Of a stretch of DNA of 64,000 bases, positions 1-64,000 are shown piece after piece. The DNA is from Aquamicrobium zhengzhouense. Lineage in GTDB: Bacteria > Pseudomonadota > Alphaproteobacteria > Rhizobiales > Rhizobiaceae. The stretch is taken from assembly GCF_016124105.1 (NCBI RefSeq), contig NZ_JADGMQ010000002.1, positions 372,001 to 436,000 on the forward strand, in the 5' to 3' direction. A program made the position numbers and the translations under genes. Below the pieces are notes generated by a model that saw nothing but the letters and a program-made list of their open reading frames with translations, ran no database searches and had not been told where the DNA came from. Position 1 is the first letter of the stretch. Each line of letters opens with the position of its first letter.

Positions 1-3000
1 AGGTCCCCAAGGCGATGCAAACCCTTGCCGCCTCGCTCGGCACCTTCGAGCGCGACATGGAAAAGGCAAATGTCGCAATGGCCGAGGGGTTTGTCCCGGC
101 TCTGCAAGAGGCGTTGAAAGCCTTCAATGAGTTTGCCAACAGCGCTGAGGGTCAAGCGACCTTCCGTGGCATCGGTGAGGCCGCTGGCAGCGTGATCTCG
201 GTTCTGGCCCTTATCCCGCAGAACCTCGACCTGATCGTCTTTGGTCTCAAGGCCATCGCTGCGGTCGGTGTGGCCCGCGTCTTCGCCAGCTTGGTGGGTA
301 CGCTCAAAACCACTGCCAACGACTTCATGACCTTCTCGGCCAACGCGGCTACGGCGACGGCGGCGACCACGCGCTTCGGTGCGGCGCAACTGCGCGCCAC
401 CGGCATGATCCGCCAGACCGCATTCGCGCTGACCTTCTATGAGGCCCGCCTGCGTGGCAGCACCTCGTCAACCGCGCTCGCCCGCGCCGGGACTCTCGGC
501 CTTGCCACTACTATCGGTGCGCTGCGCACGGTCATGCTCACGACCGCTGGTGCTGCGCGGGCCCTCTGGCTGGCGGTCGGTGGGCCGATTGGCGCTGCCG
601 TTCTCGCCATCTCGGCGGTGATCGCTGGCTGGGGTAGCAACGCAGATGCGGCGACCAAGGCTCTCGATACCCACGAGAAGCATCTTCAGGCAGTTCGCAC
701 GGCCTATGCTGAGGTTGGTGAAGGGGTCGATAACTGGGCTGACAAGATCAAGGGCTTGACGCTCCTTGATGCGATGAACACCGCCGACGAACTGGAAAAG
801 CTCTACCTAGAGTCGATTCGCTCGATTGAGAGTGCTGCAACTCGACTCCAGCGGATGCTGAACCGTCAACTCGCAATCACCGGGGACTTTGGTGCAGGCT
901 CCTATCGTGACGAACTGACCGCGCTCAACGAACTCATCAACGGGTTCATTGAAGGTAGTGTTGAGGTGAAGGCGCTCAAGGATGGTTTGAGCGATCTGGC
1001 GTTGAATGCTGAGAGTGAGGGTATCAGGCAGTGGGCCAAAGAACTCAATGACCTCGTGAACGCCACCGACGCTTCCGGTAAGTCGGTCGTTGACTACGCC
1101 GATGGGATGAAAAAAGCGCAAGCTATCATGCGCGTGCTGAATGGCACTGCGACCGAGGCAGATAAAGTCCTACTCGGCCTCGCCAAGGCGGTGGATGAGG
1201 TCAACACCTCTGTCGGCAAGAACAAGCTGATCGAAGCCTATGGTGAGGCCCTTGATGAACTGAAGAGCAAAATCCCCTCGCTCACTGAGGAGATGAAAAA
1301 GCTCAAGGACATCACCGACCTCAACGCCGCAGCTTGGAAAGCGCTGACGGCAGCATGGAAGACCGGCGACTTCTCCAAAATCGGTGAGGTTCTGAAGCTC
1401 TGGGGTCAGGGTGGTTATGATCTGGCCCAGAAAAACGCTCTCGGCATCTTCGACGGATCGAGCGGTGCCGGTGGCGGGACTGCCGCGCTGATCAAGAAGT
1501 TCGAGGGCTTCCGCTCTGAACCGTATTGGGATGTCAATGCGTATCGCGCAGGTTACGGGTCGGACACGGTGACCCTCGCTGACGGTAGCATCCAGAAGGT
1601 CGTTCAGGGCATCACCGTCTCGCGGGCCGACGCCGAACGCGATCTCGCGCGGCGGATCGTCGAGTTCCAGAACACCGTCAAGAGCCAGATCGGTGAGGGG
1701 CGCTTCTCGGCGTTCGACGACAAGCAGCAGGCTGTCCTGACCTCCATCGCCTATAACTATGGGTCACTGCCTGAGCGCATCCTTGACGCTGTGCGCAATG
1801 GCAGCGCGGAGGAAATCTCGAACGCGATTATGCGCCTCTCGGGCGACAACGGTGGCGTCAATGCCGAGCGCCGCACCCAAGAGGCCATGATCTTCAGCGC
1901 CGGTGGCGATGCCAACATTGGCACCATGGTCGAGGCCGAGCAGGAACGCCTCAAGCTCCTCAACGAGCAGAACGAGGCGACCAAGAAGCGTATCGCTGAT
2001 CTGGACCACCAGATCGCGCAGCAGGGCCTCATCAACAACGGCAAGGAGCGTGAGGCCGCTATCGAGGATGCGATCCGCGCCGCGAAAGCCGAGAATCCGA
2101 ACCTCAATGAGCAGGAGATTCAGGCGATCCGTGACCGCACTGCCGCCCTCTGGGAGCAGCAGAACGTCAATCGTGAGATCGAGCTTCAGGAAGAGCGGAT
2201 CAACCAGCTTCAGTCGCTCCGTCAGGCTCTCATGGAGCAGATGGATCAGGCCCGCGCCGCTGGTGATCAGGGTCAGTTGACTGCGCTGCAAACTGAACTG
2301 GATGGTGTGAACCAGCGTCTTCAGGAAGCCATCGCCAATGGCATCAAGATGTGGGAAGCGGTCGGCGGCGTCGAGGCTGAGGCCAAGATCGCCAACCTCA
2401 AGACCATGCAGGGCGCGATCTCAGCCAGCAAGCAGGAGTTCGGTCTGTTCGGCCTCTCGATGCAGACTTGGCAGGGTGTATTCGACAGCGCCGTCAACGG
2501 GCTCGTCGGGGCGTTCGATGCTATGGCTCAGGCCATTGCGAATGGCGAGAATGCGTTTGAAGCCTTCGGCAAGGCTGTCCTGCAAACCCTCGCTCAGGTG
2601 CTTCAGCAGATCGCGGTCGCCATCATCCGTATGCAAATCCTGAAGATGCTTCAGGGCTTCGGCGGCAGCATCGGTGGCTTTGCGACGGCGGCACTCGGCG
2701 GCATGACCGGCCACACGGGTGGCATTGTGGGCTCCATGGCTATCGGCACCGGCAACTCGATCCGCAGCGCCGGGTGGGTGCAAAGCGCACTGACCTACCA
2801 CACTGGCGGCATCGCCGGTCTGCGGCCCGACGAGGTGAGCGCGACTCTCAAGAAGGGTGAGGAAATCCTGACCGAGGAAGACCCGCGCCATCGCAACAAT
2901 CTCGGCGGCGAAAGCACTGGCTCTCAAGGCACGCGCCTCACGCAGGTACTTGCAATCGGGGACAATGAGATCGCAAATGCCATGAAGGGTAAGAGCGGCC

Positions 3001-3065
3001 AAGACGTGACCCTCACGCACATCAAGAGCAACGCGCCGACCATCAAGCGCATGTTAGGACTTTGA
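1..3065 (+). CDS. Tail tape measure protein with embedded GH24-type lysozyme domain (5' partial)
   Basis: The reading frame is already open at the first base (phase begins at base 3), so the N-terminus lies outside the window. Counting from the Met at base 15, residues about 60-200 are Ala-rich with hydrophobic segments, 490-625 resemble a T4-type muramidase, 640-780 are strongly coiled-coil, and the last 200 are Gly/Ala-rich with TGG repeats. This is the order expected of a siphovirus tape measure, which sets tail length and enters the periplasm with the DNA. In the lysozyme part, the Glu of KKFEGF and the Asp of YWDVN lie nine residues apart, like the catalytic pair of T4 lysozyme. The usual TIGYG segment reads RAGYG, so the catalytic Thr is missing. 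Activity is inferred, not shown. The tail-protein gene follows after an operator. Confidence 0.85.
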   Translation, partial: VPKAMQTLAASLGTFERDMEKANVAMAEGFVPALQEALKAFNEFANSAEGQATFRGIGEAAGSVISVLALIPQNLDLIVFGLKAIAAVGVARVFASLVGTLKTTANDFMTFSANAATATAATTRFGAAQLRATGMIRQTAFALTFYEARLRGSTSSTALARAGTLGLATTIGALRTVMLTTAGAARALWLAVGGPIGAAVLAISAVIAGWGSNADAATKALDTHEKHLQAVRTAYAEVGEGVDNWADKIKGLTLLDAMNTADELEKLYLESIRSIESAATRLQRMLNRQLAITGDFGAGSYRDELTALNELINGFIEGSVEVKALKDGLSDLALNAESEGIRQWAKELNDLVNATDASGKSVVDYADGMKKAQAIMRVLNGTATEADKVLLGLAKAVDEVNTSVGKNKLIEAYGEALDELKSKIPSLTEEMKKLKDITDLNAAAWKALTAAWKTGDFSKIGEVLKLWGQGGYDLAQKNALGIFDGSSGAGGGTAALIKKFEGFRSEPYWDVNAYRAGYGSDTVTLADGSIQKVVQGITVSRADAERDLARRIVEFQNTVKSQIGEGRFSAFDDKQQAVLTSIAYNYGSLPERILDAVRNGSAEEISNAIMRLSGDNGGVNAERRTQEAMIFSAGGDANIGTMVEAEQERLKLLNEQNEATKKRIADLDHQIAQQGLINNGKEREAAIEDAIRAAKAENPNLNEQEIQAIRDRTAALWEQQNVNREIELQEERINQLQSLRQALMEQMDQARAAGDQGQLTALQTELDGVNQRLQEAIANGIKMWEAVGGVEAEAKIANLKTMQGAISASKQEFGLFGLSMQTWQGVFDSAVNGLVGAFDAMAQAIANGENAFEAFGKAVLQTLAQVLQQIAVAIIRMQILKMLQGFGGSIGGFATAALGGMTGHTGGIVGSMAIGTGNSIRSAGWVQSALTYHTGGIAGLRPDEVSATLKKGEEILTEEDPRHRNNLGGESTGSQGTRLTQVLAIGDNEIANAMKGKSGQDVTLTHIKSNAPTIKRMLGL

Positions 3066-3069
3066 CTTG

Positions 3070-3092
3070 CTAATCAACCAAATGTTGATTAA
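3070..3092. promoter_or_regulatory. Phage operator palindrome O1
   Basis: CTAA-TCAAC-CAAAT-GTTGA-TTAA, both inner arms perfect, in the 65-base gap after the tape measure gene. This is the leftmost of the dispersed TCAAC-N5-GTTGA sites. No convincing -10 box follows at the right spacing, so it may act as an elongation block rather than a promoter operator. Confidence 0.75.
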
Positions 3093-3130
3093 GCAGGAAT
3101 GACACTGCCCCATCCACCGGGAGATTTTGA

Positions 3131-6100
3131 ATGCCCCTGAAAAACTTGCCGGTCTGGCCCTTTGAACCGAACTGGACTTCGAGCGTGGGAGAAACGCTCG
3201 AATGGAAGACTGACATCCTTCAGTCGCCCAGCGGTTCAGAGCAGCGCCGTTCGCTTCGTGTGCTGCCCCGCCGCATTCTGGATTTCAGCGTTGCCGCCGA
3301 AGGTCCTGAGCGCTCACTCTTGGATAACCTGCTCAACAGCTTCAGTGCTCAGGATTGGTATCTGCCCATCTGGTATGACGTGCGGATCACCACGGCAGCG
3401 GCCACGGCGACATTCATCCCCTGCCGCACTGAGGGTTTTGTCGTCGGCAACGCGATCTTCGTGGCCGGGAATAGCGTCTACGACTACCAGATCACCGAGA
3501 TCACCGCGATCAGTGGTGCCGGGATCACCGTATCGCCTGCGCTCGTTGTGCCGCCTCCCGTGGGCTCACGTATCTACCCCATGGATGAGGGGCGCTTGCT
3601 GGAAGAGCCTGATCAGACCGCGATCACGGATTCGATCACAACCGCCGAGCCGCAGTTCCTGATCACCAACTATCCCGATGTGATCCCGCCGCCGCCCCGT
3701 GATGCGGGCCCGCTGATCCTGAATGGCCTCATCACCAACGCCTACCACCCCGAGGTCGGGCGCGGTGGGTATTTCCATGAGAACTCGGGCACCTCGGAAG
3801 GCCAGTTCATCTTCATCTACGCGCTCTTCCAAGCCTATGAGCAACTGATCACCGGCACGGCTGAAGAGCAGATCACGGGCCGCTATTACAAGATGCTCGC
3901 GCAGCAGATGCTCGATGCCATGGGACCGGGCGATGGTTATGTGGGGCCAATGCTTCGCCAGCCGATCCCGACTGACGTGAACACGATCACCCTCATGCAC
4001 TGGCTCTTTGCCGGTCGTGGCGACATTCCCGGTCAGGAAATCATCCTGTCCTACGAGATCGCGCCAAGTGCCGGTCGCCTGCGCATCCCGGTGAGCGCCG
4101 GTGGCAACAGGGTGTTCAAGGTCTGGCAAATCTATCCCGGTTCAAGTGACCTGCTCTACGACAGCCCGGTCAGCCCCGCGTTCGATGCAGCCAATCCCAC
4201 GGTCGAGACGCAAATCCTCATCAACGAAAGCGACTGGACGATCAGCGGCAATGACGCGGTGATCACCATTCCGGCTGGCGCACCGTCGAGTGCGACGTGG
4301 AAAGTCGTCTACGGCTTCAACACCGAGCGCATCATCCCGCAGGGCCACGGCTTCGAGGCGTATCCGAACTGGACCCCGATTGAACCGGGCTACTCGGCTT
4401 GCGCGCCCGACACCTTCCGCTGGTTCGAGCAGGCCATGCAGAAGGCCATCCAGTATGATGATCGTCCCGGTATGGCCGCACGCTGGCAGGCCCTTCAACT
4501 CGCCATGCGCCGCACCGCCGTGCGCGGTCAGGCCATCAGCGATTTGCGCGAGGTGCTGCAACTGATGCCGGGGTTCGATCCGATCCCAACCACTGGCGCT
4601 CCTGACGGGATGTATTGCTTCTCCGATCACCCGGCAGCGCAAGGCCCGACTGGCGGTGGCAACCCGAATTGGAAGGGTTACAATTTCTGGTCCCGCACGG
4701 CCACCGGCGCGATCCGTGGTGAAATACCTGATGATGGCGGTCGCGTGCGTCAGGTCCAGATCGGGCGTGGCTTCACCGACACTTGGCGCACGGCCACGGC
4801 TTACCAAGAGGCCGACCAGTATCTCTTCGTGCAGGTCTCAGCCTCGAAGAAGCCCGATGCAGGCGAGAATGAACTTTTCCTCGTCTATGTCTCAAGCACC
4901 ATGGCCTATGACCCGAACACCCGCTGGTTCGCTGATGTCGGCGCGCTGCCGGGGTTCACGCCAACCTCGTCCGGTCTGCACTCCTTCTATCTGCCGCGCT
5001 CGGCCTTCCGCAAACGTGACTGGGGCCCCGGTGGCGAGCCGGTCTGGGGCGACACTCTCCCTGCTGGCACCGAGCTTCAGAACTTTGGCGTGTCGTCCGA
5101 GATGGGCGGTGCCTACAGCATGATGATCGGTGAGATGCGACTTGTCACCGACAACACCGCTGAGGCCACCAAGGGCGCGAAGATGCCTTACTTCCCCGGC
5201 GCGCTTCCCTTCGCGATCAACGCCGACCTGCGCCGCCAGATGTTTGTGGGCTGGAACGGCTCGCCTTTCCACGGCTATCAGCTTCCTGACTTCTGGTGGT
5301 GGCTCGGGAATGACGCCAATGCGGTTCACCCGACGCTGACCGTGGCCGACCTGCCGATTCCGAACGCTGCCGGGGCGCTGACCTTCCCGATCACACCAAC
5401 GGTCGGCGGCGTGACCAAACCCAAGCACGCGCTCCTGATGGAACAGCAACTTCTCTTCCTGCGCGATGCTCAGGCCAAATACGCGGCTGACGGCGGGCCG
5501 AACGGCTTCTTCGCCCATACCTTCGTGCTCAACACCCCGGCGCGCGCCAGCCTCGGCAATCCGCGCCCGCACTCGTGGGTCTATGTCAACGACGATCCCA
5601 ACACCCGCTGGGTCGGCTACCAGACGCGGATTGTCGAGAGCCTTGCTGAACTGATGCTGCTGACCAATGGCGCGGCGGGCTTTGCTGAGTGCCGGTCGCT
5701 CGCGCTGAGCATGTGCGAGGCATGGCTGACCCGGCTCAACGCGATCTGGCCCGATCTCAATGGAAAGGTGGTCAACGGCGTTCGCATTTACGGGATGCCG
5801 ACCGACTATCCTGATCCACGCATCTCGGGTCCGCAGACGCTTTACGAGGAGCCGCACGCCGCCGCCCACATCCTGCGGGCCTGCCTGACCCTGCGTAAAG
5901 CCGGTGTCGGCAATGCCTCGCTGCATAACACGTTGATCGCGCGCTGCTGGAATTATATGGAGATGCTGTGGCGCACCAGTGGTGAGATGCGCTTTACTTG
6001 GTCGCCCGACCCTGCCGCAAAGCAATGGTACGGCTTCTGGCACGGCGATATTCTGACCGCTCTCGCTCTTATGCTTGAAAACCCCTCGCTCCTTCCGGCA

Positions 6101-6844
6101 GGCATTTCGCGCACTACTGTGGCCGAGCGCTTGGTGCAGACGCGCGAATGGATTGAGACTTGGGGAGTCGGAACTTTGTCGATGAATGCTGCCGCTGGCC
6201 TTACGGATGAATACAGGGGCTTCCATGTCCTGACACAACAATCGGACTGGTCTGATCGCGGGGAGCGCGGCCAACAGCGCCTGCTCGATACCTTCGACAC
6301 CGGCAACGGCACGCCCGATCAGTTCGACACCGCCATGCGCCCGTTCCCGACCCAACAATACCACTGGGTTCTCGACGGCTATCCCGATCACGCGCGCTTC
6401 TACAATCTCCTGCACGCTCTGCGCGGGCGGGCTGTGCCGGTCTGGGTGCCGACTTGGATGGACGACATGCGGCCTGTCGCGCCGATCACTGGCGGGGCCA
6501 CCTCGATCCAGATCGCACGCTGCGGCTTTACTGTCGCCGGTGGCCCTCGGCCCGAGCGGGAGGACATCATGATCGAGACCGTGGATGGGCGGCGCTACTA
6601 TCGCCGGATCACCGGCTCGGCCTCTGGTTCGACCACCGAGTTGATCCACCTCGACAACGCGCTCGGCGTGACTCTGAACCCCGACGAGATCATCCGCATC
6701 TCGTTCGTGTCGCTGATGCGCCTCGACCACGACAGCATCGAGATCGAGCACATCACTGATGCAGAAGGCGTGTCCGAAGTGAGCGTCACCTTCCGCGCAG
6801 CCCCCAACACCCGCGTCCCTGACGCCGCCTTCTACGAGGTCTGA
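3131..6844 (+). CDS. Large tail protein with a helical glycosidase-like module inserted
   Basis: A 1,237-residue tail protein lying between the tape measure and BR0599-type genes, the usual place for distal tail proteins. The first 190 residues (WPFEPNW, LRVLPRRILDFSV, WYLPIWYDV) and the last 140 (LPVWVPTW then a beta-rich stretch ending DAAFYEV) look like two halves of one tail-assembly protein. The roughly 900 residues between them are rich in Trp, Tyr and amphipathic helices (FHENSGTSEGQFIFIYALF; FVGWNGSPFHGYQLPDFWWW; RFTWSPDPAAKQWYGFWHGD). This resembles the alpha/alpha-toroid folds of six-hairpin glycosidases, suggesting a surface-polysaccharide binding or cutting module. The tail role is fairly secure. 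The enzymatic fold is my inference from residue pattern. Confidence 0.7.
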   Translation: MPLKNLPVWPFEPNWTSSVGETLEWKTDILQSPSGSEQRRSLRVLPRRILDFSVAAEGPERSLLDNLLNSFSAQDWYLPIWYDVRITTAAATATFIPCRTEGFVVGNAIFVAGNSVYDYQITEITAISGAGITVSPALVVPPPVGSRIYPMDEGRLLEEPDQTAITDSITTAEPQFLITNYPDVIPPPPRDAGPLILNGLITNAYHPEVGRGGYFHENSGTSEGQFIFIYALFQAYEQLITGTAEEQITGRYYKMLAQQMLDAMGPGDGYVGPMLRQPIPTDVNTITLMHWLFAGRGDIPGQEIILSYEIAPSAGRLRIPVSAGGNRVFKVWQIYPGSSDLLYDSPVSPAFDAANPTVETQILINESDWTISGNDAVITIPAGAPSSATWKVVYGFNTERIIPQGHGFEAYPNWTPIEPGYSACAPDTFRWFEQAMQKAIQYDDRPGMAARWQALQLAMRRTAVRGQAISDLREVLQLMPGFDPIPTTGAPDGMYCFSDHPAAQGPTGGGNPNWKGYNFWSRTATGAIRGEIPDDGGRVRQVQIGRGFTDTWRTATAYQEADQYLFVQVSASKKPDAGENELFLVYVSSTMAYDPNTRWFADVGALPGFTPTSSGLHSFYLPRSAFRKRDWGPGGEPVWGDTLPAGTELQNFGVSSEMGGAYSMMIGEMRLVTDNTAEATKGAKMPYFPGALPFAINADLRRQMFVGWNGSPFHGYQLPDFWWWLGNDANAVHPTLTVADLPIPNAAGALTFPITPTVGGVTKPKHALLMEQQLLFLRDAQAKYAADGGPNGFFAHTFVLNTPARASLGNPRPHSWVYVNDDPNTRWVGYQTRIVESLAELMLLTNGAAGFAECRSLALSMCEAWLTRLNAIWPDLNGKVVNGVRIYGMPTDYPDPRISGPQTLYEEPHAAAHILRACLTLRKAGVGNASLHNTLIARCWNYMEMLWRTSGEMRFTWSPDPAAKQWYGFWHGDILTALALMLENPSLLPAGISRTTVAERLVQTREWIETWGVGTLSMNAAAGLTDEYRGFHVLTQQSDWSDRGERGQQRLLDTFDTGNGTPDQFDTAMRPFPTQQYHWVLDGYPDHARFYNLLHALRGRAVPVWVPTWMDDMRPVAPITGGATSIQIARCGFTVAGGPRPEREDIMIETVDGRRYYRRITGSASGSTTELIHLDNALGVTLNPDEIIRISFVSLMRLDHDSIEIEHITDAEGVSEVSVTFRAAPNTRVPDAAFYEV

Positions 6845-6845
6845 T

Positions 6846-7661
6846 ATGAGCTTCGACCAAATCGAACGGTCCAATTATGACGGCAAGCCGATCCTGCTTT
6901 ACGAGTTCGTTCACGGGAGCACGGTCTGGCGCTACAACGGCGGTCAGAAAGACCTCACTCTGAATGGCGTGCTCTATGAGGCGATCCCCGTGTCACACGA
7001 GGGATACAGTATGTCGGGCAACCCCACATCGGACGACATCACCATCAGCATCAGTATGCGGGCTGGCGTTACCGACCTGTTCAACGGCACCCCGCCGTCG
7101 CGCTCGATTCAGGTCTCGATCAGGACCCTGCATTTCGGGGACAAAGAGGCTCCGGTGGTCTGGTCGGGGATCATCAAGTCGATGCGCCGCGCGTCCACCG
7201 TTGAGGCTAAGTTCAACTGCAACTCGCTGCTCTCGACCCTCAATCGAAACGGCCTGCGCCTGTCGTGGCAGCGCGGTTGCCCCCATGCGCTCTATGACAA
7301 CCTGTGCCGCGTGAACCCCGCCGACTATGGCACGGCGGTGCAGGTCAACGCGGTGATCGGAGACCACGTTGAAGCCGCTGGCGCAACAGGTCTGCCGAAC
7401 GGCTATCTGAACGGTGGCTACCTCAGCTTCACCACGGCGCACGGCACCACCGAGACGCGGGCCATTGAGGAGCACTGGCAGAACCGCATTCGTCTGCTCG
7501 GCGCTGCCGATGGCATGACGGTCGGCCAGTGGATCATCGTCTATCCCGGCTGCGACCGCACCTCTGGCACCTGCATCAACAAGTTCAACAACCTCTCGAA
7601 CTATGGGGGTTTCCCCCACCTGCCGAATAAGTCTCCGTTCGACGGCGATCCTGTCTTCTAA
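6846..7661 (+). CDS. Phage BR0599 family (DUF2163-like) distal tail protein
   Basis: Starts just after the upstream stop (TGATATG), so it is probably translationally coupled. The 271-residue protein has the family's N-terminal beta-rich part (LYEFVHGSTVWRY) and its Cys-containing C-terminal signature: CPHALYDNLC, YPGCDRTSGTC and NYGGFPHLPNKSPFDGDPVF. The C-terminal part is the recognisable DUF2163/BR0599 motif found in distal tail or hub proteins of siphoviruses and gene transfer agents. It is usually followed by a small assembly protein and the large tip protein, as here. The conserved cysteines may bind metal or an Fe-S cluster, as known for related tip proteins; that is not proven here. 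Confidence 0.85.
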   Translation: MSFDQIERSNYDGKPILLYEFVHGSTVWRYNGGQKDLTLNGVLYEAIPVSHEGYSMSGNPTSDDITISISMRAGVTDLFNGTPPSRSIQVSIRTLHFGDKEAPVVWSGIIKSMRRASTVEAKFNCNSLLSTLNRNGLRLSWQRGCPHALYDNLCRVNPADYGTAVQVNAVIGDHVEAAGATGLPNGYLNGGYLSFTTAHGTTETRAIEEHWQNRIRLLGAADGMTVGQWIIVYPGCDRTSGTCINKFNNLSNYGGFPHLPNKSPFDGDPVF

Positions 7662-7662
7662 A

Positions 7663-7702
7663 TCAACATTTGGTTGCTCAGACTACCGCATGTTGTTAAA
7701 CC
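7663..7702 (+). promoter_or_regulatory. Operator O2 overlapping a candidate promoter
   Basis: Palindrome TCAAC-ATTTG-GTTGC (7663-7677, one mismatch). Its right arm supplies a -35 TTGCTC (7674-7679), followed after exactly 17 bases by a -10 TAAACC (7697-7702), 28 bases before the next gene. It would drive the tail-tip genes rightward. Confidence 0.55.
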
Positions 7703-7729
7703 TGACCGAAGTGTAGCAGAGGTGCGATC

Positions 7730-7966
7730 ATGAACTTCCTTTGGGCCATCGGGATGCTGGTCGCCAGCTACTTCATCCAAGTGGCTTTGGCACCCAAGCC
7801 GGAAGTGCCCAAACCCGTTTCCCTTGAGGACTTCGATTTTCCTCAGGTGGACGAGGGCACGCCGCAGTCCGTGGTCTTCGGTGATGTCTGGATTTCTGAC
7901 TGGCACGTCCTTTGGTACGGCAACATGCGGGTCTCTGAAGTGAAAAGCGGCTCGGGGAAAAAATAA
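7730..7966 (+). CDS. Small tail-assembly protein, membrane-anchored N-terminus
   Basis: A 78-residue protein with an N-terminal hydrophobic segment (residues 3-21) followed by EVPKPVSLEDFDFPQVDEGT and VVFGDVWISDWHVLWYGN. The EGT...VVFGDVW...W.VLWYGN pattern is seen in small proteins encoded just before the J-like tip protein in many alphaproteobacterial phages. I know no defined function. It overlaps the next start by one base (TAATG), which indicates coupling. The leading hydrophobic segment may help assemble the tail tip or be part of a loading complex. Confidence 0.75.
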   Translation: MNFLWAIGMLVASYFIQVALAPKPEVPKPVSLEDFDFPQVDEGTPQSVVFGDVWISDWHVLWYGNMRVSEVKSGSGKK

Positions 7967-8172
7967 TGATCGTTTGCAGGATTCATCACATCAGGGCCGC
8001 AGACCTCTGCATGAGCGGGGCTCGTGCTTGGTTCGCGAAGCACAATCTCTCTTGGTCCGACTTCTTGGAGAATGGTCTGCCTGTTGAGCAAGTCGAAGCT
8101 CTGGGTGACGCCATGGGTGATCGGGTAGCCGAGGCTGCGCGCAAGGAGGCTGAACATGGGCGGCGGGGGTAA
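7966..8172 (+). CDS. Small conserved tail-region protein
   Basis: A 68-residue helical protein (VCRIHHIRAADLCMSGARAW, then WSDFLENGLPVEQVEALGD) squeezed between two tail genes. It overlaps the previous gene by one base and the next by 17 bases in another frame. The pattern 'C..G.R.wF..hgldw..Fl..Gi....le..gd' is a recognisable small phage protein found next to tail-tip genes, with no assigned role. Its tight overlaps and conserved place support translation. It could be a chaperone or structural spacer. Confidence 0.7.
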   Translation: MIVCRIHHIRAADLCMSGARAWFAKHNLSWSDFLENGLPVEQVEALGDAMGDRVAEAARKEAEHGRRG

Positions 8173-10975
8173 GGGTGGTAATCAGACGATTGGCTTCCGC
8201 TATTACATGAGCCTGCACATGGGCTTGTGCCGGGGGCCGGTTGACGAGATCGTTCAGATTAAAGTCGGGGATATGCGTGCGTGGCCCTTCCCGGAGAAAG
8301 TGGCACCAGATGGCACCGGAATCATTGGGCTCATCACAAACGCAATCCTTCGGCAGAACGGCAAGTCGAAAGTCGATGACACGATGACCGCCGCCCTCGG
8401 GCCAAACGGTAACGCCGTGGTTACGATGCTGAATGGCGAGATTTACACCCTGCCGCCAGAGAACATCAGGACATGGCGGCACACAGGTCAGGCTCGCATT
8501 GACGCCCCAGTGCTCTTCGGTGGCGACAAGAAAGAAGGTGGCGTCGCTGGTAGTGTCGAAGTGCTCATGGGCGCTCGCAACCAGATTGTGCCCGGTTGGA
8601 TCAAGAACCTGATGGGCGGGCGCGTCCCCGACTTCAGGGGTGTCGTTACGCTGTTCTTCGACGGCCTGCTCACAAGCATGAACCCCTATCCGAAGAAGTG
8701 GGAGTTCCGCGTCCGTCGAACGGAAAGCGGCTGGGACGGTGCGGTCTGGCAACCGTCGCTGGTGACCATCTGGATGCGCGAAGGGTCCATCAAAGCGATG
8801 AACCCTGCTCACATCATTTACGAGTGCCTGACCAACCGGGAATGGGGGCGAGGGATGTCCCGTGATCTCCTGCTCGAAAGCGAGTGGGTGAAGGCGGCAC
8901 AGACCCTCTACAACGAGAACTTCGGACTCTGCCTGCGCTACACCCGCCAGTCGGAACTCAGTTCGTTCGTGCAGGACGTGCTCAACCACATCGGCGGCTC
9001 GATCTACCCGGATCGCTCGACAGGCCGTCTGGCGCTTTCGCTGATCCGTGGTGACTACGACATCGACGTGCTACCGCTCTTCACCTACGACACCGGCCTG
9101 ATCTCGCTTGAGGACGATGAGACTGCATCGCAGGACGATGTGGTCAACGAGTGTATCGTCAAATGGGTCGATCCCATCGGTAAGGAAGAGCGCTCAGCCC
9201 GCATTCAGAACATCGCGTCCCGTCAGGCCACCGGCGCGATCAACTCGACCACCACCAACTACACCGGCGTTCCCACGGTCGATCTGGCCCTGCGGCTGGC
9301 GCAGCGCGACCTGAAGGCTGGTGCCACTTCGCTCAAGCGGTTCAAGGTGGTGCTGGACCGGCGCGCATGGCGCATCGTGCCGGGTGACGCCTTCCGCATC
9401 TCGGTGCCGCAGAAGGGCATTTACAACGCGATCCTGCGCGCCGGGAAAGTGAGCGAGGGCGGTCACGAGGATGGGCGGATCACCGTTGAAGCGGTGCTCG
9501 ATGTCTTCGGCCTGCCGTCGAGCAGCTTCATCACGCCTGAGCAAGGAGCTTGGACCCCGCCTGACCGCACGGTGAGCGTGCCTGAGAAGCGGATCGTCCG
9601 CGAGGCCACCTATGTCGAGGTGTTCTATGCGCTCGATCCGGCGAACCTTCAGCTTCTCTCGCCAGAGGCAGGGACTATCGCCACCATCGTTGGTCGCCCA
9701 TCGTCCCTGACACAAGCCTATGACCTCGAAGTGCTGGCCGGTGGTGAGACGAATCCCCGGCGCGGCATCGGTGCCTTTGCGCCCTACGTCATCAGCAGCG
9801 CGATCATTCCCGTCGAGGCTGGCCCCACGATCATCCCGTTTGAATCCGCGAGCGATGTGGGCCTGATTGAGATTGGGTCCATGGTGCAGGTCGGCGCTGA
9901 GATTTGCCGCCTCGACGCCATCACGGCAGACCCCGGTGGGTATTCCGGCACGATCACCGTGGCGCGCGGCTGTGTGGACACCATCCCGCAAGAGCATCCC
10001 CTTGGTAGCACGATCTACTTCGTCACCGGCGATGAGGTGGGCGGCGACGGGCGGGAATATGCTGCGGGGGAAGTCGTGAATGTGAAGGTCCTGCCCTACA
10101 GTTCGAGCGCCAAGCTCGACCCGGAACTGGCGACGACCGATGTGGTCAACATCATGGGCCGTCAGGGTCGCCCCTATCCCCCGGCGAACCTGAAGGTGAA
10201 CGACACGCCTTACGCTGAGGTCGAGAGTGTCAGCGGGCTGATCAAGCTGACTTGGGCCCACCGGGATCGCGTCATTCAGCAGGACCGGCTTGTGGACCAC
10301 ACCGAAGCGTCCATTGGCCCCGAGGCCGACACCTCCTATCGGGTGCTCGTGTTCAAGGGTGACACCTACACGCCTGTTCGCACGGTGAATGGCATCACTG
10401 ATCCCGAGTTCACCTATACCCCGTCCATGGCGACCGAGGACGAGATCACCGACAGCATTTGGTTCGAGCTTGATACCATCCGCAGCAGTCTGGCTTCGCG
10501 CCAGAAATACCGCTTCGGCTTCGAGAGCGACTTCCCGTCTGGTCCGGTCATCACGCCGCTGCTGCAAGTGAGCAACCCCGGTGGTTCTGCGTTCAACGGC
10601 AATGCCTTCACGCGGATTCCGTTCTACACGCCGACGCTCAATGTCGGCGGCGCGTTCACCACCAACAACAAGTGGACCGTGCCCGCCACCGGCACCTACC
10701 GCATCCGCCTTGATGTGGGCTTTGCGGGCGCTACTACCCCGCTGCTGAGCGGCGAGACGTGGGACCTGAAGATCGACAACTTCACCGGGCCGACGACCGC
10801 GCCGGTGGCAGGTCAGAGTTCGGCAGGCACCTTCGACGGCACCGCACCGGCCTCGCTGGATGTCACCGTCGAGCTTACGGCTGGGCAAGTCCTGAGCGCC
10901 TATCTTCGCACCAATCACACGCCCCATATCACCGTTGCCTCGGCCATGTGGCGTATTGAGCAGGTAATCAACTAA
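8156..10975 (+). CDS. Tail tip attachment protein (phage J-like / GTA gp15-like)
   Basis: A 939-residue protein starting MGGGGKGGNQTIGFRYYMS, the typical opening of the central tail-tip or hub protein in siphoviruses and gene transfer agents. Residues 1-200 form the conserved tip domain (GLCRGPVDEIVQIKVGD; NPYPKKWEFRVRR). Residues 270-480 look like the ring or hub part (YDTGLISLEDDE, SARIQNIASRQATGAINS). Fibronectin-like or Ig-like beta modules follow near 640-780. The C-terminal 130 residues form a beta-sandwich (YTPTLNVGGAFTTNNKWTVP) like C1q/TNF-type receptor-binding heads of fibres. It probably forms the tip and contacts the receptor. Confidence 0.85.
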   Translation: MGGGGKGGNQTIGFRYYMSLHMGLCRGPVDEIVQIKVGDMRAWPFPEKVAPDGTGIIGLITNAILRQNGKSKVDDTMTAALGPNGNAVVTMLNGEIYTLPPENIRTWRHTGQARIDAPVLFGGDKKEGGVAGSVEVLMGARNQIVPGWIKNLMGGRVPDFRGVVTLFFDGLLTSMNPYPKKWEFRVRRTESGWDGAVWQPSLVTIWMREGSIKAMNPAHIIYECLTNREWGRGMSRDLLLESEWVKAAQTLYNENFGLCLRYTRQSELSSFVQDVLNHIGGSIYPDRSTGRLALSLIRGDYDIDVLPLFTYDTGLISLEDDETASQDDVVNECIVKWVDPIGKEERSARIQNIASRQATGAINSTTTNYTGVPTVDLALRLAQRDLKAGATSLKRFKVVLDRRAWRIVPGDAFRISVPQKGIYNAILRAGKVSEGGHEDGRITVEAVLDVFGLPSSSFITPEQGAWTPPDRTVSVPEKRIVREATYVEVFYALDPANLQLLSPEAGTIATIVGRPSSLTQAYDLEVLAGGETNPRRGIGAFAPYVISSAIIPVEAGPTIIPFESASDVGLIEIGSMVQVGAEICRLDAITADPGGYSGTITVARGCVDTIPQEHPLGSTIYFVTGDEVGGDGREYAAGEVVNVKVLPYSSSAKLDPELATTDVVNIMGRQGRPYPPANLKVNDTPYAEVESVSGLIKLTWAHRDRVIQQDRLVDHTEASIGPEADTSYRVLVFKGDTYTPVRTVNGITDPEFTYTPSMATEDEITDSIWFELDTIRSSLASRQKYRFGFESDFPSGPVITPLLQVSNPGGSAFNGNAFTRIPFYTPTLNVGGAFTTNNKWTVPATGTYRIRLDVGFAGATTPLLSGETWDLKIDNFTGPTTAPVAGQSSAGTFDGTAPASLDVTVELTAGQVLSAYLRTNHTPHITVASAMWRIEQVIN

Positions 10976-11030
10976 CAGTGGCGCAGCACACCTTTTGTGG
11001 TATGTTGCGCCAAAGTCCTGAGGATATGGT

Positions 11031-11954
11031 ATGTCCCGAGAAGCCACTAAACTTGTACTGGGTCGCGGCGAGGTTTACTTCGACCGCTTCCTTCCCGGCA
11101 CGCGCCGGGGAGAGGGTGAGCGGTATCTCGGGAACACCACGTCCTTCCGCATCCAGCGGGAAGTGGAGCGCCTGAAGCGCGCGACCTCGTACCGGGGCCG
11201 CAGGATCGCCACGGCTGGCGCTGTGATCGCGGAGTCGCACGAGGTCAACTTCACCACCGACAACGTGGATGACGAGAACGTCGCCCTCTGGTTTGGCGGC
11301 AGTGTGCCTACCCCGAGCGGCGGGCCGGTCAATGAAATCTCGGAGACCTTCCCCGTCCTTCAGGGTCGCTTCTATCAACTCGGCAAGACGCTCAGCCCGA
11401 TAGTTGGTGTGCGCAACGTGGCTTACGTCAGTGTCCGTCGCGGTGGCACGCCCGTGCGGATGACCGGCAACTATGAAGTTGATCCCGGTCACGGGCGCAT
11501 TGAGATTTTGGACGGCGCACCGGACATCCCTGATGGCACAGCCATCACAGTCAGCTTTCAGGTCGCTGCCAGTGATGAGGTGATGCTGAACGGCGAGCCC
11601 GATGGCGTCTACGGCGCACTGCGCTTTGTCTCGTTCAACAAGAGCCCCGGTGGCATCAGCGTACAAAACGACCTCTATTTCCCTTATGTGCGGATCACAC
11701 CACGCGGTCAGGTTGAGTTGAAGTCTGATGAGTGGCAGCAGTGGACTTTCGACGCTGAGGTCATGAATCTCTCGCCCGCGCACTCACAGGTCTATGTCAC
11801 GCGCGGCGCAACCACTGTCTCCATCTCACCCGATGAGCGCGCGATCTACGACGAGCTAGGTGACCTCGTGCCGTTCCCAATGTGGGAAGACGAGCTTCAT
11901 GTCGTCACCAATGAAGAATGGCCCCCTGCGTTGGTCATCCCCCCAATCCTCTAA
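11031..11954 (+). CDS. Tail tube-like or tip-associated structural protein
   Basis: A 307-residue beta-rich protein (SFRIQREVERLKRATSYRGR; AVIAESHEVNFTTDNVDDEN; LWFGGSV) preceded by a short gap from the tip gene. The pattern of a short N-terminal strand, a heptad-like REVERLKR stretch, then 'F.TDN...EN.ALW..G' resembles phage tail tube proteins with an added Ig-like insert. Tube genes usually precede the tape measure, so its place after the tip gene is odd. It may instead form a collar or decorate the tip. Family assignment is tentative; a structural role is well supported by position. Confidence 0.55.
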   Translation: MSREATKLVLGRGEVYFDRFLPGTRRGEGERYLGNTTSFRIQREVERLKRATSYRGRRIATAGAVIAESHEVNFTTDNVDDENVALWFGGSVPTPSGGPVNEISETFPVLQGRFYQLGKTLSPIVGVRNVAYVSVRRGGTPVRMTGNYEVDPGHGRIEILDGAPDIPDGTAITVSFQVAASDEVMLNGEPDGVYGALRFVSFNKSPGGISVQNDLYFPYVRITPRGQVELKSDEWQQWTFDAEVMNLSPAHSQVYVTRGATTVSISPDERAIYDELGDLVPFPMWEDELHVVTNEEWPPALVIPPIL

Positions 11955-11971
11955 CCTTCAAGGAGTGCAAA

Positions 11972-14335
11972 ATGGCACGTCTCCCTCTCGACCAAGGCAT
12001 TCCTCGCTTTAAGGCGAACGAGGAACGCATCGACCTCATGACCAATGGCGACGAGAACGCCACTTGGCGCACTGCCGATGGGACCGATGTGCCGTCTGTC
12101 CGCAAGATGTTCAAGGACATCAACACTGCGGGTGAAGGGTGGCTGGCGCTGGCCGGTGAAGAGGCTGATCGCGCTGAAACTGCGGCAATAGCGGCTGCGC
12201 TTTATGATGGGCCGTGGGTTCATGATGTTGATAGCCTTAAAGCCAACACAAGCATGACCCTCACCCCCGGTCAGGCTGGCACGGTTACCCGAGGGCAGAT
12301 CGTGCGGACGCGGAAGGAGGGCTACGCCTACCTGATCCCTCTGGCGGGCAACGGACATCGCCAGACGGCAGGGGGCGTGCCCCTTGAATACATGCCAAAC
12401 AGCGTGGCCTATGCAGCAGCCCTTTGGCCAGATGCGAGCAGTCAAACCGATTGCACCTATGTTATCACCATTCTTGAAGCCAGCGGCGCTTCTACTGTCG
12501 ATCTGGGCGGTGTCGATCTTCCGGTCCGGTTGTTCTGGGAAGCGGCAGACGGGCTTGATCTGCGGAAAAATTATATCAACGGACGGATCATCAGCGGCGG
12601 GGTGAAACGTGTCGTAAACTTCGCGGACGGTGCGGCACAGGCCCCTGCCGTGCTTGCAACATTTGCATCCCCGGCCACGTGGAAGAAAATGGGGGTCCGG
12701 CGCAACTCGGCAAATAGCTATGAAATTTTCCGTCCTCTTGGGGGTAATATCTGGCAGCGTTACGAGGTCGGTCGCAGCGGCGCGGGCATCCCCCAAAACT
12801 GGCGGGAGGACTGGCTGACCCGCTTCTTGGGCTACCAGACCGTTGATGACGTGGGTTTCACGATGGATGGCACTTGGACCTCCGTCAACTCTGCTTCGGC
12901 AAGCCTGCATGTGAATGGGCGCAGTCGTCAGGCTGGATGGACGCCTGCTTCGCCGCCCAGCCCTATGCCATATATTGAATTTGAGTGGGATGGGGATGGC
13001 GACCTGTATCTACTCTACACGGGGCGGACTTCGGGCACGTATGCAGAGGTGACGATCAACGGAAGTGCTGATTTGGTTAGCCTCCCGATCAACGCGGCGG
13101 GAAAGGCGTGGTTCGACAGTTACACCCCTGTCGATAACCAATACAAGCAAGCAGTTAAGATCGCATCCTCACTTGCACGTGGCACGTATACTGTCCGGGT
13201 CACGCCTATGAATGAGCGTAATCCCGCAGCCTCCGGGGCGACGTATAATTTTCAGGTGAACTGTCTGGCATTTGACGGCCCCTCGTTTGGTCCGTGGGAC
13301 AGGAGGGCTTCAGCCAAAACTTGGGCATCGGGGGAGGCGGTATACCTTAACCAAGAGCGGCAGTACAATGGCCGATGGTATCGCGCCACGGAGGATGGAA
13401 CGACAGGGGGCACTCCCCCGACACACACTTCTGGCAGCGTCTCAGACGGCGGCGTAACGTGGGCATATCGCACGGCAGACCCCACGGCGTCGTCCTACGG
13501 GCAGGTCCGTCAGCGATTGCAGGGGCCGGGTTCTCAGGTGGAATATGCCTATAACATCCTGCCGGAAGGCGCGACGACACGCGAAGATGTGGGTGGAGCA
13601 GCGCACGGGAATGAAGTGCAGACCGCAGAGCAATGGTATGTGGACGGTGCGCCGGTAACTATGAGCGATGGTCAGTGGTTGACTGGTGAAAAAATTGAAA
13701 TCCGGGAAGCTATTGATGCAGTTCACAGTGAAATCAACAGCGGCAACACGCCGATTGTCAGCACGGTGTTGCGTCGATCATTTGATGTGAAAACCGGGGT
13801 CACGATCTGGCACGATCATACTTTCCTGCATGATGCCTCCGTTGGTTGGTTCTACTCGGGAATGCGCCCCTTTGTGCATTATAATAACGCATCCGGGGCG
13901 TACAAAAACGCAGTGGACCGTTGGGATGTCCCAGGTTACGGCCCGGTCAACGCCACAGACTGGTACTATAACCCTGCTGACCCGCCATACTACCACAATG
14001 CAGTTGTGCAGACGAAAGACCTCCTCGCTGTGGCATCTGGTTATGCGCTCCTGCCTGACGGCACGTCTGCTTCTCCGTCTCGCGGATCAACTCTGATCCG
14101 GTTTAAAAGTTGGATGGCTACCACACCGGAGAGTGTTGAGGATTACAAACATTCCCGTACCCACTTCTCCATCGAGGTCAATACGTCAGACCGTGATCCG
14201 CTCTCCGATCCTAATCAGTCCATGATTATGAAAGGGCGTTTTATGCGGTATGACGGTATTCGCCCGGTCGAAAAGAAGGCAGGGGATCACATCACAAACC
14301 GGGTCATTTATGGCCTGATCATTGAAGCTGCATAA
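11972..14335 (+). CDS. Tail fibre / receptor-binding protein
   Basis: I chose the ATG at 11972, which follows AAGGAGTGCAAA, a strong ribosome site, rather than an in-frame codon 54 bases upstream inside the preceding gene. The 787-residue protein has a conserved-looking N-terminal anchor of about 75 residues (LPLDQGIPRFKANEERIDL) with a helical stretch (EEADRAETAAIAAAL), then long beta-rich regions, a carbohydrate-module-like part (WASGEAVYLNQERQYNGRWY) and a distal domain. Base composition becomes visibly more AT-rich after about 12,180 than in the genes to the left. That is the usual sign of a swapped host-range module. No chaperone or acetyltransferase-like partner follows directly. Confidence 0.75.
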   Translation: MARLPLDQGIPRFKANEERIDLMTNGDENATWRTADGTDVPSVRKMFKDINTAGEGWLALAGEEADRAETAAIAAALYDGPWVHDVDSLKANTSMTLTPGQAGTVTRGQIVRTRKEGYAYLIPLAGNGHRQTAGGVPLEYMPNSVAYAAALWPDASSQTDCTYVITILEASGASTVDLGGVDLPVRLFWEAADGLDLRKNYINGRIISGGVKRVVNFADGAAQAPAVLATFASPATWKKMGVRRNSANSYEIFRPLGGNIWQRYEVGRSGAGIPQNWREDWLTRFLGYQTVDDVGFTMDGTWTSVNSASASLHVNGRSRQAGWTPASPPSPMPYIEFEWDGDGDLYLLYTGRTSGTYAEVTINGSADLVSLPINAAGKAWFDSYTPVDNQYKQAVKIASSLARGTYTVRVTPMNERNPAASGATYNFQVNCLAFDGPSFGPWDRRASAKTWASGEAVYLNQERQYNGRWYRATEDGTTGGTPPTHTSGSVSDGGVTWAYRTADPTASSYGQVRQRLQGPGSQVEYAYNILPEGATTREDVGGAAHGNEVQTAEQWYVDGAPVTMSDGQWLTGEKIEIREAIDAVHSEINSGNTPIVSTVLRRSFDVKTGVTIWHDHTFLHDASVGWFYSGMRPFVHYNNASGAYKNAVDRWDVPGYGPVNATDWYYNPADPPYYHNAVVQTKDLLAVASGYALLPDGTSASPSRGSTLIRFKSWMATTPESVEDYKHSRTHFSIEVNTSDRDPLSDPNQSMIMKGRFMRYDGIRPVEKKAGDHITNRVIYGLIIEAA

Positions 14336-14347
14336 GGAGCGCACAAC

Positions 14348-14431
14348 ATGGCAAATCCAAATTCTTCAGCACAACGCTCCTTTGCAGCGGAGCCTTATGA
14401 CAGCGTGGCGGCGGTGCTGGCCAGCAAGTAG
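14348..14431 (+). CDS. 27-residue tail-fibre-like remnant peptide
   Basis: A short frame with its own ribosome site (AAGGAGCGCACAAC before ATG) encoding MANPNSSAQRSFAAEPYDSV and then AAVLASK. The segment YDSVAAVLAS recalls the opening repeat of many phage tail-fibre proteins, where YDSVAALLA-type segments are followed by a beta domain. Here a stop comes at once. It is likely the leftover start of a lost or swapped fibre gene, though it could be translated. Confidence 0.45.
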   Translation: MANPNSSAQRSFAAEPYDSVAAVLASK

Positions 14432-14439
14432 ATTATACA

Positions 14440-14511
14440 GTAATTCAACCAATACTTTCTCAGTCAACTGAAAGTGTGATAGGCTCCCTCAAACCCAGAG
14501 GGAGCCTTTTT
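14440..14511 (+). terminator. Degenerate operators plus Rho-independent terminator upstream of endolysin
   Basis: Two degraded operator half-sites (TCAAC at 14445-14449 and 14464-14468) precede a perfect 9-bp stem, GGCTCCCTC (14482-14490) with GAGGGAGCC (14498-14506), followed by TTTTT (14507-14511). The stem ends six bases before the endolysin ATG. Its right arm GAGGGAG is also the only Shine-Dalgarno-like sequence for that gene, so folding would both end transcription and hide the ribosome site. Confidence 0.85.
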
Positions 14512-14512
14512 C

Positions 14513-15268
14513 ATGGACCGCAAACTATTCTTCGCAGAACTTCGCAAGTCGCTGGGCTCTTTCAGCACCCTTCAGGTCGAGGGCATTGAGGCGATCCTCG
14601 ACGGCGGCAAGCACTTGCCGATCAGCCACATGGCCTATGTGCTCGCGAGTGCTTGGCACGAGACTGGCACCAAGATGCAGCCGGTCACCGAGAACCTGAA
14701 CTACAGCGTCGAGGGGCTGCTCAAGACCTTCGGTCGGCATCGGATCACCGAGGCGCAGGCACGCCGGTATGGCCGCACCAACAACCAGCCCGCCAATCAG
14801 GAAGCCATTGCCAACATCATCTACGGCGGCGAGTGGGGTCTGAAGAACCTCGGCAACACCAAGCCCGGTGACGGCTGGCGTTATCGCGGGCGCGGGCTCC
14901 CCCAGATCACCGGGCGGTCGAACTACACCAAGTTCGGCATTGCCGACACGCCCGAGAAGGCCGGTGAGATGAAGACCGCAGTGCGCCTGCTGATCGACGG
15001 TAGCGTCAATGGCACCTACACCGGCAAGCGGCTGAGCGACTTCCTCCCCGGCGACTATGTGGGCGCTCGGGCGGTGATCAATGCTGATGTGAAGAAGAAT
15101 GGCCCGCTCGTCGCGGGATACGCCCGCAAGTTCGAGAATGCTTTGCGCGCCGGTGGCTGGAATGCTATTCAACCGAAAGTACCGCAGCCAATCGAGACAA
15201 CAAAGGCACCCCAAGGTTGGTCAGCGCTGCTGGCAAGTATCCTGAACCTTTTCAAGAGGACCACCTGA
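14513..15268 (+). CDS. Endolysin, GH19 chitinase-like lysozyme
   Basis: A 251-residue peptidoglycan hydrolase of the glycoside hydrolase 19 type, used to lyse the host at the end of infection. Visible family signatures are AYVLASAWHETGTKMQPV with the catalytic Glu in HETG, a YGGEWGLKNLGN-type loop, and WRYRGRGLPQITGRSNYTKF, the substrate-cleft motif. The C-terminal 40 residues (QPKVPQPIETTKAP, then WSALLASILNLFKRTT) end in an amphipathic or hydrophobic helix that may touch the membrane. No N-terminal signal is seen, so it should depend on a holin; small membrane-protein genes follow directly. Translation may be controlled by the hairpin just upstream. Confidence 0.85.
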   Translation: MDRKLFFAELRKSLGSFSTLQVEGIEAILDGGKHLPISHMAYVLASAWHETGTKMQPVTENLNYSVEGLLKTFGRHRITEAQARRYGRTNNQPANQEAIANIIYGGEWGLKNLGNTKPGDGWRYRGRGLPQITGRSNYTKFGIADTPEKAGEMKTAVRLLIDGSVNGTYTGKRLSDFLPGDYVGARAVINADVKKNGPLVAGYARKFENALRAGGWNAIQPKVPQPIETTKAPQGWSALLASILNLFKRTT

Positions 15269-15269
15269 C

Positions 15270-15530
15270 ATGTATCCGCGCCCCATCTTCTTCGCGGCCA
15301 CCAAGAGCTTCTGGCTCACCGTGGTCGGCATCCTGCTCCTGATCTTCGAGGCACCCTCCGAGGTCCTGTACGGCCTTGCTGAGCCTCTGGCGCTCATCCT
15401 GCCGTGGACGCCCACCCAGATCGGTGACAGCCTCACCCGGATCGCGCCTGCTGTCCTGTGGGCCTTTGCCATCCAGCAGCGCGCTGGTGCCGCTCGGCCC
15501 TACACCGTTGATCCGAAGGCGACCACCTGA
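15270..15530 (+). CDS. Small membrane protein, putative holin
   Basis: An 86-residue protein starting one base after the endolysin stop. It has two hydrophobic segments (about residues 7-25, FWLTVVGILLLIFEA, and 33-70 containing LALILPW and IAPAVLWAFAIQ) and a short hydrophilic tail. Two-helix proteins beside an endolysin are usually holins or antiholins. It overlaps the next gene by one base (TGATG). Function rests on topology and position only. Confidence 0.65.
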   Translation: MYPRPIFFAATKSFWLTVVGILLLIFEAPSEVLYGLAEPLALILPWTPTQIGDSLTRIAPAVLWAFAIQQRAGAARPYTVDPKATT

Positions 15531-15892
15531 TGCTGGGCTGGCTCGCAAAGCTGTTGGGTGGGAACATCCTTGATCGCGTGCTCTCGACCGTGGACAAGCA
15601 CGTCGAGTCCCAGACGGATCGGGAGCGCATCAAGGCCAACCTGATAGCTGAACACCTGCGCACCCGAGCAGACTTCATGCGGGCCGGTGGTTTCTGGCTG
15701 ATGCTGATCTTCGCACTGCCGCTCGCCGTATGGTGGGCGGCAGTTATTCTTTATTCGATCCTGTGGTGCGCTCGCTGCGCGTATCCGCAGGTATGGTCCA
15801 TCGCCGCGCTTCCGCAGCCTCTCAACGAATGGGCTGGTCTGATGGTCGTGGCGATCTTTGGCGTCGTCGGAATTTCAAACCTTCGCAAATGA
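15530..15892 (+). CDS. Holin of the 3TM / gene-transfer-agent release type
   Basis: A 120-residue protein with an amphipathic start (LAKLLGGNILDRVLSTVD), a charged helix (SQTDRERIKANLIAEHLRTR), then hydrophobic segments near residues 57-78 and 96-115. This layout matches the '3TM holin for gene-transfer-agent release' family known in alphaproteobacteria. With the preceding two-helix protein it would form a holin pair that lets the GH19 enzyme reach the wall. No catalytic part is present. Confidence 0.7.
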   Translation: MLGWLAKLLGGNILDRVLSTVDKHVESQTDRERIKANLIAEHLRTRADFMRAGGFWLMLIFALPLAVWWAAVILYSILWCARCAYPQVWSIAALPQPLNEWAGLMVVAIFGVVGISNLRK

Positions 15893-15902
15893 GGAGCCCA
15901 TC

Positions 15903-16187
15903 ATGGCACGAAACGCAATCGTCACTCTCGAAGCTGGTGAGTGGACCGAACTTACCAGTGGCGATGTCACAGCCATCCGGGTTCAAAGCCTGACCGGCGC
16001 GCCGGTGCGCCTCACTGCCGCTGGTGAAACGGCCCCTGAGGTGTTCGAGGGCTACATCGAACTGAACAGCCGCGAGATCATCTCGGCCAACTACACCCTC
16101 GCTGACCTCTGGCCGGGTGAGGAAGGCGCAACCCGCGTCTGGGCGTGGTGCAGCATCGGCGGGAAGGTCTCGGTCAGCCATGCGTGA
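15903..16187 (+). CDS. Small beta-rich structural protein, unknown
   Basis: Start chosen at the ATG 15903 after AGGAG (eight bases away). The 94-residue soluble protein is predicted mostly beta (VTLEAGEWTELTSGDVTAIR; VFEGYIELNSREIIS; WAWCSIGGKVSVSH). Proteins with this 'leaGeWtelt.gdvtairvq' style occur near phage tail or lysis genes and may decorate the virion. I do not recognise a named family. It overlaps the next gene by eight bases. Confidence 0.65.
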   Translation: MARNAIVTLEAGEWTELTSGDVTAIRVQSLTGAPVRLTAAGETAPEVFEGYIELNSREIISANYTLADLWPGEEGATRVWAWCSIGGKVSVSHA

Positions 16188-16347
16188 GGTCAAGACGCCA
16201 TTCCTGATCAAGGGTCGCCGTGAGGTGACCGACCTTGAGATGATCGCCCGCGAGATGCGTGAGACTGAAGAGTTCCCGCCCGCAGAAGAGGATGTGGATA
16301 CGCTGGTGAACGTATCTTTGCCTCAGGCACTCACACCATCGAAATAA
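16180..16347 (+). CDS. Small protein of unknown function
   Basis: A 55-residue protein (MREVKTPFLIKGRREVTDLE) overlapping the previous gene by eight bases, with a charged helix and an acidic middle (RETEEFPPAEEDVDT). I do not recognise it. Coupled start and a codon pattern like its neighbours suggest it is real. Confidence 0.5.
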   Translation: MREVKTPFLIKGRREVTDLEMIAREMRETEEFPPAEEDVDTLVNVSLPQALTPSK

Positions 16348-16430
16348 AGCTAAAGAATAGCGGCCAGTGAAACCTTGTCGCTATTCAACCCCTTGTGGTA
16401 CAGCTTCTTAAACAATCCCGAGGGGCAGCG

Positions 16431-16763
16431 ATGTCGAACGATCCAAATATGTGGGAGCGCATTGCGAGCGGAAGAACGCCGGAAGTGTGGATCGCACTCG
16501 TTGCCGGGACGTTATACGTCTATCGGAAATCAGAAAACACCAGTAAAATCACGCGAGTAATTGAGGCCGGGATTAGCGGTATGCTCGGCTATTCAGTAGG
16601 ACCAGATGCCGCAAGCTGGGCGGGGATCAATGACGCGATAGCAGTGGTCATGATTTCCTCGCTAGGGTACTTAATGTTGGATGTGCTCACTTCAGTTGTG
16701 GCAGACCGCGCGGTGATCAAAGACATCATCGTCAGGCGATTAGGAGGCGGAAAGAATGAGTGA
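16431..16763 (+). CDS. Putative holin-like membrane protein
   Basis: The ATG at 16431 follows GAGGGGCAGC, a good ribosome site, and is preferred to an upstream in-frame codon. The 110-residue protein has three hydrophobic stretches (VWIALVAGTLYVY; AGISGMLGYSVG; AIAVVMISSLGYLMLDVLTS) and a basic tail (VIKDIIVRRLGGGKN). This matches small phage holin families that read 'palwialva.llyv...s.tr.iea.isg.lgysvg'. With two other holin-like genes nearby, it may be an antiholin. A degraded operator (TCAAC at 16385) lies upstream. Confidence 0.65.
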   Translation: MSNDPNMWERIASGRTPEVWIALVAGTLYVYRKSENTSKITRVIEAGISGMLGYSVGPDAASWAGINDAIAVVMISSLGYLMLDVLTSVVADRAVIKDIIVRRLGGGKNE

Positions 16764-17223
16764 GATGTCGAACTTGCGCGCCACGGTGCGGCGACAAAGC
16801 ACCCCCGGCTCACTCGTCCTGCTCATCTGCACCGCGCTGGTATTCGGCCCCCGCGTCTGGGACTACATCATCGGTGAGCCATGGATCGACAACCAGTTGA
16901 TGATCGTCGAGAACAGTTCGCACGAGATTATCGTCGAGGACCTGACCTACACCAAAGAGCCCGTCCATGGGCTCAGAGTGAATACTGTCGAAGCTGACGA
17001 TGGTGACATTCTCTGCTCCACTGAGCACCACAACTCTTGGCACGGGGAGCGCAAGCGCTTCTGGCGACTTGGGGCATTCACGGGCTGCGCGCCGCAGCAG
17101 GAGAGCTTCCGAGTGTGCTCCCGCTTTTCTGTTTCCAGTGGTAGCGGGCGCACACGGTTGTTCGGGCCGTTCTGCTCGCCTTACATGGCGGCGTCGGAAG
17201 TCTCAGATTCCTCTTCCAAATAA
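16756..17223 (+). CDS. Membrane-anchored protein of unknown function
   Basis: A 155-residue protein overlapping the holin-like gene by eight bases. An N-terminal transmembrane segment (PGSLVLLICTALVFGPRVWD, about residues 17-36) is followed by an exported-looking beta-rich part with four cysteines (ILCSTEHHN, FTGCAPQQE, FRVCSRF, GPFCSPY) that could pair as disulphides in the periplasm. Next to lysis genes this could be a spanin-like or superinfection-exclusion protein. Neither is established. It ends convergently with the leftward operon, overlapping it by 43 bases. Confidence 0.6.
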   Translation: MSEMSNLRATVRRQSTPGSLVLLICTALVFGPRVWDYIIGEPWIDNQLMIVENSSHEIIVEDLTYTKEPVHGLRVNTVEADDGDILCSTEHHNSWHGERKRFWRLGAFTGCAPQQESFRVCSRFSVSSGSGRTRLFGPFCSPYMAASEVSDSSSK

Positions 17224-17516
17224 CCGTGGTTCTTGGCAAGAGCACTCCTGATGGTGTCTGACCCGACAACCTCCATGCCGATCAGTTGAAAGAATCCTAC
17301 CTCCACGCCGCTCCAAGCACCGTGTCCAACCATGGCTTTGACAACGTGGTGTAGGAACGGAATGTGGCCGGTTCTGCGAAGATAAATGACAGTTTCTCTC
17401 GCGTAAGCGTGTCCCTGTGCCACGTCCTTCGACCAATCATTTGTCACAACTGGCGACCACAGATCGAGTTTGCGAGGGCTCGCTCGAACGAAGGATGGGT
17501 ATTCCTTACTACTCAT
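17181..17516 (-). CDS. Hypothetical phage protein at the operon's 3' end
   Basis: A 111-residue protein. Of two adjacent ATGs I prefer the second, five bases after AGGAG. It contains WSPVVTNDWSKDVAQGHAYA and FLHHVVKAMVGHGAWSGVEV, with no recognisable catalytic motif and a slightly acidic tail (YLEEESETSDAA). The 'GraYA.etv.yir.t..p.fl..vv.am...g.w.giEiGFf..i' pattern is found in small phage and chromosomal proteins of alphaproteobacteria without a known role. It is the last gene of the long leftward block and converges on the late operon. Confidence 0.65.
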   Translation of the reverse strand: MSSKEYPSFVRASPRKLDLWSPVVTNDWSKDVAQGHAYARETVIYLRRTGHIPFLHHVVKAMVGHGAWSGVEVGFFQLIGMEVVGSDTIRSALAKNHGYLEEESETSDAAM

Positions 17517-17598
17517 CATAACTCCTGCACAGAATGAAACATAGAGAGAACAAAGTGCGGCGATTTTGTGGCATGACGCCGCACTTTGCCTCAGTCGA

Positions 17599-17820
17599 TC
17601 ATCCTAACCCGAAGAGTTGGCGGGTCCGCGTTAACGCCGAAGTATCCTTAACGCATTGTAAACACTCATGATGCCACTGGCCCTCAGGCCGCGTGATCCG
17701 CCAACCTTCGGCCTTCATTTCGGCAATGGTGGCGTTGAAGTCAGCGCCGTCGAGTGGCACTTCGGTAACATCGCAAGAATCACAGACAATTTTCTCAGCG
17801 CCGTATTCCTTAACGATCAT
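17599..17820 (-). CDS. Small zinc-ribbon-like protein
   Basis: The ATG at 17820 overlaps the preceding stop as ATGA, so it is preferred to an upstream GTG. The 73-residue protein has CDSC near residue 13 and CLQC near residue 54, a spacing suited to a single zinc ribbon around an EMKAEGWR helix. Small treble-clef-like proteins of this form are common in phages and have no assigned substrate. Confidence 0.65.
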   Translation of the reverse strand: MIVKEYGAEKIVCDSCDVTEVPLDGADFNATIAEMKAEGWRITRPEGQWHHECLQCVKDTSALTRTRQLFGLG

Positions 17821-17993
17821 TGGACCGGCTCCCGCTTCCACAGCACGTTACCCTCGGCGTCCTCGATAGACAGGACGTGTGGGTTGAGTTTGCCGTGGGT
17901 CTCAGGCTTGCAGAACTCACTGGGCTGGATCGGGTAGAATCCGTCCTTCACGCGCATGATCCAGACGGTCGGGAGGAGCTTGGCTTCGGTCAC
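17817..17993 (-). CDS. 58-residue protein, GTG start, unknown
   Basis: An easily missed gene fitted exactly between its neighbours. Its GTG overlaps the upstream stop (GTGA) and its own stop overlaps the next ATG (ATGA). The protein (starting VTEAKLLPTVWIMRVKDGFY) is beta-rich with an SIEDAEGNVLW strand pair. I do not recognise the family. The double four-base overlap, repeated through this operon, is the main evidence that it is translated. Confidence 0.6.
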   Translation of the reverse strand: MTEAKLLPTVWIMRVKDGFYPIQPSEFCKPETHGKLNPHVLSIEDAEGNVLWKREPVQ

Positions 17994-18418
17994 AGGCTCA
18001 TCTCCCTCTGCCGCTCAGTGATCTGAGGGCCTTTCCGCGCTTCCGCACGGATGCGGTCAGCGAGACTGGGCAACCCATTCGGATAGAGCGCGCCCTCGGC
18101 CATCCGCACGACGCGGCGCAGCGAACCATTGCACTTGCGACCTTCGATCTTGCCTTCACCGGCGCGGATGATCTGATCCAGACCCTCGCTCATGCGGGTG
18201 TTGTCGTCCGAGAGCTTGTTGATGCGGTTTTCCTTCTCGATCAGAGCCCGCTCTGCGCTGCGGAGATGTTGCTCAGTGGCGTCGAGCAAGTGTTCGACCG
18301 CCCCAACCTTCGCGCTCATCTCCTGATAGCGCTCTTCCCAGTGGGTCGCGGCTTTGCACGCGGCGAGGTAGCCGCCCTTGGTCAGCCAGTTTGCCAGTTT
18401 CAGACGAAGAAGTTTCAC
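17990..18418 (-). CDS. Coiled-coil protein of unknown function
   Basis: A 142-residue protein starting four bases before the methyltransferase stop. It has a basic, slightly amphipathic N-terminus (LLRLKLANWLTKGGYLAACK), then a clear heptad region (about residues 30-80: EMSAKVGAVEHLLDATEQHL), and a Lys/Arg-rich end. Such proteins are often peripheral membrane or scaffolding factors. No enzymatic motif is visible. Co-transcription with the methyltransferase is near certain from the overlap. Confidence 0.65.
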   Translation of the reverse strand: MKLLRLKLANWLTKGGYLAACKAATHWEERYQEMSAKVGAVEHLLDATEQHLRSAERALIEKENRINKLSDDNTRMSEGLDQIIRAGEGKIEGRKCNGSLRRVVRMAEGALYPNGLPSLADRIRAEARKGPQITERQREMSL

Positions 18419-19056
18419 AGCAGGTCCTCCAATTCAGGGTCTAGGGTGCTTTTGGTTGAATAATCGGGTAAGCGTTCGGGCCGCGTCAGCAGGCGATAGC
18501 GGGCATCGTGCTGCCCTTCCTGCCATACGACCCACATCACGTTCATCATGGGGCTCTTGCCGCGTTCCTTCTCAAGGAAGGCCGGTCGCCAGAGCAGAGG
18601 GAGAACCCATGCAGGCGGGTGATCGTCGAAGAGGCGCTTCCGCGTGGCAGCGTGCCAGTATTGGTTGCTCAGCAGCATCGCGACGTTGGGCGTGATCGAC
18701 AGCGATTTGCGGATGAACGCCTCGGCCAGATTGAACGGCGGGTTGGTGATGATCCAGTCGGGCCCATCCCCCTCAGCGACATCGGCGGTCAGGAAGTTCG
18801 CGCCACCCGTTCCGTAGATCGAGGGGTCGTCGCGGAGGTCGGTCGAGGTGACATGGCAGTGATAGGCTTCCAGTACGCGGGCCATCGCGCCGTCGCCACA
18901 CGCAGGCTCCCAGATTCGGCTACCCCAATGCAGCGCAAGGAACTCTACCAACGCCACCGTCACATCAGGCGGTGTCGGGTAGAAATCAGCCGCCTTTCGC
19001 TTGTGCGCCTTCTGCGCCTTCACCAGCGCAGTGGCGATTGTATGCTCACCGCTCAT
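18415..19056 (-). CDS. DNA N6-adenine methyltransferase with acidic EDLL tail
   Basis: A 213-residue S-adenosylmethionine-dependent DNA methyltransferase. DFYPTPPDVT is followed by motif I (WEPACGDGAMARVLEAY) and catalytic motif IV (NPPF at about residue 110, within WIITNPPFNLAEAF). This arrangement is typical of Dam-like phage enzymes that protect DNA from restriction or mark it for regulation. No restriction partner is nearby, so it is an orphan. The protein ends LDPELEDLL, the same acidic di-Leu tail carried by the three genes just upstream and by several replication proteins. It overlaps both neighbours by four bases. Confidence 0.85.
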   Translation of the reverse strand: MSGEHTIATALVKAQKAHKRKAADFYPTPPDVTVALVEFLALHWGSRIWEPACGDGAMARVLEAYHCHVTSTDLRDDPSIYGTGGANFLTADVAEGDGPDWIITNPPFNLAEAFIRKSLSITPNVAMLLSNQYWHAATRKRLFDDHPPAWVLPLLWRPAFLEKERGKSPMMNVMWVVWQEGQHDARYRLLTRPERLPDYSTKSTLDPELEDLL

Positions 19057-19247
19057 TTGGATTCCGCCCGATGACGCAGGTTTCCAGTGAGCATTATCAA
19101 GTCAGCTTTGCGGTGCTTTGATCCGATCCAGCCGCGCACAGTCACTGTGAACCAGCCGCCCTTGTAGGTTACGATGGGTCGAGAACCATTCGCCGCTTGG
19201 TAGGCGGCAATGTAGTCCTCGATCACCTTTTTAATTTCTTCAGTCAC
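19053..19247 (-). CDS. Small protein of unknown function
   Basis: A 64-residue protein: an N-terminal helix (EIKKVIEDYIAAYQAANG) and a beta hairpin (RPIVTYKGGWFTVTVRGWIG), then a basic end (GSKHRKADLIMLTGNLRHRA). The helix-hairpin-basic layout could bind nucleic acid, but I know no matching family. It overlaps the genes on both sides by four bases. Confidence 0.6.
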   Translation of the reverse strand: MTEEIKKVIEDYIAAYQAANGSRPIVTYKGGWFTVTVRGWIGSKHRKADLIMLTGNLRHRAESK

Positions 19248-19525
19248 AATAGGTCCTCGTCATCATCGACCGGCGCTGCCACTGGCTTGGGCGCTGGGCG
19301 CGCTCGGGTCTTTTTGGGTGGCGGTGGAGGCGGCGGGGGCTTCTTGCCGCTCAGCGCCGCAATCAGGGCTTCTACGGGGTCAGGGTGATCGACGAGGCGC
19401 TTGTCTGCGTCAGACACCCCGCGATAGCTCGCGCCCCACTGCCCGTTGTTCAGGAATCCGAGGCTGAGGTGGTTCAGGCGACCGGATTTGGCGAGCGAGC
19501 GGATGAGGTCTTCAAGCTGGCTCAC
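19244..19525 (-). CDS. Tail-bearing small protein 3 (HicB-like fold?, DDDEDLL end)
   Basis: A 93-residue protein with a compact N-terminal domain of about 55 residues: strands LNHLSLGF and GQWGASYRG, then a helix DPVEALIAALSG. A Pro/Lys/Arg linker and the tail PVDDDEDLL follow. The strand-strand-helix pattern with 'd.P.eAli.Al' resembles the HicB antitoxin fold. The next two upstream genes share both the pattern and the tail. The linker-tail design recalls ssDNA-binding proteins, where an acidic tip recruits partners. No function is known. Confidence 0.7.
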   Translation of the reverse strand: MSQLEDLIRSLAKSGRLNHLSLGFLNNGQWGASYRGVSDADKRLVDHPDPVEALIAALSGKKPPPPPPPPKKTRARPAPKPVAAPVDDDEDLL

Positions 19526-19752
19526 AGCAGGTCCTCGTCATCGTCTGCGGCCACCGGCGCGGCGGCGAAGAGCTTGATCAGCGCATCCGAGATCGTGTCG
19601 CCCCACTGGTGCTGACTGACGAATGCTGGTGCGAAGCTACCGCTCGCCAGCGCCTTGCCGTTTGAGCTAATGCTCAGGGTCAGAGAGCCAGCGCGCTTGG
19701 ACTTGATGGCGTCTTGGAGATCGCTCAGGGTTTTCAAAGAAGGTCCTCCCAT
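19522..19752 (-). CDS. Tail-bearing small protein 2 (DDDEDLL end)
   Basis: A 76-residue protein: an N-terminal helix (LKTLSDLQDAIKSKRAGS), strands SLTLSISSNGKALASGSF, a second helix (DTISDALIKLFAA) and the tail APVAADDDEDLL. The ATG start would overlap the upstream gene by 19 bases. A TTG six codons further on gives the short stop-start overlap usual in this operon and is a good alternative. It looks like a diverged copy of its two neighbours. Confidence 0.65.
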   Translation of the reverse strand: MGGPSLKTLSDLQDAIKSKRAGSLTLSISSNGKALASGSFAPAFVSQHQWGDTISDALIKLFAAAPVAADDDEDLL

Positions 19753-19964
19753 TCATCTGAGGGCGGTGGCGGCTCGGGCTTCTTCAGCTTCTCGATCAGC
19801 GGGGCGAGTTCGACCATCAGCTTGTTGACGGCGCTGTCGATGGCCTCGGTGGGGGTAGACGCGATCTCGCCTACCGCCCACCGGGCCCCGTTGCGCGCCT
19901 CAGCGATGAAGGACGTGTGCAGGTTTCGCACAATCACTCGCTCGACGAAGCGCCACTGGTCCAT
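19734..19964 (-). CDS. Tail-bearing small protein 1 (SDEWEDLL end)
   Basis: A 76-residue protein: strands VERVIVRNLHTSFIAEA and ARWAVGEIA, then helix PTEAIDSAVNKLMVELAPL, a short Pro-rich linker (KKPEPPPP) and the tail SDEWEDLL. It shares its order of elements and its acidic di-Leu end with the next two genes, though core identity is low. It starts at TGATG, overlapping the stop of the GapR-like gene, so these proteins are made together with a nucleoid-type DNA-binding protein. Confidence 0.65.
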   Translation of the reverse strand: MDQWRFVERVIVRNLHTSFIAEARNGARWAVGEIASTPTEAIDSAVNKLMVELAPLIEKLKKPEPPPPSDEWEDLL

Positions 19965-20305
19965 CAGTTCATGCCCAATGCAGCTTTGTAGATTTCGAGG
20001 ATCGCTTCTTCCTCTGCGACCTCATCGGCCTTGCGTTTGCGCAGAGCGATCACCTTGTTCATCACCTTGGTGTCGTAGCCACGGCCTTTGGCTTCAGCTT
20101 TGACCTCTTTGATCTGCTCAGCCACGTCCTTCTTCTCAGCCTCAAGCTGCTCAATGCGCTCGATGAACTGGCGAAGCTCGTCTGCCGTCACCGCATAGGC
20201 ATCGTTCGGGTGGTTGCCCTTGTCGTTCGGGCGCGGCTTGCCGTCACTGGTATGCGCTTCAGCGCCGGTTTCCTCGTCGTCGAAGTCGTCGTCAAAATCG
20301 GACAT
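19964..20305 (-). CDS. GapR-like (DUF2312) DNA-binding protein
   Basis: A 113-residue protein whose last 75 residues match the GapR/DUF2312 family: ELRQFIERIEQLEAEKKDVA, then EVKAEAKGRGYDTKVMNKVI, RKRKADEVAEEE and an AILEIYKAALGM-type end. Chromosomal GapR of Caulobacter coats overtwisted, AT-rich DNA ahead of replication forks and polymerases. Here a very acidic N-terminal extension (SDFDDDFDDEETGAEA) precedes the domain. It is first in its operon, with operator O5 26 bases upstream of its start. A phage copy could organise phage DNA or interfere with host GapR, which is inference. Confidence 0.85.
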   Translation of the reverse strand: MSDFDDDFDDEETGAEAHTSDGKPRPNDKGNHPNDAYAVTADELRQFIERIEQLEAEKKDVAEQIKEVKAEAKGRGYDTKVMNKVIALRKRKADEVAEEEAILEIYKAALGMN

Positions 20306-20326
20306 GGGATGATTCCTTTGTGTTGC

Positions 20327-20349
20327 TCAGTCAACATTAAGTTGATTAG
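20327..20349. promoter_or_regulatory. Operator O5, with weak leftward promoter
   Basis: TCAAC-ATTAA-GTTGA (20331-20345), arms perfect, flanked by CAG and TTAG. On the minus strand a -35 TTGACT overlaps it, but the -10 at 17 bases (CATCCC) is poor. It sits directly upstream of the GapR-like gene. Confidence 0.7.
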
Positions 20350-20353
20350 TAGA

Positions 20354-20872
20354 TCAGATCAAGCGAAGTCTGAGCAGAAGCTCGAAACATTCCTGATCCA
20401 GTTCTGCCAGCGTGCCGTTGTTGTAGAGCCGGTGGTCGTATTCGCCGGTGGCGACATTGGCGTCTGACGGGTTGTTCTGCACATCCTCGGCCCGGTTGGA
20501 CTCGACGAACACGCGCTCAAACCGCCAGCCGTAGCTCAGGCATTCCTGCCGCAGCAGTTCGATCAGATCAGGCTCGCGGATGTGCAGGAAGAACACCGAG
20601 CCATCACGCATGGCGTGCATCTGGCCGAGGGCGGCGTTGGTGCGGAACTGGCTGTGCTCCTGAAGGGCATCACCCACCACGCTCAGCAGCTTCCGGTCGG
20701 CGGGTGTCTTGGCGCTCAGGTCCGCCACCGGGGCCAGCAGGTCCTTGATCGGCTGGATGCTGCTGAAGGACGTGGTGTGAATCTGCTGATCCCAGAGGAT
20801 GCAGCGCATCATCTCGACGGCAGTGTCCTTCCCGGCGCGCGGCTTGCCGTTCACAACGATGATCGTTTTCAT
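20354..20872 (-). CDS. Deoxynucleoside monophosphate kinase-like P-loop protein
   Basis: A 172-residue P-loop NTPase. The N-terminus IIVVNGKPRAGKDTAVEMM contains the Walker A GxPxxGKDT that marks phage dNMP kinases of the T4 gp1 type. Further family-like parts are DGSVFFLHIREPDLIELLR and a short Asp/Asn-rich lid (NNPSDANVATGEYDH). It would phosphorylate dTMP/dGMP-type monophosphates, directly downstream of thymidylate synthase and DHFR in the same operon. It overlaps the upstream small gene by four bases. Confidence 0.75.
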   Translation of the reverse strand: MKTIIVVNGKPRAGKDTAVEMMRCILWDQQIHTTSFSSIQPIKDLLAPVADLSAKTPADRKLLSVVGDALQEHSQFRTNAALGQMHAMRDGSVFFLHIREPDLIELLRQECLSYGWRFERVFVESNRAEDVQNNPSDANVATGEYDHRLYNNGTLAELDQECFELLLRLRLI

Positions 20873-21090
20873 ACTCGCCTCTCGATGATGAGGGATGTCG
20901 GGTAAGCCTCGACGATCTCAATCGGATCGTCGCCGCATTCGAGGTCGTCGCGCAGGACCGCCCGCAGGGATTTCCCGAGGTTGCTCGGGTTCTTGCCGAG
21001 GCGAGCGGCGGTGCGCGAGAGGTTCATTCCTGAGCACATCAGCCTCAATGCGCTCAGGATCGTCTCGTCGTGTTGGCGGGTGGCGGTCAT
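20869..21090 (-). CDS. Small helix-turn-helix protein
   Basis: Start placed at the ATG 21090, which overlaps the ThyA stop as ATGA. The 73-residue protein has a clear helix-turn-helix (ILSALRLMCSGMNLSRTAAR, then LGKNPSNLGKSLRAVL) and an acidic end (DDLECGDDPIEIVE). It could regulate nucleotide-metabolism genes or serve as a DNA-binding accessory. No named family is recognised. Confidence 0.65.
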   Translation of the reverse strand: MTATRQHDETILSALRLMCSGMNLSRTAARLGKNPSNLGKSLRAVLRDDLECGDDPIEIVEAYPTSLIIERRV

Positions 21091-21905
21091 ACTGCCACCG
21101 GCGCTTTGATCGTCGGCCACGGGTTGTAGCCTTCGAGGGTGATGTCGTTCATCTTAAAATCGAAGATCGACTTGACCTCAGGGTTCAAGCTCACGGTCGG
21201 CAGCGGGCGCGGCGAGCGGGCCATCTGCTCCTGCACGGCGTCCATGTGGTTCAGGTAGATGTGAGCGTCACCGATGGTGTGGATGAACTCACCAGCCTCA
21301 TAACCAGTGACATGCGCCAGCATCATCAAAAGTAGACTGTACGACGCAATGTTGAATGGCACACCGAGGAACATGTCAGCGCTGCGCTGGTGAAGCTGAA
21401 GGTGCATCTTGCCGTCGAGGATCACGACCTGCCACATCGTATGGCACGGCGGCAGAGCCATGTCCTCGATCTCGAAGATGTTCCAAGCGTTGACGATCAG
21501 GCGGCGGCTGTCAGGCGTATCCTGAATCTGCTTGATGAGGCGCGCGATCTGGTCAATGCCAACCACGCAAGACGAGTCTCCTGCCAAGCGCCACTGGGCC
21601 CCGTAGACCGGCCCAAGGTCACCATCTTGGTCAGCCCATTCATCCCAGATCGTCGCGTTCTGGCCGATGGTGCCGAAGGTGATCTCTTCCAGCCGGTTGC
21701 GGTTGGTCGAGCCTTCGAGGAACCACAGAAGCTCGCCCACCACAGCCTTCCAGAATACGCGCTTGGTGGTCAGCAGCGGGAAGCCGTCAGCGAGGTTGTA
21801 GCGGGTCTGCATTCCGAACACGCGGCGGGTGCCGGTGCCGGTGCGGTCGGTGGAATCCGTGCCGTTCATCAGGATGTGCGCGAGGGCGTCTTTGTAAGCT
21901 CGCAT
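21087..21905 (-). CDS. thyA: Thymidylate synthase
   Basis: A 272-residue ThyA that methylates dUMP to dTMP with methylenetetrahydrofolate. All main signatures are present: the N-terminal DRTGTGT loop, FPLLTTKRVFWKAVVGELLW, catalytic Cys154 in LPPCHTMWQV, QRSADMFLGVPFNIASY for dUMP binding, and TIGDAHIYLNH. It is followed in the operon by dNMP kinase and preceded by DHFR, which regenerates the folate, so the phage carries a full dTMP cycle. The end is PTIKAPVAV as in bacterial enzymes. Confidence 0.97.
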   Translation of the reverse strand: MRAYKDALAHILMNGTDSTDRTGTGTRRVFGMQTRYNLADGFPLLTTKRVFWKAVVGELLWFLEGSTNRNRLEEITFGTIGQNATIWDEWADQDGDLGPVYGAQWRLAGDSSCVVGIDQIARLIKQIQDTPDSRRLIVNAWNIFEIEDMALPPCHTMWQVVILDGKMHLQLHQRSADMFLGVPFNIASYSLLLMMLAHVTGYEAGEFIHTIGDAHIYLNHMDAVQEQMARSPRPLPTVSLNPEVKSIFDFKMNDITLEGYNPWPTIKAPVAV

Positions 21906-21908
21906 GGG

Positions 21909-22379
21909 TCAATTCCTCAGATATTCATGGACCGTTGCGCGGTCGGAGAGCTTGATGGTGCGGCCCTCACCAAAGAGGGGTAGCGGCGGGAGATAGGTGT
22001 CACCCTCGAACTCGCCTTTGATCCGCGTGAGCAGGATGCGATCCACCTCAGGCAACCCCTGCTCGAAGATCGAGACGCCGCCGATCAGATAGATGCGGCT
22101 GTGCTCCTCACGGGCGCGCCGGATCGCGGCATCAAGATTGGCGAACTTGGCGAAGTACGGCTCCACCCAAGCATCGAGCATGGACTTGCTGACGATCAGA
22201 GCTTTCCGATCACCAAAGGCGCTGGGCCTCATGCTCTCGAAGGTCTTGCGGCCCATGATCATCGCGCCGCCGAGGGTTTCCTTCTTGAAAAACTTCAGGT
22301 CCTCAGGGCAATGCCACGGCAGCGCGCCCTTGTTGCCGATCACGCCGTTGTCCGAGACGGCTGCAATGAGGGTGATCAT
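21909..22379 (-). CDS. folA: Dihydrofolate reductase
   Basis: A 156-residue DHFR reducing dihydrofolate made by ThyA. Seen: LIAAVSDNGVIGNKGALPWH (Met20-loop region), the acidic residue in PEDLKFFKKET, MGRKTFESM for NADPH, and IYLIGGVSIFEQGLPEVDRI. Only three bases separate it from thyA, so the two are co-expressed. Length is close to that of bacterial enzymes. It overlaps the BRCT gene by four bases. Confidence 0.95.
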   Translation of the reverse strand: MITLIAAVSDNGVIGNKGALPWHCPEDLKFFKKETLGGAMIMGRKTFESMRPSAFGDRKALIVSKSMLDAWVEPYFAKFANLDAAIRRAREEHSRIYLIGGVSIFEQGLPEVDRILLTRIKGEFEGDTYLPPLPLFGEGRTIKLSDRATVHEYLRN

Positions 22380-23290
22380 TTGAGGGCCCCACCGACGAAG
22401 GTAAAGCGCGTGCCGAAAGCCATCTCTTCGATGCTGCGGGCGAACTTCACGCGGTTATGGAAGGTGCTGCCGATGGGCGTGTATTCGACGCACACCGCCA
22501 TGTCGGACTCGCGGTGATGGACGCCGACGATCCGGTAACGCCCGCCGCTCTTGACATGCTGGATTTCAGAGCCGTGGTAGCGGTCGGACGCAGCCTGAAG
22601 CTCATCGGCCAGTTGGTCGTATGTCTTGCGCTCAGATCGTTGCACAGCCTCAGCTACAGCAGCTAGGAACTGCTGCTCGCTGATCACCCGGATACCGAGT
22701 GCGTTAGCCTTATCAAGTTTGGAGCCCGCGCCGGGCCCAACCACAAGCAGGGTCACTTTAGTGCTGACTGATCCGACAACCTTTGCGCCAGCGCGCTCAG
22801 CCATATGCTTTGCATCTTCGCGCTCTATACTCGTAAAGGCACCCGAGAACGCAACGGTGTGGCCGTCCAATAAGACGGGCTTGGCTTTTTTACTCGCCGT
22901 GCGCAGCAGGTTCAGCAACCCGTCGCGCGTGAAGGCGCAGATCGCCATGTTGCCGTCGATGTGCTTCATGCCGCCGATCTGGTCAGCAGCTTCAAGCAGA
23001 AAGCCATCGGCCTCGGTGATTGGACCATCCTCGGCGTCAGGGAACGGGTTCGGGACATATGCGTCCGAGGTCTCAGCCCACATCTGGGTGGTCGGCATGA
23101 AGGTGTTGTTCACCCCGTCGAGGCGGCACATCGCGGTCGCGAGGTCGGCCTGCTCGTTGGTGAGGTGGACGATCTGGTTGTCTAGTGAGACAATGTGCGC
23201 GATGGAGGCCGTGCGCTCATTGGACCGGCGTGTGAGCGCGGTTGTGACAACTTGGTGGCGGTTCGAGAGCAGTTCCTTAGCCTTTTGCAT
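22376..23290 (-). CDS. BRCT domain protein with C-terminal DUF1653-like domain
   Basis: The ATG at 23290 follows AAGAAGGA and is preferred to another 30 bases upstream. The 304-residue protein has an N-terminal helical part, a BRCT domain at about 138-215 (LDGHTVAFSGAFTSIERED, then AERAGAKVVGSVSTKVTLLV) as in NAD-dependent ligases, and a last 60 residues (EIQHVKSGGRYRIVGVHHRE; VEYTPIGSTFHNRVKFARSI) resembling DUF1653. BRCT domains bind phosphopeptides or DNA ends. I know no characterised protein with this pairing. It sits upstream of the folate and thymidylate genes. Confidence 0.75.
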   Translation of the reverse strand: MQKAKELLSNRHQVVTTALTRRSNERTASIAHIVSLDNQIVHLTNEQADLATAMCRLDGVNNTFMPTTQMWAETSDAYVPNPFPDAEDGPITEADGFLLEAADQIGGMKHIDGNMAICAFTRDGLLNLLRTASKKAKPVLLDGHTVAFSGAFTSIEREDAKHMAERAGAKVVGSVSTKVTLLVVGPGAGSKLDKANALGIRVISEQQFLAAVAEAVQRSERKTYDQLADELQAASDRYHGSEIQHVKSGGRYRIVGVHHRESDMAVCVEYTPIGSTFHNRVKFARSIEEMAFGTRFTFVGGALK

Positions 23291-23450
23291 GACTGGCTTC
23301 CTTCTTGATCTCGGGGTCATGCGCTTCCAGCTTCATTAGGATTTTGGATGCGCGGCGTTTCTCGCCCAGCCGGTCCAGCATCACCTCCTCGCGCACCAAG
23401 GCGCTGAGGACGGTGAACTGCCGGGGCGTCAGGTCCATTTCAATTTTCAT
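23277..23450 (-). CDS. 57-residue charged helical protein
   Basis: A small gene (MKIEMDLTPRQFTVLSALVR ...) ending 14 bases inside the BRCT gene. The protein is almost wholly helical and rich in Lys and Glu (RLGEKRRASKILMKLEAHDP). No family is recognised. Its overlaps with both neighbours and ordinary codon use support it. Confidence 0.55.
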   Translation of the reverse strand: MKIEMDLTPRQFTVLSALVREEVMLDRLGEKRRASKILMKLEAHDPEIKKEASHAKG

Positions 23451-23646
23451 AGATCAGGTTGCGTTTGGGGCGCGGGCTGAACTCCGGCGCGGTGGTCTCG
23501 ATCAGCGTGTGGCACACGGCGTCGTGGATGATGTATTCCAGCGTGTCGCCGCACTTCTTCGCGTCAGGGAACTGGCCGATTTCCAGAGGCCGCGCGCTGT
23601 CCGCTGAGGCGAAGATCGACATGATGGTGACGAGGACGGGGATCAC
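23440..23646 (-). CDS. Small secreted or periplasmic protein
   Basis: A 68-residue protein with a short hydrophobic start (IPVLVTIMSIFASADSA) that reads as a signal peptide, then two cysteines (AKKCGDTLEY; DAVCHTLIE). It overlaps the lipoprotein gene by four bases. Small exported pairs like this in prophages often act in superinfection exclusion. That is only a guess from position and export signal. Confidence 0.55.
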   Translation of the reverse strand: MIPVLVTIMSIFASADSARPLEIGQFPDAKKCGDTLEYIIHDAVCHTLIETTAPEFSPRPKRNLIYEN

Positions 23647-24068
23647 TGCATCGCCTCACTGGTGTTGGTGGTCAGTTCGCCAGCGTCACCCCGGAAGTCG
23701 ATGTCAGGCAGGATCGACTGCGGCTTGAAGGTCACGCGGTAGTGGTAGGCGCTGACCGTGGCGGCATCCATCTGCTCGACGAAGGCACTGGTGTTGTCCG
23801 AGAGAACCAGCGTGTGCCGCTTGTATTCCTTCGGGCCCACCTTGCAGATCACGTTGAAGGCCGTGCCGCTGCTGTTCAGGTCCATCGAGCACAGGCCCTC
23901 GACCGTGAGCATGTAGCTGTCGGTGATGCCGTTGTAGAAGACCACACGCCGGTTGATCTCAAAGTTGTCTGCCGCCTTCGACAGGTTGGCAGTGGCGATC
24001 TTCGCATCATCTTCGGTGCAGGCGGTCAGGGTCAGCAGCGCGGCGGCTGCGAGAAGCAGTTTCTTCAT
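23643..24068 (-). CDS. Phage-encoded lipoprotein
   Basis: A 141-residue lipoprotein with a textbook signal: MKKLLLAAAALLTLTAC, lipobox LTAC, followed by a mature part starting CTEDDAKI. Asp at +4 but not +2 suggests sorting to the outer membrane. The mature domain is beta-rich (RVVFYNGITDSYMLTVEGLC; VICKVGPKEYKRHTLVL), resembling small beta-sandwich phage lipoproteins. Such proteins expressed from lysogens can block receptors or modify the envelope. A CCCTGATG context and operator O6 lie just upstream. Confidence 0.8.
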   Translation of the reverse strand: MKKLLLAAAALLTLTACTEDDAKIATANLSKAADNFEINRRVVFYNGITDSYMLTVEGLCSMDLNSSGTAFNVICKVGPKEYKRHTLVLSDNTSAFVEQMDAATVSAYHYRVTFKPQSILPDIDFRGDAGELTTNTSEAMQ

Positions 24069-24076
24069 CAGGGTGA

Positions 24077-24099
24077 TCCTTCAACAAAAGGTTGATTAG
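24077..24099. promoter_or_regulatory. Operator O6
   Basis: TCAAC-AAAAG-GTTGA (24081-24095), perfect arms, followed by TTAG. It lies between the lipoprotein start and the previous gene; its right flank supplies the TAA stop of the zinc-ribbon protein. Confidence 0.75.
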
Positions 24100-24275
24100 T
24101 AGGAGCCGGTGCAGACGGGGCAGTTGGACACTTCCTCGCGCTCTTCGTAGCGGGTGACGGGCATAAAGCCGTTTGGATGCGTGTCGAGATCAACAATCTC
24201 GTTCTTCGTCACCGGCACTTGCACGACCTCGACGCGAAGGGCGCAGCCGCAACGCTGGCATTTGTGATCGCTCAT
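24096..24275 (-). CDS. Small zinc-ribbon protein with internal start
   Basis: A 59-residue protein nested at the 3' end of the HAD frame. Its ATG at 24275 lies four bases after GAGGAGA, a strong ribosome site, which suggests independent translation. CQRCGC near the start and CPVC near the end form a zinc ribbon around a short beta-rich middle (DTHPNGFMPVTRYEEREEVS). It resembles small Zn-ribbon proteins common in phages. Confidence 0.6.
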   Translation of the reverse strand: MSDHKCQRCGCALRVEVVQVPVTKNEIVDLDTHPNGFMPVTRYEEREEVSNCPVCTGSY

Positions 24276-24935
24276 GATTCTCTCCTCGGTTGCTTCATCA
24301 ATATTTGGTTGAATAGAAGGGATGAAGTCAAGACGGATTGCGTCCAGATCGTCGATCCAGATCACGCCTGTCGCAGTATCGCCAGCTTCGTGTAGCCGGT
24401 TGTGCGACCGGCGCAGGCAATAGGACCTGATGCCATTGATCCACCCTGCTTGCGCGTGCTCAAAGTTGTCTTCGACGAAGACCACATCGCCCGGATCGCG
24501 GTTGCGCGTGAACTCGTAGAGATAGGTGAACTTGGAGCCGCCGAGCGGGAGCATGGTGATCTGGTTGAATACCTCGCTCAGCGCATCTTCAACGCCCAGC
24601 GGGAACTCATTCAGTAGATTCTGCACTCGCGCCCGCTGGACCGCACGATTGTCGCCACAGGCGGTAAGCACGCTGATCGTGTGGCCCGCATTGCGCAGGC
24701 CCCAGATAAGCTCCCGCGCGCCGGGACGGGCTTTCAACTGGCCGAAGCGTTCGCTTGCGTTGAACTCGCGGACCCACATGGCGGCTTCCATCTGCGAGCA
24801 GTGCAGCCATTCGGCAAGGCACCATGACTTCGGGCCCGCGCGGTCGATCTTGGTGCCATCGGGGTCGAGCCAGTTGAGGAAACCGGCCTCCCAATCGAGC
24901 AGCACGTCATCGCAGTCGAAGATGAAATGGGTCAT
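24096..24935 (-). CDS. HAD-family phosphatase fused in frame to a zinc-ribbon protein
   Basis: The ATG at 24935 begins MTHFIFDCDDVLLDW, HAD motif I with its paired Asp. SVLTACGDNRAVQRA gives motif II and GDVVFVEDNFEHAQAGW gives motif IV, as in small 5'-nucleotidase or phage HAD enzymes. The HAD part ends near DAIRLDFIPS (about 212 residues). The frame then continues without a stop through operator O7 and into a 59-residue zinc-ribbon protein that has its own start. In other junctions the palindrome usually brings a stop, so this fusion looks like stop loss. Whether both a long fused and a short protein are made is unknown. Confidence 0.7.
   Translation of the reverse strand: MTHFIFDCDDVLLDWEAGFLNWLDPDGTKIDRAGPKSWCLAEWLHCSQMEAAMWVREFNASERFGQLKARPGARELIWGLRNAGHTISVLTACGDNRAVQRARVQNLLNEFPLGVEDALSEVFNQITMLPLGGSKFTYLYEFTRNRDPGDVVFVEDNFEHAQAGWINGIRSYCLRRSHNRLHEAGDTATGVIWIDDLDAIRLDFIPSIQPNIDEATEERIMSDHKCQRCGCALRVEVVQVPVTKNEIVDLDTHPNGFMPVTRYEEREEVSNCPVCTGSY
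24294..24316. promoter_or_regulatory. Operator O7, inside a fused coding frame
   Basis: TCAAT-ATTTG-GTTGA (24298-24312), one mismatch, flank ATAG. Unlike the others it lies within an open frame, encoding SIQPNID of the HAD fusion, 22 bases upstream of the zinc-ribbon start. Confidence 0.65.
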
Positions 24936-24940
24936 GGTAT

Positions 24941-25156
24941 TCACTTCTTTGGGGGCGGCGGCAGGCGCTTGGCCGAGGTGGTGAACTCCTTCGTGCAGGT
25001 CGGGCACGGGATGCTCAGATAGTCGCCGTCCCGCTGATCGGGGACGTACCGGGCGTCAGCGCGCAGGAAGGTGAACTGGCAGTCGCAGTTGCGGCAGGTG
25101 GCCGTGTAAGCCCGCTCTTCCGGTAGCGTGCCGGGGCGGATGATCTGGACAGTCAT
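24941..25156 (-). CDS. Zinc-ribbon protein
   Basis: A 71-residue protein with two Cys pairs, TCRNCDCQF and PCPTCTKEF, enclosing a beta-rich middle (RADARYVPDQRDGDYLSIPC). It is a compact zinc ribbon of the type seen in small phage proteins. The end is basic and Pro-rich (KRLPPPPKK). It overlaps the gene upstream by four bases. Confidence 0.7.
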   Translation of the reverse strand: MTVQIIRPGTLPEERAYTATCRNCDCQFTFLRADARYVPDQRDGDYLSIPCPTCTKEFTTSAKRLPPPPKK

Positions 25157-25509
25157 TTTGGCAGCACCTCTGCATGGATCGCCTTGATGCGATCAAGGGT
25201 CAAATGGTCGGGCGGCTGGTAACCTATGCGACCGCGCAGGTCGGCCCAGAGCTTGTTGCGCTCAAGGGTTTCCTCATACTCAGCCATTGAGGGATAGACG
25301 CGCCCCGGCGAGCCGTATTGCCCGCCGTCGATCCGCATTGTGTCAGCGTCAAAGCGGTTCTCGGCCCAGCCCGCCGAGTGCCTGAAGGTAATCCACCGGC
25401 GACCGATCTTTGTGATGGTCCCGTTACGCACGTCCGCTTCACGCCGCTCGGTGAGAACGATAATGACCTCCATGCCGACCTGCCAGCCGTTTGGGTGTGG
25501 TCCGCTCAT
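25153..25509 (-). CDS. Beta-barrel-type phage protein, unknown
   Basis: A 118-residue protein. The first half (WQVGMEVIIVLTERREADVR; GTITKIGRRWITFRH) has the strand pattern of a small KOW/SH3-like barrel, and the second half is helical (YPSMAEYEETLERNKLWADL). Proteins of this 'G..v.ItkiGRkWv.f' style recur in alphaproteobacterial phages with unknown role. It overlaps both neighbours by four bases. Confidence 0.65.
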   Translation of the reverse strand: MSGPHPNGWQVGMEVIIVLTERREADVRNGTITKIGRRWITFRHSAGWAENRFDADTMRIDGGQYGSPGRVYPSMAEYEETLERNKLWADLRGRIGYQPPDHLTLDRIKAIHAEVLPK

Positions 25510-25862
25510 ACCTGATCCTCCGGTCGGATCAGAACTTTGTCGGTACTTGCACCTGACGGGGCGTTACTCGGGGTGCCGTCCTTCTTGATCTTCGCCAGAT
25601 GGTATTTGGGGTCCGTGCCGTAGTGCGGTTTCTCCCAGCCCATCACAAAATATGGTCCGCTCGTGTTAAAGGCGAGGCGAGCATGTGCGATGCGCACCCG
25701 CGTGACCCCGACCACGCCGCCCATGTCAGCGAAGGTTCTCATGAGGAGTTCACCTTTGGCCGCGATCACCCGATCTTTGGCTTCGCGGAGGTCCCGCTCA
25801 GCGGCGGTGTGGCGGCTTTTGGCCTGCTCAAGCTGGCGTTCCAATTCTTTGATATTGTGCAT
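25506..25862 (-). CDS. Coiled-coil protein, unknown
   Basis: A 118-residue protein with an N-terminal coiled coil of about 40 residues (KELERQLEQAKSRHTAAERD) and a C-terminal mixed domain (VRIAHARLAFNTSGPYFVMG; EKPHYGTDPKYHLAKIKKDG). No family is recognised. Starts with TGATG overlap to the membrane protein upstream. Confidence 0.6.
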   Translation of the reverse strand: MHNIKELERQLEQAKSRHTAAERDLREAKDRVIAAKGELLMRTFADMGGVVGVTRVRIAHARLAFNTSGPYFVMGWEKPHYGTDPKYHLAKIKKDGTPSNAPSGASTDKVLIRPEDQV

Positions 25863-26056
25863 CAGTAATACTTCTCTCTGAGACGCTTGTGTTCAGCGCA
25901 GTGCTGGGCCGCGCCGGTTGCTTGGCACATGATGCGCTCGTGGTTCATCAGCGCTTTGGTCGCGGCGCTGGGCCCCTTGCTGGTGTGCTGGTAGGCGAGG
26001 AAGGCACCAATCGCAGCCAGCAGTGCGAGGATCATCCAACCTTGTTCTTTGGTCAT
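25862..26056 (-). CDS. Single-pass small membrane protein
   Basis: A 64-residue protein with one transmembrane helix (GWMILALLAAIGAFLAYQ, residues 6-23) and a short, positively charged soluble part with two Cys (RIMCQATG; QHCAEHKRL). Topology is clear, role unknown. It overlaps both neighbours by a few bases. Confidence 0.6.
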   Translation of the reverse strand: MTKEQGWMILALLAAIGAFLAYQHTSKGPSAATKALMNHERIMCQATGAAQHCAEHKRLREKYY

Positions 26057-26826
26057 TTTACAAACTCACTTAGATTGAGCGCTCGAATGATGATCTGCGC
26101 CATTGGATTGTCGAACGGATCGTGCCAGCGGTAGCCCATCAGGACACTTTCCAAATTGCTCTCTGAGTAACCACCCATTTCACGCAATTCCCGACCTTGA
26201 TCGACCACGTTCTGTTTCAGCAGGAACTCAGCGCGAGGCGGATCGTCCGACCACCGTGAAAGGGTCATCAGATCGACGTTGCCACGCATAAACGCTATCA
26301 GCGGCGCAACTCCGAATTGCTTGTGCAACCATTTGTGGTCCCACTCGGTAAACAGAGCCAGATTTTCAGCATCATTATTCAGAGCGTCGCAGTCGCGATG
26401 ATGTACGTGGGTTGCCTTTGGGAGCGACGTGATTCCCAATTCTATGAATGCGACCGCATGGTGCATCTTGATGCTTTTGCGGAAACCGAGGTCGATACCC
26501 GACGCCCCCGGAACATAGATGCGGTATCCGTCTGTATCGGTGTTCCGCCCACGGTAATTGGGATTCCCTACGCCAGCGAAATACACCGAGCGCATCGCGC
26601 TTGAGCAGGCATAACTGCATGTCTCGGTGCGCACCTTGATCGACTGAGATACCTTCCGGTGGAAGAGTGAGCCGCAATTCTTGCACCGGACCAGACGTTT
26701 GGGGCGAGGGTGTTTATCGGCGCACGCGCGTGAACAGAACTTCGCTGTCTTTGCTCGACCGTTAATGACCGAGAACTCTGCTGCGCACTGAGCACAATGC
26801 AGTTTGACTCGACCCGGCCTGCTCAT
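26053..26826 (-). CDS. HNH homing-type endonuclease with N-terminal zinc fingers
   Basis: A 257-residue nuclease. Residues 1-80 hold two four-Cys zinc modules (LHCAQCAAEF with FCSRAC; RCKNCGSLF with TCSYAC), then DTDGYRIYVPG, and an HNH core near 145-170 (THVHHRDCDALNNDAENLAL). Free-standing HNH enzymes with zinc modules are mobile genes that copy themselves into phage genomes. This one lies between a small membrane-protein gene and dUTPase, overlapping both, and its codon use is less GC-biased than its neighbours. It probably invaded the operon without damaging it. Confidence 0.8.
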   Translation of the reverse strand: MSRPGRVKLHCAQCAAEFSVINGRAKTAKFCSRACADKHPRPKRLVRCKNCGSLFHRKVSQSIKVRTETCSYACSSAMRSVYFAGVGNPNYRGRNTDTDGYRIYVPGASGIDLGFRKSIKMHHAVAFIELGITSLPKATHVHHRDCDALNNDAENLALFTEWDHKWLHKQFGVAPLIAFMRGNVDLMTLSRWSDDPPRAEFLLKQNVVDQGRELREMGGYSESNLESVLMGYRWHDPFDNPMAQIIIRALNLSEFVK

Positions 26827-27269
26827 TTCAAACCCGTACTACCGAAGCCACCACGACCGTTGGACTCGATTTCAAATGCTTCCTCGACAAGCATTTGCAC
26901 GCAGGCTGCGATCACAATCTGAGCAATTCGATCTCCATTCTGCACAGTGAATGGTTCATCACCTTGGTTCACAAGGATAACGCCCAGTTCCTGCTTGTAG
27001 TCGTTGTCGATTGTGCCGGGGCTGTTGAGAACCGTGATGCCGTGCTTCAGCGCGAGCCCCGAACGGGGGCGCACTTGGATTTCGTATCCACTGGGGATGT
27101 CCATAGCCAAGCCAGTTTTGATCAACTTGCGGCTCTTGGGTGCGATAACCAGAGATTGCTCCCCGTGAAGACAGGCGCGAATGTCAGCACCAGCGGCACC
27201 ACTGGTTTCATATGCCGGAAGCTGTGCTGAGGGATGCAGGCGCTTCACTTTGACGGTGGGTTGGGTCAT
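26823..27269 (-). CDS. dut: dUTP diphosphatase
   Basis: A 148-residue trimeric-type dUTPase, cutting dUTP to dUMP, the ThyA substrate, and keeping uracil out of DNA. All five motifs are seen: AAGADIRA, RPRSGLALKHG, GTIDNDYKQELGV, GDRIAQIVI and the C-terminal GRGGFGSTG that closes the active site. It starts 31 bases from operator O8, with CTGACATGAC context at the start. Confidence 0.95.
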   Translation of the reverse strand: MTQPTVKVKRLHPSAQLPAYETSGAAGADIRACLHGEQSLVIAPKSRKLIKTGLAMDIPSGYEIQVRPRSGLALKHGITVLNSPGTIDNDYKQELGVILVNQGDEPFTVQNGDRIAQIVIAACVQMLVEEAFEIESNGRGGFGSTGLK

Positions 27270-27295
27270 GTCAGGGCGATTCCTTTTGCTTATCT

Positions 27296-27369
27296 CTAAT
27301 CAACATTATGTTGAATGAGAAAGGGCGGCAAGATGATTCCTGCCGCCCAGTCAATAAAAAGTTGATTAC
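27296..27369. promoter_or_regulatory. Operator pair O8 and O9 flanking a terminator
   Basis: O8 is TCAAC-ATTAT-GTTGA (27300-27314, perfect). O9 is TCAAT-AAAAA-GTTGA (27351-27365, one mismatch). Between them lies a hairpin, GGGCGGCA (27323-27330) with TGCCGCCC (27341-27348), followed on the minus strand by TTTCTC. The stem should end leftward transcripts leaving the glutaredoxin gene. Confidence 0.75.
27323..27348 (-). terminator. Rho-independent terminator after glutaredoxin gene
   Basis: An 8-bp perfect GC-rich stem with a 10-base loop, then TTTCTC on the minus strand. It separates the RNR-glutaredoxin transcript from the dUTPase transcript. Confidence 0.7.
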
Positions 27370-27380
27370 GTCGCCGTGCC

Positions 27381-27617
27381 TCAGAAGAGCATGTGCGTCT
27401 TGCTCAGGCGCGCGTGAAGCTCGGTGTAGCCGCCGACATAGTTGGGCCCGTAGAAAATCTGCGGGACCGTTTCATAGCCGCGCTCCTTGGCCTCGGCCAT
27501 GGTGATCACCTCCTCGTCGTAGGCGAGCTTGCACTCGTTGAGGAGGTTCTTCGCCGCCACGCAATACCGGCAGTCTGCGGTGCCGATGACGAGATAGCTA
27601 AGTGGTTGCTTTTGCAT
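27381..27617 (-). CDS. Glutaredoxin
   Basis: A 78-residue glutaredoxin with the redox pair C16-R-Y-C19 in GTADCRYCVAAK, the cis-Pro region TVPQIFYG and the GGYTEL glutathione-binding loop. It lies six bases downstream of the ribonucleotide reductase gene, so it is the likely electron donor to that enzyme. The length is normal for a minimal phage glutaredoxin. Confidence 0.93.
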   Translation of the reverse strand: MQKQPLSYLVIGTADCRYCVAAKNLLNECKLAYDEEVITMAEAKERGYETVPQIFYGPNYVGGYTELHARLSKTHMLF

Positions 27618-27623
27618 GATAAA

Positions 27624-29636
27624 TCACCTAACCGGACATGCGCCGGTCGCGCAATCGCCCATGTCCAGCAGGTCAATGCTGTTGTCGGTCGAGAGGTCGA
27701 GCGGGAGCAAGGTGGCCGCGTATTCGTCGTACATGCGCTTGGACACCGTTTCTTGGGGGAGATATGAAAACCCGAGGTCGGCGGCGGTCTTGGTCGGATC
27801 GTTGCGCTTGAGGAAGCTCACGCCCACATAGTCGTCCCAGTTCGCCATGAACCAGTCGGCCATATCGTCGATCTCATCCTCGTCGAACGAGACGGTGATC
27901 GAGCAGTTGTGGTCCACATAGTAGCGCATCAGGTTCGCATAGCGATCCAGTTGGCTAACCGCCGTTTCCGCGTTGATCTCGACGTATTCCTCTTGGCCGT
28001 CGATCACCATGGTCGTCTTGGTGAACAGCGGTGAGGCCGGGTATTCCACCGGGATCGTCACGAGCATCGAGGCCGGGTCGAACGGGTGCGGCTGCACACG
28101 GTAGTTGGCAGCACGCAGAGCATCGAGCAGCGGCTCACCGACCGACACACCGATGTTGTTGAAGACCCAGCGGGACAGCGCGAGGTGCGCGCCTTCATGG
28201 ACTTCATCACCCTCAAGGCCGAGGTGCTTCGACGAGGTGCCACCCGGCTGGACCTGAGTGACGCGGCGCGGGCGCGGCGTGCCAAGCTCATCAGCCATCG
28301 AGTTCGCGCCGTTGATCGCAGCATCGCGGACCTGCTCAAGCATGACGCGGCTGTCCATGCCTTCCCACGAGACATAGCCCAGCGGGGCCACGCCGCAGAG
28401 GCGCAGGAGGTGCTGGTTGTTGTCCCATGCGAGTTGCAGCACGCCGTCCTTCATGTCCACGCAGGTCTGGCGGTAGTTCGCGCGACCGGCGATGTACTGG
28501 GCCCGCAGCAGACCCTTCAGGTTGCCGTTGAAGCGGTGCCAGACGACCTGCACGAGGTTGCAGAAGCCCTTGGACGGCAGCAGAATCTCGGCGCAGGGAT
28601 TGGAGCCCTCGAAGTCAGGCGCGCGGCGCTTGGCCTCTGCCCCGTTGATGAAACCCGGCTCGCCGCCTTCGAGGATGGTGGTGAGCAAATCGACGATGCG
28701 CGAGCGCTCGGGCTTCTGCCAGAACACAAGGCTGTTGTTCGACTGCTCACGGTGCTCATTGCCATTCTCGTAACGACCGATCTTGGCAGTAACAAAAGCA
28801 TCCTCGTTCGGGGCCCCGACATCATGCAGCCAGATTTGGGCCGACCGGCGCGACGACAGAACGGTGCCGAGGTGGTTCACGATGTCACCGATCTCGATGG
28901 CGTTCAGAATGCGCCCGCCTGCCGCGATCATCAGTTTCGCAATTCGGGTGTACGCCTTTTCCAGCGGCTTCCAGCCCGACGAGAGCCAGCCGTAGCCCTT
29001 CAGGCGCTTGCCAGCGGGGCGAAGCTGCGAGAGGTCGATGACGATCTTGTGCGCCGGGTATTTGCCCGCCATCAGCTTGCCGAGCGACTTGGCCCACGAC
29101 TTCGCGCTGTCGCCCACGGTGATGGTCCAGACGCCATCCTCGAAGGTCTCGCTGGTGTGTTCCTGACCACCCTTCTCAGTCCTGACCGAGGGGATGATTT
29201 CAATCTCTTGGACAGCGGGGTTGAAACCTTCCAGCAGGCCGGGGACCGGCTTGAATCCGACGCCGCAGCCTTGCAGCAGGAGCCAGAACACGTCCACCAG
29301 ATCAGCGGGGTTCTCGACCTTGGTGAACGAGCAGTTGAATGCTGCCGACGAGCGCTCTTTCACGAGGTCCGTGCCGCCCATCCACTTCACGCGGCCCGAC
29401 ATGGTGACGAGGCTGCGATCCATCAGGTCGCGCAGTTCGGCCAGTTCGGCTTCCTCGGTGACGCTCAGTGTGCGCTTCAACTGGTTTTCCCAGAGCCAGC
29501 GTTGGTGGGAAATGACGCGATCCTTCATGTCGGAAGGCGTCTCGAAGACCGTGCCGTCTTCATTCAGTGGTCGCAGATATGTGCGGCGCTCGACAATGCG
29601 TGCGCGCGGCGACATGTGGGTGTTGGAAAGCCCCAT
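27624..29636 (-). CDS. Class II (adenosylcobalamin-dependent) ribonucleotide reductase
   Basis: The ATG at 29636 follows GAGGGA and is preferred to an earlier in-frame codon. The 670-residue monomeric enzyme resembles the B12-dependent triphosphate reductase of Lactobacillus. It has SAAFNCSFTKVE (N-terminal active Cys), VFWLLLQGCGVGFKP, the finger-loop region EGSNPCAEILLPSKGFC, and a C-terminal redox pair CATGACPVR. No small subunit or activase gene is near, as expected for class II. It needs host coenzyme B12. No cobalamin riboswitch was seen upstream. It makes dNTPs together with the glutaredoxin, dUTPase, ThyA and dNMP kinase genes. Confidence 0.92.
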   Translation of the reverse strand: MGLSNTHMSPRARIVERRTYLRPLNEDGTVFETPSDMKDRVISHQRWLWENQLKRTLSVTEEAELAELRDLMDRSLVTMSGRVKWMGGTDLVKERSSAAFNCSFTKVENPADLVDVFWLLLQGCGVGFKPVPGLLEGFNPAVQEIEIIPSVRTEKGGQEHTSETFEDGVWTITVGDSAKSWAKSLGKLMAGKYPAHKIVIDLSQLRPAGKRLKGYGWLSSGWKPLEKAYTRIAKLMIAAGGRILNAIEIGDIVNHLGTVLSSRRSAQIWLHDVGAPNEDAFVTAKIGRYENGNEHREQSNNSLVFWQKPERSRIVDLLTTILEGGEPGFINGAEAKRRAPDFEGSNPCAEILLPSKGFCNLVQVVWHRFNGNLKGLLRAQYIAGRANYRQTCVDMKDGVLQLAWDNNQHLLRLCGVAPLGYVSWEGMDSRVMLEQVRDAAINGANSMADELGTPRPRRVTQVQPGGTSSKHLGLEGDEVHEGAHLALSRWVFNNIGVSVGEPLLDALRAANYRVQPHPFDPASMLVTIPVEYPASPLFTKTTMVIDGQEEYVEINAETAVSQLDRYANLMRYYVDHNCSITVSFDEDEIDDMADWFMANWDDYVGVSFLKRNDPTKTAADLGFSYLPQETVSKRMYDEYAATLLPLDLSTDNSIDLLDMGDCATGACPVR

Positions 29637-29706
29637 GGCGTGTCCCTCATGTGGTGAATTGGAGATTAGGATAGCGCCAATGTAGCGGGTACTCCCGGTT
29701 GACGCT

Positions 29707-29725
29707 ACCACATTTAGTTGAATAG
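29707..29725. promoter_or_regulatory. Degenerate operator O10
   Basis: ACCAC-ATTTA-GTTGA-ATAG. The right arm and flank are intact and the left arm has two mismatches. It lies between the 117-residue tail-bearing gene and the RNR gene. Confidence 0.45.
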
Positions 29726-29735
29726 GACCGCAGGC

Positions 29736-30089
29736 TTAGAGCAGGTCGTCATCTTCGTCGAGCGGGGCGTCGAGTGCTTCAGCCTCTTCGTCGAGGTCCA
29801 GATCATCTTCCGGCCCATGGATTGCATCCTGCGCAGCATCGAAGTCATCGTTCGGCTCGCCGGTCTTTTCGCTGATCCCCACAAAGCCATCGACCGTCAG
29901 CAGGTTGGTCTCAGGGTCATAGCTCAGGCCAGTCTCGGCGGTGCGCTCGTCGTTGAATGCCTTACCAAGCTCTTCGAGGAGCGGGGTCTTCTGGAAGGCG
30001 ATGGTCATCGGCACGCCGTTGCCGAGGTCAACCACCATGGTCGGGTTGCCGGGTTTGCGGAGCAGGCCGCGAAGGGTCATCAGGTTCAT
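29736..30089 (-). CDS. Acidic protein with DEDDDLL tail
   Basis: A 117-residue protein. The N-terminal 70 residues (LMTLRGLLRKPGNPTMVVDL; VPMTIAFQKTPLLEELGKAF) form a small beta/alpha domain. The rest is a long acidic tail (DDFDAAQDAIHGPEDDLDLD) ending DAPLDEDDDLL. The C-terminal tip equals that of the methyltransferase, exonuclease and VRR-NUC proteins. Function unknown; the tail suggests a partner in DNA metabolism. It overlaps the next gene by four bases. Confidence 0.65.
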   Translation of the reverse strand: MNLMTLRGLLRKPGNPTMVVDLGNGVPMTIAFQKTPLLEELGKAFNDERTAETGLSYDPETNLLTVDGFVGISEKTGEPNDDFDAAQDAIHGPEDDLDLDEEAEALDAPLDEDDDLL

Positions 30090-30322
30090 TTCGTTGTTCC
30101 TTCATTGGGGTTGTCGATCAGGGTAAGGATTTTGCGCCGAACTTCTGCCGGGTGTTCCCATGCCTGAACTAGTTCCGCAGCCTCTTTCAGCGCATCGGAG
30201 CGGGCTGCTGACCACCCCGCGAGGAAAGCGGACTTCGCAGTGGCATTTAGCCAAAGATGTCCGTTCGCCCCTTTTTGCAGGTGCTGCTGATAGAAAATCT
30301 CGTATGCCTCATCGGCGCTCAT
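30086..30322 (-). CDS. Small helical protein, unknown
   Basis: A 78-residue mostly helical protein: EAYEIFYQQHLQKGANGHLW, then AKSAFLAGWSAARSDALKEA. The 'AFlaGW.AAr.dAl.eA' segment is a common small phage protein signature with no known function. It overlaps both neighbours by four bases. Confidence 0.65.
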   Translation of the reverse strand: MSADEAYEIFYQQHLQKGANGHLWLNATAKSAFLAGWSAARSDALKEAAELVQAWEHPAEVRRKILTLIDNPNEGTTK

Positions 30323-30498
30323 TGGATCACAAACTCATGGGCCGGGAAGATCGTGCGCAGGCGTGCCGCCAGACGCTCAAGATCAGCCGGGGTTTCGGCG
30401 TCGGTCTGCTCGTGGTACTCAGCCCAGTTCGGGTTGTCCGAGTTGGGGCAGCGCTGCATGATCTTGCGCTTGCGGGGGCGGAAGGATGTAACGCTCAT
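30319..30498 (-). CDS. Small basic protein, unknown
   Basis: A 59-residue protein from the ATG at 30498, which overlaps the upstream stop as ATGA. It has a basic start (SVTSFRPRKRKIMQRCPN) and a helix (TPADLERLAARLRTIFPAHE). No family is recognised. Confidence 0.55.
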   Translation of the reverse strand: MSVTSFRPRKRKIMQRCPNSDNPNWAEYHEQTDAETPADLERLAARLRTIFPAHEFVIQ

Positions 30499-30866
30499 GC
30501 TTGCCCCCACTCGCTGTTGATCAGCGCCATCGGTGCCCGTTCGATCAGGGTCGCGCTCTCCCGAAGGAAGGCTGCGTGCCCGTTGATCGTGCGATAGGTC
30601 GGCACCTCGATCCGATAGAGGTCATAGCCAATGCTGTGGAGCCGCTTTAGGTCGCTGAGGCTGAACCAGTTGCTCATGTCAGCGAGGTTGTCACAGGCGC
30701 TGAACCAGTTGCCTTCCGTCAGGAATTGAGGATCAAAGTCCATGGGGACATCGTGGCACAGGGCGTCACCGAACTGCCGGATGAAGCCATTGTAACGGGC
30801 ATAGCGGTCATACCAGAGGCCCTGCATGGTGTGCGGATTCTCGACGCGATAGAGGGTCCGAGTCAT
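30495..30866 (-). CDS. Hypothetical phage protein
   Basis: A 123-residue protein starting at the ATG that shares a base with the upstream stop (TGATG). It reads TRTLYRVENPHTMQGLWYDR and, later, NWFSLSDLKRLHSIGYDLYR, a pattern found in conserved phage proteins that recall ADP-ribosyl-transferase-like folds (R.E.p.t..GlwY......F). No catalytic set can be assigned. Confidence 0.6.
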   Translation of the reverse strand: MTRTLYRVENPHTMQGLWYDRYARYNGFIRQFGDALCHDVPMDFDPQFLTEGNWFSACDNLADMSNWFSLSDLKRLHSIGYDLYRIEVPTYRTINGHAAFLRESATLIERAPMALINSEWGQA

Positions 30867-31150
30867 CACCGCTTCCCCCGGCGCTGCGCAGCCGCCGCGC
30901 GGCGGGCTTTGCGGTTGCCCTCGGGATGGACGGGGTTGAGCGCGGCAGCGGTGCGCCGGTTGGCCGTCTCGTTGATCTCGCGGATCATCGCGTTGATCTC
31001 GATCTGTTTGGCCTGCGCATCCTCAACGCCATCGAAGTCGATGCCAACGGCTGCACCCATGATCTGATGCTCGACAAGGCGGGCGACGATGGTGCTGACC
31101 GGCAGCTTGCCGTCGATCACGATGGTGCGGATTTGGCTTTCCGGGTTCAT
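30866..31150 (-). CDS. Small protein with basic tail, unknown
   Basis: A 94-residue protein: beta start ([20 protein letters not shown]), helix ([20 protein letters not shown]) and a strongly basic end ([19 protein letters not shown]) suited to nucleic acid. It overlaps the acyl carrier protein gene by four bases. No family known. Confidence 0.6.
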
Positions 31151-31380
31151 GCGAGCAGCCTTTCCACGAGATCAACCGCATCCCCGAAGGTCTTCACGGT
31201 GGCCCATTGGTCGTCACTGATCTCGATGCCGAACTCTTCTTCGGTCGCCATCACCAGTTCGACCATATCGAGGCTGTCGGCCCCGAGGTCTTTGAGAAAG
31301 CGGTTCTCACGGGCAGGTTCGCATTGCGGGTCGAGAAGATTGACGACCACCTTGCGCAGACGCTCTTCGGTGTTGTTCAT
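31147..31380 (-). CDS. Acyl carrier protein
   Basis: Start at the ATG 31380, preceded by AAAAGGAACCCTGCC. The 77-residue protein has the ACP fold: [10 protein letters not shown], then [20 protein letters not shown] with Ser36 of DSL as the phosphopantetheine site, and [20 protein letters not shown]. It is closest in form to fatty-acid ACPs. A phage ACP could steer host lipid or lipid A synthesis, or scaffold another enzyme. No acyltransferase or synthase lies beside it in A, so the partner must be a host enzyme. O11 lies just upstream. Confidence 0.93.
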
Positions 31381-31402
31381 GGCAGGGTTCCTTTTAGGTG
31401 TT

Positions 31403-31425
31403 ATAGTCAACATTCGGTTGAACAG
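31403..31425. promoter_or_regulatory. Operator O11
   Basis: TCAAC-ATTCG-GTTGA (31407-31421), perfect arms, between the ACP start and the preceding gene's stop. It shares its spacer with O12. Confidence 0.75.
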
Positions 31426-31435
31426 GCAAGCGCGA

Positions 31436-31867
31436 TCAGACTGACTGCGCCGAGGATTTCAATGCGAGGATACCGGGGATTTCATCCTCGATCTTCTTCG
31501 CTGGAAGCTCGTTACCGGAGCTACGCCAGTCATCGACAGCCATTTGGAGTGCCGCAGCAGCCTCGTCCAGTGCCGCATCACGCGCACCGGCCACCTGAGC
31601 CTTCAGCGCCATGATCTCGGCATCCCGCTTGTCGAGGGCGCGCTTGAGACCTTCGATCTCCTGCTGGTGGCCGCGCTGGATTTGCAGGAGGGATTTGACA
31701 CGCTTCTCGACTTCGGCTGTGCCAAGGGAGGCTCGATTGTAGCGGGCAGAGAGCGTTTCGATCTCATCCGCTGCCTCGCTCATAATCTGACAGGCGATGC
31801 TGTTACCGGGGCCAACCGGCCATTCGGTGCGCAGCTTACGCACCAGAGCGACTTGCGCATCAGTCAT
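31436..31867 (-). CDS. Coiled-coil protein, unknown
   Basis: The ATG at 31867 shares a base with the upstream stop (TGATG). The 143-residue protein starts [20 protein letters not shown], then has a long coiled coil (about residues 45-95: [20 protein letters not shown]). No enzymatic motif is seen. The C-terminus lacks the acidic tail. Confidence 0.6.
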
Positions 31868-32103
31868 CACAGCATCACCCACAGGAAGAGGCCGATGGCA
31901 CCGGCCAGTGCTGCGAAGATCGTCCATGCGCGCACGCCGGGGCTGACCTGAATGGTCTCATGGTACTCAATGCCGGTGTCGAGCAGGTGGCGGGGCGCTT
32001 CCTTCAGGTCGGGGATGCGGCGATCACGCAGACCGGCGCGGAGGAGCGCTGAATCTGCCATCTGATCTACACTGGGGCGCGGGGGAATTTCATTGTTGGA
32101 CAT
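31867..32103 (-). CDS. Single-pass membrane protein
   Basis: A 78-residue protein with a charged N-terminal half (SALLRAGLRDRRIPDLKEAP) and a C-terminal transmembrane helix (WTIFAALAGAIGLFLWVML). The tail-anchored form suggests a small inner-membrane factor. Role unknown. Confidence 0.6.
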   Translation of the reverse strand: MSNNEIPPRPSVDQMADSALLRAGLRDRRIPDLKEAPRHLLDTGIEYHETIQVSPGVRAWTIFAALAGAIGLFLWVML

Positions 32104-32113
32104 GGTTGGTTTC

Positions 32114-32161
32114 CTGACCGGGCCAGAAATTTCAAATTCCTGACCGCGTGAAAAATTTCAA
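32114..32161. repeat. Tandem pair of CTGACCG-N6-AAATTTCAA repeats, left copy
   Basis: Two copies of CTGACCG-N6-AAATTTCAA with a 26-base period (starts 32114 and 32140) in the gap between two genes. A second pair lies 820 bases to the right. Iteron-like in form. Confidence 0.65.
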
Positions 32162-32163
32162 TC

Positions 32164-32613
32164 TCAGCAGGCGGCGGCGCAGTGGTTCGGCGGGTAGACC
32201 GCCTCGTGCGCGTCGGCCAGATCGGTGAGTTGCTTGGCGAGGGCGCGCAGCGCCTTGGGCGTGTAGGTTGCAGGCACAGTACGCAGCACCACAGAGTCAG
32301 CCTTGACTTCGGTGATGACGAAATGGCCGTAGTTGCCGCGTTTGATCTCACGCTCAATGCGCTCGACGATGAACGGATTGGTGGGCTGCTCGGGCGGCGC
32401 GCAGGGCTGCTTGGCAACATCATCGTCGTGCCACTGGTCGATCAGTTCCATGAGTTCGACGACATGTTGGGGTGATGTGATTTCATCGAGGTTATTGAGC
32501 TTTCGATTAAGCAACCAGTCGCCCAGATCTCTGAGATGACGGTAACCTGTGAGGTCTTTTCTGCGGACGTAAGGTCGAACAGCATCAACCAGTTTCTGTT
32601 TCCAGTCTTCCAT
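32164..32613 (-). CDS. Hypothetical protein, possible regulator
   Basis: A 149-residue protein. The first half is helical and basic (WKQKLVDAVRPYVRRKDLTG), the second beta-rich (GNYGHFVITEVKADSVVLRT) with a helix (TPKALRALAKQLTDLADAHE) and ends with Cys residues (NHCAAAC). No family is recognised. It is the first gene after operator O12 and lies between the two iteron-like repeat pairs, so it could act on them. Confidence 0.55.
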   Translation of the reverse strand: MEDWKQKLVDAVRPYVRRKDLTGYRHLRDLGDWLLNRKLNNLDEITSPQHVVELMELIDQWHDDDVAKQPCAPPEQPTNPFIVERIEREIKRGNYGHFVITEVKADSVVLRTVPATYTPKALRALAKQLTDLADAHEAVYPPNHCAAAC

Positions 32614-32645
32614 GATTCGTCTCCAACTCAGGGTGTCCCTAAGTG

Positions 32646-32668
32646 TTAATCAACATTCGGTTGACTGA
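32646..32668. promoter_or_regulatory. Operator O12
   Basis: TCAAC-ATTCG-GTTGA (32650-32664), perfect arms. TTGATT on the minus strand and TTGACT on the plus strand could each serve as -35 boxes, but neither has a strong -10. It marks the start of the leftward middle operon. Confidence 0.7.
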
Positions 32669-32903
32669 CAATGACAAACTGGAACAGGACTTGAATATAG
32701 TTTCGGGTTGTTGTCAGATGATCTTGTGCTCGCACAACCGAAAGGCGGTGATCCTGCATCTGGGTAAGCCCTCTGGTCTTCGTGACGGAGGGCTTATTCT
32801 GTGGCGGGGCTGGCGAATACTCTCGCGCAGGGGACTGGACAGCTTGCCGAAGCACCGGGGAACTGGACAGCTTGCCGAAGCACCGGGGAACTGGACAGCT
32901 TTT
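32669..32903. repeat. Non-coding gap with hairpin and 28-bp ACTGGACA repeats
   Basis: The gap holds a hairpin (AAGCCCTC near 32766 with GAGGGCTT near 32783) and three ACTGGACAGCT copies at 32834, 32862 and 32890 with a 28-base period. The repeat unit continues TTGCCGAAGCACCGGGG. I see no gene. The same ACTGGACA motif reappears at 33691, on the other side of the HNH gene. Confidence 0.7.
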
Positions 32904-33677
32904 TCAAGCGGCCAATCGGAGGATGGTCTCCCAAAGACTGACCGGCTCAGAAATTTCAATCTCGGCGGGACTGACCGCTCCGAAAATTTCAATATCCGGG
33001 CCCCATCCACAGTAGACCAACGGGAGCGGCGCATCGCGTTCAATGCACCAGATCACATACTCGTCGTGGGTGAGTGCGAGCTTCTGGGTGTTGTGGGGTC
33101 CGCAGAGCCACTGGACGTTGCGAAGTTCGTGTGTGCCATCCCGAGAGATAGGGATGATGTGATCGAGGTGGAGGTTGTCGGTCGTGCCGCAATACGCGCA
33201 CCCATGTTTGCGCTGCGCAGCGAGAAGTCGCTTCTCATCCGCACTGATAGGCTTCTTTGCGCTTTTACGGGCGAGGTGTTTACGCTCGCGCCGAGCACCA
33301 TCGTAAAATACGGCGAGGTCAGACCGTCTTGCGCGAGCCTCTGCTTTCCTTAGCGTGTAACGTTCAGGGTCAGCGGCCTTGTATCGCATTTTACGTTTGT
33401 GTCGCTCCACCGGATCAAGAGGCGGTCGTTTCTTAGCCATTTCCGAAACATGCTCGCGGTTCCGGTTATACCAGTCTTTCTGCATCTGCTTATGACGTTC
33501 ACGGTTTTTAACTCGCCACTCGTTCCGCATTCTAGCGTGGCATGAGTAACAGTATTTGATGGAAACCAAGCGGTCTGTTGATCCACAGATATTACACGGT
33601 TTACCTAAGTATCGCTTGTGGCCTGCAATGAGAGCATCATCGTAAGGTAGTGTTGCGGGAGGAGATTTTCTTGCCAT
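32904..33677 (-). CDS. HNH endonuclease
   Basis: A 257-residue HNH nuclease. An N-terminal zinc module (PCNICGSTDRLVSIKYCYSC) and a long basic helix-rich middle precede the HNH core near 170-215: CAYCGTTDNLHLDHIIPISR, then ELRNVQWLCGPHNTQK. Its last 20 or so residues (IEIFGAVSPAEIEIS) are encoded by the iteron-like AAATTTCAA repeats. The gene has its own promoter region and stands alone, unlike operon genes around it. Near-identical 20-base repeats lie just beyond both ends, as if it had been inserted. Confidence 0.8.
   Translation of the reverse strand: MARKSPPATLPYDDALIAGHKRYLGKPCNICGSTDRLVSIKYCYSCHARMRNEWRVKNRERHKQMQKDWYNRNREHVSEMAKKRPPLDPVERHKRKMRYKAADPERYTLRKAEARARRSDLAVFYDGARRERKHLARKSAKKPISADEKRLLAAQRKHGCAYCGTTDNLHLDHIIPISRDGTHELRNVQWLCGPHNTQKLALTHDEYVIWCIERDAPLPLVYCGWGPDIEIFGAVSPAEIEISEPVSLWETILRLAA
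32938..32993. repeat. CTGACCG-N6-AAATTTCAA repeats, right pair
   Basis: Two copies at 32938-32959 and 32971-32992, same strand as the left pair and the same 6-base spacing. They lie inside the 3' end of the HNH frame, so that coding end was probably captured from the repeat. Confidence 0.65.
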
Positions 33678-33928
33678 GTCTCACCTGAAAACTGGACAAC
33701 TATTTGAAGTAATAGAAATCCGGCTGAAGAACTCAAGTAAACAAACCGTTGGCTCGATGACTATTTGAAGTAAGCTCGATCTGTACAATTTTGGAAAGTC
33801 AAGTAACGGATCGAGGGTGCTCCCGGCCAGTGGTGTGCCGACCACCTGCCCCGGCCTGATCAGCAGCATGATTCATAGACGACCGGGCGGGTCGTGATAG
33901 CGCTAACATGGCCCCCGCCACCCGCGCC
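33678..33928. repeat. Non-coding gap with 14-bp direct repeats
   Basis: ACTATTTGAAGTAA occurs at 33699-33712 and 33760-33773, and ACTGGACA at 33691-33698. The rest has no supported gene. The repeats probably belong to the HNH gene's insertion site or to replication control. Confidence 0.6.
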
Positions 33929-34118
33929 GCCCCGGCTGGCCCCTGAGGGCAAGAGCGCGCCCCGGCTGGCCCCTGAGGCAAGAGCGCGCCCCCGGCTGGC
34001 CCCTGAGGGCATGAGCGCGCCCCGGCTGGCCCCTTAGGGCAAGAGCGCGCCCCCGGCTGGCCTTAGATCACGCGACTAGCGCCGCCCCGGCTGGCCTTAG
34101 ATCACGCGACTAGCGCCG
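33929..34118. repeat. GC-rich tandem repeats
   Basis: Four near-identical 29-31-base units containing CCCCGGCTGGCCCC then GGGCAAGAGCGCG, followed by two 34-base units in which the second part is TTAGATCACGCGACTAGCGC. Small indels between units point to slippage. No open frame is supported. Confidence 0.8.
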
Positions 34119-34132
34119 CGCGACGTAAACGC

Positions 34133-34156
34133 AAAAAGCCCCGCGCTAGGCGGGGC
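34133..34156 (-). terminator. Rho-independent terminator after the HerA-like gene
   Basis: On the minus strand a 7-bp stem GCCCCGC / GCGGGGC is followed by TTTTT. It ends the leftward anti-restriction operon. Confidence 0.8.
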
Positions 34157-34190
34157 GGATAGGTCGCAAGAGGGGAAGCGGCGGCGGGGC

Positions 34191-35336
34191 TTAACCCGCG
34201 CCTAGCCAATAGCCAAGGGCAAGCAATGCCGCGCCCGCAATGCCTAGAAAGGCATAGCCCGCCGAGTCCATGTTATCGGCAATCTGAGGGGCGGCGGACG
34301 GCGGCGGGGCGCGCTTATGGGCGCGCATGGCTTGCCGGATCACTGGCGGCGGGCTGGCGGGCTTGGCGGGTTGCTCAGGCGGCGGGGCGCGCATGGCCTC
34401 AGGCAACGCGGGGCGGATCATGCGGGGCGCGGTTGCGTTGCCGCTCGAGTCCAGCGTCGAGAAAAGGCAATTCCCAACGCCATGGGCGCGGGCGTGCTCA
34501 ATACGAGTCGCGCATTGCGCCCGGATCACGGCGGGCAAGTCATCGGGCGATTGACTGGCAAAAACAAGCGCGACTCCCTTTGACCGGATCAGGCGCGCGG
34601 TTGCCTCAATAGACCTGAGCAAGGCGGGGCTGGCCTCATGGAAAAGGCAATGTGACTCGTCAATAACAAGCGCTAGGCGGGGCTTGTCTAAATCGCCCGT
34701 TTCAGGAAAGCGCGTTGCCAGCTCTCGCAATAGCCAAAGCATGAAAGCCCCGTAAAGGCGGGGGCTATGGTAAAGCGCGCTTGCGTCAATAATTGAGACA
34801 AGCCCCGAGTCCATGGCGGCGGCAATGTCAAAAGCGGGCGCGCCGAAAATCCCGGCTTGCCCGCCCTTTTCGATCCTGAGCAAAGCCCGCTGAATCGTGC
34901 CAATGCTGGCCCTTGTCACATAGCCAATATGCGCGACCATATCGGGCGCGGCGGAAAGGCTTGCTAACAGGTCGCGCAAGTCGCCTAGCGTATCAAGCGG
35001 CGCGGCGGTCTCTTCCGCATAGCTGAAAGCAATTTCAAGCGCGCCCGCTTGCGCCTCAGTCAATTCTAAGGCGCGGCTGATCAGGTCAGCCCCCATGGCC
35101 CATAGGGGAACACAAAGCCCCGCGCCGGGGGCTAGAACTTGCGCGGGGCATGAGTTGCCAAGGGGCGGTAAATCCCCTTTGACATCGGGCGCGATAACGG
35201 GAGTCCCGGCTTGGCTCAATGCCTCAATAAGGCGCATGATTGACACAGTTTTTCCCGTGCCGGTTGGGCCGGTAACAAGCGCGTGCCGATTCATGTAATG
35301 GGCAGGGATTCCCGCCGTGGCGTTTAGCTTAATCAT
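34191..35336 (-). CDS. HerA/DUF853-like ATPase with C-terminal membrane helix
   Basis: A 381-residue P-loop ATPase. Walker A is VTGPTGTGKTVSIMRLIEAL near residues 20-39. Walker B is LALVIDESHCLF near 220, followed by GVALVFASQSPDDLP, the HerA/DUF853 sensor region. After residue 315 comes a Pro-rich linker and a final transmembrane helix (YAFLGIAGAALLALGYWLG). Chromosomal members are about 500 residues without such an anchor. HerA-type motors push DNA or act in defence and anti-defence complexes. Membrane anchoring plus ArdA downstream partners suggests a role at DNA entry, which is inference. Confidence 0.75.
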   Translation of the reverse strand: MIKLNATAGIPAHYMNRHALVTGPTGTGKTVSIMRLIEALSQAGTPVIAPDVKGDLPPLGNSCPAQVLAPGAGLCVPLWAMGADLISRALELTEAQAGALEIAFSYAEETAAPLDTLGDLRDLLASLSAAPDMVAHIGYVTRASIGTIQRALLRIEKGGQAGIFGAPAFDIAAAMDSGLVSIIDASALYHSPRLYGAFMLWLLRELATRFPETGDLDKPRLALVIDESHCLFHEASPALLRSIEATARLIRSKGVALVFASQSPDDLPAVIRAQCATRIEHARAHGVGNCLFSTLDSSGNATAPRMIRPALPEAMRAPPPEQPAKPASPPPVIRQAMRAHKRAPPPSAAPQIADNMDSAGYAFLGIAGAALLALGYWLGAG

Positions 35337-35569
35337 GCAAGCAATTCCCGCGCCATGCGCTTTGCATCTGCAAACTTTGCGGTTTCCGTGATCCGTTGCC
35401 CATAGTGGCGAGTCGCAATGTCAACTTGCCAAGTTCCGCGCCGAGTCTTGCTGATATATCCCGCGATATATTGGTTTCCGGGCGCAAGGTGACGCCATAC
35501 AGCATAGGTCGCGCCGCCATTTTCGCGGGGCAGATTGTGCGAAGAAAAGCGCGTTTTCGGATAAGCCAT
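35333..35569 (-). CDS. Small conserved protein, unknown
   Basis: A 78-residue basic, beta-rich protein (YAVWRHLAPGNQYIAGYISK; RGTWQVDIATRHYGQRITET) with a helix KFADAKRMARELLA. It overlaps the HerA-like gene by four bases. The 'W.vd......i.EtakFADAKrmA.eLLA' ending occurs in small plasmid and phage proteins without known role. Confidence 0.6.
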   Translation of the reverse strand: MAYPKTRFSSHNLPRENGGATYAVWRHLAPGNQYIAGYISKTRRGTWQVDIATRHYGQRITETAKFADAKRMARELLA

Positions 35570-35630
35570 TGTCCGACTCCTATTATCTGAGATTAGGAAG
35601 GGCGCGCCCGGAAACGCGCCTAACCAAATT

Positions 35631-35798
35631 TCAGACCGCGCCCGCGATTAGGTTATGCGCGCCGTTTAACAGTTGCTCAGGGGCGGGCTTGCCTTCAGCC
35701 CTGAAAGCCTCAATGCGGGCTTGTATGGCGTTATATGCGGCGGCAAGTTGTGGCGTTACGGTTGCGCCATTCCAAAGTTTTTCGCCGGGGGTAAGCAT
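35631..35798 (-). CDS. 55-residue helical protein
   Basis: A small gene starting MLTPGEKLWNGATVTPQLAA three bases after the stop of the 313-residue gene. It is helical and Ala-rich (YNAIQARIEAFRAEG). No family known. The tight spacing and matching codon style support it. Confidence 0.55.
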   Translation of the reverse strand: MLTPGEKLWNGATVTPQLAAAYNAIQARIEAFRAEGKPAPEQLLNGAHNLIAGAV

Positions 35799-35801
35799 GG
35801 C

Positions 35802-36743
35802 TCAATTCCCCGCGAAAAGGTCAGGAGTCAGCGGGCAACGGTACGCAATGCCCGCAAGGTCAAACTCTGCAAATTCATCCGCATTGTTCAGGATGAGGGA
35901 GTCAGACAGTTCCCCATTGTTCCCAATCCAAGCCCGCGCCGCCTCAGGGTCAGACTCCAGCCAATCGCGCATAAGCTCGACTCGCTTTTCGTTCCGCTTT
36001 TCGTCAAAGCGCGCCCAATCAACCGCCGACTCCCATGCCTGATAATCGGACTCGGATTCCGTGGTCGCGTAATAAATGGCAAGGTCAGAGTCTTCCCAGT
36101 CAAAGCGCTCGACTTCACAAGCCGCAATCAAGAGGGTTTCGAGTTGATTGTGATCCCAGTCGGCAAGCGCTCCCCAATCCCGCCAGTCGGAACGATAGCC
36201 GGAAATAAACCCGTCGCGGCTTGAATGGCGTTCCTTGGCAACGCGAGTCAGCGTGTCAAAGGAGTCAGCCTTCACAATGGCCCATAGCTTGCGCACAACG
36301 CTAACCGGGATATTTGCGAAAATTCTGTCTGTGCCGAAATTGTATTCGCGCGGGCTCGACATGTCGGCAAAGGTCAGGCGCAAGCTCGACACAATTTCGC
36401 GCCGCGTTTTATAGCCCTTGGCTTCCCAATCGTAAAACTTCACTTGCTCAGGCGCGCTGATTCCGAGTCCATCCCCGGCCAGTTGCGAAAAGGCGTCAAC
36501 ATATGCGCGCGCCAGTTTGTCATAAGCGGCTGAATAATCCGTCACATCGAAAAGGATAGACGCAAGGTCGCTGGCCTCAATGCGCAACTCTTCCGGCCAG
36601 TTCAGTTCCGAGTCGTCGCCCTCTTCCGTGGCCCGGTACTCGACGAAAGACTCCTCTTGCGAGTCAATCGCGCCCGAATAAAGGGACTCGTAAAAGCCGC
36701 TAAAGGGCAGTTTGATTTCAACGGTTTTCAGATTGCGTGCCAT
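35802..36743 (-). CDS. Large acidic protein, possible anti-restriction factor
   Basis: A 313-residue, very acidic protein (FVEYRATEEGDDSELNWPEE; FDWEDSDLAIYYATTESESD). Acidic surface is the hallmark of DNA-mimic proteins such as ArdA, which is encoded just upstream. No catalytic motif or known family is recognised. The coding strand is unusually dense in GAC-TC / GAG-TC strings. A DNA-mimic role is a hypothesis from charge and position. Confidence 0.6.
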   Translation of the reverse strand: MARNLKTVEIKLPFSGFYESLYSGAIDSQEESFVEYRATEEGDDSELNWPEELRIEASDLASILFDVTDYSAAYDKLARAYVDAFSQLAGDGLGISAPEQVKFYDWEAKGYKTRREIVSSLRLTFADMSSPREYNFGTDRIFANIPVSVVRKLWAIVKADSFDTLTRVAKERHSSRDGFISGYRSDWRDWGALADWDHNQLETLLIAACEVERFDWEDSDLAIYYATTESESDYQAWESAVDWARFDEKRNEKRVELMRDWLESDPEAARAWIGNNGELSDSLILNNADEFAEFDLAGIAYRCPLTPDLFAGN

Positions 36744-36790
36744 GGGTTCAGTTCCTCAGATTAGGGGCCAGAGTCTTTTTAGTTGATTGG
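36744..36790. promoter_or_regulatory. Short gap with half operator
   Basis: GTTGATT occurs at 36782-36788 but the partner arm is absent. I see no promoter here, so the 313-residue gene probably depends on the ArdA promoter. Confidence 0.35.
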
Positions 36791-37450
36791 TTATTGATGA
36801 AAAACCGCAACGCCGTCGCTCAGATCAAGCGCCGTCATTTCGTGGCTCAGGTCGCGGGCATAGGACTCATAATCAAAGTAATTGATGAGAAATTGCGGGG
36901 CTTTCCCGTCTGCACTATGGCAGGCGATTACCTCGTCTGCGGACTCGTCGGCATATTCGCGGAACGAGTCATAAACCCCGCAAAAATTATCAAGCTCAGA
37001 GCGCGCCGAGTCTATGTCGTGCCAGTTGTCGAGCATGGCGCGGGCAAGCTCTTCAGCCTCTTCCCCGTCGCGCCCGGTTGCCTCTTCAACCTCTTCCACA
37101 AACTCGACATAATCCGCGATTGCCTGAAGCCCGCAAAATTCGCCAAAGGAACGCGGCAAGCCTTCCGAGTCGTGAATTGCAAACTCTTCCGCGCTAGGGA
37201 CTTTGCACGCGCCTTTGCAGGTCTCACAAACTGGCACGCGGCCTTGCGCATCAAGCGCGGGCGCGGGTTCGACTCCATCCCCGCCGCAATCGACACAATC
37301 AACAGTCACGTTAGGAAAGCGCGACTTGCGCAACATGGCGTTGACTTGCTCTTGCATGGCGTCAACGTCTGACTCCGCGTCAATCCATGCGCCATGCAAA
37401 ACGCCGTTGTTATAGGATGCAAGGCAGGCGGCATAAAAGCGAATAGCCAT
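36791..37450 (-). CDS. ardA: ArdA-like antirestriction protein with zinc-finger insertion
   Basis: A 219-residue acidic protein. The start RFYAACLASYNNGVLHGAWI matches the ArdA opening, and EEFAIHDSEGLPRSFGEFCG and the acidic C-terminal helices fit the rest. ArdA mimics bent B-DNA and blocks type I restriction enzymes. Between the two parts, residues about 52-83 carry CVDCGGDG and CETCKGACK, a DnaJ-like CxxCxG pair that normal ArdA proteins lack. It is expressed from a promoter-operator cassette just upstream (37507-37550). Confidence 0.75.
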   Translation of the reverse strand: MAIRFYAACLASYNNGVLHGAWIDAESDVDAMQEQVNAMLRKSRFPNVTVDCVDCGGDGVEPAPALDAQGRVPVCETCKGACKVPSAEEFAIHDSEGLPRSFGEFCGLQAIADYVEFVEEVEEATGRDGEEAEELARAMLDNWHDIDSARSELDNFCGVYDSFREYADESADEVIACHSADGKAPQFLINYFDYESYARDLSHEMTALDLSDGVAVFHQ

Positions 37451-37506
37451 TTTCTCAGTTCCTCAGATAGGCGGGGCGGTTGATCCGCTTCCCTTGTGTG
37501 ATTCTG

Positions 37507-37550
37507 ACCTTAGGTTTTTGTCCCTAGCTAGTCAACTGTTTGTTGATTAG
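37507..37550 (-). promoter_or_regulatory. Promoter-operator cassette 1 (O13)
   Basis: Operator CTAG-TCAAC-TGTTT-GTTGA-TTAG (37528-37550) overlaps the minus-strand -35 TTGACT (37530-37535). The -10 TAAGGT (37507-37512) is exactly 17 bases away. This promoter drives ArdA. Confidence 0.8.
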
Positions 37551-38197
37551 GCGGCGCGGCATTGCGGCGCAATCATGCCCGCCGCAAGCTCTTCTGCGAC
37601 TTCCCAAAGGTAGGAGTCAGCGTCGGACTCAATGCCCCAAAGGGAAGCGGTTTCCCCGGTCTCTTCCCCGTCGCGGTCAATGGCAGTGACCACAACGCCG
37701 CACCACGTCCATTCATTGCGGCACCAGTCGCGCAAGCGGTCAAAGTCAGCACGGGCGGCGGCGGCGGCATAGGCCCGCGCGCTAGGGAAGGTTGCCCGGT
37801 GCATGGCGTAAAGGGCCGTTGTGGCTTCCTGAGGGGTTTTCCCGTATGCGGTAAGCTCAGATGTGCCGCCCTGCACATAAGCCCGGAACTTGCGCCGCCC
37901 GCTATGGGCAAAGCGGTCAATGATGAGCTTACCGGGCAGGAAGCCCCAACCGTCGCGGCGCGCAATGCGGCAAGCCTCGGCAAAGTCATAGATCAGAGTC
38001 CGGCCCCGCCCGCGATTTTCGGAAAGGATCAAGCCCCCCGGCCCCTTGTTTTCCGTATAGTCTTCACTCACTGGCCCGTGGCCCTCGTGCTCTTCCCATG
38101 GCGCGCCCATATCGGAGTCTTGCTCAATCGTGACACGGAAACGCTGGCCGCACATTTTGAAAGTTTCGGTTTCGCCAATGTAAAGATTCGGTTTCAT
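37547..38197 (-). CDS. Conserved phage/plasmid protein, possible anti-restriction partner
   Basis: A 216-residue protein (ETETFKMCGQRFRVTIEQDS; WEEHEGHGPVSEDYTENKGP; YDFAEACRIARRDGWGF). The 'PWeehDGHGpVs.w......pGe..l....g.r.fYDfaeA...A.rDGWg' pattern is a known uncharacterised family in phages and plasmids, often near anti-restriction genes. It has its own copy of the promoter-operator cassette. Its stop codon lies within cassette 1's operator. Confidence 0.7.
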   Translation of the reverse strand: MKPNLYIGETETFKMCGQRFRVTIEQDSDMGAPWEEHEGHGPVSEDYTENKGPGGLILSENRGRGRTLIYDFAEACRIARRDGWGFLPGKLIIDRFAHSGRRKFRAYVQGGTSELTAYGKTPQEATTALYAMHRATFPSARAYAAAAARADFDRLRDWCRNEWTWCGVVVTAIDRDGEETGETASLWGIESDADSYLWEVAEELAAGMIAPQCRAA

Positions 38198-38253
38198 AGC
38201 GGATTCCTCAGGGCTGGCGGGGCGGGCTGATCCGCGCCCCTCTTGTGATTCTG

Positions 38254-38297
38254 ACTATGCCGGGTTGTCCCTAGCTAGTCAACTGTTTGTTGATTAG
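38254..38297 (-). promoter_or_regulatory. Promoter-operator cassette 2 (O14)
   Basis: Operator CTAG-TCAAC-TGTTT-GTTGA-TTAG (38275-38297), same as cassette 1. Minus-strand -35 TTGACT (38277-38282), 17 bases, -10 CATAGT (38254-38259). The 40 bases downstream of the -10 are also nearly the same as in cassettes 1 and 3. Confidence 0.8.
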
Positions 38298-38404
38298 TAG
38301 CCAAAGCCAAAGGCCAGAAAAGCAAAGGCGGCGGGGATAGCGAAAACACAAAGGGCGGCGGCAAGGTCACCCAGAAAGGCGCGGATAAGGCCGGGGCGGG
38401 GCAT
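38294..38404 (-). CDS. 36-residue membrane peptide
   Basis: A short frame starting MPRPGLIRAFLGDLAAALCV and continuing as one long hydrophobic helix to FGFGY. Its TAA stop is part of operator O14. It follows the 53-residue gene by three bases, as the other genes in this block do. Likely a small inner-membrane protein. Confidence 0.45.
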   Translation of the reverse strand: MPRPGLIRAFLGDLAAALCVFAIPAAFAFLAFGFGY

Positions 38405-38407
38405 AGC

Positions 38408-38569
38408 TCAGGACTCCTTGTGTTTGGCGATTGCCTGATCAATGCGGGCGTTAAGTTCCGCCTGCTTTTCGATATATGCCGCGCTGATATAAGCCGCGCC
38501 CCGGTGAAAGGTCAGACCAAGGGCTTGCGCCTCTTTCAGTAGGGCCAGCAATTCGGCATTGTTCGGCAT
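38408..38569 (-). CDS. 53-residue helical protein
   Basis: Begins MPNNAELLALLKEAQALGLT and ends in a charged helix (YIEKQAELNARIDQAIAKHK). It sits three bases from both neighbouring genes. No family is recognised. Confidence 0.5.
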   Translation of the reverse strand: MPNNAELLALLKEAQALGLTFHRGAAYISAAYIEKQAELNARIDQAIAKHKES

Positions 38570-38572
38570 AGC

Positions 38573-38755
38573 TCAGGACTCCTTGGCTTTCAGGGCGGCG
38601 CGATATGCGCGCTTGCGGGCGGTTGCGGTTGCCTTGTCATAATGGCGGGCGGATTCAGCGCGGGCGCAAGTGACGCATTTATAATTGGCCTTGTAACGGG
38701 TTGAGCCGTGGCCGTGCTGGCATGGCTTCCCCTCATAGGTCGCGGGCTTGCTCAT
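38573..38755 (-). CDS. Small zinc-finger protein
   Basis: The ATG at 38755 overlaps the upstream stop as ATGA. The 60-residue protein has CQHGHGSTRY and CVTCARAESA, giving a Cys/His zinc site, and a very basic end (YDKATATARKRAYRAALKAK). It resembles the N-terminal zinc module of HNH-type proteins without the nuclease. It may bind DNA or RNA. Confidence 0.6.
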   Translation of the reverse strand: MSKPATYEGKPCQHGHGSTRYKANYKCVTCARAESARHYDKATATARKRAYRAALKAKES

Positions 38756-39042
38756 GCGCTCAGCCGCCCGTTTTCCAAGTTCTGAATAAAGACGTGACGG
38801 CGGACGGTTGAAACCCAATCCATGCCCGCCAGATGAGCGACGAAATCGGCGTTTTCCGCGCGCTTGGCTTTGGCGGCGGCGCGGGCTTCCGCCAGTGTCG
38901 GGAACGTCGAGTCCATCACAATGCGCCCGTCTGACTTAGACACAACGCGGAAGCCCTTATGGGCGGGAATGTCATCAAAGGCGGGGCGGATTGCCGGGGC
39001 GGCGGGCTTGCGGGCGAACATGGCGCGGATGGTGGCGAACAT
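38752..39042 (-). CDS. Hypothetical protein, paralogous start to next gene
   Basis: A 96-residue protein opening MFATIRAMFARKPAAPAIRP. The next gene upstream opens MFATIRPALSLPDAIS, so the two share a start region, probably by local duplication. The rest is mixed alpha/beta (GFRVVSKSDGRIVMDSTFPT; LAEARAAAKAKRAENADFVA). Function unknown. Confidence 0.55.
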   Translation of the reverse strand: MFATIRAMFARKPAAPAIRPAFDDIPAHKGFRVVSKSDGRIVMDSTFPTLAEARAAAKAKRAENADFVAHLAGMDWVSTVRRHVFIQNLENGRLSA

Positions 39043-39054
39043 GGCGGGCTTTCC

Positions 39055-39327
39055 TCAGTGACGGTTGAAACGATATGCGACAAAGCGGGCGGCGTTCATT
39101 GCCGTTACGGTTGCGTCAAAACTAACCGGGCGGCTCATGATCCAATCGTAATGCGCCAGTGCGGCTGCAATGGCTTCAGGGCTGTAAGAGCGACCCAATG
39201 CGCGGCCCATATCGGAAAGGCGGGCGGCGGCGTTATCGGCGCGGGCGGCTTTGATTGCCTGAATGTTATTGCCGCAAGCGCTGATTGCGTCGGGCAGGCT
39301 CAGGGCGGGGCGGATGGTGGCGAACAT
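39055..39327 (-). CDS. Hypothetical protein
   Basis: A 90-residue helical protein (AIKAARADNAAARLSDMGRA; PEAIAAALAHYDWIMSRP). First gene of the block, read from cassette 3. The GEN-like 'F.tIr' start and AAGCCCGCC leader match the gene downstream. No family known. Confidence 0.55.
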   Translation of the reverse strand: MFATIRPALSLPDAISACGNNIQAIKAARADNAAARLSDMGRALGRSYSPEAIAAALAHYDWIMSRPVSFDATVTAMNAARFVAYRFNRH

Positions 39328-39384
39328 GGCGGGCTTTCCTCAGATAGGCGGGCGGCTTGATTGCCTTCCCCTGTTGTGATTCTG

Positions 39385-39428
39385 ACTATGCCGGGTTGTC
39401 CCTAGCTAGTCAACCGATTGTTGATTAG
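39385..39428 (-). promoter_or_regulatory. Promoter-operator cassette 3 (O15)
   Basis: Operator CTAG-TCAAC-CGATT-GTTGA-TTAG (39406-39428). Minus-strand -35 TTGACT (39408-39413), 17 bases, -10 CATAGT (39385-39390). Third copy of the roughly 90-base regulatory unit. Confidence 0.8.
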
Positions 39429-39433
39429 GCAAA

Positions 39434-39900
39434 GCGATAGAGGCCAGCCGATCAGGCTTCGGCGTGCCAGCGATAGAGGCCAGCCGATCAGGCTTCGGCG
39501 TGCCAGCGATAGAGGCCAGCCGGTGGCGCGGGGATATGGCGCGGGGATATGGCGCGGGATATGGGGCAGCGGGCTTGCGCGGTCTCTGTCTCATCCGTTG
39601 CGCCTGCTATCCGCTGGCCCGTCTGACTGAGGCGGAAGGGGCGCGGGCTTGCGTGGTCTGTGTCTCATCCGGCTTGCGTGGTCTGTGTCTCATCCGCTCG
39701 ACGGCGGGGCGGGATTGCGTGGGATACAGACCATTTCGCGGGTCCCTCTCGGGTAGGTGCGTGCCTCGGGGGTGGCTCTGAGGCCCGCAAGATCGGGTTT
39801 TTATGGTTTTTAATTCTGAGGGCACGGGGATTGCGTGAGATACAGGCCATCGGAGCGCGGTTTTGCGGCGTTTCGGGAGCGCGGGTAGCAGGAGTTAATC
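39434..39900. repeat. Non-coding repeat island, left part
   Basis: Holds a 36-base unit (GCGATAGAGGCCAGCCGATC...) at 39434 and 39470 with a partial third at 39506, three short GGCGCGGGGATAT-type units near 39524-39560, and copies of GGTCTGTGTCTCATCCG at 39581 (one mismatch), 39655 and 39680, with inverted copies at 39721 and 39837. I support no gene here. Confidence 0.75.
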
Positions 39901-40260
39901 AACTTTTCCCGCTACCCCTTAGACCTATTAGACAAAATGGGGGGTGCTATTAGACAGGTTTTTCTCTTTGGAAACAAAGACTTAATGCGGTCTGTCTATA
40001 TTGTCTAAGGAGTCTAATAGGGTTTAACCCATGGAATTACCCCCTCCTGCCGAAAACAGTCTCCCCCGCACTCACATGGAAAAAAGAGTCCAAAATATTA
40101 AAGGAATTTTTCCTATATAGACACCTCAGACAGCCTAGTCAGGACCCTCTAAACCGTTGTTTTGATTATCAAAAAACGTGTCTAATAGGGGGTCGATTTT
40201 GTCTAAGGTGTCTAAGGACTAAGCGATTTGGTTGATTGGCTAGGGACAAAGTGCCCTCAT
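39901..40260. other. AT-rich island with TGTCTAA / TTAGACA repeats, candidate origin
   Basis: TTAGACA or TGTCTAA occurs at about 39929, 39951, 40003, 40170, 40199 and 40208, several extended to CTATTAGAC / GTCTAATAGG. AT-rich stretches (for example around 40095-40130 and 40160-40175) lie between. It resembles iteron-type replication origins, and the primase gene is 1 kb away. No coding frame is supported. Confidence 0.5.
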
Positions 40261-40268
40261 ATCACACG

Positions 40269-40294
40269 AAAAAACCCCGCTCAGATGGCGGGGC
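40269..40294 (-). terminator. Rho-independent terminator after the T5orf172-like gene
   Basis: Minus-strand stem CCCCGC / GCGGGG with a 7-base loop followed by TTTTTT. It ends leftward transcription from the replication genes before the repeat island. Confidence 0.8.
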
Positions 40295-40347
40295 TCCTCG
40301 GATGGGCTGTATCCCATTATGGTCTGTATCTCATCCGTTGGTCACCC

Positions 40348-41139
40348 TCATTTACGGCTCGCTGCAATGGCAACGCCAATTTCCTCGGCTGTCATCATCC
40401 GCAATTCCGTGTGTCCATCGAACTTCCGATACTCTGGCACATCAGGCTTCAGCTTAAAGCGACGTAGCAATGAGCGTTCGATACGAGTGGCACTCTTATT
40501 GCGTTCGTAGAGTACGACAACTGGTTTCTCAAAATGACGGAAACCCTGTCGTACTCTGAACTCGCCACGGTCAAAAGTCGTGTGACCGATCTTCACTAGG
40601 TAATGCTCCCCCTCGGGCAACTCCTCACGGATGATATACAGACCATCCTTTACCGATCCGCTCATGAACCAGCAGATGTCATTCAACCAGTCCTTCTCTC
40701 GCGCGATTGCATAAGCGCTAGGGCTCTGCGCCCGGAACGCTGTGCGGGTCTCGTATTTCATGGCCTCCTTCTCGCAAGCCTCGAAGGTCCATGGTGACGA
40801 TCTCCCGCAGGTCATGTGGGCGCAGATTTCGTCGAGCCATCCATTCTTGCGAGCGGCGCTATGCGCAGCTTCATTCGCCGCCTTGAAGTCTTCCCGCTTA
40901 GTGAAGGCACTCGCCAATTCAGCACACCGCGTTTTGGTCCAGTGGTTCCGCCGCTTTACCTGCCGCTCGATGTGAGGGCAGATTTCATCCAGCCAGCCGC
41001 GATCACGGGCCGACCTGTAGGCCCCGCGACACTCGATCTCGAACTCCTTGAGAGTGCTGTATTTTAACGCCTCCTCGCGGCAGCGTTCCTTGGGCCAAAC
41101 CAATGGCGACTTTGCCATTCTCTTCAGTTCCTCTGACAA
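40348..41139 (-). CDS. GIY-YIG / T5orf172-like homing nuclease with three helical repeats
   Basis: A 263-residue protein. The first 160 residues contain three similar units, each with a W..ERC.EEALKYSTLKEFE-type helix and an A...GWLDEIC helix (RDRGWLDEICPHI; RKNGWLDEICAHM; EKDWLNDICWFM), as in DNA-binding arms of phage homing enzymes. Residues 165-245 (GLYIIREELPEGEHYLVKIG; TRIERSLLRRFKLK) resemble the T5orf172/MUG113 branch of GIY-YIG nucleases. It lies between the primase gene and the repeat island, with operator O16 upstream. Probably a mobile nuclease gene, possibly helping origin-region maintenance. Confidence 0.7.
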   Translation of the reverse strand: MSEELKRMAKSPLVWPKERCREEALKYSTLKEFEIECRGAYRSARDRGWLDEICPHIERQVKRRNHWTKTRCAELASAFTKREDFKAANEAAHSAARKNGWLDEICAHMTCGRSSPWTFEACEKEAMKYETRTAFRAQSPSAYAIAREKDWLNDICWFMSGSVKDGLYIIREELPEGEHYLVKIGHTTFDRGEFRVRQGFRHFEKPVVVLYERNKSATRIERSLLRRFKLKPDVPEYRKFDGHTELRMMTAEEIGVAIAASRK

Positions 41140-41172
41140 ACGAATCCCGAAAAGCCGGGAATCTGTTTCCAG

Positions 41173-41216
41173 ACTTTCCCAGCTTTCAGTTTCTCAGTCA
41201 ACCAAATGTTGATTAG
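41173..41216 (-). promoter_or_regulatory. Operator O16 with leftward promoter
   Basis: TCAAC-CAAAT-GTTGA (41198-41212), perfect arms, TTAG flank. Minus-strand -35 TTGACT (41196-41201), 17 bases, weak -10 GAAAGT (41173-41178). It ends right beside the primase stop codon. Confidence 0.65.
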
Positions 41217-43685
41217 TTATCCGAGATCATCGACCTCGATCTCCTCGACAACATCATCCTCGGGCCACGGGATGTCCGATCCCAGATATTTCTCGAACTC
41301 CTCGCGCGCCTGCCAGAGCGGTGGCAGGAAGTAAGCCATGTGGCGGGACTTCCCATTGCGCACCTGCTTGCCCGCCGCCGAAGGGCAGAGCCGCTTGAGA
41401 CGCTGGCCGAACTCGATCTCGCTAACCTCTTCGCCGTCATAGCGCCGACCCCGCATCCACCGGCTGTAGTTCTCGCGGAACTCGCCCTTGTCGATCTGCA
41501 CCGTGCGCGCCGACCACACCGCATTGTCCACGCCGTCTTCACGGTTCTGGATGCCGTCAATCTTGCCGCGCTGAAGGGTATCGAGCCACCAGCGTTCGAC
41601 GTTCTTGAGCCCCTGCACCTTCTGCTCTGCCAGCGCACTGGTGTCAGGCACGGCGCGCACTTGGAACTGCGAGATGTCGTACTGCTGAAGATAGGCCAGC
41701 AGGCACGCGGGCCCGTCACCTTCCATCTCCTCACGCAGAGCCGCGAAGTAGACGTGATCGTTGCGCCTCTTGTCGCTGACGTTGAGCATCAGGAAGCGGC
41801 CCTCGTCCTCGGTCGCCGGGATGACCCAGTTCTCGTTCGACGAGATGAACAGGCGCAGCACCGAGGGGATCGGGAATGCGTTCATGCCCTTCGGCTCGAT
41901 CATCACCTGCGTCGAGGTGATCAGGTATTTCAGCATACCCTCAGCCTGCTTGTTCCCGGCCCAGAAGCCTTCCTGCATGTGCAGCAGCAAAGCCTTCTCT
42001 TGGTGAGCGTTGAACTTGCCGAGCATCTGGTCTTGGTTGGCGACCGTGATGTAGTGGTGCTTGATCAGCTTGCCGACATACTCGAACACGGTGTCCTTAC
42101 CGATCCGCTTCTTCCCCTTATAGACCACGGCGACACCGGGCTTTTCCTCGGGCTTCTGGATCATGTGGGCCAGCCACGCGAGGTGGTAGCGATAGATGTC
42201 CTCCTTGCCTGAGCAGGCGACCTCGAAGAGGTGTTTGAGGAACAGCTTGCAACCACGCGACGGGTCTTTGTCCTTCGACGCCTCGACCGAGAAGCCCTGC
42301 CAATGGTTATAGGCCCCCGGCACCTCGCGGTTCGGCGCGAAGACAATCCCTTTGTAGCTGCGGCGCTGCGGGTGTTGGAGCCAGAGTTTTGAGACCGGCA
42401 CGGTGGTGTCGTCCTTCGGCTTCCGGTCGTTCTCATAGTAGTTGTGCAGGTCGGTGACGTTGCCATAGCTCACCCGCCCGTCATCCTCGAAGTCCATGAT
42501 CACGGTCTTGCCCGACACACGGGCAACTGCATGGAGCTTGTTCAGGCGCTTGACCCACTTCGGCGCTTCGGCCCCCAGAGCGGCCTCGACCTTGGCTTTA
42601 GCAACCCGCGTCTGCGATTTGTTCGGCTTTTTGGGCGTGCCGAGCAGGTCGTCTTCGTCGCTCGATTCGTCAGGCTCATCCCCATAGTCCTCAAACTCGG
42701 GCTCAGCGGCCTTGCCGAGGTCATCCTCGTCACCATAGTCCTCGATGTCGTTCAGCAGGCGGATGTCGTTGGCGACCGCGTTGAGCGATGCCATGCGGAA
42801 CGGCTTGCCGTCGCGCTTGCCGAACGAGTTCCAGACGCGCTTGCTGTCCTTCAGATCGAACTTGGGTGAGCGCTTGGAGAACTCGCACCAAAGGTCGAAA
42901 CCTTCTTTCGAGCCCGAGGTCTCGTGGTGGACGGCCATGCCGGTGCGGAACCAGCCGTCGCGATCCTCGAACCAATCCTCGAACGGCAGGGTCTCAAGGG
43001 TCTCGCGCACCTGAGCCATGGTCATGCCGATGGGCTTGAGGCGTTCAGGGTCAACGTCTGCCCCGTCACCTTCCTCATAGCCAATCAGGCGCTCAATGGC
43101 CTCAGCCGGGATGGCGTCGATCAGGCCAAGGGCGACATCATCCCAGTCGAACTCGCGCTCCCAGACATAGGGCTTGCCGGTATCCGGGTGAATGGACGGC
43201 GGGATCGCCGCCTGCGCGCCGGTGCCGAGCAGGTGCAGTTCCCAGTCCCACTTCTTCACGTCGCGCTGCTTGGCGTCGTCCCAGACCATCTGGAAGGACG
43301 GGCTATGGGCGAACTTGCGCGGCGGGAACGGCTTGCTGGTCAGGATATAGACGTGACGGCTCTCGCCGCCCGAGCCCGAGACCACGATGGCGGTGGAGGC
43401 CGCATCCATTTCCGGCAGCAGTTCGCGCAGCTTCTTCCACGCCGCGTCTTTGAACTCGGCGCTGCGGATGTCGATGTCGATGATGTGCAGGTAAAGGCCA
43501 TCGACCTTTGACCACTTCCCGGTGCGGACACCGAGGTTGTTGCCTTTGGCATAGGTGCGTTGCAGCTTTTCGGATGACGCCACCGGCTGCTCAGCCCATT
43601 TGTTGCCAATCGGCCTCTTGGACTTAGGGTGCAGCCAGTGTACGGCGAGGCCATGGCTCGCCAGTTTCAGGGCATTCTTGAGCAT
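41217..43685 (-). CDS. Primase-helicase (Prim-Pol plus DUF5906-type helicase)
   Basis: An 822-residue replication protein. Residues 1-200 form an AEP-type bifunctional primase-polymerase domain (KSKRPIGNKWAEQPV; HIIDIDIRSAEF with metal-binding Asp; SGSGGESRHVYI). Residues 215-300 are PriCT-like. Residues 470-700 hold the D5/DUF5906 superfamily 3 helicase with a modified Walker A (VVYKGKKRIGKDTVFEYVG) and the FISSNENWVIPATEDEGRFL sensor region. The linker near 310-355 repeats EDYGDE twice (DIEDYGDEDD; EFEDYGDEPD) and EDDLLG, and the protein ends EIEVDDLG. The same motifs end the phage exonuclease and SSB, so the linker may bind them or a common partner. Confidence 0.9.
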   Translation of the reverse strand: MLKNALKLASHGLAVHWLHPKSKRPIGNKWAEQPVASSEKLQRTYAKGNNLGVRTGKWSKVDGLYLHIIDIDIRSAEFKDAAWKKLRELLPEMDAASTAIVVSGSGGESRHVYILTSKPFPPRKFAHSPSFQMVWDDAKQRDVKKWDWELHLLGTGAQAAIPPSIHPDTGKPYVWEREFDWDDVALGLIDAIPAEAIERLIGYEEGDGADVDPERLKPIGMTMAQVRETLETLPFEDWFEDRDGWFRTGMAVHHETSGSKEGFDLWCEFSKRSPKFDLKDSKRVWNSFGKRDGKPFRMASLNAVANDIRLLNDIEDYGDEDDLGKAAEPEFEDYGDEPDESSDEDDLLGTPKKPNKSQTRVAKAKVEAALGAEAPKWVKRLNKLHAVARVSGKTVIMDFEDDGRVSYGNVTDLHNYYENDRKPKDDTTVPVSKLWLQHPQRRSYKGIVFAPNREVPGAYNHWQGFSVEASKDKDPSRGCKLFLKHLFEVACSGKEDIYRYHLAWLAHMIQKPEEKPGVAVVYKGKKRIGKDTVFEYVGKLIKHHYITVANQDQMLGKFNAHQEKALLLHMQEGFWAGNKQAEGMLKYLITSTQVMIEPKGMNAFPIPSVLRLFISSNENWVIPATEDEGRFLMLNVSDKRRNDHVYFAALREEMEGDGPACLLAYLQQYDISQFQVRAVPDTSALAEQKVQGLKNVERWWLDTLQRGKIDGIQNREDGVDNAVWSARTVQIDKGEFRENYSRWMRGRRYDGEEVSEIEFGQRLKRLCPSAAGKQVRNGKSRHMAYFLPPLWQAREEFEKYLGSDIPWPEDDVVEEIEVDDLG

Positions 43686-43688
43686 GGG

Positions 43689-43841
43689 TTACTCCAAGGC
43701 GAGTTTTCGCGCCTCGGCGCGGATGAGCATTTCGACCACAGCCGTCCGCTTGACACCATGATACTCGGCCAGTTTGCCAAGCAACTCGTCCGCTCGCTCT
43801 GAGATACTGAAAGAAGTCGCCTTCTTTTTGGGGGCTGGCAT
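43689..43841 (-). CDS. Ribbon-helix-helix regulator
   Basis: A 50-residue protein: KKKATSFSISERADELLGKL then AEYHGVKRTAVVEMLIRAEA, a clear CopG/MetJ-like ribbon-helix-helix with a strand (TSFSIS) and two helices. It ends three bases before the primase start, so both are on one transcript. An inverted repeat overlapping the promoter just upstream is the probable autoregulatory site. Confidence 0.8.
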   Translation of the reverse strand: MPAPKKKATSFSISERADELLGKLAEYHGVKRTAVVEMLIRAEARKLALE

Positions 43842-43854
43842 AGGGTGCCTCTAC

Positions 43855-43901
43855 TTACCGATATTTAGGTAATACTATTCGACTGCTTGGGGCGGCTACA
43901 A
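43855..43901 (-). promoter_or_regulatory. Promoter and operator of the RHH-primase operon
   Basis: Minus-strand -35 TTGTAG (43896-43901), 18 bases, -10 TAGTAT (43872-43877). The inverted repeat TTACC-N8-GGTAA (43855-43872) abuts the -10. Its form suits a dimeric ribbon-helix-helix protein. Confidence 0.6.
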
Positions 43902-43935
43902 CTCAAAACTCGTGTCCGCTTCAACTTAATTCTCT

Positions 43936-43958
43936 GGACACAACATTTAGTTGACTGG
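43936..43958. promoter_or_regulatory. Operator O17
   Basis: ACAAC-ATTTA-GTTGA (43940-43954), one mismatch, between the RHH promoter and the end of the next upstream gene. Confidence 0.65.
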
Positions 43959-43966
43959 TGAGAGGC

Positions 43967-44287
43967 TTAACCCAACACCCGCCCAATGATGATCTCCCAG
44001 AGCGTCTGTCCCTCGGGCTCCGCGCGCCGGGAATTGCTAAGGCTCTGATAAAGTGCCTCGATCCTGTCGCGCTCCGGGTGGTTCATCACCCACATGCCCG
44101 TGTGCGGATTGAAGTTCTCGCGGAACCACTCGTCGAGATCGGGCCGCGCGGTGGACTTGCGCACGTCGATGCTCAGCGCCAGCCGGTCGAACTCGTCATC
44201 GCTCATGATGGAATCGGCATGAACCTCATAAGCCCATGCCGCCAAGGTCAGTCTGATTCGGTTGCGGGTCTCGGGGCAATGATCCAT
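43967..44287 (-). CDS. Conserved phage protein (NAD-ligase Ia-like pattern)
   Basis: Starts at the ATG sharing a base with the small upstream gene's stop (TGATG). The 106-residue protein reads IRLTLAAWAYEVHADSIMSD, EFDRLALSID, and TGMWVMNHPERDRIEALYQS. The 'AayAYE....mSD.eFD.l...i....T....lD.fFr.nF.p.TGmWi..HP' family is common beside phage regulators; it slightly recalls the Ia domain of NAD-dependent ligases. Function unknown. Confidence 0.7.
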   Translation of the reverse strand: MDHCPETRNRIRLTLAAWAYEVHADSIMSDDEFDRLALSIDVRKSTARPDLDEWFRENFNPHTGMWVMNHPERDRIEALYQSLSNSRRAEPEGQTLWEIIIGRVLG

Positions 44288-44367
44288 CACCGCCCCGCCC
44301 GTGGGCTCAGCTTGAGCCATACCTGATCGAGGAACAGGGAAAATCTCCAATCAGGTATGAGCTTCAT
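44287..44367 (-). CDS. 26-residue protein nested between overlaps
   Basis: MKLIPDWRFSLFLDQVWLKL then SPRAGR. The ATG overlaps the Cro-like stop (ATGA), and its stop overlaps the next ATG (TGATG). The opening MKLIPDWR is typical of small phage holin-like membrane proteins, cut short here. Translation is inferred from the double overlap. Confidence 0.45.
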   Translation of the reverse strand: MKLIPDWRFSLFLDQVWLKLSPRAGR

Positions 44368-44675
44368 CCGAGGAACCCCATGAAGTCGTCAGCCGTGAGG
44401 GGTTGGAAGTCCTCGGGGCGCGCCTTGCTTTCCGCCGACAGCTTGACCAGCGCGGGGATGCGCTTGGGCGGAATACGGTTTCGGTCGAACCACTTATAGG
44501 CGGCTTGGTAGCTCACGCCGAGGTATTTCGCGAGGTCATAGGTGCGCAGAATACCATCGTCGTCCAGCCAATCCGGCAGGCCGCGAATCAACAGGTTGTT
44601 GAGCTTGCCGAGGTCTTTGGCCTTGCGCGGGTTCTTCGGCTCGGGTCGGTCGATCTCGTGATTTGCGAGGTCCAC
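44364..44675 (-). CDS. Cro-like helix-turn-helix regulator
   Basis: A 103-residue protein with a helix-turn-helix in its middle (GILRTYDLAKYLGVSYQAAY then KWFDRNRIPPKRIPALVKLS), as in Cro/CI-type regulators. It is divergent from the rightward replication operon, with operator O18 and its promoter in between. That is the classic place for a lambda-Cro-like switch protein. The end (LTADDFMGFLG) lacks the acidic Leu tail. Confidence 0.7.
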   Translation of the reverse strand: MDLANHEIDRPEPKNPRKAKDLGKLNNLLIRGLPDWLDDDGILRTYDLAKYLGVSYQAAYKWFDRNRIPPKRIPALVKLSAESKARPEDFQPLTADDFMGFLG

Positions 44676-44729
44676 AATAGCGTCTCCTGAATCTGTGTCA
44701 TTGCCTGCACCCTACATGAGCGCAAATTT

Positions 44730-44773
44730 CCATTCAACTACTTGTTGACTGCTCAACCGAATCCCCATAAGAC
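44730..44773 (+). promoter_or_regulatory. Operator O18 and main rightward early promoter
   Basis: TCAAC-TACTT-GTTGA (44734-44748), perfect arms, overlaps the -35 TTGACT (44745-44750). After exactly 17 bases comes the -10 TAAGAC (44768-44773). It should start the 44.8-52.8 kb replication operon, so repressor binding here would block early expression. Confidence 0.8.
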
Positions 44774-44815
44774 TGGCCTCACGGAAATCGAAACACCCTG
44801 ACACGGAGATGCCCA

Positions 44816-45325
44816 ATGGCTCTTGAGATCGAGATCACCAAACTGACCGCCGCTGTCGAGAAGCAGAACACCCTGCTCGAAAAGCTGCTTACGGCTGGCG
44901 CGAAGAACACCGCTGCCGCCGCGACCGCCTCGGCTGACAAGGCTGAAGCCGCTGCCCCGGCTGCTGAAGACAAGCCGAAGACCACCAAGGCGAAGACCGA
45001 AAAGCCCGCCGCTGAAACCAAGGCTGAGACCAAAGCCGAGGCCCCCGAGATCACCGTCGAAACCCTCGACGCGAAGTTCCGTCCGTGGCTGGCTGAGTTC
45101 GAGAAGGGCCACCCCGAGCGCGTTGCCCGCCAAGCCAAGTTCAAGGAAATCCTCGGCAAGCTCGGCGCTGAGAAGATGTCGGCCATCGAAGATGCCAGTA
45201 AGCTCGCCAAGCTCGACAACTGGTTCGAGACCAAGGCGAAGACGTGGGATGAAGGGCACGGCGTTGGCCGCTTCGCCGCTGATCCCGAAGAAGGTGGTGA
45301 CGAAGGCGGCGATGACGACCTCTGA
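44816..45325 (+). CDS. Ala/Lys-rich acidic-tailed protein, first of the early operon
   Basis: A 169-residue protein: an N-terminal helix (EITKLTAAVEKQNTLLEKLL), a long Ala/Lys/Glu linker like histone H1 tails (KPKTTKAKTEKPAAETKAET), a folded helical domain (LDAKFRPWLAEFEKGHPERV; KEILGKLGAEKMSAIEDA) and an acidic end (EEGGDEGGDDDL). The folded part recalls small phage proteins encoded before recombination genes. The final DDDL joins it to the shared-tail set. It is followed by a strong terminator, so it may be made in excess over the rest of the operon. Confidence 0.65.
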   Translation: MALEIEITKLTAAVEKQNTLLEKLLTAGAKNTAAAATASADKAEAAAPAAEDKPKTTKAKTEKPAAETKAETKAEAPEITVETLDAKFRPWLAEFEKGHPERVARQAKFKEILGKLGAEKMSAIEDASKLAKLDNWFETKAKTWDEGHGVGRFAADPEEGGDEGGDDDL

Positions 45326-45345
45326 GCCCTTCTGACTGCCACCAA

Positions 45346-45381
45346 CCCCTCGGCGCACTCCCCCTGCGCCGAGGGGTTTTT
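45346..45381 (+). terminator. Strong Rho-independent terminator
   Basis: An 11-bp perfect stem CCCCTCGGCGC / GCGCCGAGGGG (45346-45356, 45366-45376) followed by TTTTT. Read-through or antitermination is needed to express the genes to the right from promoter O18. Confidence 0.92.
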
Positions 45382-45399
45382 GCTTTTGAGGGTGTGAAA

Positions 45400-46707
45400 A
45401 TGCTTCACGAAATCACCAAGGCCCCGCTGAGGCTGATGCCGAAAGACGAGTTCGACGAACTCCTCGGCTTCAAGAGCCCGCACTATCGGGGCTTCATCCG
45501 TCGCCCATCTGACGCGGCCCGCTGGCTGCGCTGCCACGCCTCACTGCGCTTCACCGCCAGCTATCCCAAGGACGAGTCGAGTGAGTGGGCCGACGAGGGC
45601 ACCGCCGCCCACGCCGTTCGCGAGGAATGCCTCTACTGGGGTTATGACGCCTATCACTTCATCGGCAGCAAGCAGCACATCAACGGGCGCACCTTTGAGG
45701 TCGATGCCGACATGGCCGATCACCTTCAGCAGGGCATCGACGAGATCAGGCAATTCTCAGGCCGGATGGTCGTCGAGTACCGCGTCGATACGACGAACTG
45801 GGTCGGCTATGACGAGCACGGCAAGCCGCAGGGCGGCACCGTGGACTGCGCCGTCATCGGTCAGGAACTCGTGGTGCTGAGCGACCTGAAATACGGCTTC
45901 GATCCGGTGAGCCCGGTCGAGAACGAGCAGCAGATGCTCTATGCGCTGGCCTTCTATCATCAGGTGGTCAAGCACATCTCGAAGGCCACCAAGTTCCTGA
46001 TCATCATCGACCAGCCCCGCATCCCGCACGGCGGCGGCTACTGGTATGTCGAGCTTGCCGATCTGGAAGCGTTCGGGGAGCGCGTGAAGGACGCGGCCTA
46101 CAAGACCGAGCAGGAAGACGCCGCGTTCAACCCGTGTGTCGAGGCGTGCAAATGGTGTCCTGCGGCCAATGTCCCCGGTCGCCCCGGTGGCTGTGAGGCG
46201 CACGCGAACTCGAACATCGCCCACCTCGATCTCAGCGTGGACAAGCTCGATGTTGAGCCCGGTGAGCCGCTGCCGCTGCCGCCCGTCGAATCGCTGACGC
46301 CCGAGCGACTGCTGACGATCCACGAGAACCGGAAAGCCATCGAGAAATTCCTCGACTATTGCTCGTTCATGGCGCTTCAGCACGTTCTTCAAAATGGCCC
46401 TACGGCGGGAAAAAAGGCCGTTTTGGGCAAGGGTGGTAACCGCAAATGGCGCTCGGAAGGGGCTGCTGAAGCCTTTATTCGAGAACAACTTCCTTCTTCC
46501 TCGCCATTCAACATGAAGTTGAAAAGCCCCTCGCAAGTTGAGAAAGAAGTTGGTAAGAAGTATCAGGTCCCCGGCGCACTCGTCGAGCGGAGCGAACCAA
46601 AGCCGATCTTAGTGCCGGTGGAGGACGCCCGCGAAGCCATCACCCCTCTGAACGATGAGTTCGAGGATTACGGCGACGACGAGTTCGAGGACTACGGCGA
46701 TCTCTGA
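45400..46707 (+). CDS. DUF2800 PD-(D/E)XK exonuclease with EDYGD tail
   Basis: Start set at ATG 45400 (GAGGGTG upstream) rather than a GTG two codons earlier. The 435-residue protein has the DUF2800/RecB-like nuclease core: WLRCHASLRFTAS, EGTAAHAVREECLYWG, then GGTVDCAVIGQELVVLSDLK with the metal-binding Asp and DLK, and ENEQQMLYALAFYHQV. A four-Cys cluster is hinted by CVEACKWCPAANVPGRPGGC. It probably resects dsDNA for phage recombination with the ssDNA-binding protein encoded next. It ends EFEDYGDDEFEDYGDL, two copies of the motif seen in the primase linker. Confidence 0.85.
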   Translation: MLHEITKAPLRLMPKDEFDELLGFKSPHYRGFIRRPSDAARWLRCHASLRFTASYPKDESSEWADEGTAAHAVREECLYWGYDAYHFIGSKQHINGRTFEVDADMADHLQQGIDEIRQFSGRMVVEYRVDTTNWVGYDEHGKPQGGTVDCAVIGQELVVLSDLKYGFDPVSPVENEQQMLYALAFYHQVVKHISKATKFLIIIDQPRIPHGGGYWYVELADLEAFGERVKDAAYKTEQEDAAFNPCVEACKWCPAANVPGRPGGCEAHANSNIAHLDLSVDKLDVEPGEPLPLPPVESLTPERLLTIHENRKAIEKFLDYCSFMALQHVLQNGPTAGKKAVLGKGGNRKWRSEGAAEAFIREQLPSSSPFNMKLKSPSQVEKEVGKKYQVPGALVERSEPKPILVPVEDAREAITPLNDEFEDYGDDEFEDYGDL

Positions 46708-46746
46708 TCGCCTTTCAAACGCGAAACCTTAAAACGGAGAGACGAC

Positions 46747-47415
46747 ATGTCCTTCAAACCTTCCTTCGACCCCAAGACTGGCCGCATCAAGACGCTCGTT
46801 CGCCTGAGCTTCTTCAAGGGCTTCGAGAAGACCGCCTCGTTCGAGAACGGCGCTCTCAAGTACCGGACCAACGGCCTGATCTACAAGAACACCGATGAGG
46901 GGAAAGCCCAAGTCAAGGTGATCAACGAGGCGATCAAGCACTTCATGGCGTCCCCTGCGGGCTGGCCGGGTAAAGACCCCGCCAAGTTCAAAGAGGCCCT
47001 GAGCGACGGCCCGAAAGGCCGCTGGCCGCTGTTCGACGGCGACAAATATGTCAACGACGATGGTGACGTGCGCGACGGCTATGCGGACACCCGCTACCTC
47101 AAGCTCACCAACGACAAGAAGATCAAATACCGCGACCGTCGCGGTCAGGAGATCGACGACCGGGAAGTTCTCGAAGAACTGTTCCAGTCGGGCCACTGGG
47201 CGATTGCCTACTGGCACCTCTTCGGCATCAAGGACCAGAAAAAGGGCGGCAACGGGATGTTCGCAACCTGTGACGCGCTTCAGTTCTGGAAACGTGATGA
47301 GGTCTTCGCCGGTGGCGGTATCTCGGATGACGAGATCGAGGACTACGGTGACGACGAGGATGATGATCTGGGCGGCGGCTCCTCGTCTTCGGACGATGAT
47401 GACGACGATCTCTGA
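46747..47415 (+). CDS. ssb: DUF2815 single-stranded DNA-binding protein with acidic tail
   Basis: A 222-residue protein of the DUF2815 family, the usual partner of DUF2800 nucleases. It has FVRLSF-like strands (KTLVRLSFFKGFEKTASFEN), YRTNGLIYKNTDEGKAQVKV, FDGDKYVNDDGDVRDGYADT and KKGGNGMFATCDALQFW. After the DNA-binding domain comes a flexible acidic tail: ISDDEIEDYGDDEDDDLGGG, a Ser run and DDDDDDL. The tail is built like that of bacterial SSB, but the tip is Leu rather than IPF. It carries both the EDYGD motif and the Leu tail. Confidence 0.85.
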   Translation: MSFKPSFDPKTGRIKTLVRLSFFKGFEKTASFENGALKYRTNGLIYKNTDEGKAQVKVINEAIKHFMASPAGWPGKDPAKFKEALSDGPKGRWPLFDGDKYVNDDGDVRDGYADTRYLKLTNDKKIKYRDRRGQEIDDREVLEELFQSGHWAIAYWHLFGIKDQKKGGNGMFATCDALQFWKRDEVFAGGGISDDEIEDYGDDEDDDLGGGSSSSDDDDDDL

Positions 47416-47424
47416 TCGCGTGAG

Positions 47425-47447
47425 GGGCGGGCTTCGGCTCGCCCTTT
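47425..47447 (+). terminator. Hairpin, possible terminator
   Basis: GGGCGGGC-TTCG-GCTCGCCC (47425-47444) followed by only three T. Weak terminator or processing site, directly before operator O19. Confidence 0.5.
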
Positions 47448-47469
47448 CATTCAACAATTAGTTGATTGG
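47447..47469. promoter_or_regulatory. Operator O19
   Basis: TCAAC-AATTA-GTTGA (47451-47465), perfect arms, right after the hairpin. A promoter using its -35 would have its -10 inside the next gene, so this site fits an elongation block better. Confidence 0.7.
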
Positions 47470-47477
47470 ACCTCAAC

Positions 47478-47720
47478 ATGAGCAAGAAATTTCCCGTCAC
47501 GCACTCCATCGTGCAGGTCGTCTTCAATGACGGCGAGGTCAAGGAATACGTCATCTCGGCGGGCCCGAGCATCGGCGGCTATCTGACCCGCGAGGCCGGG
47601 GAGACCGGCATCCTCAATCTCTACAATGCCGATGAGAGCTACGCGATCCCGCTCGCCAACATCCGCGAGTGGACGATCATTCACCGGCCCGACCCTGCTC
47701 AGGAAGGTGATGCGCAATGA
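47478..47720 (+). CDS. Small beta-rich protein, unknown
   Basis: Start set at the ATG 47478 (no strong ribosome site) rather than an upstream TTG within the operator. The 80-residue protein is beta-rich (THSIVQVVFNDGEVKEYVIS; GILNLYNADESYAIPLANIR). It overlaps the exonuclease gene by four bases. It resembles small 'f.DG.v..y.isa.p.i..yl......g.l.l.....s..ip...i..w.i' phage proteins. Role unknown. Confidence 0.6.
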   Translation: MSKKFPVTHSIVQVVFNDGEVKEYVISAGPSIGGYLTREAGETGILNLYNADESYAIPLANIREWTIIHRPDPAQEGDAQ

Positions 47721-48304
47721 ACCACCTGATGATCGACATCGAGACCCTTGGCACGCGGCCCAACGCCCCGATCCTCTCGATTGGCGCTGTGGTCTTTGAC
47801 CCCAACACCGGCAAGCAGGGCGCAACCTTCTACCGCGCCATCGACCCGGCCAACGCCTTCCTGCATGGCGTGCCTGACGGCGACACCTTCAAATGGTGGA
47901 TGGAGCAGTCCGACGCCGCCCGAAAAGCCGCTGTCGCTGGCAATACGCTGCTCGCGGACGCGCTAACCGATCTGACCAAGATGCCGGTGGTCTGGAAAGA
48001 CGTGCAGGTCTGGGCGAACGACCCTGACTTCGACGTGACGATCCTGAACTACGCCTTCCACAAGGTCCTCGGCCAACTGGCCCCGTGGCGCTTCTGGAAC
48101 ACCCGGTCCTGTCGCACCATCGCAGAGGTCGCAGGCAAGCGCCCGCCCAAGCCGCAGGGCGTCCACCACAACGCGCTCGACGACGCCAAGCATCAGGCTA
48201 AGTGGGTCAGCGACATGTGGCAGGGGCTCCGTGGCAAGAAGGCCACGCCCGCCACCAAGCCCGCCGCGCCCGCGCCGGTCGCCGCTGACGACGATCTCCT
48301 CTGA
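47717..48304 (+). CDS. 3'-5' exonuclease (RNase H-fold, DnaQ-like) with DDDLL tail
   Basis: A 195-residue DEDD-type exonuclease. Exo I is HLMIDIETLGTRPNAPILSI (Asp-x-Glu), WWMEQSD follows, Exo II lies in NDPDFDVTILNYAFHKVLG, and Exo III in HHNALDDAKHQAKWVSDMW. It resembles phage and T4 DexA-like exonucleases that degrade host DNA or proofread. After a Pro/Ala/Lys linker (KKATPATKPAAPAPVA) it ends ADDDLL, one of the clearest copies of the shared tail. Confidence 0.88.
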   Translation: MNHLMIDIETLGTRPNAPILSIGAVVFDPNTGKQGATFYRAIDPANAFLHGVPDGDTFKWWMEQSDAARKAAVAGNTLLADALTDLTKMPVVWKDVQVWANDPDFDVTILNYAFHKVLGQLAPWRFWNTRSCRTIAEVAGKRPPKPQGVHHNALDDAKHQAKWVSDMWQGLRGKKATPATKPAAPAPVAADDDLL

Positions 48305-48376
48305 ACTGACACCGGGAGCCTTCGGGCTCCCCCTCGCAAATGGCCCTCCTTTGTCTGGGGGCTGCATGAGGCACCT

Positions 48377-50446
48377 ATGGCTACGCATATTTTTGACTGT
48401 GAGGTCGCCCCCAACGCCTTTGGCTTGGGGATCAAACGTATCGAGGATGGACGCAAGGTCTGGTTCGAGTTCAGCGAGTGGGAAGATTTCGACCGCGATC
48501 TCGTGCGCCGCGCGCTCAAGAAGAACCTCAATGTGGGCTTCAACTCGGCATCGTTCGATCTGCCGCTGATCTACATGGCGCTCGATGGCGCGTCGAACCA
48601 AGACCTCATGGACGCTGCGACCCGGATCATCCAAGAGCGGATTCCGGCATGGCGCGCGGACCAAGAGTTCGGCATCCACATCCCCAAGATCGACCACATT
48701 GACCTCTTCGACACCAACCCCAGCGTTAAGAACGGCCTGAAGGCGCTCGCCGGTCGGATGCACGTCAAGCTGCTGCAAGACCTGCCGTTCAAGCCCAACA
48801 CGCCGCTGACGCGCGAGGAATGGCTCGAAGGCCGGGACTACTGCCTCAACGGCGACCTCGAAGCGACCCACGCCCTGTTCGACCGGATGCGCGAGCCGAT
48901 CCAGCTTCGCGAGGTGATGCGCCAGCGCTACGACACCATCGACCTGCGCTCGAAGTCCGACGCTCAGGTGGGTGAGACGATCATCAAGACCGAGGTGGAG
49001 CGCAAGACAGGCAACCGCCTGAAAAAAGCTGTGATCGCTGAGGGGACCGCCTTCCGCTACGAGGTGCCTGAGTGGATGCGCTTCAAGACGCCCATGATGC
49101 AGCAGGTGCTTGAGACCATCCGCAACACGGACATCGTGGTCGGCAAGGGCGGCAAGACCCAACTGCCAAAGTCGTTCTCCGAGTTCGAGATCGTCTTCGA
49201 TGGTCTGGGCTACACGCTCGGCATCGGCGGCATTCACTCGACCGAGGCCAACCGCTCGGTCCATTCCGACAACCAGTATGTGCTGATCGACGCGGACGTG
49301 GCCTCGCAATACCCCTCGATCATCATGAAGCTCGGGCTGTTCCCCAAGGCCACGGGCCGAGAGTTCCTGCCGGTCTACAAATCCATCATCGACGCCCGCC
49401 TTGAGGCCAAGCGCGCCAAGGACAAGATCACCGACAAGGGCCTGAAGATCGCCATCAATGGCTCGTATGGCAAGCTCGGCTCAGCCTATTCGACGCTGTT
49501 CGCGCCGCATCTGATGGTCGCCGTCACCCTGACCGGCCAGTTGTCCCTGCTGATGCTGATCGAGGAAGCCCACCTGCGCGGCATCCCCGTGGTCAGCGCC
49601 AACACCGATGGCGTGGTGTTCAAATGCCCGCGTGACCTGTGGAACGGCTTTGTCATGCGCGACGGCAAGCCGACTGACCGACTGGCCCCGAGCCCGATCC
49701 AAGACATCATCGAGTGGTGGGAAGGCGTCACCTCCTTCAACCTCGAATTTGCCGAGTACCGCTCGATCTACAACCTCTCGGTCAACACCTACATGGCGAT
49801 CAAGCCCGATGGCTCGTTCAAGCGCAAAGGCGCGATTGCGAACCACTGGCGCGAGGACCTGCCGTGGGGCGGCAAGAACACCGACTATGACCCGATCCGC
49901 TCGGGCCTGATGAAGAACCCGCAGATGACGATCTGTGCCGACGCGGTGCTCGGCTTCCTGCTGCACGACATCCCGATTGAGAAGACCATCCGCGAGTGCC
50001 GGGACGTGCGCGAGTTCATCACCGTGGTCAATGCCGATGGTGGCGCGACTTGGGGCACCGGCGATCCGATCTACGAGACCCGCGAGCGTGTCGATAACAA
50101 GGGCAAGACCATCAAGAGCGAAATCCTCGTCGGCGTCGAAGGCGAGCAGTATCTCGGCAAGGTGGTGCGCTATTACTGGTCCAAGGCCGGGGCTCCGATC
50201 CTCAAGGTCAAGGGTCACCACGCCACCGGCTCGCGGCCCAAGGTGTCCAAGACCGATGGGTGCCGCCCGATCATGGTGCTGCCCGACGATCACGCTGTCC
50301 CCGATGACCTCGATTACAGCCGATACATCAGTGAAGCCAATCAGATACTCAGGGAGATAGGCTTTTACGACCGCGAGGAGGCCCCCGCCGCAGCGAGCCC
50401 GTGGGAGGCATTCCTTTGCCAAGCTATTCAACAAAAGGTTGATTAA
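48377..50446 (+). CDS. Family B-type DNA polymerase with 3'-5' exonuclease
   Basis: A 689-residue replicative polymerase. Exonuclease motifs: D7-x-E9 in IFDCEVAP, NVGFNSASFDLPLI, and YCLNGDLEATHALFDRM. Polymerase motif A is D305-A-D307-VASQYPSII. Motif B is KIAINGSYGKLGS. Motif C is SANTDGVVF (N409-T-D411), where most family B enzymes read DTD. This Asn form is a known branch of phage polymerases, and I expect it to be active. The start follows GAGG. The stop overlaps the VRR-NUC start and lies at operator O20. Confidence 0.9.
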   Translation: MATHIFDCEVAPNAFGLGIKRIEDGRKVWFEFSEWEDFDRDLVRRALKKNLNVGFNSASFDLPLIYMALDGASNQDLMDAATRIIQERIPAWRADQEFGIHIPKIDHIDLFDTNPSVKNGLKALAGRMHVKLLQDLPFKPNTPLTREEWLEGRDYCLNGDLEATHALFDRMREPIQLREVMRQRYDTIDLRSKSDAQVGETIIKTEVERKTGNRLKKAVIAEGTAFRYEVPEWMRFKTPMMQQVLETIRNTDIVVGKGGKTQLPKSFSEFEIVFDGLGYTLGIGGIHSTEANRSVHSDNQYVLIDADVASQYPSIIMKLGLFPKATGREFLPVYKSIIDARLEAKRAKDKITDKGLKIAINGSYGKLGSAYSTLFAPHLMVAVTLTGQLSLLMLIEEAHLRGIPVVSANTDGVVFKCPRDLWNGFVMRDGKPTDRLAPSPIQDIIEWWEGVTSFNLEFAEYRSIYNLSVNTYMAIKPDGSFKRKGAIANHWREDLPWGGKNTDYDPIRSGLMKNPQMTICADAVLGFLLHDIPIEKTIRECRDVREFITVVNADGGATWGTGDPIYETRERVDNKGKTIKSEILVGVEGEQYLGKVVRYYWSKAGAPILKVKGHHATGSRPKVSKTDGCRPIMVLPDDHAVPDDLDYSRYISEANQILREIGFYDREEAPAAASPWEAFLCQAIQQKVD
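50424..50446. promoter_or_regulatory. Operator O20, inside the polymerase 3' end
   Basis: TCAAC-AAAAG-GTTGA (50428-50442), perfect arms; it encodes the last residues and its flank supplies the TAA stop. The next gene starts at once, so no promoter fits here. Confidence 0.7.
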
Positions 50447-50748
50447 TGATGAGTGTCAGGGAAATCCCCGGCGTTGAGAAGCCGGTCGTTCGCTATGCCT
50501 TGGCGCGCGGCTGGAAGCTCGGCTGGAAGCTGCGGATCGACGGTCGCAATGGTTCGCCGGATCGGTGGTTCCTGCGCAACGGCGTCTGGCTCGTGATCGA
50601 GTTCAAGCGCCCCGGTGGCAAGCTGCGCCCGCAGCAGGTTCTCAGGATCAAGGAACTGCGTGAGAACGGCCAGCCGGTCCATGTGATCGACAACGCCGAC
50701 GTGGGGCGCGCCCTGATCGACAGCTTTGATCAGGAGGACCTACTGTGA
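50446..50748 (+). CDS. VRR-NUC nuclease with QEDLL tail
   Basis: A 100-residue VRR-NUC domain protein: KPVVRYALARGWKLGWKLRI, then GSPDRWFLRNGVWLVIEFKR with the Asp and Glu-x-Lys active residues, and a Gly-Lys-x-x-Gln-Q segment (GGKLRPQQVLRIKELRENGQ). Such enzymes are structure-specific nucleases that resolve branched DNA, often beside an SNF2 helicase as here. It ends DSFDQEDLL, the shared tail. Its start overlaps the polymerase stop. Confidence 0.88.
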   Translation: MMSVREIPGVEKPVVRYALARGWKLGWKLRIDGRNGSPDRWFLRNGVWLVIEFKRPGGKLRPQQVLRIKELRENGQPVHVIDNADVGRALIDSFDQEDLL

Positions 50749-51311
50749 GCAAGCGCCTTCCAACAAAAGCAGAGCTTTGTCTATCGGTCGAATCTCTGCG
50801 TGATCTCCTGACATACGATTCACTCAGCGGCGAACTGCTCTGGAAGCATCGCGCTCAAGCACGCACCGAGTGGAATAACCGCTACGCAAACACTGTCGCA
50901 GGAACCATCGTCCACGGTGAGGCTATTCAGGTTCGCATTACCGTGGACGGGAAACCTAAGTATTTCCGAGCGCACAGAATCGCATGGGCGCTAATCAACG
51001 GCGCGTGGCCTGATCACATCGTAGACCACGAAAATTGCGATCCATCCGATAACCGCTGGGTCAATCTCAGGGCTGCGTCGATCAGCGAAAATAACACCAA
51101 CCGCAGTGTCTTGGCCGGTGAGGTTCCCTTCAAGGGTGTCTACCGCATCCGCAAATCTGGGCGTTACGGCGCTCAGATCAAAAAGAACAGGCAGCACACA
51201 TGGTTGGGTCTGTTCGACACGCCCGAGGAAGCCGCTCGCGCCTATGACCGCGCTGCTATTCAACTTCATGGTGAATACGCCAAGACCAATTCAAGTTTGG
51301 GCCTGCTATGA
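50745..51311 (+). CDS. HNH-AP2 homing endonuclease
   Basis: A 188-residue mobile nuclease with GTG start (GTGA overlap with the VRR-NUC stop). The HNH core is HIVDHENCDPSDNRWVNLRA with ISENNTNRS. An AP2 DNA-binding domain follows (GVYRIRKSGRYGAQIKKN, then WLGLFDTPEEAARAYDRAAI). This HNH-AP2 pairing is typical of phage homing genes. It lies between VRR-NUC and the SNF2 helicase and has slightly lower GC than either. It overlaps the helicase by four bases, so the operon remains intact. Confidence 0.88.
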   Translation: MSKRLPTKAELCLSVESLRDLLTYDSLSGELLWKHRAQARTEWNNRYANTVAGTIVHGEAIQVRITVDGKPKYFRAHRIAWALINGAWPDHIVDHENCDPSDNRWVNLRAASISENNTNRSVLAGEVPFKGVYRIRKSGRYGAQIKKNRQHTWLGLFDTPEEAARAYDRAAIQLHGEYAKTNSSLGLL

Positions 51312-52798
51312 CACTCTGGGAACTGATTCTTCGTAACGCCCTTGGCTCAACCGCGCTGACCCCGACCTCGGGCAAGCGCCCTGAGTCGATGATGCGTTCC
51401 TATCAGCGCTTTCTAGCTGACAGCATCACCGAACTCCCTAACGTCCTTGCTGCGGCAGAAATGGGAATGGGCAAGACGGGTGCAACCCTGACCGGCGTGC
51501 GCCGCGTGCTGCGTGCGAACCCCGGCTGGCGCTGCCTGATCGTCGCGCCGCTTGAGGTCAGCCGCAATACTTGGCCTGACGAGGTGCATGAGTGGGAGCA
51601 TCTTGAAGACCTGACCTATACCGTGGTCTGCGGCACCGAGAAGGAACGGCTCGCAGCGCTCGCGGTCGATGCCGACCTGACCATGATCAACCGCGAAAAT
51701 TTGTTGTGGCTCTGGAAGACGATCAAGGGCAAGGCGGGCTGGCGCTGGCAGGTCTTGGCCTATGACGAATCCTCGCGCCTCAAAGGCTTCACCGTCCGCA
51801 CCAAGGGCAGCGAAAAGACCAAGCCGCAACTGTCCGAGTTCGGCGTGCTGGTGCAGGCGCGCCCGCTGATCAAGAAGGTGATTGAGCTTTCCGGCACCCC
51901 GGCTCCGAACGGCGTCTGGGACCTCGGCGGGCAGGCGCGCATCCTGTTCGGCCATTCCAGCCCGCTGGGCGAGAACAAGAACCGCTTCAAGGCGCGCTAT
52001 TTTGACGAGAACCAATACACCTATGCCCTGACACCCAAGCCGGGGGCGGTGGACGAGATCATGGGGCACATGAAGCCGGTGATGATCGGCCTGCGCTCGC
52101 AGGATTACATCGACCTGCCGCCGCTCTACTTCAACCCGGTCTACGTCAAGCTCAGCCCCAAGCTGATGACGCAATACCGCGAGTTCGAGGAGACGCTTTA
52201 CAATCAGGAGCACGACATCGAGGCCGTCAACAAGGGCGTGCTGACCAACAAGCTCCTGCAACTGGCGAATGGCGGGCTCTACAAGGAGCTTCCGCCCGAT
52301 CCCGACGACCCTGACGCCAAGCCCAAGCGCGAGGTGATCTTCGTCCACGACCTCAAGCTCAAGGCGCTCGAAAGCATCATTGCCGAGGCGGCTGGCAAGC
52401 CGGTGCTGATCGCCTATAGTTTCAAGTTCGATAAGGCCCAGATCAAGAAGCGCTTCAAGGATGCGGTGTTCTTCGACGAGGAGCCCAATTTCGTCAAGAA
52501 ATGGAACAAGGGTGAGATCAAGATCGGGGTCTCGCACCCGGCCTCGATTGGGCATGGCCTCAACCTGCAACATGGCGGGCACATCCAAGTTTGGTTCGGC
52601 CTTAGTTGGTCTTTGGAGCTTTGGGATCAGTTCAACCGGCGACTGGCGCGCCCCGGCCAGAAGGCTCCAACGGTGTTCGTCCATGTGATCATGGCGAAGG
52701 GGACGGTGGATGAGCGCCAATACGAGTCCTTGCAAACCAAGGGGATCACGCAGGACGACATCACCGAGCGCATCCGCGTCCGCTCAATCCCCACCTGA
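51308..52798 (+). CDS. SNF2-type DEAD/DEAH-like helicase
   Basis: A 496-residue superfamily 2 ATPase. Walker A AAEMGMGKTGATL, motif Ia LIVAPLEVSRNTWPDEV, motif II VLAYDESSRLKG (DESS rather than DEAH), motif III ELSGTPAPNG, and C-terminal motifs IGVSHPASIGHGLNLQHGG and LWDQFNRRLARPGQ. Phage SNF2 proteins of this length sit with VRR-NUC nucleases and probably remodel forks or replication proteins. It ends the early operon and carries no acidic tail. Confidence 0.9.
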   Translation: MTLWELILRNALGSTALTPTSGKRPESMMRSYQRFLADSITELPNVLAAAEMGMGKTGATLTGVRRVLRANPGWRCLIVAPLEVSRNTWPDEVHEWEHLEDLTYTVVCGTEKERLAALAVDADLTMINRENLLWLWKTIKGKAGWRWQVLAYDESSRLKGFTVRTKGSEKTKPQLSEFGVLVQARPLIKKVIELSGTPAPNGVWDLGGQARILFGHSSPLGENKNRFKARYFDENQYTYALTPKPGAVDEIMGHMKPVMIGLRSQDYIDLPPLYFNPVYVKLSPKLMTQYREFEETLYNQEHDIEAVNKGVLTNKLLQLANGGLYKELPPDPDDPDAKPKREVIFVHDLKLKALESIIAEAAGKPVLIAYSFKFDKAQIKKRFKDAVFFDEEPNFVKKWNKGEIKIGVSHPASIGHGLNLQHGGHIQVWFGLSWSLELWDQFNRRLARPGQKAPTVFVHVIMAKGTVDERQYESLQTKGITQDDITERIRVRSIPT

Positions 52799-52856
52799 GC
52801 TATTCAACTATGTCTTGGAAATTTCGGGGGTGAGACCCCGAAATTCCTATTTCTAA
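52799..52856. terminator. Hairpin and degraded operator after the helicase
   Basis: A degraded operator (TCAAC at 52804, right arm CTTGG) is followed by a near-perfect stem, GGAAATTTCGGGG (52817-52829) with CCCCGAAATTCC (52836-52847). There is no long T-run, so it may be a two-way terminator or an RNA-processing stem. Confidence 0.55.
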
Positions 52857-52912
52857 TCAACTGACGCTTGACAGGAGTGAATCTAAGGCGCATTCAATCA
52901 ACCAGATGTTGA
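52857..52912. promoter_or_regulatory. Operators O22 and O23 at the repressor gene
   Basis: O22 is TCAAC-TGACG-CTTGA (52857-52871, one mismatch) and its right half contains -35 TTGACA. O23 is TCAAC-CAGAT-GTTGA (52898-52912, perfect), 15 bases before the repressor ATG. Two operators at the repressor's own promoter are what autoregulation predicts. The -10 is unclear. Confidence 0.7.
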
Positions 52913-52927
52913 TAGAAAGAGTCGGAA

Positions 52928-53689
52928 ATGCCTAAGACAGCGACTAAGGTTGAGCAGGAAGACATCATCAAACCGCGCGTCATACGCGACAAGGCGTTTG
53001 CCAAGCGCCTCGAAGTGGCCTGTGAAGGACACCCGCATTGCCCCACGGATCAGTACCGTGGCAAGCAGAAGTGGCTCTATGAGGGGCTTGAATCCGAGTT
53101 CGGCGTCAAGGTCTCGGCAGAGGCCGTGCGCAAGTGGTTCTCGGGCGAGAGCCGTCCGCGCCCCAAGGTCATGAGCTACATCGCCCGTTTGCTGGAAGTC
53201 GATGAGGCATGGCTCTCGCTCGGCATCACCCCCGACCTGACCCCGCGCGAGCAGAAGCAGCGCAATGCGATTGCCGATGGCGCGGTCAACCTCGTCGCCG
53301 GGATGATCCAGATGGGCGGCGGGCACATTGCCTTCCCCGAGGATGACGCGGCTGACATCTACGCGATAATCGCGGGCAAGCAGGTCAGTCTCGACGTGGT
53401 TCTGCCCTTTGCCCTTGGCAAGGATCAGTTCCGCCTGACCATCGCTGACAAGCTCGACAAGAAGCTGATCATCGCCGTGATGCCCCAGCACGAGTTCTAT
53501 TTCCGCGTCTTGATGATCACGCCCGAAATCGTTAAGACTGAAGGCCAACGGCGCGGTGATTTTTGGGAACTGATCATCGAGCAGCGCGGCGTGAAGTGGA
53601 AGGCTGGCGACCACCAGATCAATGAGGTCGAAGCGATCCGCGAACTGGTGCAAGACGCGCCTCAGCCGCCACCAGCCGCCAGCTCCTAG
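52928..53689 (+). CDS. CI-like phage repressor (XRE-type HTH)
   Basis: A 253-residue DNA-binding protein. After a charged start, residues 22-100 hold an XRE-like helix-turn-helix: AFAKRLEVACEGHPHCPTDQ, EGLESEFGVKVSAEAVRKWF, SGESRPRPKVMSYIARLLEV. The C-terminal half (LVAGMIQMGGGHIAFPEDDA; LDKKLIIAVMPQHEFYFRVL) is alpha/beta and lacks an obvious LexA-type Ser-Lys protease pair, so prophage induction may not go through RecA cleavage. Two copies of the palindrome lie directly upstream. It is the best candidate for the protein that reads all the TCAAC-N5-GTTGA sites. The Cro-like protein at 44.4 kb is the alternative. Confidence 0.8.
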   Translation: MPKTATKVEQEDIIKPRVIRDKAFAKRLEVACEGHPHCPTDQYRGKQKWLYEGLESEFGVKVSAEAVRKWFSGESRPRPKVMSYIARLLEVDEAWLSLGITPDLTPREQKQRNAIADGAVNLVAGMIQMGGGHIAFPEDDAADIYAIIAGKQVSLDVVLPFALGKDQFRLTIADKLDKKLIIAVMPQHEFYFRVLMITPEIVKTEGQRRGDFWELIIEQRGVKWKAGDHQINEVEAIRELVQDAPQPPPAASS

Positions 53690-53871
53690 TCTGGGAGAGT
53701 GGCGGTATCCGCGACGGTATCGGGAAAACGGGCCCTCCTAGATCATTGAAATCATTAGATAAATTGATCCAGTAGGGCCCACCAGTTTTGCGCTAAGTAA
53801 TTGATTTTATTCAATTAATTACTTGGGTTTTGTGGGTTGCCCAACGGGGTTGCCCAACAGGGTTGCCCAAC
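53690..53871. repeat. Junction region with inverted repeats and three GTTGCCCAAC copies
   Basis: Contains GGGCCCTCCTAGATCA near 53740 mirrored by TGATCCAGTAGGGCCC near 53765, a 30-base AT-rich inverted repeat (53795-53824, AAGTAATTGA to TTAATTACTT), and GTTGCCCAAC at 53836, 53849 and 53862 with a 13-base period. It lies between the A repressor and the 3' end of the broken integrase, a plausible attachment or integrase-arm site. No gene is supported. Confidence 0.6.
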
Positions 53872-55003
53872 CTACCGGCGAACGAGCTTGACGACCTTCT
53901 CCATGCCCGTGTGGGCGAGCCGCTTCTGGCTGGCTGACCGAGAGTAGAGCTCAGCGTGCTCAATGTCGTCGTGACCCAAAATGCCCATCAGTTGACGGGT
54001 CGTTGCTTCACCGTCCGCCAGCATGCCGCCCAAGGTCTTGCGAAGGCCGTGCAAAGTGAAGCCGGGGGGATTCCCCGCGAGCTTGTTCCAATGAGCCATA
54101 TTACCAGTCAGCGACTTGGCGGAGAACGGTTGCCATAGGTGGTGACCAGAACTGTCTCTGTTGAGCGATCGAGGGGTTCAAGGATCTCGCGCAGCATCGG
54201 TGTGATCGGGATGAACAGCCTCTTGCCTCCGCTCCGGTTCCGGTTCTTCTGCTGGGTGAAGTCGAAACCCTCGACGTCCTTAACTTCGCCGTCCACCGCG
54301 ACCCGGTGCGTAACGAGATCGGCCCAGCGTAGGGAGGCGACATCTCCACGCCGATTGCCCAACCAAAGGGCGAGGCCATAGCAGGTGCGTGCGCCCGAAC
54401 CGATCGGCCATCGATCCTCGAACTTCTTCATTGCCTCGGGCGTCCAAGCCTTCCAGCCTTTGTAGTGGAGTGGCTCGTCGAGCCGAATGGTCGGGTCGTC
54501 CTCGATCCATTCCTTGTCGAATGCGATCTTGATCAGCTTGCGGATCGCGACCAGCATGTGCTTGCGCTTTGCTGGCTTCTCTTCGTACCTGTTCAGAAAA
54601 TCCTTGAGATAGTTGCGTTTTGTGGCAGGGATCGGTGCTTCCCGCCAGGTGGTAGGCACTTCCTCAACGATGCGCGATTCAAGAAACTCCTCGATCAATC
54701 GCAGGTTCTTCGACTGTGTTGCCGGATCGTAGCGCTTCCACCAAACGGTCTGCTCCAGTTCGCGGGCGGCATGGCCAAAGGTTTTGGCAGGGCAGCGCCT
54801 GGCATCTTCTTGACCACGCCGGAGACCGGCTTGATGCCTTGGACCGCAGCGGCGTAAGCGGCTTCAAATGCGGCCTCGCCCGGATCCCCAGGAAGGTTGA
54901 TCTGCTTTGCGCCGCGGCCCTTGCCTCTGTAGCGCCACCGCTTCTTGCCATGGCGGTCTGTGAACGACGAGACCCCGGGGTATTCTTCCATGTTCATCGC
55001 CAT
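53872..55003 (-). pseudogene. Tyrosine integrase broken by two frameshifts
   Basis: Three fragments in different frames make one integrase of about 375 residues. 54695-55003 gives the N-terminus (GVSSFTDRHGKKRWRYRGKG). 54108-54698 gives the core-binding and first catalytic part (LGNRRGDVASLRWAD with the first Arg). 53872-54099 gives the rest (FTLHGLRKTLGGML with His-x-x-Arg; LGHDDIEHAELYSR with the Tyr). One base is missing near 54781-54787 (an AAAA run: PKTFGHAARELEQ continues in the next frame) and one near 54125-54130 (YG..PFSAKSLTGNMAHW). All catalytic residues are still encoded, so the damage may be recent. Confidence 0.85.
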
Positions 55004-55027
55004 CGATCCGATTTACCGGAACAATGC

Positions 55028-55288
55028 CTAGCTGGCCTTTCGCTTGTCAAACAGGTCCTCAAAGAACCTTTCATGGCCGGAGTTCTCGTCCGGGAGGGCG
55101 TTGAACGCCATGTCCAGTGCGACGCGGTCCCAGACCACGCGGCCGCCGAGGCGCTTGGGTCGTGGCATGCAGTTGTCGGCGACCATCTGATCAAACTTCG
55201 ACGCGCTCACGCCAATGTACCGCGCAGCTTCGTCGCGGCTCAGACCACGGGGCGGATAGTGAAGACTGTCGACGATACGAGCGGACAT
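55028..55288 (-). CDS. AlpA-like excisionase / HTH regulator
   Basis: An 86-residue protein with a MerR-type winged helix-turn-helix of the AlpA/excisionase group: LSRDEAARYIGVSASKFDQM then CMPRPKRLGGRVVWDRVALD. Genes of this type lie directly upstream of phage integrases and set the direction of recombination. It is intact although the integrase is not. It overlaps the next gene by one base. Confidence 0.8.
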   Translation of the reverse strand: MSARIVDSLHYPPRGLSRDEAARYIGVSASKFDQMVADNCMPRPKRLGGRVVWDRVALDMAFNALPDENSGHERFFEDLFDKRKAS

Positions 55289-55608
55289 TAGAACAAGCCT
55301 CCTGTCTCGATCGGGTTGGCGCAGCTCGGGCAGGTGTGGGTGAAGCGTTCGGCCGCTGGCTTGCCGGCGATGCGTGGCGTGCTGGCGAACAGATCCTGGG
55401 GGCTGGCGTCGGCAGAGGCAGAGGCAGAGGCAGAGGCAGAGGCAGAGGCTGAGGCAGAGGCTGGGCCTGCCTTCTGGATGATCCAGCCGCCAGTCTTGGC
55501 GTCAGCGACCATCACCGCGAAATCTTCCGCGGCGTAGGTGTTCGGGTAGCTGGCGGGGCACGTGTCGCAGCAAACCTGCAGCTTGTCGTTCTCGCGCGCG
55601 ATGCTCAT
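55288..55608 (-). CDS. Zinc-containing protein with (Ser-Ala)n microsatellite
   Basis: A 106-residue protein with two Cys pairs (VCCDTCPASY near the start; HTCPSCANPI near the end), a helix (AAEDFAVMVADAKTGGWIIQ) and, between, a Ser-Ala run encoded by about nine GGCAGA hexamers (55411-55463). Hexamer changes keep the frame, so the linker length can drift freely. A similar 'C..Cp......a.dF...v.dak..GW' layout is seen in small phage zinc proteins. Confidence 0.7.
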   Translation of the reverse strand: MSIARENDKLQVCCDTCPASYPNTYAAEDFAVMVADAKTGGWIIQKAGPASASASASASASASASADASPQDLFASTPRIAGKPAAERFTHTCPSCANPIETGGLF

Positions 55609-55811
55609 GGCTTCACCTTCCGGATGGCGTTGCCGCTGGTGATCATGCGGAAGCCATCTCCAAACTCGACCAGGATCGAGTTGAAGCGAACCGCACGCAT
55701 GGGTCCGAAGGCGAGGCGCGGCGTTTCAATGTCTCGTATGATCCGTGAGCGGGAGAGAACGCGGCACGGCTGATCGAAACGCTGCGCGATGACGCGCATC
55801 GCGTGGCTCAT
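55605..55811 (-). CDS. Small protein starting at the tRNA fragment
   Basis: MRVIAQRFDQPCRVLSRSRI continues to VRFNSILVEFGDGFRMITSG. An ATG at 55799 or, four codons upstream, one formed by the anticodon CAT of the tRNA fragment (55811) could start it. It overlaps the next gene by four bases. The frame continues upstream through the tRNA fragment, but that part is not real coding sequence. Function unknown. Confidence 0.5.
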   Translation of the reverse strand: MSHAMRVIAQRFDQPCRVLSRSRIIRDIETPRLAFGPMRAVRFNSILVEFGDGFRMITSGNAIRKVKP

Positions 55812-55851
55812 AACCACGAGGTCGCCAGTTCGAGTCTGGCCTCTGCAACCA
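55802..55851 (+). other. 3' part of a CAU tRNA (initiator-like), candidate attachment core
   Basis: The fragment has anticodon stem-loop CGTGG-CTCATAA-CCACG, variable AGGTC, T stem-loop GCCAG-TTCGAGT-CTGGC, then CTCTGCA, A and CCA. The D arm and 5' acceptor strand (TGCAGAG expected) are absent from the preceding sequence. A 3' half of a tRNA at a prophage is the usual mark of integration into a tRNA gene. The intact copy would lie elsewhere. Confidence 0.65.
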
Positions 55852-56040
55852 ATCTTGTCTGTGCGTGTGCCCGCGTTGTGGGCCGGGAGGGCAACTCCCC
55901 CGCCCTCCCGGAGCCACAGGGACCGCCATGATGTGATGTGTGCGCGGGGGTTCTTCATCCTCGCAGTCTGACTCAACCGACCAATTCCCACCACGGGAAA
56001 CGCCGCAGGGCTTTCCCGCAACGGGAAGGCTTTGCCTTGG
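55852..56040. other. Gap right of the tRNA fragment
   Basis: No supported gene. It contains GGGAGG/CCTCCC-type stems near 55890 and a repeated CGGGAA-type inverted sequence (TTTCCCGCAACGGGAA near 56010). It probably holds promoters for the leftward integrase operon and the rightward regulator. Confidence 0.4.
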
Positions 56041-56548
56041 GGAGCGAGGATCAAGGACCGAATATACCGAGCGCTGGCACCTTCGTTTTCGCGGTGCGCA
56101 AAGGGATCTGATCGATTCGTGCGGCGGGATCGAGCGTGTCGCGGAGCTTACCAGCTACGGCAAGAGCACGGTCGGACGACGGCGAAGCCCGGGTGACCGG
56201 GACGAGATGCCTTACCGGGTGGCCCTGATCCTCGAGGATGATTGCGGCCGCCCGCTTCTGACGCGGCTGATGGCCGAGTTTAACGGGCGTGAGCTGAGCG
56301 AGCAGACCGAAGCCGGCCGCGAGGTCAACGAACTTTCGGCGCAAGTGGCGGAGCTTGTCGAGCAGGCGGGGAAGCTGGTCGTCGAAACGGTGCGCGCAAA
56401 AGCCGATGGCATTGTCACGCCAAACGAGGCGGACGGGCTTCGCTCCATCAACGCCGTCATTGCACGTCTCAACGAGGAGATCGCCAGCGTATTGGCCGGG
56501 GTGAAGGCGGATGGCGGCCTGAAGGTCGTTGGCGGAGGGCAGGGCTGA
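55940..56548 (+). CDS. CII-like phage regulator, start uncertain
   Basis: The recognisable protein begins about base 56,080: FRGAQRDLIDSCGGIERVAE, LTSYGKSTVGRRRSPGD, MPYRVALILEDDCGRPLLTR, a DNA-binding layout like phage CII-type regulators. A helical tail with heptads follows (NELSAQVAELVEQAGKLVVE) and ends in GLKVVGGGQG. No ATG, GTG or TTG lies in frame near the start of the domain; the only opening is a GTG far upstream in unlikely sequence. The 5' end may have been lost. Confidence 0.55.
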   Translation: MRGGSSSSQSDSTDQFPPRETPQGFPATGRLCLGERGSRTEYTERWHLRFRGAQRDLIDSCGGIERVAELTSYGKSTVGRRRSPGDRDEMPYRVALILEDDCGRPLLTRLMAEFNGRELSEQTEAGREVNELSAQVAELVEQAGKLVVETVRAKADGIVTPNEADGLRSINAVIARLNEEIASVLAGVKADGGLKVVGGGQG

Positions 56549-56994
56549 TGCGGTCGATCGACGTCACCAAGCTCAAGCGCCCCGCCAATGTTGATTCCGG
56601 GCCCGCACCAATGCTGCAGTGGATCCGGATCGAGCAGCTGGTCGTCGATGACAGCTATCAGCGTGATCTGAAGGCAGGCAACTGGAAGACGATCCAGCGG
56701 ATCGCCGAGGCGTTCCGCTGGTCGCGCTTTTCGCCAGTCTTCGTCGCCCCGGTCGAGGGTGGGCGCTTTGCCATCATCGATGGGCAGCACCGGACCCACG
56801 CGGCGGCAATCTGCGGCTTTGCGGAGGTGCCGTGCCAGGTGGTGCAGATGAGCCTGGAAGAGCAGGCCGCAAGCTTTGCGGCGGTCAACGGTCTCGTGAC
56901 CAAGGTGACGTTGCAGCAGATCTTCAAGGCGGCACTGACCGCTGGCGAGACTTGGGCCATCGAATGCGACCGGATATGCCGGGATGCCGGCTGA
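56548..56994 (+). pseudogene. ParB/sulfiredoxin-fold nuclease-like protein, N-terminal part
   Basis: A 148-residue ParB-like domain: LQWIRIEQLVVDDSYQRDLK, SRFSPVFVAPVEGGRFAIID then GQHRTHAAAICGFAEVPCQV. The frame stops at RICRDAG, while the next frame continues CRLMTYLATTDAKKPGEIYA, which reads as the same family's continuation. The junction GATGCCGGCTGATG is just what remains if one copy of a 7-base GCCGGCT tandem repeat were lost. The TGATG at the junction could also allow coupled translation of a second protein. Confidence 0.65.
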
Positions 56995-57800
56995 TGACGT
57001 ATCTCGCGACTACCGACGCCAAGAAGCCGGGCGAGATCTACGCGCTTGCCTTGATCCGCAACTATCAAGAGCGGGGTAAGGGCGCACTCATCGGCTTTGC
57101 CCTGAAAGCACTGCGCGATTCCGAGGGCGGGCAGGACGCCGTTATGTGGAGCAATGACGTGCTCAAGGCGCTGCTTTCGGCAGTCGTCGATCCGCAGCTT
57201 GATGGTGAGGGGAAGCGGATCCTCGCAACTGGCCTCGATGGATGGTTGCCGGTTGTTCAGGCAGAGATTGTCGGCGCAGACGATCTCCTGAACATTCTCG
57301 CTTGGAATGATCCGGCGGACTGGCTGGTCGAGCAGGATCGTGTGGTGCAGACCTACACGATTATTCCGCGCCCTCTTGTAGAGGTGAAAGGGCGGGCAGC
57401 GAGTTTGATCGACAGCATGGCAGACGGCGCGCGAAGCAACTTCGTGACGCAAGGCGGGCCGGGTCAGGCGCTAGAATATGACGAGACACGTCGCGAGCTC
57501 GATCTTTGGAATGCCGCGACGGACCCAGACATTGATGACTACCCGATGCTTCGGGCAGAATACCGCGCGCGCCTCGTCGCAGAGCCGACCATCTCGGTCG
57601 AGGACGTGATCGCAGACACAGCCGCAGAACTCGCCATCTGGCGCGTTGCTGGCTCAGCGATCAAGGAAATCCGCCGTACTGCCAAGGTGGCAATTGAGGT
57701 TGCCGAAGATGGTTCTCGCGTCCGTCAGATCGTGGACTGGGCAAGTGCAGCGTTGCAGAGCGCGGCGATGACTGGTGGATTCGAGCCGCTCGGGGCGTAA
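56994..57800 (+). CDS. Chimeric protein: ParB-like C-terminus joined to a tail-fibre-like end
   Basis: A 268-residue frame. Residues 1-110 (KKPGEIYALALIRNYQERGK; WSNDVLKALLSAVVDPQLDG) look like the C-terminal half of the ParB-like protein. After about residue 120 it reads VVQTYTIIPRPLVEVKGRAA, NFVTQGGPGQALEYDETRRE and helices typical of phage tail proteins. A regulator part joined to a tail part suggests a deletion that removed the virion genes between. Order in the segment (integrase, regulators, this gene, endolysin) supports that reading. Confidence 0.55.
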   Translation: MTYLATTDAKKPGEIYALALIRNYQERGKGALIGFALKALRDSEGGQDAVMWSNDVLKALLSAVVDPQLDGEGKRILATGLDGWLPVVQAEIVGADDLLNILAWNDPADWLVEQDRVVQTYTIIPRPLVEVKGRAASLIDSMADGARSNFVTQGGPGQALEYDETRRELDLWNAATDPDIDDYPMLRAEYRARLVAEPTISVEDVIADTAAELAIWRVAGSAIKEIRRTAKVAIEVAEDGSRVRQIVDWASAALQSAAMTGGFEPLGA

Positions 57801-57804
57801 GCGC

Positions 57805-57980
57805 CTAATCCAGCCTTCGCTCTTCATCGTGAAGGATCAGTCCGCCCTCATAGGGCTCAGCATTGTCGATCTCGGTACGATGTCTTCGTCCCTCCGCAAC
57901 TCGGAATGAAGCATCGCTGTAATGATCGCAGTAGCGACTGCGCCCAGGCTAAAGCCGATCAGCAGTGAAAACAGGTCCAT
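57805..57980 (-). pseudogene. Small membrane protein gene with frameshift
   Basis: MDLFSLLIGFSLGAVATAII then TAMLH, followed in another frame by FRVAEGRRHRTEIDNAEPYE then GGLILHDEERRLD and a stop. The two parts read as one membrane-anchored small protein with a one-base frameshift near 57905. Phage proteins of this kind lie near tail and lysis genes. Confidence 0.5.
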
Positions 57981-58118
57981 CCAAGGGCCCTTCCGACATC
58001 ATTGTCATCTCCATTATGAAGTTGGAAGGACAGCAATGGCTACCGCTTACTCAGTTGGTGGAACAGGAGACATTGCTGCCGAACTGCTTGTCGACGGCGC
58101 AAGGGGAGGTCGGGCAGG

Positions 58119-59141
58119 TCAAGTCAAACTGGGCGCTCCAGCACGGTGAGGTCTTTGTCTGGCAAGGCGCAAGGCAGGTTTCTCGACTATGTGCCAAGAG
58201 AAGTACGCAGCACAGAACGCCAGGGGAAGTGCTGCAGCAGTTAGTAGATCTGGCGTGAGAACCGACCCTAAAGAACTGAAAATAAGAGCCTGCTGTAGCG
58301 GAAATCCATAAAGATAAATTCCGTAGGAGAGATCGCCCGGCCAGGCCTGCAGACTGATTGTCCACGGAAGGCCAACAGCTACGTAGATGGTCAGGTAGGA
58401 AAGGCCGATATAGAAAGCCGGGATTTTCCAAGGCGTGAATGGACCGATTATCAGTAACAGTACTGCGCTGATCGCAAACGGCGTGGACATGGGAATGTCG
58501 TCTCTATGAACCCACATTGTGCAGCCGACCATAAAGAACAGCGCGTTCTTTAGGGTGGAATAGTAGGGGAGGCCGGCGAAGATCAGGCCCCCCTGATTAT
58601 CCCAACCAAGACCGGACAGCTTTGCCATCATGTACAGAACAGCAAGAGCGGCTAATGGAGCGAGTATAAAAAATCGTCTGAGCAAAAAGAGCAGACTTAG
58701 GATCGGAAGCAGCAAGTAGCAAGCGAACTCGATCGGTAAGGTCCAAATGGTCCCGTTAACCGGACCACCACCGAAAACACCGGGCAGCCCGGTATGTTGT
58801 TGAAACACGCTGACGCTCATCAAATGAGCGAGAGCTTCCTGGGACCGGAAGTAATCCGAAAAAGAGAAGTCGGTGAAAAGCGGCCCAATAATGAGTACGT
58901 CAAATACGAGCAGCACCGCCAGCGCTGGAATGATCCGCATAATGCGGGATAACAAATACACGAAAATCGGGCGTTGCAAACAAGAGCGCGCTATCAAGAA
59001 GCCGGATATGACAAAGAAGATAGATACTGCCCATCCGCCTCCTGTGTCATAGCCGCCGAGCCAATAAGCGATAGGCTCGGGCGCGCCAAGCAAAGCAAAG
59101 CTGTGACTGTAAATAACAAGGCAGGCGGCAAGTAGCCTCAA
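58119..59141 (-). CDS. Acyltransferase-3 family O-acetyltransferase (possible seroconversion gene)
   Basis: A 340-residue integral membrane protein of the OafA-like family: LAACLVIYSHSFALLG with the key His, GGWAVSIFFVISGFLIARSC, NGTIWTLPIEFACYLLLPIL, then about ten hydrophobic helices. Prophage copies acetylate O-antigen or other surface sugars and change phage sensitivity. The in-frame start is poor: homologous sequence continues upstream (NPKKNNFDILRL), but the only good ATG (near 59192) is in another frame, so a frameshift near 59155-59167 is likely. Confidence 0.75.
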   Translation of the reverse strand: MRLLAACLVIYSHSFALLGAPEPIAYWLGGYDTGGGWAVSIFFVISGFLIARSCLQRPIFVYLLSRIMRIIPALAVLLVFDVLIIGPLFTDFSFSDYFRSQEALAHLMSVSVFQQHTGLPGVFGGGPVNGTIWTLPIEFACYLLLPILSLLFLLRRFFILAPLAALAVLYMMAKLSGLGWDNQGGLIFAGLPYYSTLKNALFFMVGCTMWVHRDDIPMSTPFAISAVLLLIIGPFTPWKIPAFYIGLSYLTIYVAVGLPWTISLQAWPGDLSYGIYLYGFPLQQALIFSSLGSVLTPDLLTAAALPLAFCAAYFSWHIVEKPALRLARQRPHRAGAPSLT

Positions 59142-59404
59142 AATATCGAAGTTGTTCTTCTTGGGGTTGAATGCCCGCCCTACTGACCATGCTAATCCTC
59201 AGCCGTTCAGGCCTTTGTGTTTCGAACGGACGTATATAATCCTGAAAAATTTGAGCAAGCTAAAAGCGGTGTTGGCGCCAGGGATAGTGCGGCGCGGCAG
59301 GTCCGCAGTTCCGTCTGCGCTATAGGCGACATTCGCCACCCGGCCCTCCCAACAACATCCCATCATGAAACCAGCCAGCCGGCAACGGCGGGAAGGAGAA
59401 CAAC
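59142..59404. other. Gap without supported gene
   Basis: Apart from the probable lost start of the acyltransferase, I see no coding frame or RNA. GGGAAGGAGAACAAC before 59405 is the ribosome site of the endolysin gene. Confidence 0.5.
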
Positions 59405-60214
59405 ATGGACCGCAATTTCCAGCGGGCGCTTCCGCTCGTTCTGAAACATGAAGGTGGCTTTGTGAACCATTCGGCAGATCCGGGTGGCGCGACCAACAAG
59501 GGCGTGACGCTCGCAACGTTCCGCGCCTATGTGAAGCCGAACGGCACGGTTGATGATCTGACGGCCATCACCGATGCGCAGGTCGCCACGGTCTACTACC
59601 GGCATTACTGGTCGGCTGTGAATGCGCAGGCGCTTCCTTCTGGCATCGACTATGCGGTGTTCGACTTTGCCGTGAACAGCGGCCCGGCTCGCGCGGCCAA
59701 ATATCTCCAGGCGGTGCTGGGTGTGGCGCAGGACGGGCGGGTGGGGCCTCAGACGATTGCAGCGGCCGAGAAGGCGAATGCGCGCGATGTGATTGATGCG
59801 CTCTGTGACGAGCGGCTCGCCTTTCTCAAGCGCATCAAGAACAAGGGCAAGCTGATGTGGGAGGCCTTTGGCAAGGGCTGGTCGCGTCGGGTTGAGGATG
59901 TGCGCACGGCCGCCCAGCTGATGGTGGGCCATCCTGCCGACGTCAAAGAAGTGGTGCGGGAAGTTTCCGTTCCTGTCGACAAGCCGGTGGTTCCCGTCAC
60001 GGTCGAGCAGGAGGTCAAGCAGAAGACAGGGCTGTGGTCCTGGATCACTGGCCTGTTCTCGTCCGGCGCGCTCGGCCTTGGCTGGCTCGCTGGCATGGAC
60101 TGGCAGGCGATTGTGGCGATCGGCGGTGTGGTGCTCGTCTTCCTTGCCGTCATCTTCCTGATGCGCCGGCAGATCATCGCCGGGGTCAAGGAGATCCGCG
60201 AGGGGCTTGCGTGA
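59405..60214 (+). CDS. GH108 endolysin with C-terminal membrane helix
   Basis: A 269-residue muramidase of glycoside hydrolase family 108: ALPLVLKHEGGFVNHSADPG (catalytic Glu in KHEGG), GGATNKGVTLATFRAY, then a PG_binding_3-type domain (DFAVNSGPARAAKYLQAVLG; VAQDGRVGPQTIAAAEKANA). Family members are about 180 residues. Here an extra C-terminus adds a linker and a transmembrane helix (AIVAIGGVVLVFLAVIFLMR). Tail-anchored GH108 proteins of this shape are common in rhizobial prophages. The gene is intact, the best preserved of segment B. Confidence 0.88.
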   Translation: MDRNFQRALPLVLKHEGGFVNHSADPGGATNKGVTLATFRAYVKPNGTVDDLTAITDAQVATVYYRHYWSAVNAQALPSGIDYAVFDFAVNSGPARAAKYLQAVLGVAQDGRVGPQTIAAAEKANARDVIDALCDERLAFLKRIKNKGKLMWEAFGKGWSRRVEDVRTAAQLMVGHPADVKEVVREVSVPVDKPVVPVTVEQEVKQKTGLWSWITGLFSSGALGLGWLAGMDWQAIVAIGGVVLVFLAVIFLMRRQIIAGVKEIREGLA

Positions 60215-60440
60215 TGTTCGGTCTTCTCGACTGGCTCAAGCTCGCCGCGCTGTGCTGGGTGCCGCGGTGATTGCGGTGCCTGTCTATCTCTACGGCAAGG
60301 CGGAAGGTCGACAGATCGAACGCGCCGCCTCTCTCTCCCGTTCTGTTGAAGCTCTGCGCGAAAGGAATGCGACAGATGACAGGATTAACCTATTGAAATC
60401 TCTAAGCAATGCGTCGCGAATGGGCCCGCCAATTTCCTAG
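60214..60440 (+). pseudogene. Spanin-like lysis gene with frameshift
   Basis: Starts at TGATG after the endolysin: MFGLLDWLKLA, then the frame stops. In the next frame AVLGAAVIAVPVYLYGKAEG and a coiled-coil (RQIERAASLSRSVEALRERN) continue, as in inner-membrane spanins. One base is missing near 60240-60250, and the end (RINLLKSLSNASRMGPP) looks cut off. It marks the right edge of prophage sequence. Confidence 0.7.
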
Positions 60441-60500
60441 CATCCCCAAGTCTATCCGATGCCGTGCCGGCTTTCGATCCGCCAGTCGATGCAGGCGGGG

Positions 60501-61310
60501 CTAGGGGACGATCAGCGCGAGCGCGTTGGTGATGGACGCGGCGGTGGTTCGGATCAGGTTCGCGAATTCGTCGTGGCGGTCGTCTGAATAGCGGTAGAGC
60601 GGGATGCTGATGCTCACGCAGGCGACCGGCTGGCCGGAGCGGTCGTAGATCATGCTGCCGAAGCAGCGAATGTCCGGCTCGTTCTCTTCGTGGTCGTAGG
60701 AATATCCGCGTGCGCGGGTCTTGCAGATCTCGTCGTAAAAGGCGTTAGCTTCGGTGAAGGTGTGGTCCGTGAAGCGCGGCAGCGCCAGCGTTGCGATGAT
60801 CTGCTTTGCCTCGTCGTCGGGCAGGGCGGCTAGATAGGCCTTGCCAACGGATGTCGAGTGAAACTCGACGCGCGCGCCAATGCGGGTCATCATGCGCACA
60901 GCGTTGGGGCTTTCGAGCTTGTCGATATAGGCCATGCCATCGCCGCTGGGCACGGCCAGGTGCACCGTTTCATTGGTTGCGTTTCGAAGTGCCTCGATAA
61001 ACGGACGGGCGGTGGTCCGCAGATCCGATTGCTCCCACGTTCGTGAGGCGAGCATGATCAGGCGGTTCCCCAGCGCGAAGGTTCCGGCATCGCCATCTTG
61101 CGTCACCAGCCCCTCCGCCATGAGGCCGGCGACGATGCGGTATGTGGTTGCGCGCGGGAACTGCACCTGACGGGTCAGCTTGCCAATGTCGAGCTGACCC
61201 GGATTGTCGGCAATTGCCTGAAGCACGGTCATGAACTTCGAAAAAGCAGCGGTCCCCTGAACAGCACCGGACGCGGCCTTCCCCTTTGAAGCGGGTGCAT
61301 GCTGGTTCAT
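60501..61310 (-). CDS. IclR-family transcriptional regulator
   Basis: A 269-residue regulator. The N-terminal winged helix (residues 22-85: FSKFMTVLQAIADNPGQLDI; FPRATTYRIVAGLMAEGLVT) and C-terminal effector domain (ETVHLAVPSGDGMAYIDKLE; FHSTSVGKAYLAALPDDEAK; YDHEENEPDIRCFGSMIYDR) are typical of IclR. It is next to an aldehyde dehydrogenase on the same strand and a divergent alcohol dehydrogenase, so it probably controls a sugar-acid or related catabolic cluster. This is the first chromosomal gene beyond the prophage. Confidence 0.95.
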   Translation of the reverse strand: MNQHAPASKGKAASGAVQGTAAFSKFMTVLQAIADNPGQLDIGKLTRQVQFPRATTYRIVAGLMAEGLVTQDGDAGTFALGNRLIMLASRTWEQSDLRTTARPFIEALRNATNETVHLAVPSGDGMAYIDKLESPNAVRMMTRIGARVEFHSTSVGKAYLAALPDDEAKQIIATLALPRFTDHTFTEANAFYDEICKTRARGYSYDHEENEPDIRCFGSMIYDRSGQPVACVSISIPLYRYSDDRHDEFANLIRTTAASITNALALIVP

Positions 61311-61383
61311 GATACGCGTACCCTCCTGACGCTAGGCGCGCCCGCTCCCTAGCGGGATTGGCGTGGCGCGTCCACGCTTGTCG

Positions 61384-62904
61384 TCACGCGCGAGCTTCGA
61401 GTTCAGCGACAAGCGCGTCAGGCAGGTTCTGATAGCTCACCGGGCGCAGGAAACGGCGTATCGACATGGTGCCGACGGAGGTGGCGCCGAAATTGGTAGA
61501 GGCAGGGTAGGGCCCACCATGCACCATGGCATCGCACACCTCGACGCCGGTCGGGAAGCCATTGGCAAGAACCCTGCCAGCCTTCCGTTCGAGGATCGGC
61601 AAGAGGCAGGCTGCAAGGGGCGTGTCCTCGCTGTCGAGATGAAGCGTTGCGGTAAGCTGCCCTTCAAACGCCCGTGCCAGCTCCAGCATTTCTTCCTCAT
61701 CGCGGACGATGACCGCAATGCCGAACGGACCAAATACCTCATGTGCCAGATTTTCGTTGCTGCGCCATGTGTCTGCGTCAACCTTGATGAACGCAGGTGC
61801 CGCGCTGCGGCCGTCGCTGTCACTACTCACGAGGATGTCCGCCTGCGCGGTCTCCAGGGCGGCGGCTACACCGCGCTGATAGGATGAAGCGATGTCATCC
61901 GTCAGCATGGTCTGCGTGGCGGTCGCGCGCAGCTTTTCAGATGCGGCGTCAAGAAGGCTGTCGACGCCAGCGCCATCGATGACGAAAGCAACGCCCGGGT
62001 TGGTGCAGAACTGGCCCGCGCCCATAGAAAGGGAGTCGGCCCAGGCAGAGCCGATTGCCGCCCCGCGTGAGGCGACCGCATTCGGCAGAAGGAACATAGG
62101 ATTGATCGAGCCAAGTTCGCCGAAAAACGGGATGGGTTCGGGCCGCGCGGCGCATAGATCGAACAGCGCGCGACCGCCGCGAAGTGATCCGGTAAACCCG
62201 ACCGCCTTGATAAGCGGGTGCTGGACGAGCGCCGAGCCGACTTCCCGGTTCCCGCCTTGAACGAAAGAGAAAACACCGGGATGGAGGTTAAGTTTCCGCC
62301 GGGCTGCGTCAATGGCCTCTGCCACGATCTCTCCGGTTCCGGGATGGGCGGAATGCCCTTTCACGACCACCGGGCAACCTGCAGCCAACGCTGCAGCGGT
62401 GTCGCCCCCTGCGGTTGAGAAAGCGAGTGGAAAGTTCGATGCGCCGAAGACCGCCACGGGTCCGATGGGGCGCTGCATCAACCGAATGTCCGGTCGTGCC
62501 AAGGGTTTGCGATCCGGCATCGCCGCGTCATGACGACGGTCCAGATGCTGGCCGGAAAGGATGTGCTGCGCAAAAAGACGCAACTGGCCAACTGTGCGTC
62601 CGCGTTCGCCGATCAGACGCGCTTCAGGAAGGCCGGTTTCTTCGGTGCCGATCTGTGTAATCTGATCAGCACGCGCTTCAATTTCATCAGCAATGGCATT
62701 GAGGAATTCGGCGCGGGCGGTGGACGGCAAATAGCCGTAAGTCTCGAAGGCGCTTTCCGCTGCGCGACAGGCGTCATCAATATCCGCGACGGTGCCCACG
62801 CTGAACGCATGTGAGGAACCTGAAGACGGAGACGACTGGAATTTTGCATCGCCGGCTCGCCAGTTTCCCGCGATCAGATGCTTACCGTGCGGCGTGTATG
62901 ACAT
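61384..62904 (-). CDS. NADP-type aldehyde dehydrogenase, ketoglutarate-semialdehyde type
   Basis: A 506-residue aldehyde dehydrogenase. Seen: FGASNFPLAFSTAGGDTAAA, AAGCPVVVKGHSAHPGTGEI, VGFTGSLRGGRALFDLCAAR, catalytic Glu in PFFGELGSINPMF, and catalytic Cys in SMGAGQFCTNPG. The ending (GVEVCDAMVHGGPYPAST; RPVSYQNLP) is that of the alpha-ketoglutarate semialdehyde dehydrogenase branch used in pentose, hydroxyproline or aldarate breakdown. GGAGGAGGAATTC precedes the ATG. The exact substrate cannot be fixed from sequence. Confidence 0.9.
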   Translation of the reverse strand: MSYTPHGKHLIAGNWRAGDAKFQSSPSSGSSHAFSVGTVADIDDACRAAESAFETYGYLPSTARAEFLNAIADEIEARADQITQIGTEETGLPEARLIGERGRTVGQLRLFAQHILSGQHLDRRHDAAMPDRKPLARPDIRLMQRPIGPVAVFGASNFPLAFSTAGGDTAAALAAGCPVVVKGHSAHPGTGEIVAEAIDAARRKLNLHPGVFSFVQGGNREVGSALVQHPLIKAVGFTGSLRGGRALFDLCAARPEPIPFFGELGSINPMFLLPNAVASRGAAIGSAWADSLSMGAGQFCTNPGVAFVIDGAGVDSLLDAASEKLRATATQTMLTDDIASSYQRGVAAALETAQADILVSSDSDGRSAAPAFIKVDADTWRSNENLAHEVFGPFGIAVIVRDEEEMLELARAFEGQLTATLHLDSEDTPLAACLLPILERKAGRVLANGFPTGVEVCDAMVHGGPYPASTNFGATSVGTMSIRRFLRPVSYQNLPDALVAELEARA

Positions 62905-63354
62905 GAATTCCTCCTCCAGTCGTATCCAGTATTGCGACGCAGTAGAGAGTATTTATCTGCGTCCGGCGTGCCCACAGTGTGGTCACGCGATCCATATACT
63001 GATTGGCATCGAGGTTGGTCCCTGTCAACCGGGGAAAGCCAAGTCGGATTCAGCCGAAAAATGCGCTGTTGACATAAACTCAAACCTCGGCAACGATCAT
63101 TTGGGCAGCGCGTCCACATTGTGGGCATTGCATGGTGCAAGTATTGAGGTTGCTTGTGCTGTCATGCTGCGATTGGGAGGACAGATGCTTATGACATATA
63201 TGACGCCAGCCGATGTTTCATCTGGCTCTAAGGTGCGCGCCGTCTAGCCAGACGTTGCCCTGACGAAATTTTGTTGGATTGAAACTGCCGTACGATGATC
63301 GTGCGGAGATCGAAATGGTGCGCCCAAAATGCGGGGCGGCACCGCGGAGGGGAC
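62905..63354. promoter_or_regulatory. Divergent control region with two CCACANTGTGG palindromes
   Basis: The 450 bases between the divergent dehydrogenase genes hold CCACAGTGTGG (62972-62982) and CCACATTGTGG (63114-63124), perfect 11-base palindromes 142 bases apart. They are the best candidate binding sites for the adjacent IclR-type regulator. I do not support a gene here. Confidence 0.55.
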
Positions 63355-64000
63355 ATGGATCTCATCAATTATCTGACGAGCATCAATTTCGGCGTCGGCG
63401 CGATTTCGTCGCTCACTCAGTCGATGAATGAACTGGCGATTACGAAGCCGCTGATTATCAGCGACCATGGGATCAAGACCGCAGGGTTGCTGGATCATCC
63501 GCAGCTCTCTTCCCTGGCCTCAGCACCAAGGTTCCTCGACGTGCCAACGAACCCGACAGAATCCGCAGTGCAGGAAGCGCTCGCCCTATATCGTGCGCAT
63601 GGATGTAACGGGGTGATCGCTATCGGTGGAGGCTCGCCGATTGATCTGGCGAAAGGCGTAGCGCTCCTCGCAACTCACCCGGGCGAATTGGAACAATATG
63701 CTGCCATTTTAGGCGGTATTCCGAAGATCACGAGCGCGGTCGCGCCGCTTATTGCGGTGCCAACGACCGCTGGAACCGGATCCGAAGTCGGGCGCGCCGC
63801 ATTGATCACTCTCGACGACGGACGCAAGCTCGGCTTCATCAGCGGCTACCTCATTCCGCGTTGCGCGATCTGCGATCCTGATCTGACGCTTGGGCTGCCT
63901 CCCTTCCTGACCGCAGCTACAGGTCTGGACGCATTGTCCCACTGCATCGAGACATATCTTTCGCCGCGATATAACCCGCCGGCAGAGGCAATTGCGGTCG
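63355..64000 (+). CDS. Iron-containing alcohol dehydrogenase (3' partial)
   Basis: The gene starts at ATG 63355 (GGAGGGGAC upstream) and is still open at the window's end; 215 residues are seen. DLINYLTSINFGVGAISSLT, then CNGVIAIGGGSPIDLAKGVA (cofactor-binding GGGS), IAVPTTAGTGSEVGRAALIT, and AATGLDALSHCIETYLSPRY with the metal-binding His. This is the group III Fe-dependent ADH family, whose members reduce or oxidise hydroxy acids and small aldehydes. Its divergent position suggests shared control with the aldehyde dehydrogenase. Confidence 0.92.
   Translation, partial: MDLINYLTSINFGVGAISSLTQSMNELAITKPLIISDHGIKTAGLLDHPQLSSLASAPRFLDVPTNPTESAVQEALALYRAHGCNGVIAIGGGSPIDLAKGVALLATHPGELEQYAAILGGIPKITSAVAPLIAVPTTAGTGSEVGRAALITLDDGRKLGFISGYLIPRCAICDPDLTLGLPPFLTAATGLDALSHCIETYLSPRYNPPAEAIAV

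Follow-up and report, generated by a model that had tools for sequence, protein, structure and literature searches.

A dispersed palindrome as the probable operator of a CI-like repressor in a Casjensviridae-type prophage of Aquamicrobium zhengzhouense

Repressor site networks that extend over a whole phage genome are best known from the L5-like and phiC31 actinobacterial phages and from SPbeta. The phiC31 repressor sites are inverted repeats. In the cluster A mycobacteriophages (L5, Bxb1, Trixie), up to about 30 repressor sites are reported genome-wide, many of them off promoters, and the repressor and the site motif diverge together (PMC6550527). These stoperators are asymmetric and mostly in a single orientation (PMC6550527, PMC4557955), and the L5 repressor was reported to bind them as a monomer (PMC4557955). 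L5 and phiC31 are both counted among the genomes in which 18-30 repressor sites are dispersed, about 18 of them in phiC31, and in this Streptomyces phage the repressor gene lies downstream of the structural genes (PMC4557955). In SPbeta, a repeated element in promoter regions across the large prophage (SPBRE) is bound by the master repressor MrpR, a protein of tyrosine-recombinase fold whose motif is 15 bp long (PMC10516654).

The window analysed here, a 64,000-nucleotide stretch of the Aquamicrobium zhengzhouense genome, contains most of the putative repressor sites of a prophage, termed prophage A, which continues to the left of it. By its sequence, prophage A falls in the temperate branch of the Casjensviridae-type phages. 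It encodes an integrase, and its best match is RHph_X2_30, with 48.9% identity in the terminase, 46.8% in the polymerase and 51.1% in the regulator, which in prophage A is the 52928-53689 protein. As in cluster A, with its about 24-30 repressor sites, the sites are numerous and dispersed, about 30 in prophage A and 15-38 in five more elements; unlike those of cluster A, they are palindromic and many contain a -35 box. Dispersed palindromic sites are also a likeness to phiC31, as that phage has been described, although prophage A belongs to a different phage group. In contrast to SPbeta with its MrpR, prophage A has a helix-turn-helix (HTH) repressor and roughly three times the number of sites. 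The same strategy, with a palindromic site, would extend to Casjensviridae-type phages whose hosts are alpha-, beta- and gammaproteobacteria.

The palindrome had been regarded as new, but it does not stand alone: there is a similar half-site in the operators of phage 434, whose record contains ACAA-N6-TTGT. The half-site is (A/T)CAA in one case and ACAA in the other, the operator lengths are 15 and 14 bp, and the 434 CI HTH aligns with the HMM of the regulator family. The arrangement differs: in 434 the OL and OR operators are clustered and cI and cro are divergent (OL657227), whereas prophage A has some 30 dispersed single sites, and its repressor and Cro-like genes are about 8 kb apart. The predicted C-terminal domain of the repressor is also not of the known CI kind.

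We propose, with a probability of about 0.88, that the palindrome is the operator of the repressor encoded at 52928-53689 on the plus strand, and that about thirty copies of it silence prophage A. The enrichment, placement and conservation of the sites, their presence at the regulator promoter, the association of helix and operator and the overlap with -35 boxes were computed, and from them we infer that the repressor would bind the palindrome, repress the phage genes, confer immunity and act as a roadblock. The operator would consist of a 15-bp core, TCAAC-N5-GTTGA, and a weaker CTA/TAG extension. A repressor dimer would read the half-site TCAA much as 434 CI reads ACAA, and helix residue 64 (Ala in prophage A, Gln28 in 434) would go with the outer base. 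With so many copies, silencing would act at numerous positions along the prophage. Where a gap bears a promoter, the downstream TTGA of the palindrome doubles as the -35 box, and the repressor would cover it; within the late operon and just before start codons, bound repressor may in addition halt or delay RNA polymerase in a stoperator-like manner. One or two copies at the repressor's own promoter would allow autoregulation. Since related phages show parallel changes in the site and in the repressor helix that reads DNA, the network very probably serves as the switchboard by which the phage is kept dormant.

The original prediction of a dispersed palindrome was correct and slightly understated. 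The window contained 16 exact copies of TCAAC-N5-GTTGA; 100 dinucleotide-preserving shuffles gave 0.03 on average and never more than 1. The 16 copies included all 14 places listed originally, together with 44588 and 46508, which had been overlooked. Allowing up to one mismatch gave 25 places against 1.57 expected; the nine additional ones comprised the five already listed, all of them real, and 16886, 29324, 37330 and 51260, of which only the last passed the weight matrix described below. The outer CTAn arms were present as a consensus but were not fixed, with symmetrised frequencies of C 56%, T 56%, A 82% and A 50% at the four positions preceding TCAAC among 17 sites. The seventeenth exact site of prophage A lies left of the window, at -11015. 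Genome-wide (4,071,397 bases, 29 contigs) there were 19 exact places, 17 in prophage A and 2 elsewhere, and a backward-read control pattern also gave 2, so the remainder of the genome is at background level. The earlier statement that the chromosome has no sites therefore held within the window and not for these two background places.

A first weight matrix was built from the 17 exact sites. Within a surrounding 106-kb region (C12:350001-456000), it detected 30 sites, all between -14106 and 52898 and 23 inside the window; elsewhere in this region it found none, with about 1 expected under a Markov model. A second matrix, derived from six elements, also found 30 sites in prophage A, 29 of which coincided by coordinates. 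Chance and host background were rejected as the source of the palindromes by the shuffles, the genome count and the matrix scan. The sites do end at the repressor gene on the right, as had been proposed, but on the left they continue for about 14 kb beyond the window, toward the integrase. With genes called by a simple caller of our own, gaps held 14 of the 17 exact sites while making up only 10% of the prophage (p 5e-12), and 25 of the 30 matrix sites, in agreement with the claim that nearly all sites are at gene junctions. The other three exact sites fell within called genes, which counts against the operator reading.

Coordinates of the individual sites are given without strand. In the late structural operon, the exact site 3074-3088 lies in a gap with a gene start 42 bp on, and 7663-7677 has one mismatch. 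Three exact sites precede minus-strand gene starts, 20331-20345 by 25 bp, 24081-24095 by 12 bp and 41198-41212 by 79 bp. The one-mismatch site 24298-24312 falls within 24096-25007 as called by our simple caller; about 22 nt downstream of it there is a minus-strand ATG with a GGAGAG stretch, so this gene call may be wrong. An exact site (27300-27314) and a one-mismatch site (27351-27365) share one gap, and further exact sites lie in gaps at 31407-31421, 32650-32664 and 47451-47465. Two sites were weak, 29707-29721 (matrix score 10.0) and 43940-43954 (score 10.7, one mismatch), the latter upstream of the primase gene. The arm of exact site 37532-37546 holds a minus-strand TTGACT, followed after 17 nt by TAAGGT, and at the exact sites 38279-38293 and 39410-39424 a minus-strand promoter, TTGACT-17-CATAGT, begins within the site. 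Around the Cro-like gene, exact site 44588-44602 lies within the gene and has a low matrix score (12.9), and exact site 44734-44748 lies between this gene and the divergent 44816-45325. Exact site 46508-46522 is within the exonuclease gene; exact site 50428-50442 covers the end of the polymerase gene, with the next gene 3 bp on; and 51260-51274, with one mismatch, is close to the 3' end of 50745-51311. The helicase-repressor gap contains 52857-52871, with one mismatch. The repressor start lies 15 bp beyond exact site 52898-52912, a predicted autoregulatory operator whose equivalent position is occupied in X2_30, AchV4 and N133.

Site position was fixed relative to promoter boxes. Among 47 non-late sites at least 45 bp from a gene, 21 had a good -10 box correctly spaced from their own TTGA, and only 1 had one in the mirrored direction. 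A general promoter scan found no sigma-70-like excess (5 versus 6.3 and 6 versus 4.0 expected); support for promoters therefore comes from the site-centred test. The sequence pattern suggests that sites with a -35 box in their own arm are classical operators. The original idea of a stoperator immunity network is supported in tying a phage-wide site set to the 52928-53689 protein, but many non-late sites carry a -35 box in the downstream arm, like ordinary operators. A wider version of this view, which we consider somewhat less than an even bet, holds that all functional sites are ordinary promoter operators with no block to elongation, the promoterless ones lying either on transcription start sites or on promoters that are weak or not of the sigma-70 type. 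Besides the -35 overlap at many sites, it gains from the start-proximal non-late sites, which favoured TTGAC on the downstream side (16 versus 7), and from a weak preference among 19 start-proximal exact sites for a -35 start at -18, which would place the -10 in the site. It does not account as well for the -10 score, which showed no preference in the 64 start-proximal non-late sites (3 versus 5), or for the 21 late-operon sites of three elements, where promoter preference was absent (3 versus 1). Under the operator reading with a roadblock component, the late-operon and start-proximal sites may be stoperators, and their lack of a promoter signal fits a roadblock.

As judged from its sequence, the 52928-53689 protein is a conserved HTH regulator of prophage A. 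It has 253 residues, with an N-terminal HTH and a predicted beta-rich C-terminal domain, matched phrog_2967 (transcriptional regulator, E 5e-21), and scored slightly below the cut-off for Pfam HTH_3. A search of PDB sequences gave HTH matches only, the best with E 0.001. The predicted recognition helix spans codons 64-72 (53117-53143, plus strand), and in a residue-by-residue HMM alignment to 434 CI (17.3 bits, one-sequence search) Ala64 paired with Gln28.

In 434 CI, residue 28 contacts the outer base of the operator, and a specificity mutant of this repressor was reportedly described in 1987. The accessible parts of the literature, including PMC3317979, PMC4653904 and PMC8163980, held nothing usable on this contact. 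Across the regulator family, Gln at the aligned position paired with an outer A, often also T, and other residues with T. The outer-base counts were A137 T102 G26 C15 in the 33 Gln-helix rows and T239 G14 A13 C12 in the 31 rows with other residues, an association reached in none of 5000 row permutations, although under phylogenetic control it comprises about three tree changes and two independent pairs, too few for significance. In the Rhodobacter phage RcCWillis, TCAC-N7-GTGA occurred 15 times versus 1.36, once upstream of the regulator and in the same 15-bp register. Another Rhodobacter palindrome, TAGTCAAC-N-GTTGACTA, was considered as a respaced operator and dropped, because TTCAC-N7-GTGAA is instead the repeated palindrome found at the promoter of the RcCWillis regulator. 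Such operator dialects would make the one residue-base rule of 434 testable on natural repressor-operator pairs, and they predict which phages within the Casjensviridae-type group have immunity in common.

The helix also bears on which protein reads the sites. Cro and CI of lambdoid phages have operators in common, and prophage A encodes a Cro-like HTH protein (44364-44675, minus strand; phrog_35 transcriptional repressor, E 6.7e-5) that is a possible second reader. That it is the main reader in place of the repressor is improbable in our view, even though it has relatives in many elements and sites 44588 and 44734 lie within and before its gene: elements that share the motif differ in its helix (prophage A SYQA, N133 SYQN, AchV4 SPWA, G004 SDKA), whereas they all keep the repressor helix x-E-[AGS]-V-R-K-W-F, with x tracking the outer base.

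Among 17 elements that encode a related regulator, TCAAC-N5-GTTGA was the top 5-mer inverted repeat in six and did not rank top in the other 11. Those six had 15-38 matrix sites each versus 0-1 expected; in AH2, G066 and G208, which also encode a related regulator, matrix sites were few or absent. The scan of related phages suggested originally thus found the palindrome conserved in six elements, and near background in 10 phages with a related terminase and no regulator (CAACN5GTTG 14 in total versus 9 for the backward control). Of 58 loci, 53 had a site at the promoter of the regulator itself, versus 6.8 expected, and five had none there. Reading by the 52928-53689 protein is supported by this conservation, the regulator-promoter site, the helix association and the near-background counts in phages without the regulator. 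A non-regulatory origin as packaging, replication, partition or restriction-related repeats would fit numerous copies over both arms, but is very improbable given the strong intergenic bias, the fixed position relative to promoter boxes, the copy at 53 of 58 regulator promoters and the near-background counts where the regulator is missing.

Unexpectedly, modelling predicted for the C-terminal domain of the repressor a fold that may be nuclease-like, of the PD-(D/E)XK type. Pfam gave no S24 peptidase match in the repressor and, for five regulator C-terminal parts, a single match far below the cut-off; the fold matches listed included other folds and no S24/LexA. With the D...(D/E)xK motif placed by inference, D143 is present in 85% and Q152 in 59%, and Lys is outside the four commonest residues at position 154. 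It is a speculative and rather unlikely extension that a 434-type HTH is joined to a PD-(D/E)XK-like module, no longer catalytic, that by forming dimers or tetramers bridges the roughly 30 palindromes into a looped, silenced prophage, with at least three dialects (TCAA, ACAA and TCAC, in one 15-bp register) arising through recognition-helix changes. If true, the dialects of the regulator family would form a natural series of immunity specificities, and if the nuclease-like fold holds, another enzyme fold was recruited to a phage repressor, beside the recombinase-like MrpR.

Several smaller observations concern the prophage and its relatives. The integrase side and 53-75 kb had no 13-bp word in common, nothing longer than 10-12 bp matched in the attachment-site search, and a 25-base tRNA 3' end had no second genomic copy even with 2 mismatches allowed; the right end of the prophage was not located. 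Scans of genome contigs and viral contigs with a single regulator sequence detected no relatives. AH2 repeats GACAC-N9-GTGTC in six copies, none of which was found in the region upstream of its regulator. AchV4 gp78, a 43% homologue of the repressor located between the helicase and integrase genes, is described by its authors as lambda-CI-like, and they obtained no stable lysogens (PMC7996906). The main text of that report, as far as accessible, contains no mention of operator, palindrom-, inverted, TCAAC or GTTGA. The site set also flags lytic-behaving phages, such as AchV4, that carry a full complement of putative repressor sites.

The exact palindrome TCAACN5GTTGA occurred at 16 places in the window, against 0.03 expected, and at 25 places against 1.57 expected when one mismatch was tolerated. 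The original prediction of a stoperator-like immunity network built on a dispersed palindrome had correctly located 14 of the exact places and, among the nine with one mismatch, five; it had missed the remainder. Genome-wide (4.07 Mb, 29 contigs) there were 19 exact sites, 17 of them in prophage A; the window itself spans C12:372001-436000. A weight matrix built from these 17 sites yielded 30 sites in C12:350001-456000, against about one expected from a Markov model. They spanned -14106 to 52898, with seven left of the window; the rest of that region held none. The closest phage match of the prophage's terminase, polymerase and regulator was Rhizobium phage RHph_X2_30 (X2_30), a member of the Casjensviridae (48.9%, 46.8% and 51.1%, respectively).

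Inverted 5-mers at spacings of 0 to 15 were counted de novo in 17 elements with a related regulator (prophage A, 11 phage records and five genome regions). TCAAC-N5-GTTGA ranked first in six of them, with 17 copies in prophage A, 11 in X2_30, nine in AchV4, six in N133, and eight each in the genome regions G004 and G236. It was not top-ranked in the other 11: SS2019XI and PS6 preferred CAAC-N5-GTTG among 4-mers, and RcCWillis, RcMrWorf, RcWhiteOak, AH2, V16, V18, G034, G066 and G208 had different palindromes or none of weight. Phage AH2 carried another repeated palindrome, GACAC-N9-GTGTC, in six copies against 0.04 expected (L066-L068: 5954, 6647, 8416, 10994, 12976 and 57620). A second matrix, from the 59 exact sites of the six top-ranked elements, was run on all elements but V16 and RcWhiteOak, and three Markov copies per element gave expectations of 0.0-1.3. 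It found 30 sites in prophage A, 38 in X2_30, 28 in AchV4, 23 in N133, and 15 and 31 in the G004 and G236 regions, which here take in host DNA. The remaining counts were 18 each in SS2019XI and PS6, 13 in V18, 5 in G034, 4 in RcCWillis, 3 in AH2, 2 in RcMrWorf, 1 in G066 and 0 in G208. In ten phages that have a related terminase but gave no regulator match, CAACN5GTTG came to 14 copies in total (0-3 each), against nine for the backward control; their empty regulator search means little by itself, and none was among the 40 of 43 regulator-match records listed.

Most matrix sites lay in gaps defined by our own simple gene caller: 25 of 30 in prophage A, in agreement with the predicted placement at gene junctions, 31 of 38 in X2_30, 22 of 28 in AchV4, 17 of 23 in N133, and 14 of 14 and 24 of 30 in the trimmed G004 and G236 regions. 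Gaps make up 0.09-0.14 of these elements. Each site took its orientation from the closest gene start up to 150 bp away; sites without one were dropped, and late sites were assigned by hand in three elements. At least 45 bp from the start, 21 of 47 non-late sites had a good -10 box at a distance of 16-18 nt from the TTGA of the downstream arm, compared with one mirrored (Wilcoxon p 5.6e-5). A -35 box fitted best at a fixed offset of +11 of the site, its own arm, with 18 strong against four mirrored among 30 exact sites. The palindrome thus also supplies the -35 box at many predicted promoters, from which bound repressor would exclude RNA polymerase. The 64 non-late sites closer than 45 bp had a good -10 in three cases against five mirrored, with downstream TTGAC still preferred (16 vs 7), and the 21 late sites in three against one. 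Sites lacking a promoter signal might act as roadblocks or start-site operators. Late gaps of at least 20 bp held sites in 6 of 8 cases in X2_30, 5 of 12 in prophage A and 2 of 5 in AchV4. The minus-strand sites at 37532, 38279 and 39410 share a leader block, with ...TTGACTAGCTAGGGACAA...ATAGTCAGAATCACA in two of the three, and a similar stretch, TATAGTCGGAATCACA, follows the X2_30 site (L009, near 1533); the block looks like a repeated early promoter.

Of 73 dereplicated regulator rows, 59 were fetched loci, 58 with enough upstream DNA. With the regulator start approximated as 48 codons ahead of the helix, 53 of the 58 had a site at the start or within 300 bp upstream, against 6.8 expected from the loci's own site density; L100, L101, L102, L106 and L146 had none. 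Three matched regulator stretches, those of L083, L084 and L024 (the match in G004), contained an in-frame stop codon. The Cro-like protein (44364-44675) may compete for the sites as their reader, and its relatives occur in many of the elements. However, its helix varies among elements with a common motif, and it seems less likely that the motif tracks this protein.

For the CI-like regulator as reader, the helix S/T-x-E-[AGS]-V-R-K/R-W/Y was present in 64 of the 73 rows. Where x was Gln (33 rows), the base outside CAAC...GTTG was A 137, T 102, G 26 and C 15 times; with other residues (31 rows) it was T 239, G 14, A 13 and C 12 times, a difference reached by 0 of 5000 row permutations. Residue x is strongly associated with the outer base, though not as a significant independent contrast, because the Gln group is approximately one clade with three changes and two independent pairs on the tree. 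In these pairs the base moved the same way in 1.1 of two on average, and never the opposite way. L114 (Ser), a non-Gln row nested in the Gln clade, had T nine times and A never; its sisters L128 and L134 had A 3 and T 3. In 434 CI, Gln28 contacts the outer A, and Wharton and Ptashne in 1987 reportedly moved the preference to T by changing it to Ala. The family HMM places x opposite Gln28 (434 CI sequence from record OL657227). The 434 OR reads ACAA-N6-TTGT. Rhodobacter phages, with helices x-E-T-V-R-K-W-[TN], carry TCAC-N7-GTGA, which has the 15-bp register of TCAAC-N5-GTTGA and differs from it by one base in each half-site. RcCWillis, whose regulator promoter bears a repeated palindrome of this type, has 15 copies against 1.36 expected, RcMrWorf five against 1.35 and RcWhiteOak five against 1.38. 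In RcCWillis (L040-L041, 58979-65257) a second repeated palindrome, TAGTCAAC-N-GTTGACTA, precedes a TCAC-N7-GTGA site by some 20-30 bp in several places, which may reflect stacking of two regulators or of a promoter element.

Phage-wide repressor sites are already known as a strategy; earlier reports describe 18-30 in L5 and phiC31 (PMC4557955), Cluster A stoperators (PMC6550527) and the SPBRE/MrpR set (PMC10516654). The open-access literature searched held no earlier report of this palindrome network, and a term search of the AchV4 paper's text gave no mention of it. The palindromic network in Casjensviridae-type phages is new, as are the putative operator dialects accompanying the recognition helix, the probable -35 boxes within operator arms and, in the predicted repressor fold, a C-terminal module that may be nuclease-like. 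We give a probability of roughly one in five to a repressor that joins a 434-type HTH to a non-catalytic PD-(D/E)XK-like module bridging about thirty palindromes, with at least three operator dialects. The odds are kept down because, at position 154 in the C-terminal domain, Lys is known to be missing only from the four commonest residues.

The integrase gene of prophage A (-16282 to -14969) adjoins a tRNA-Met (cat) gene. The regulator gene (52928-53689) follows the helicase gene. X2_30 and AchV4 share this order, with an integrase gene a short way after the regulator. A search for the right attachment site found none; GATACCGTC at 53713 is common to the integrase side, which is unsurprising by chance (17 of 100 shuffles give one such match). 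To the right of the repressor, the minus-strand segment 53872-55799 encodes part of an integrase-like protein (54108-54698) as well as a regulator resembling excisionase/AlpA (55028-55288), and is perhaps a remnant of another element or the prophage's true right end. Outside the prophage, beside chromosomal genes, is an endolysin-type GH108 gene (59405-60214, plus strand) with Glyco_hydro_108 and peptidoglycan-binding domains.
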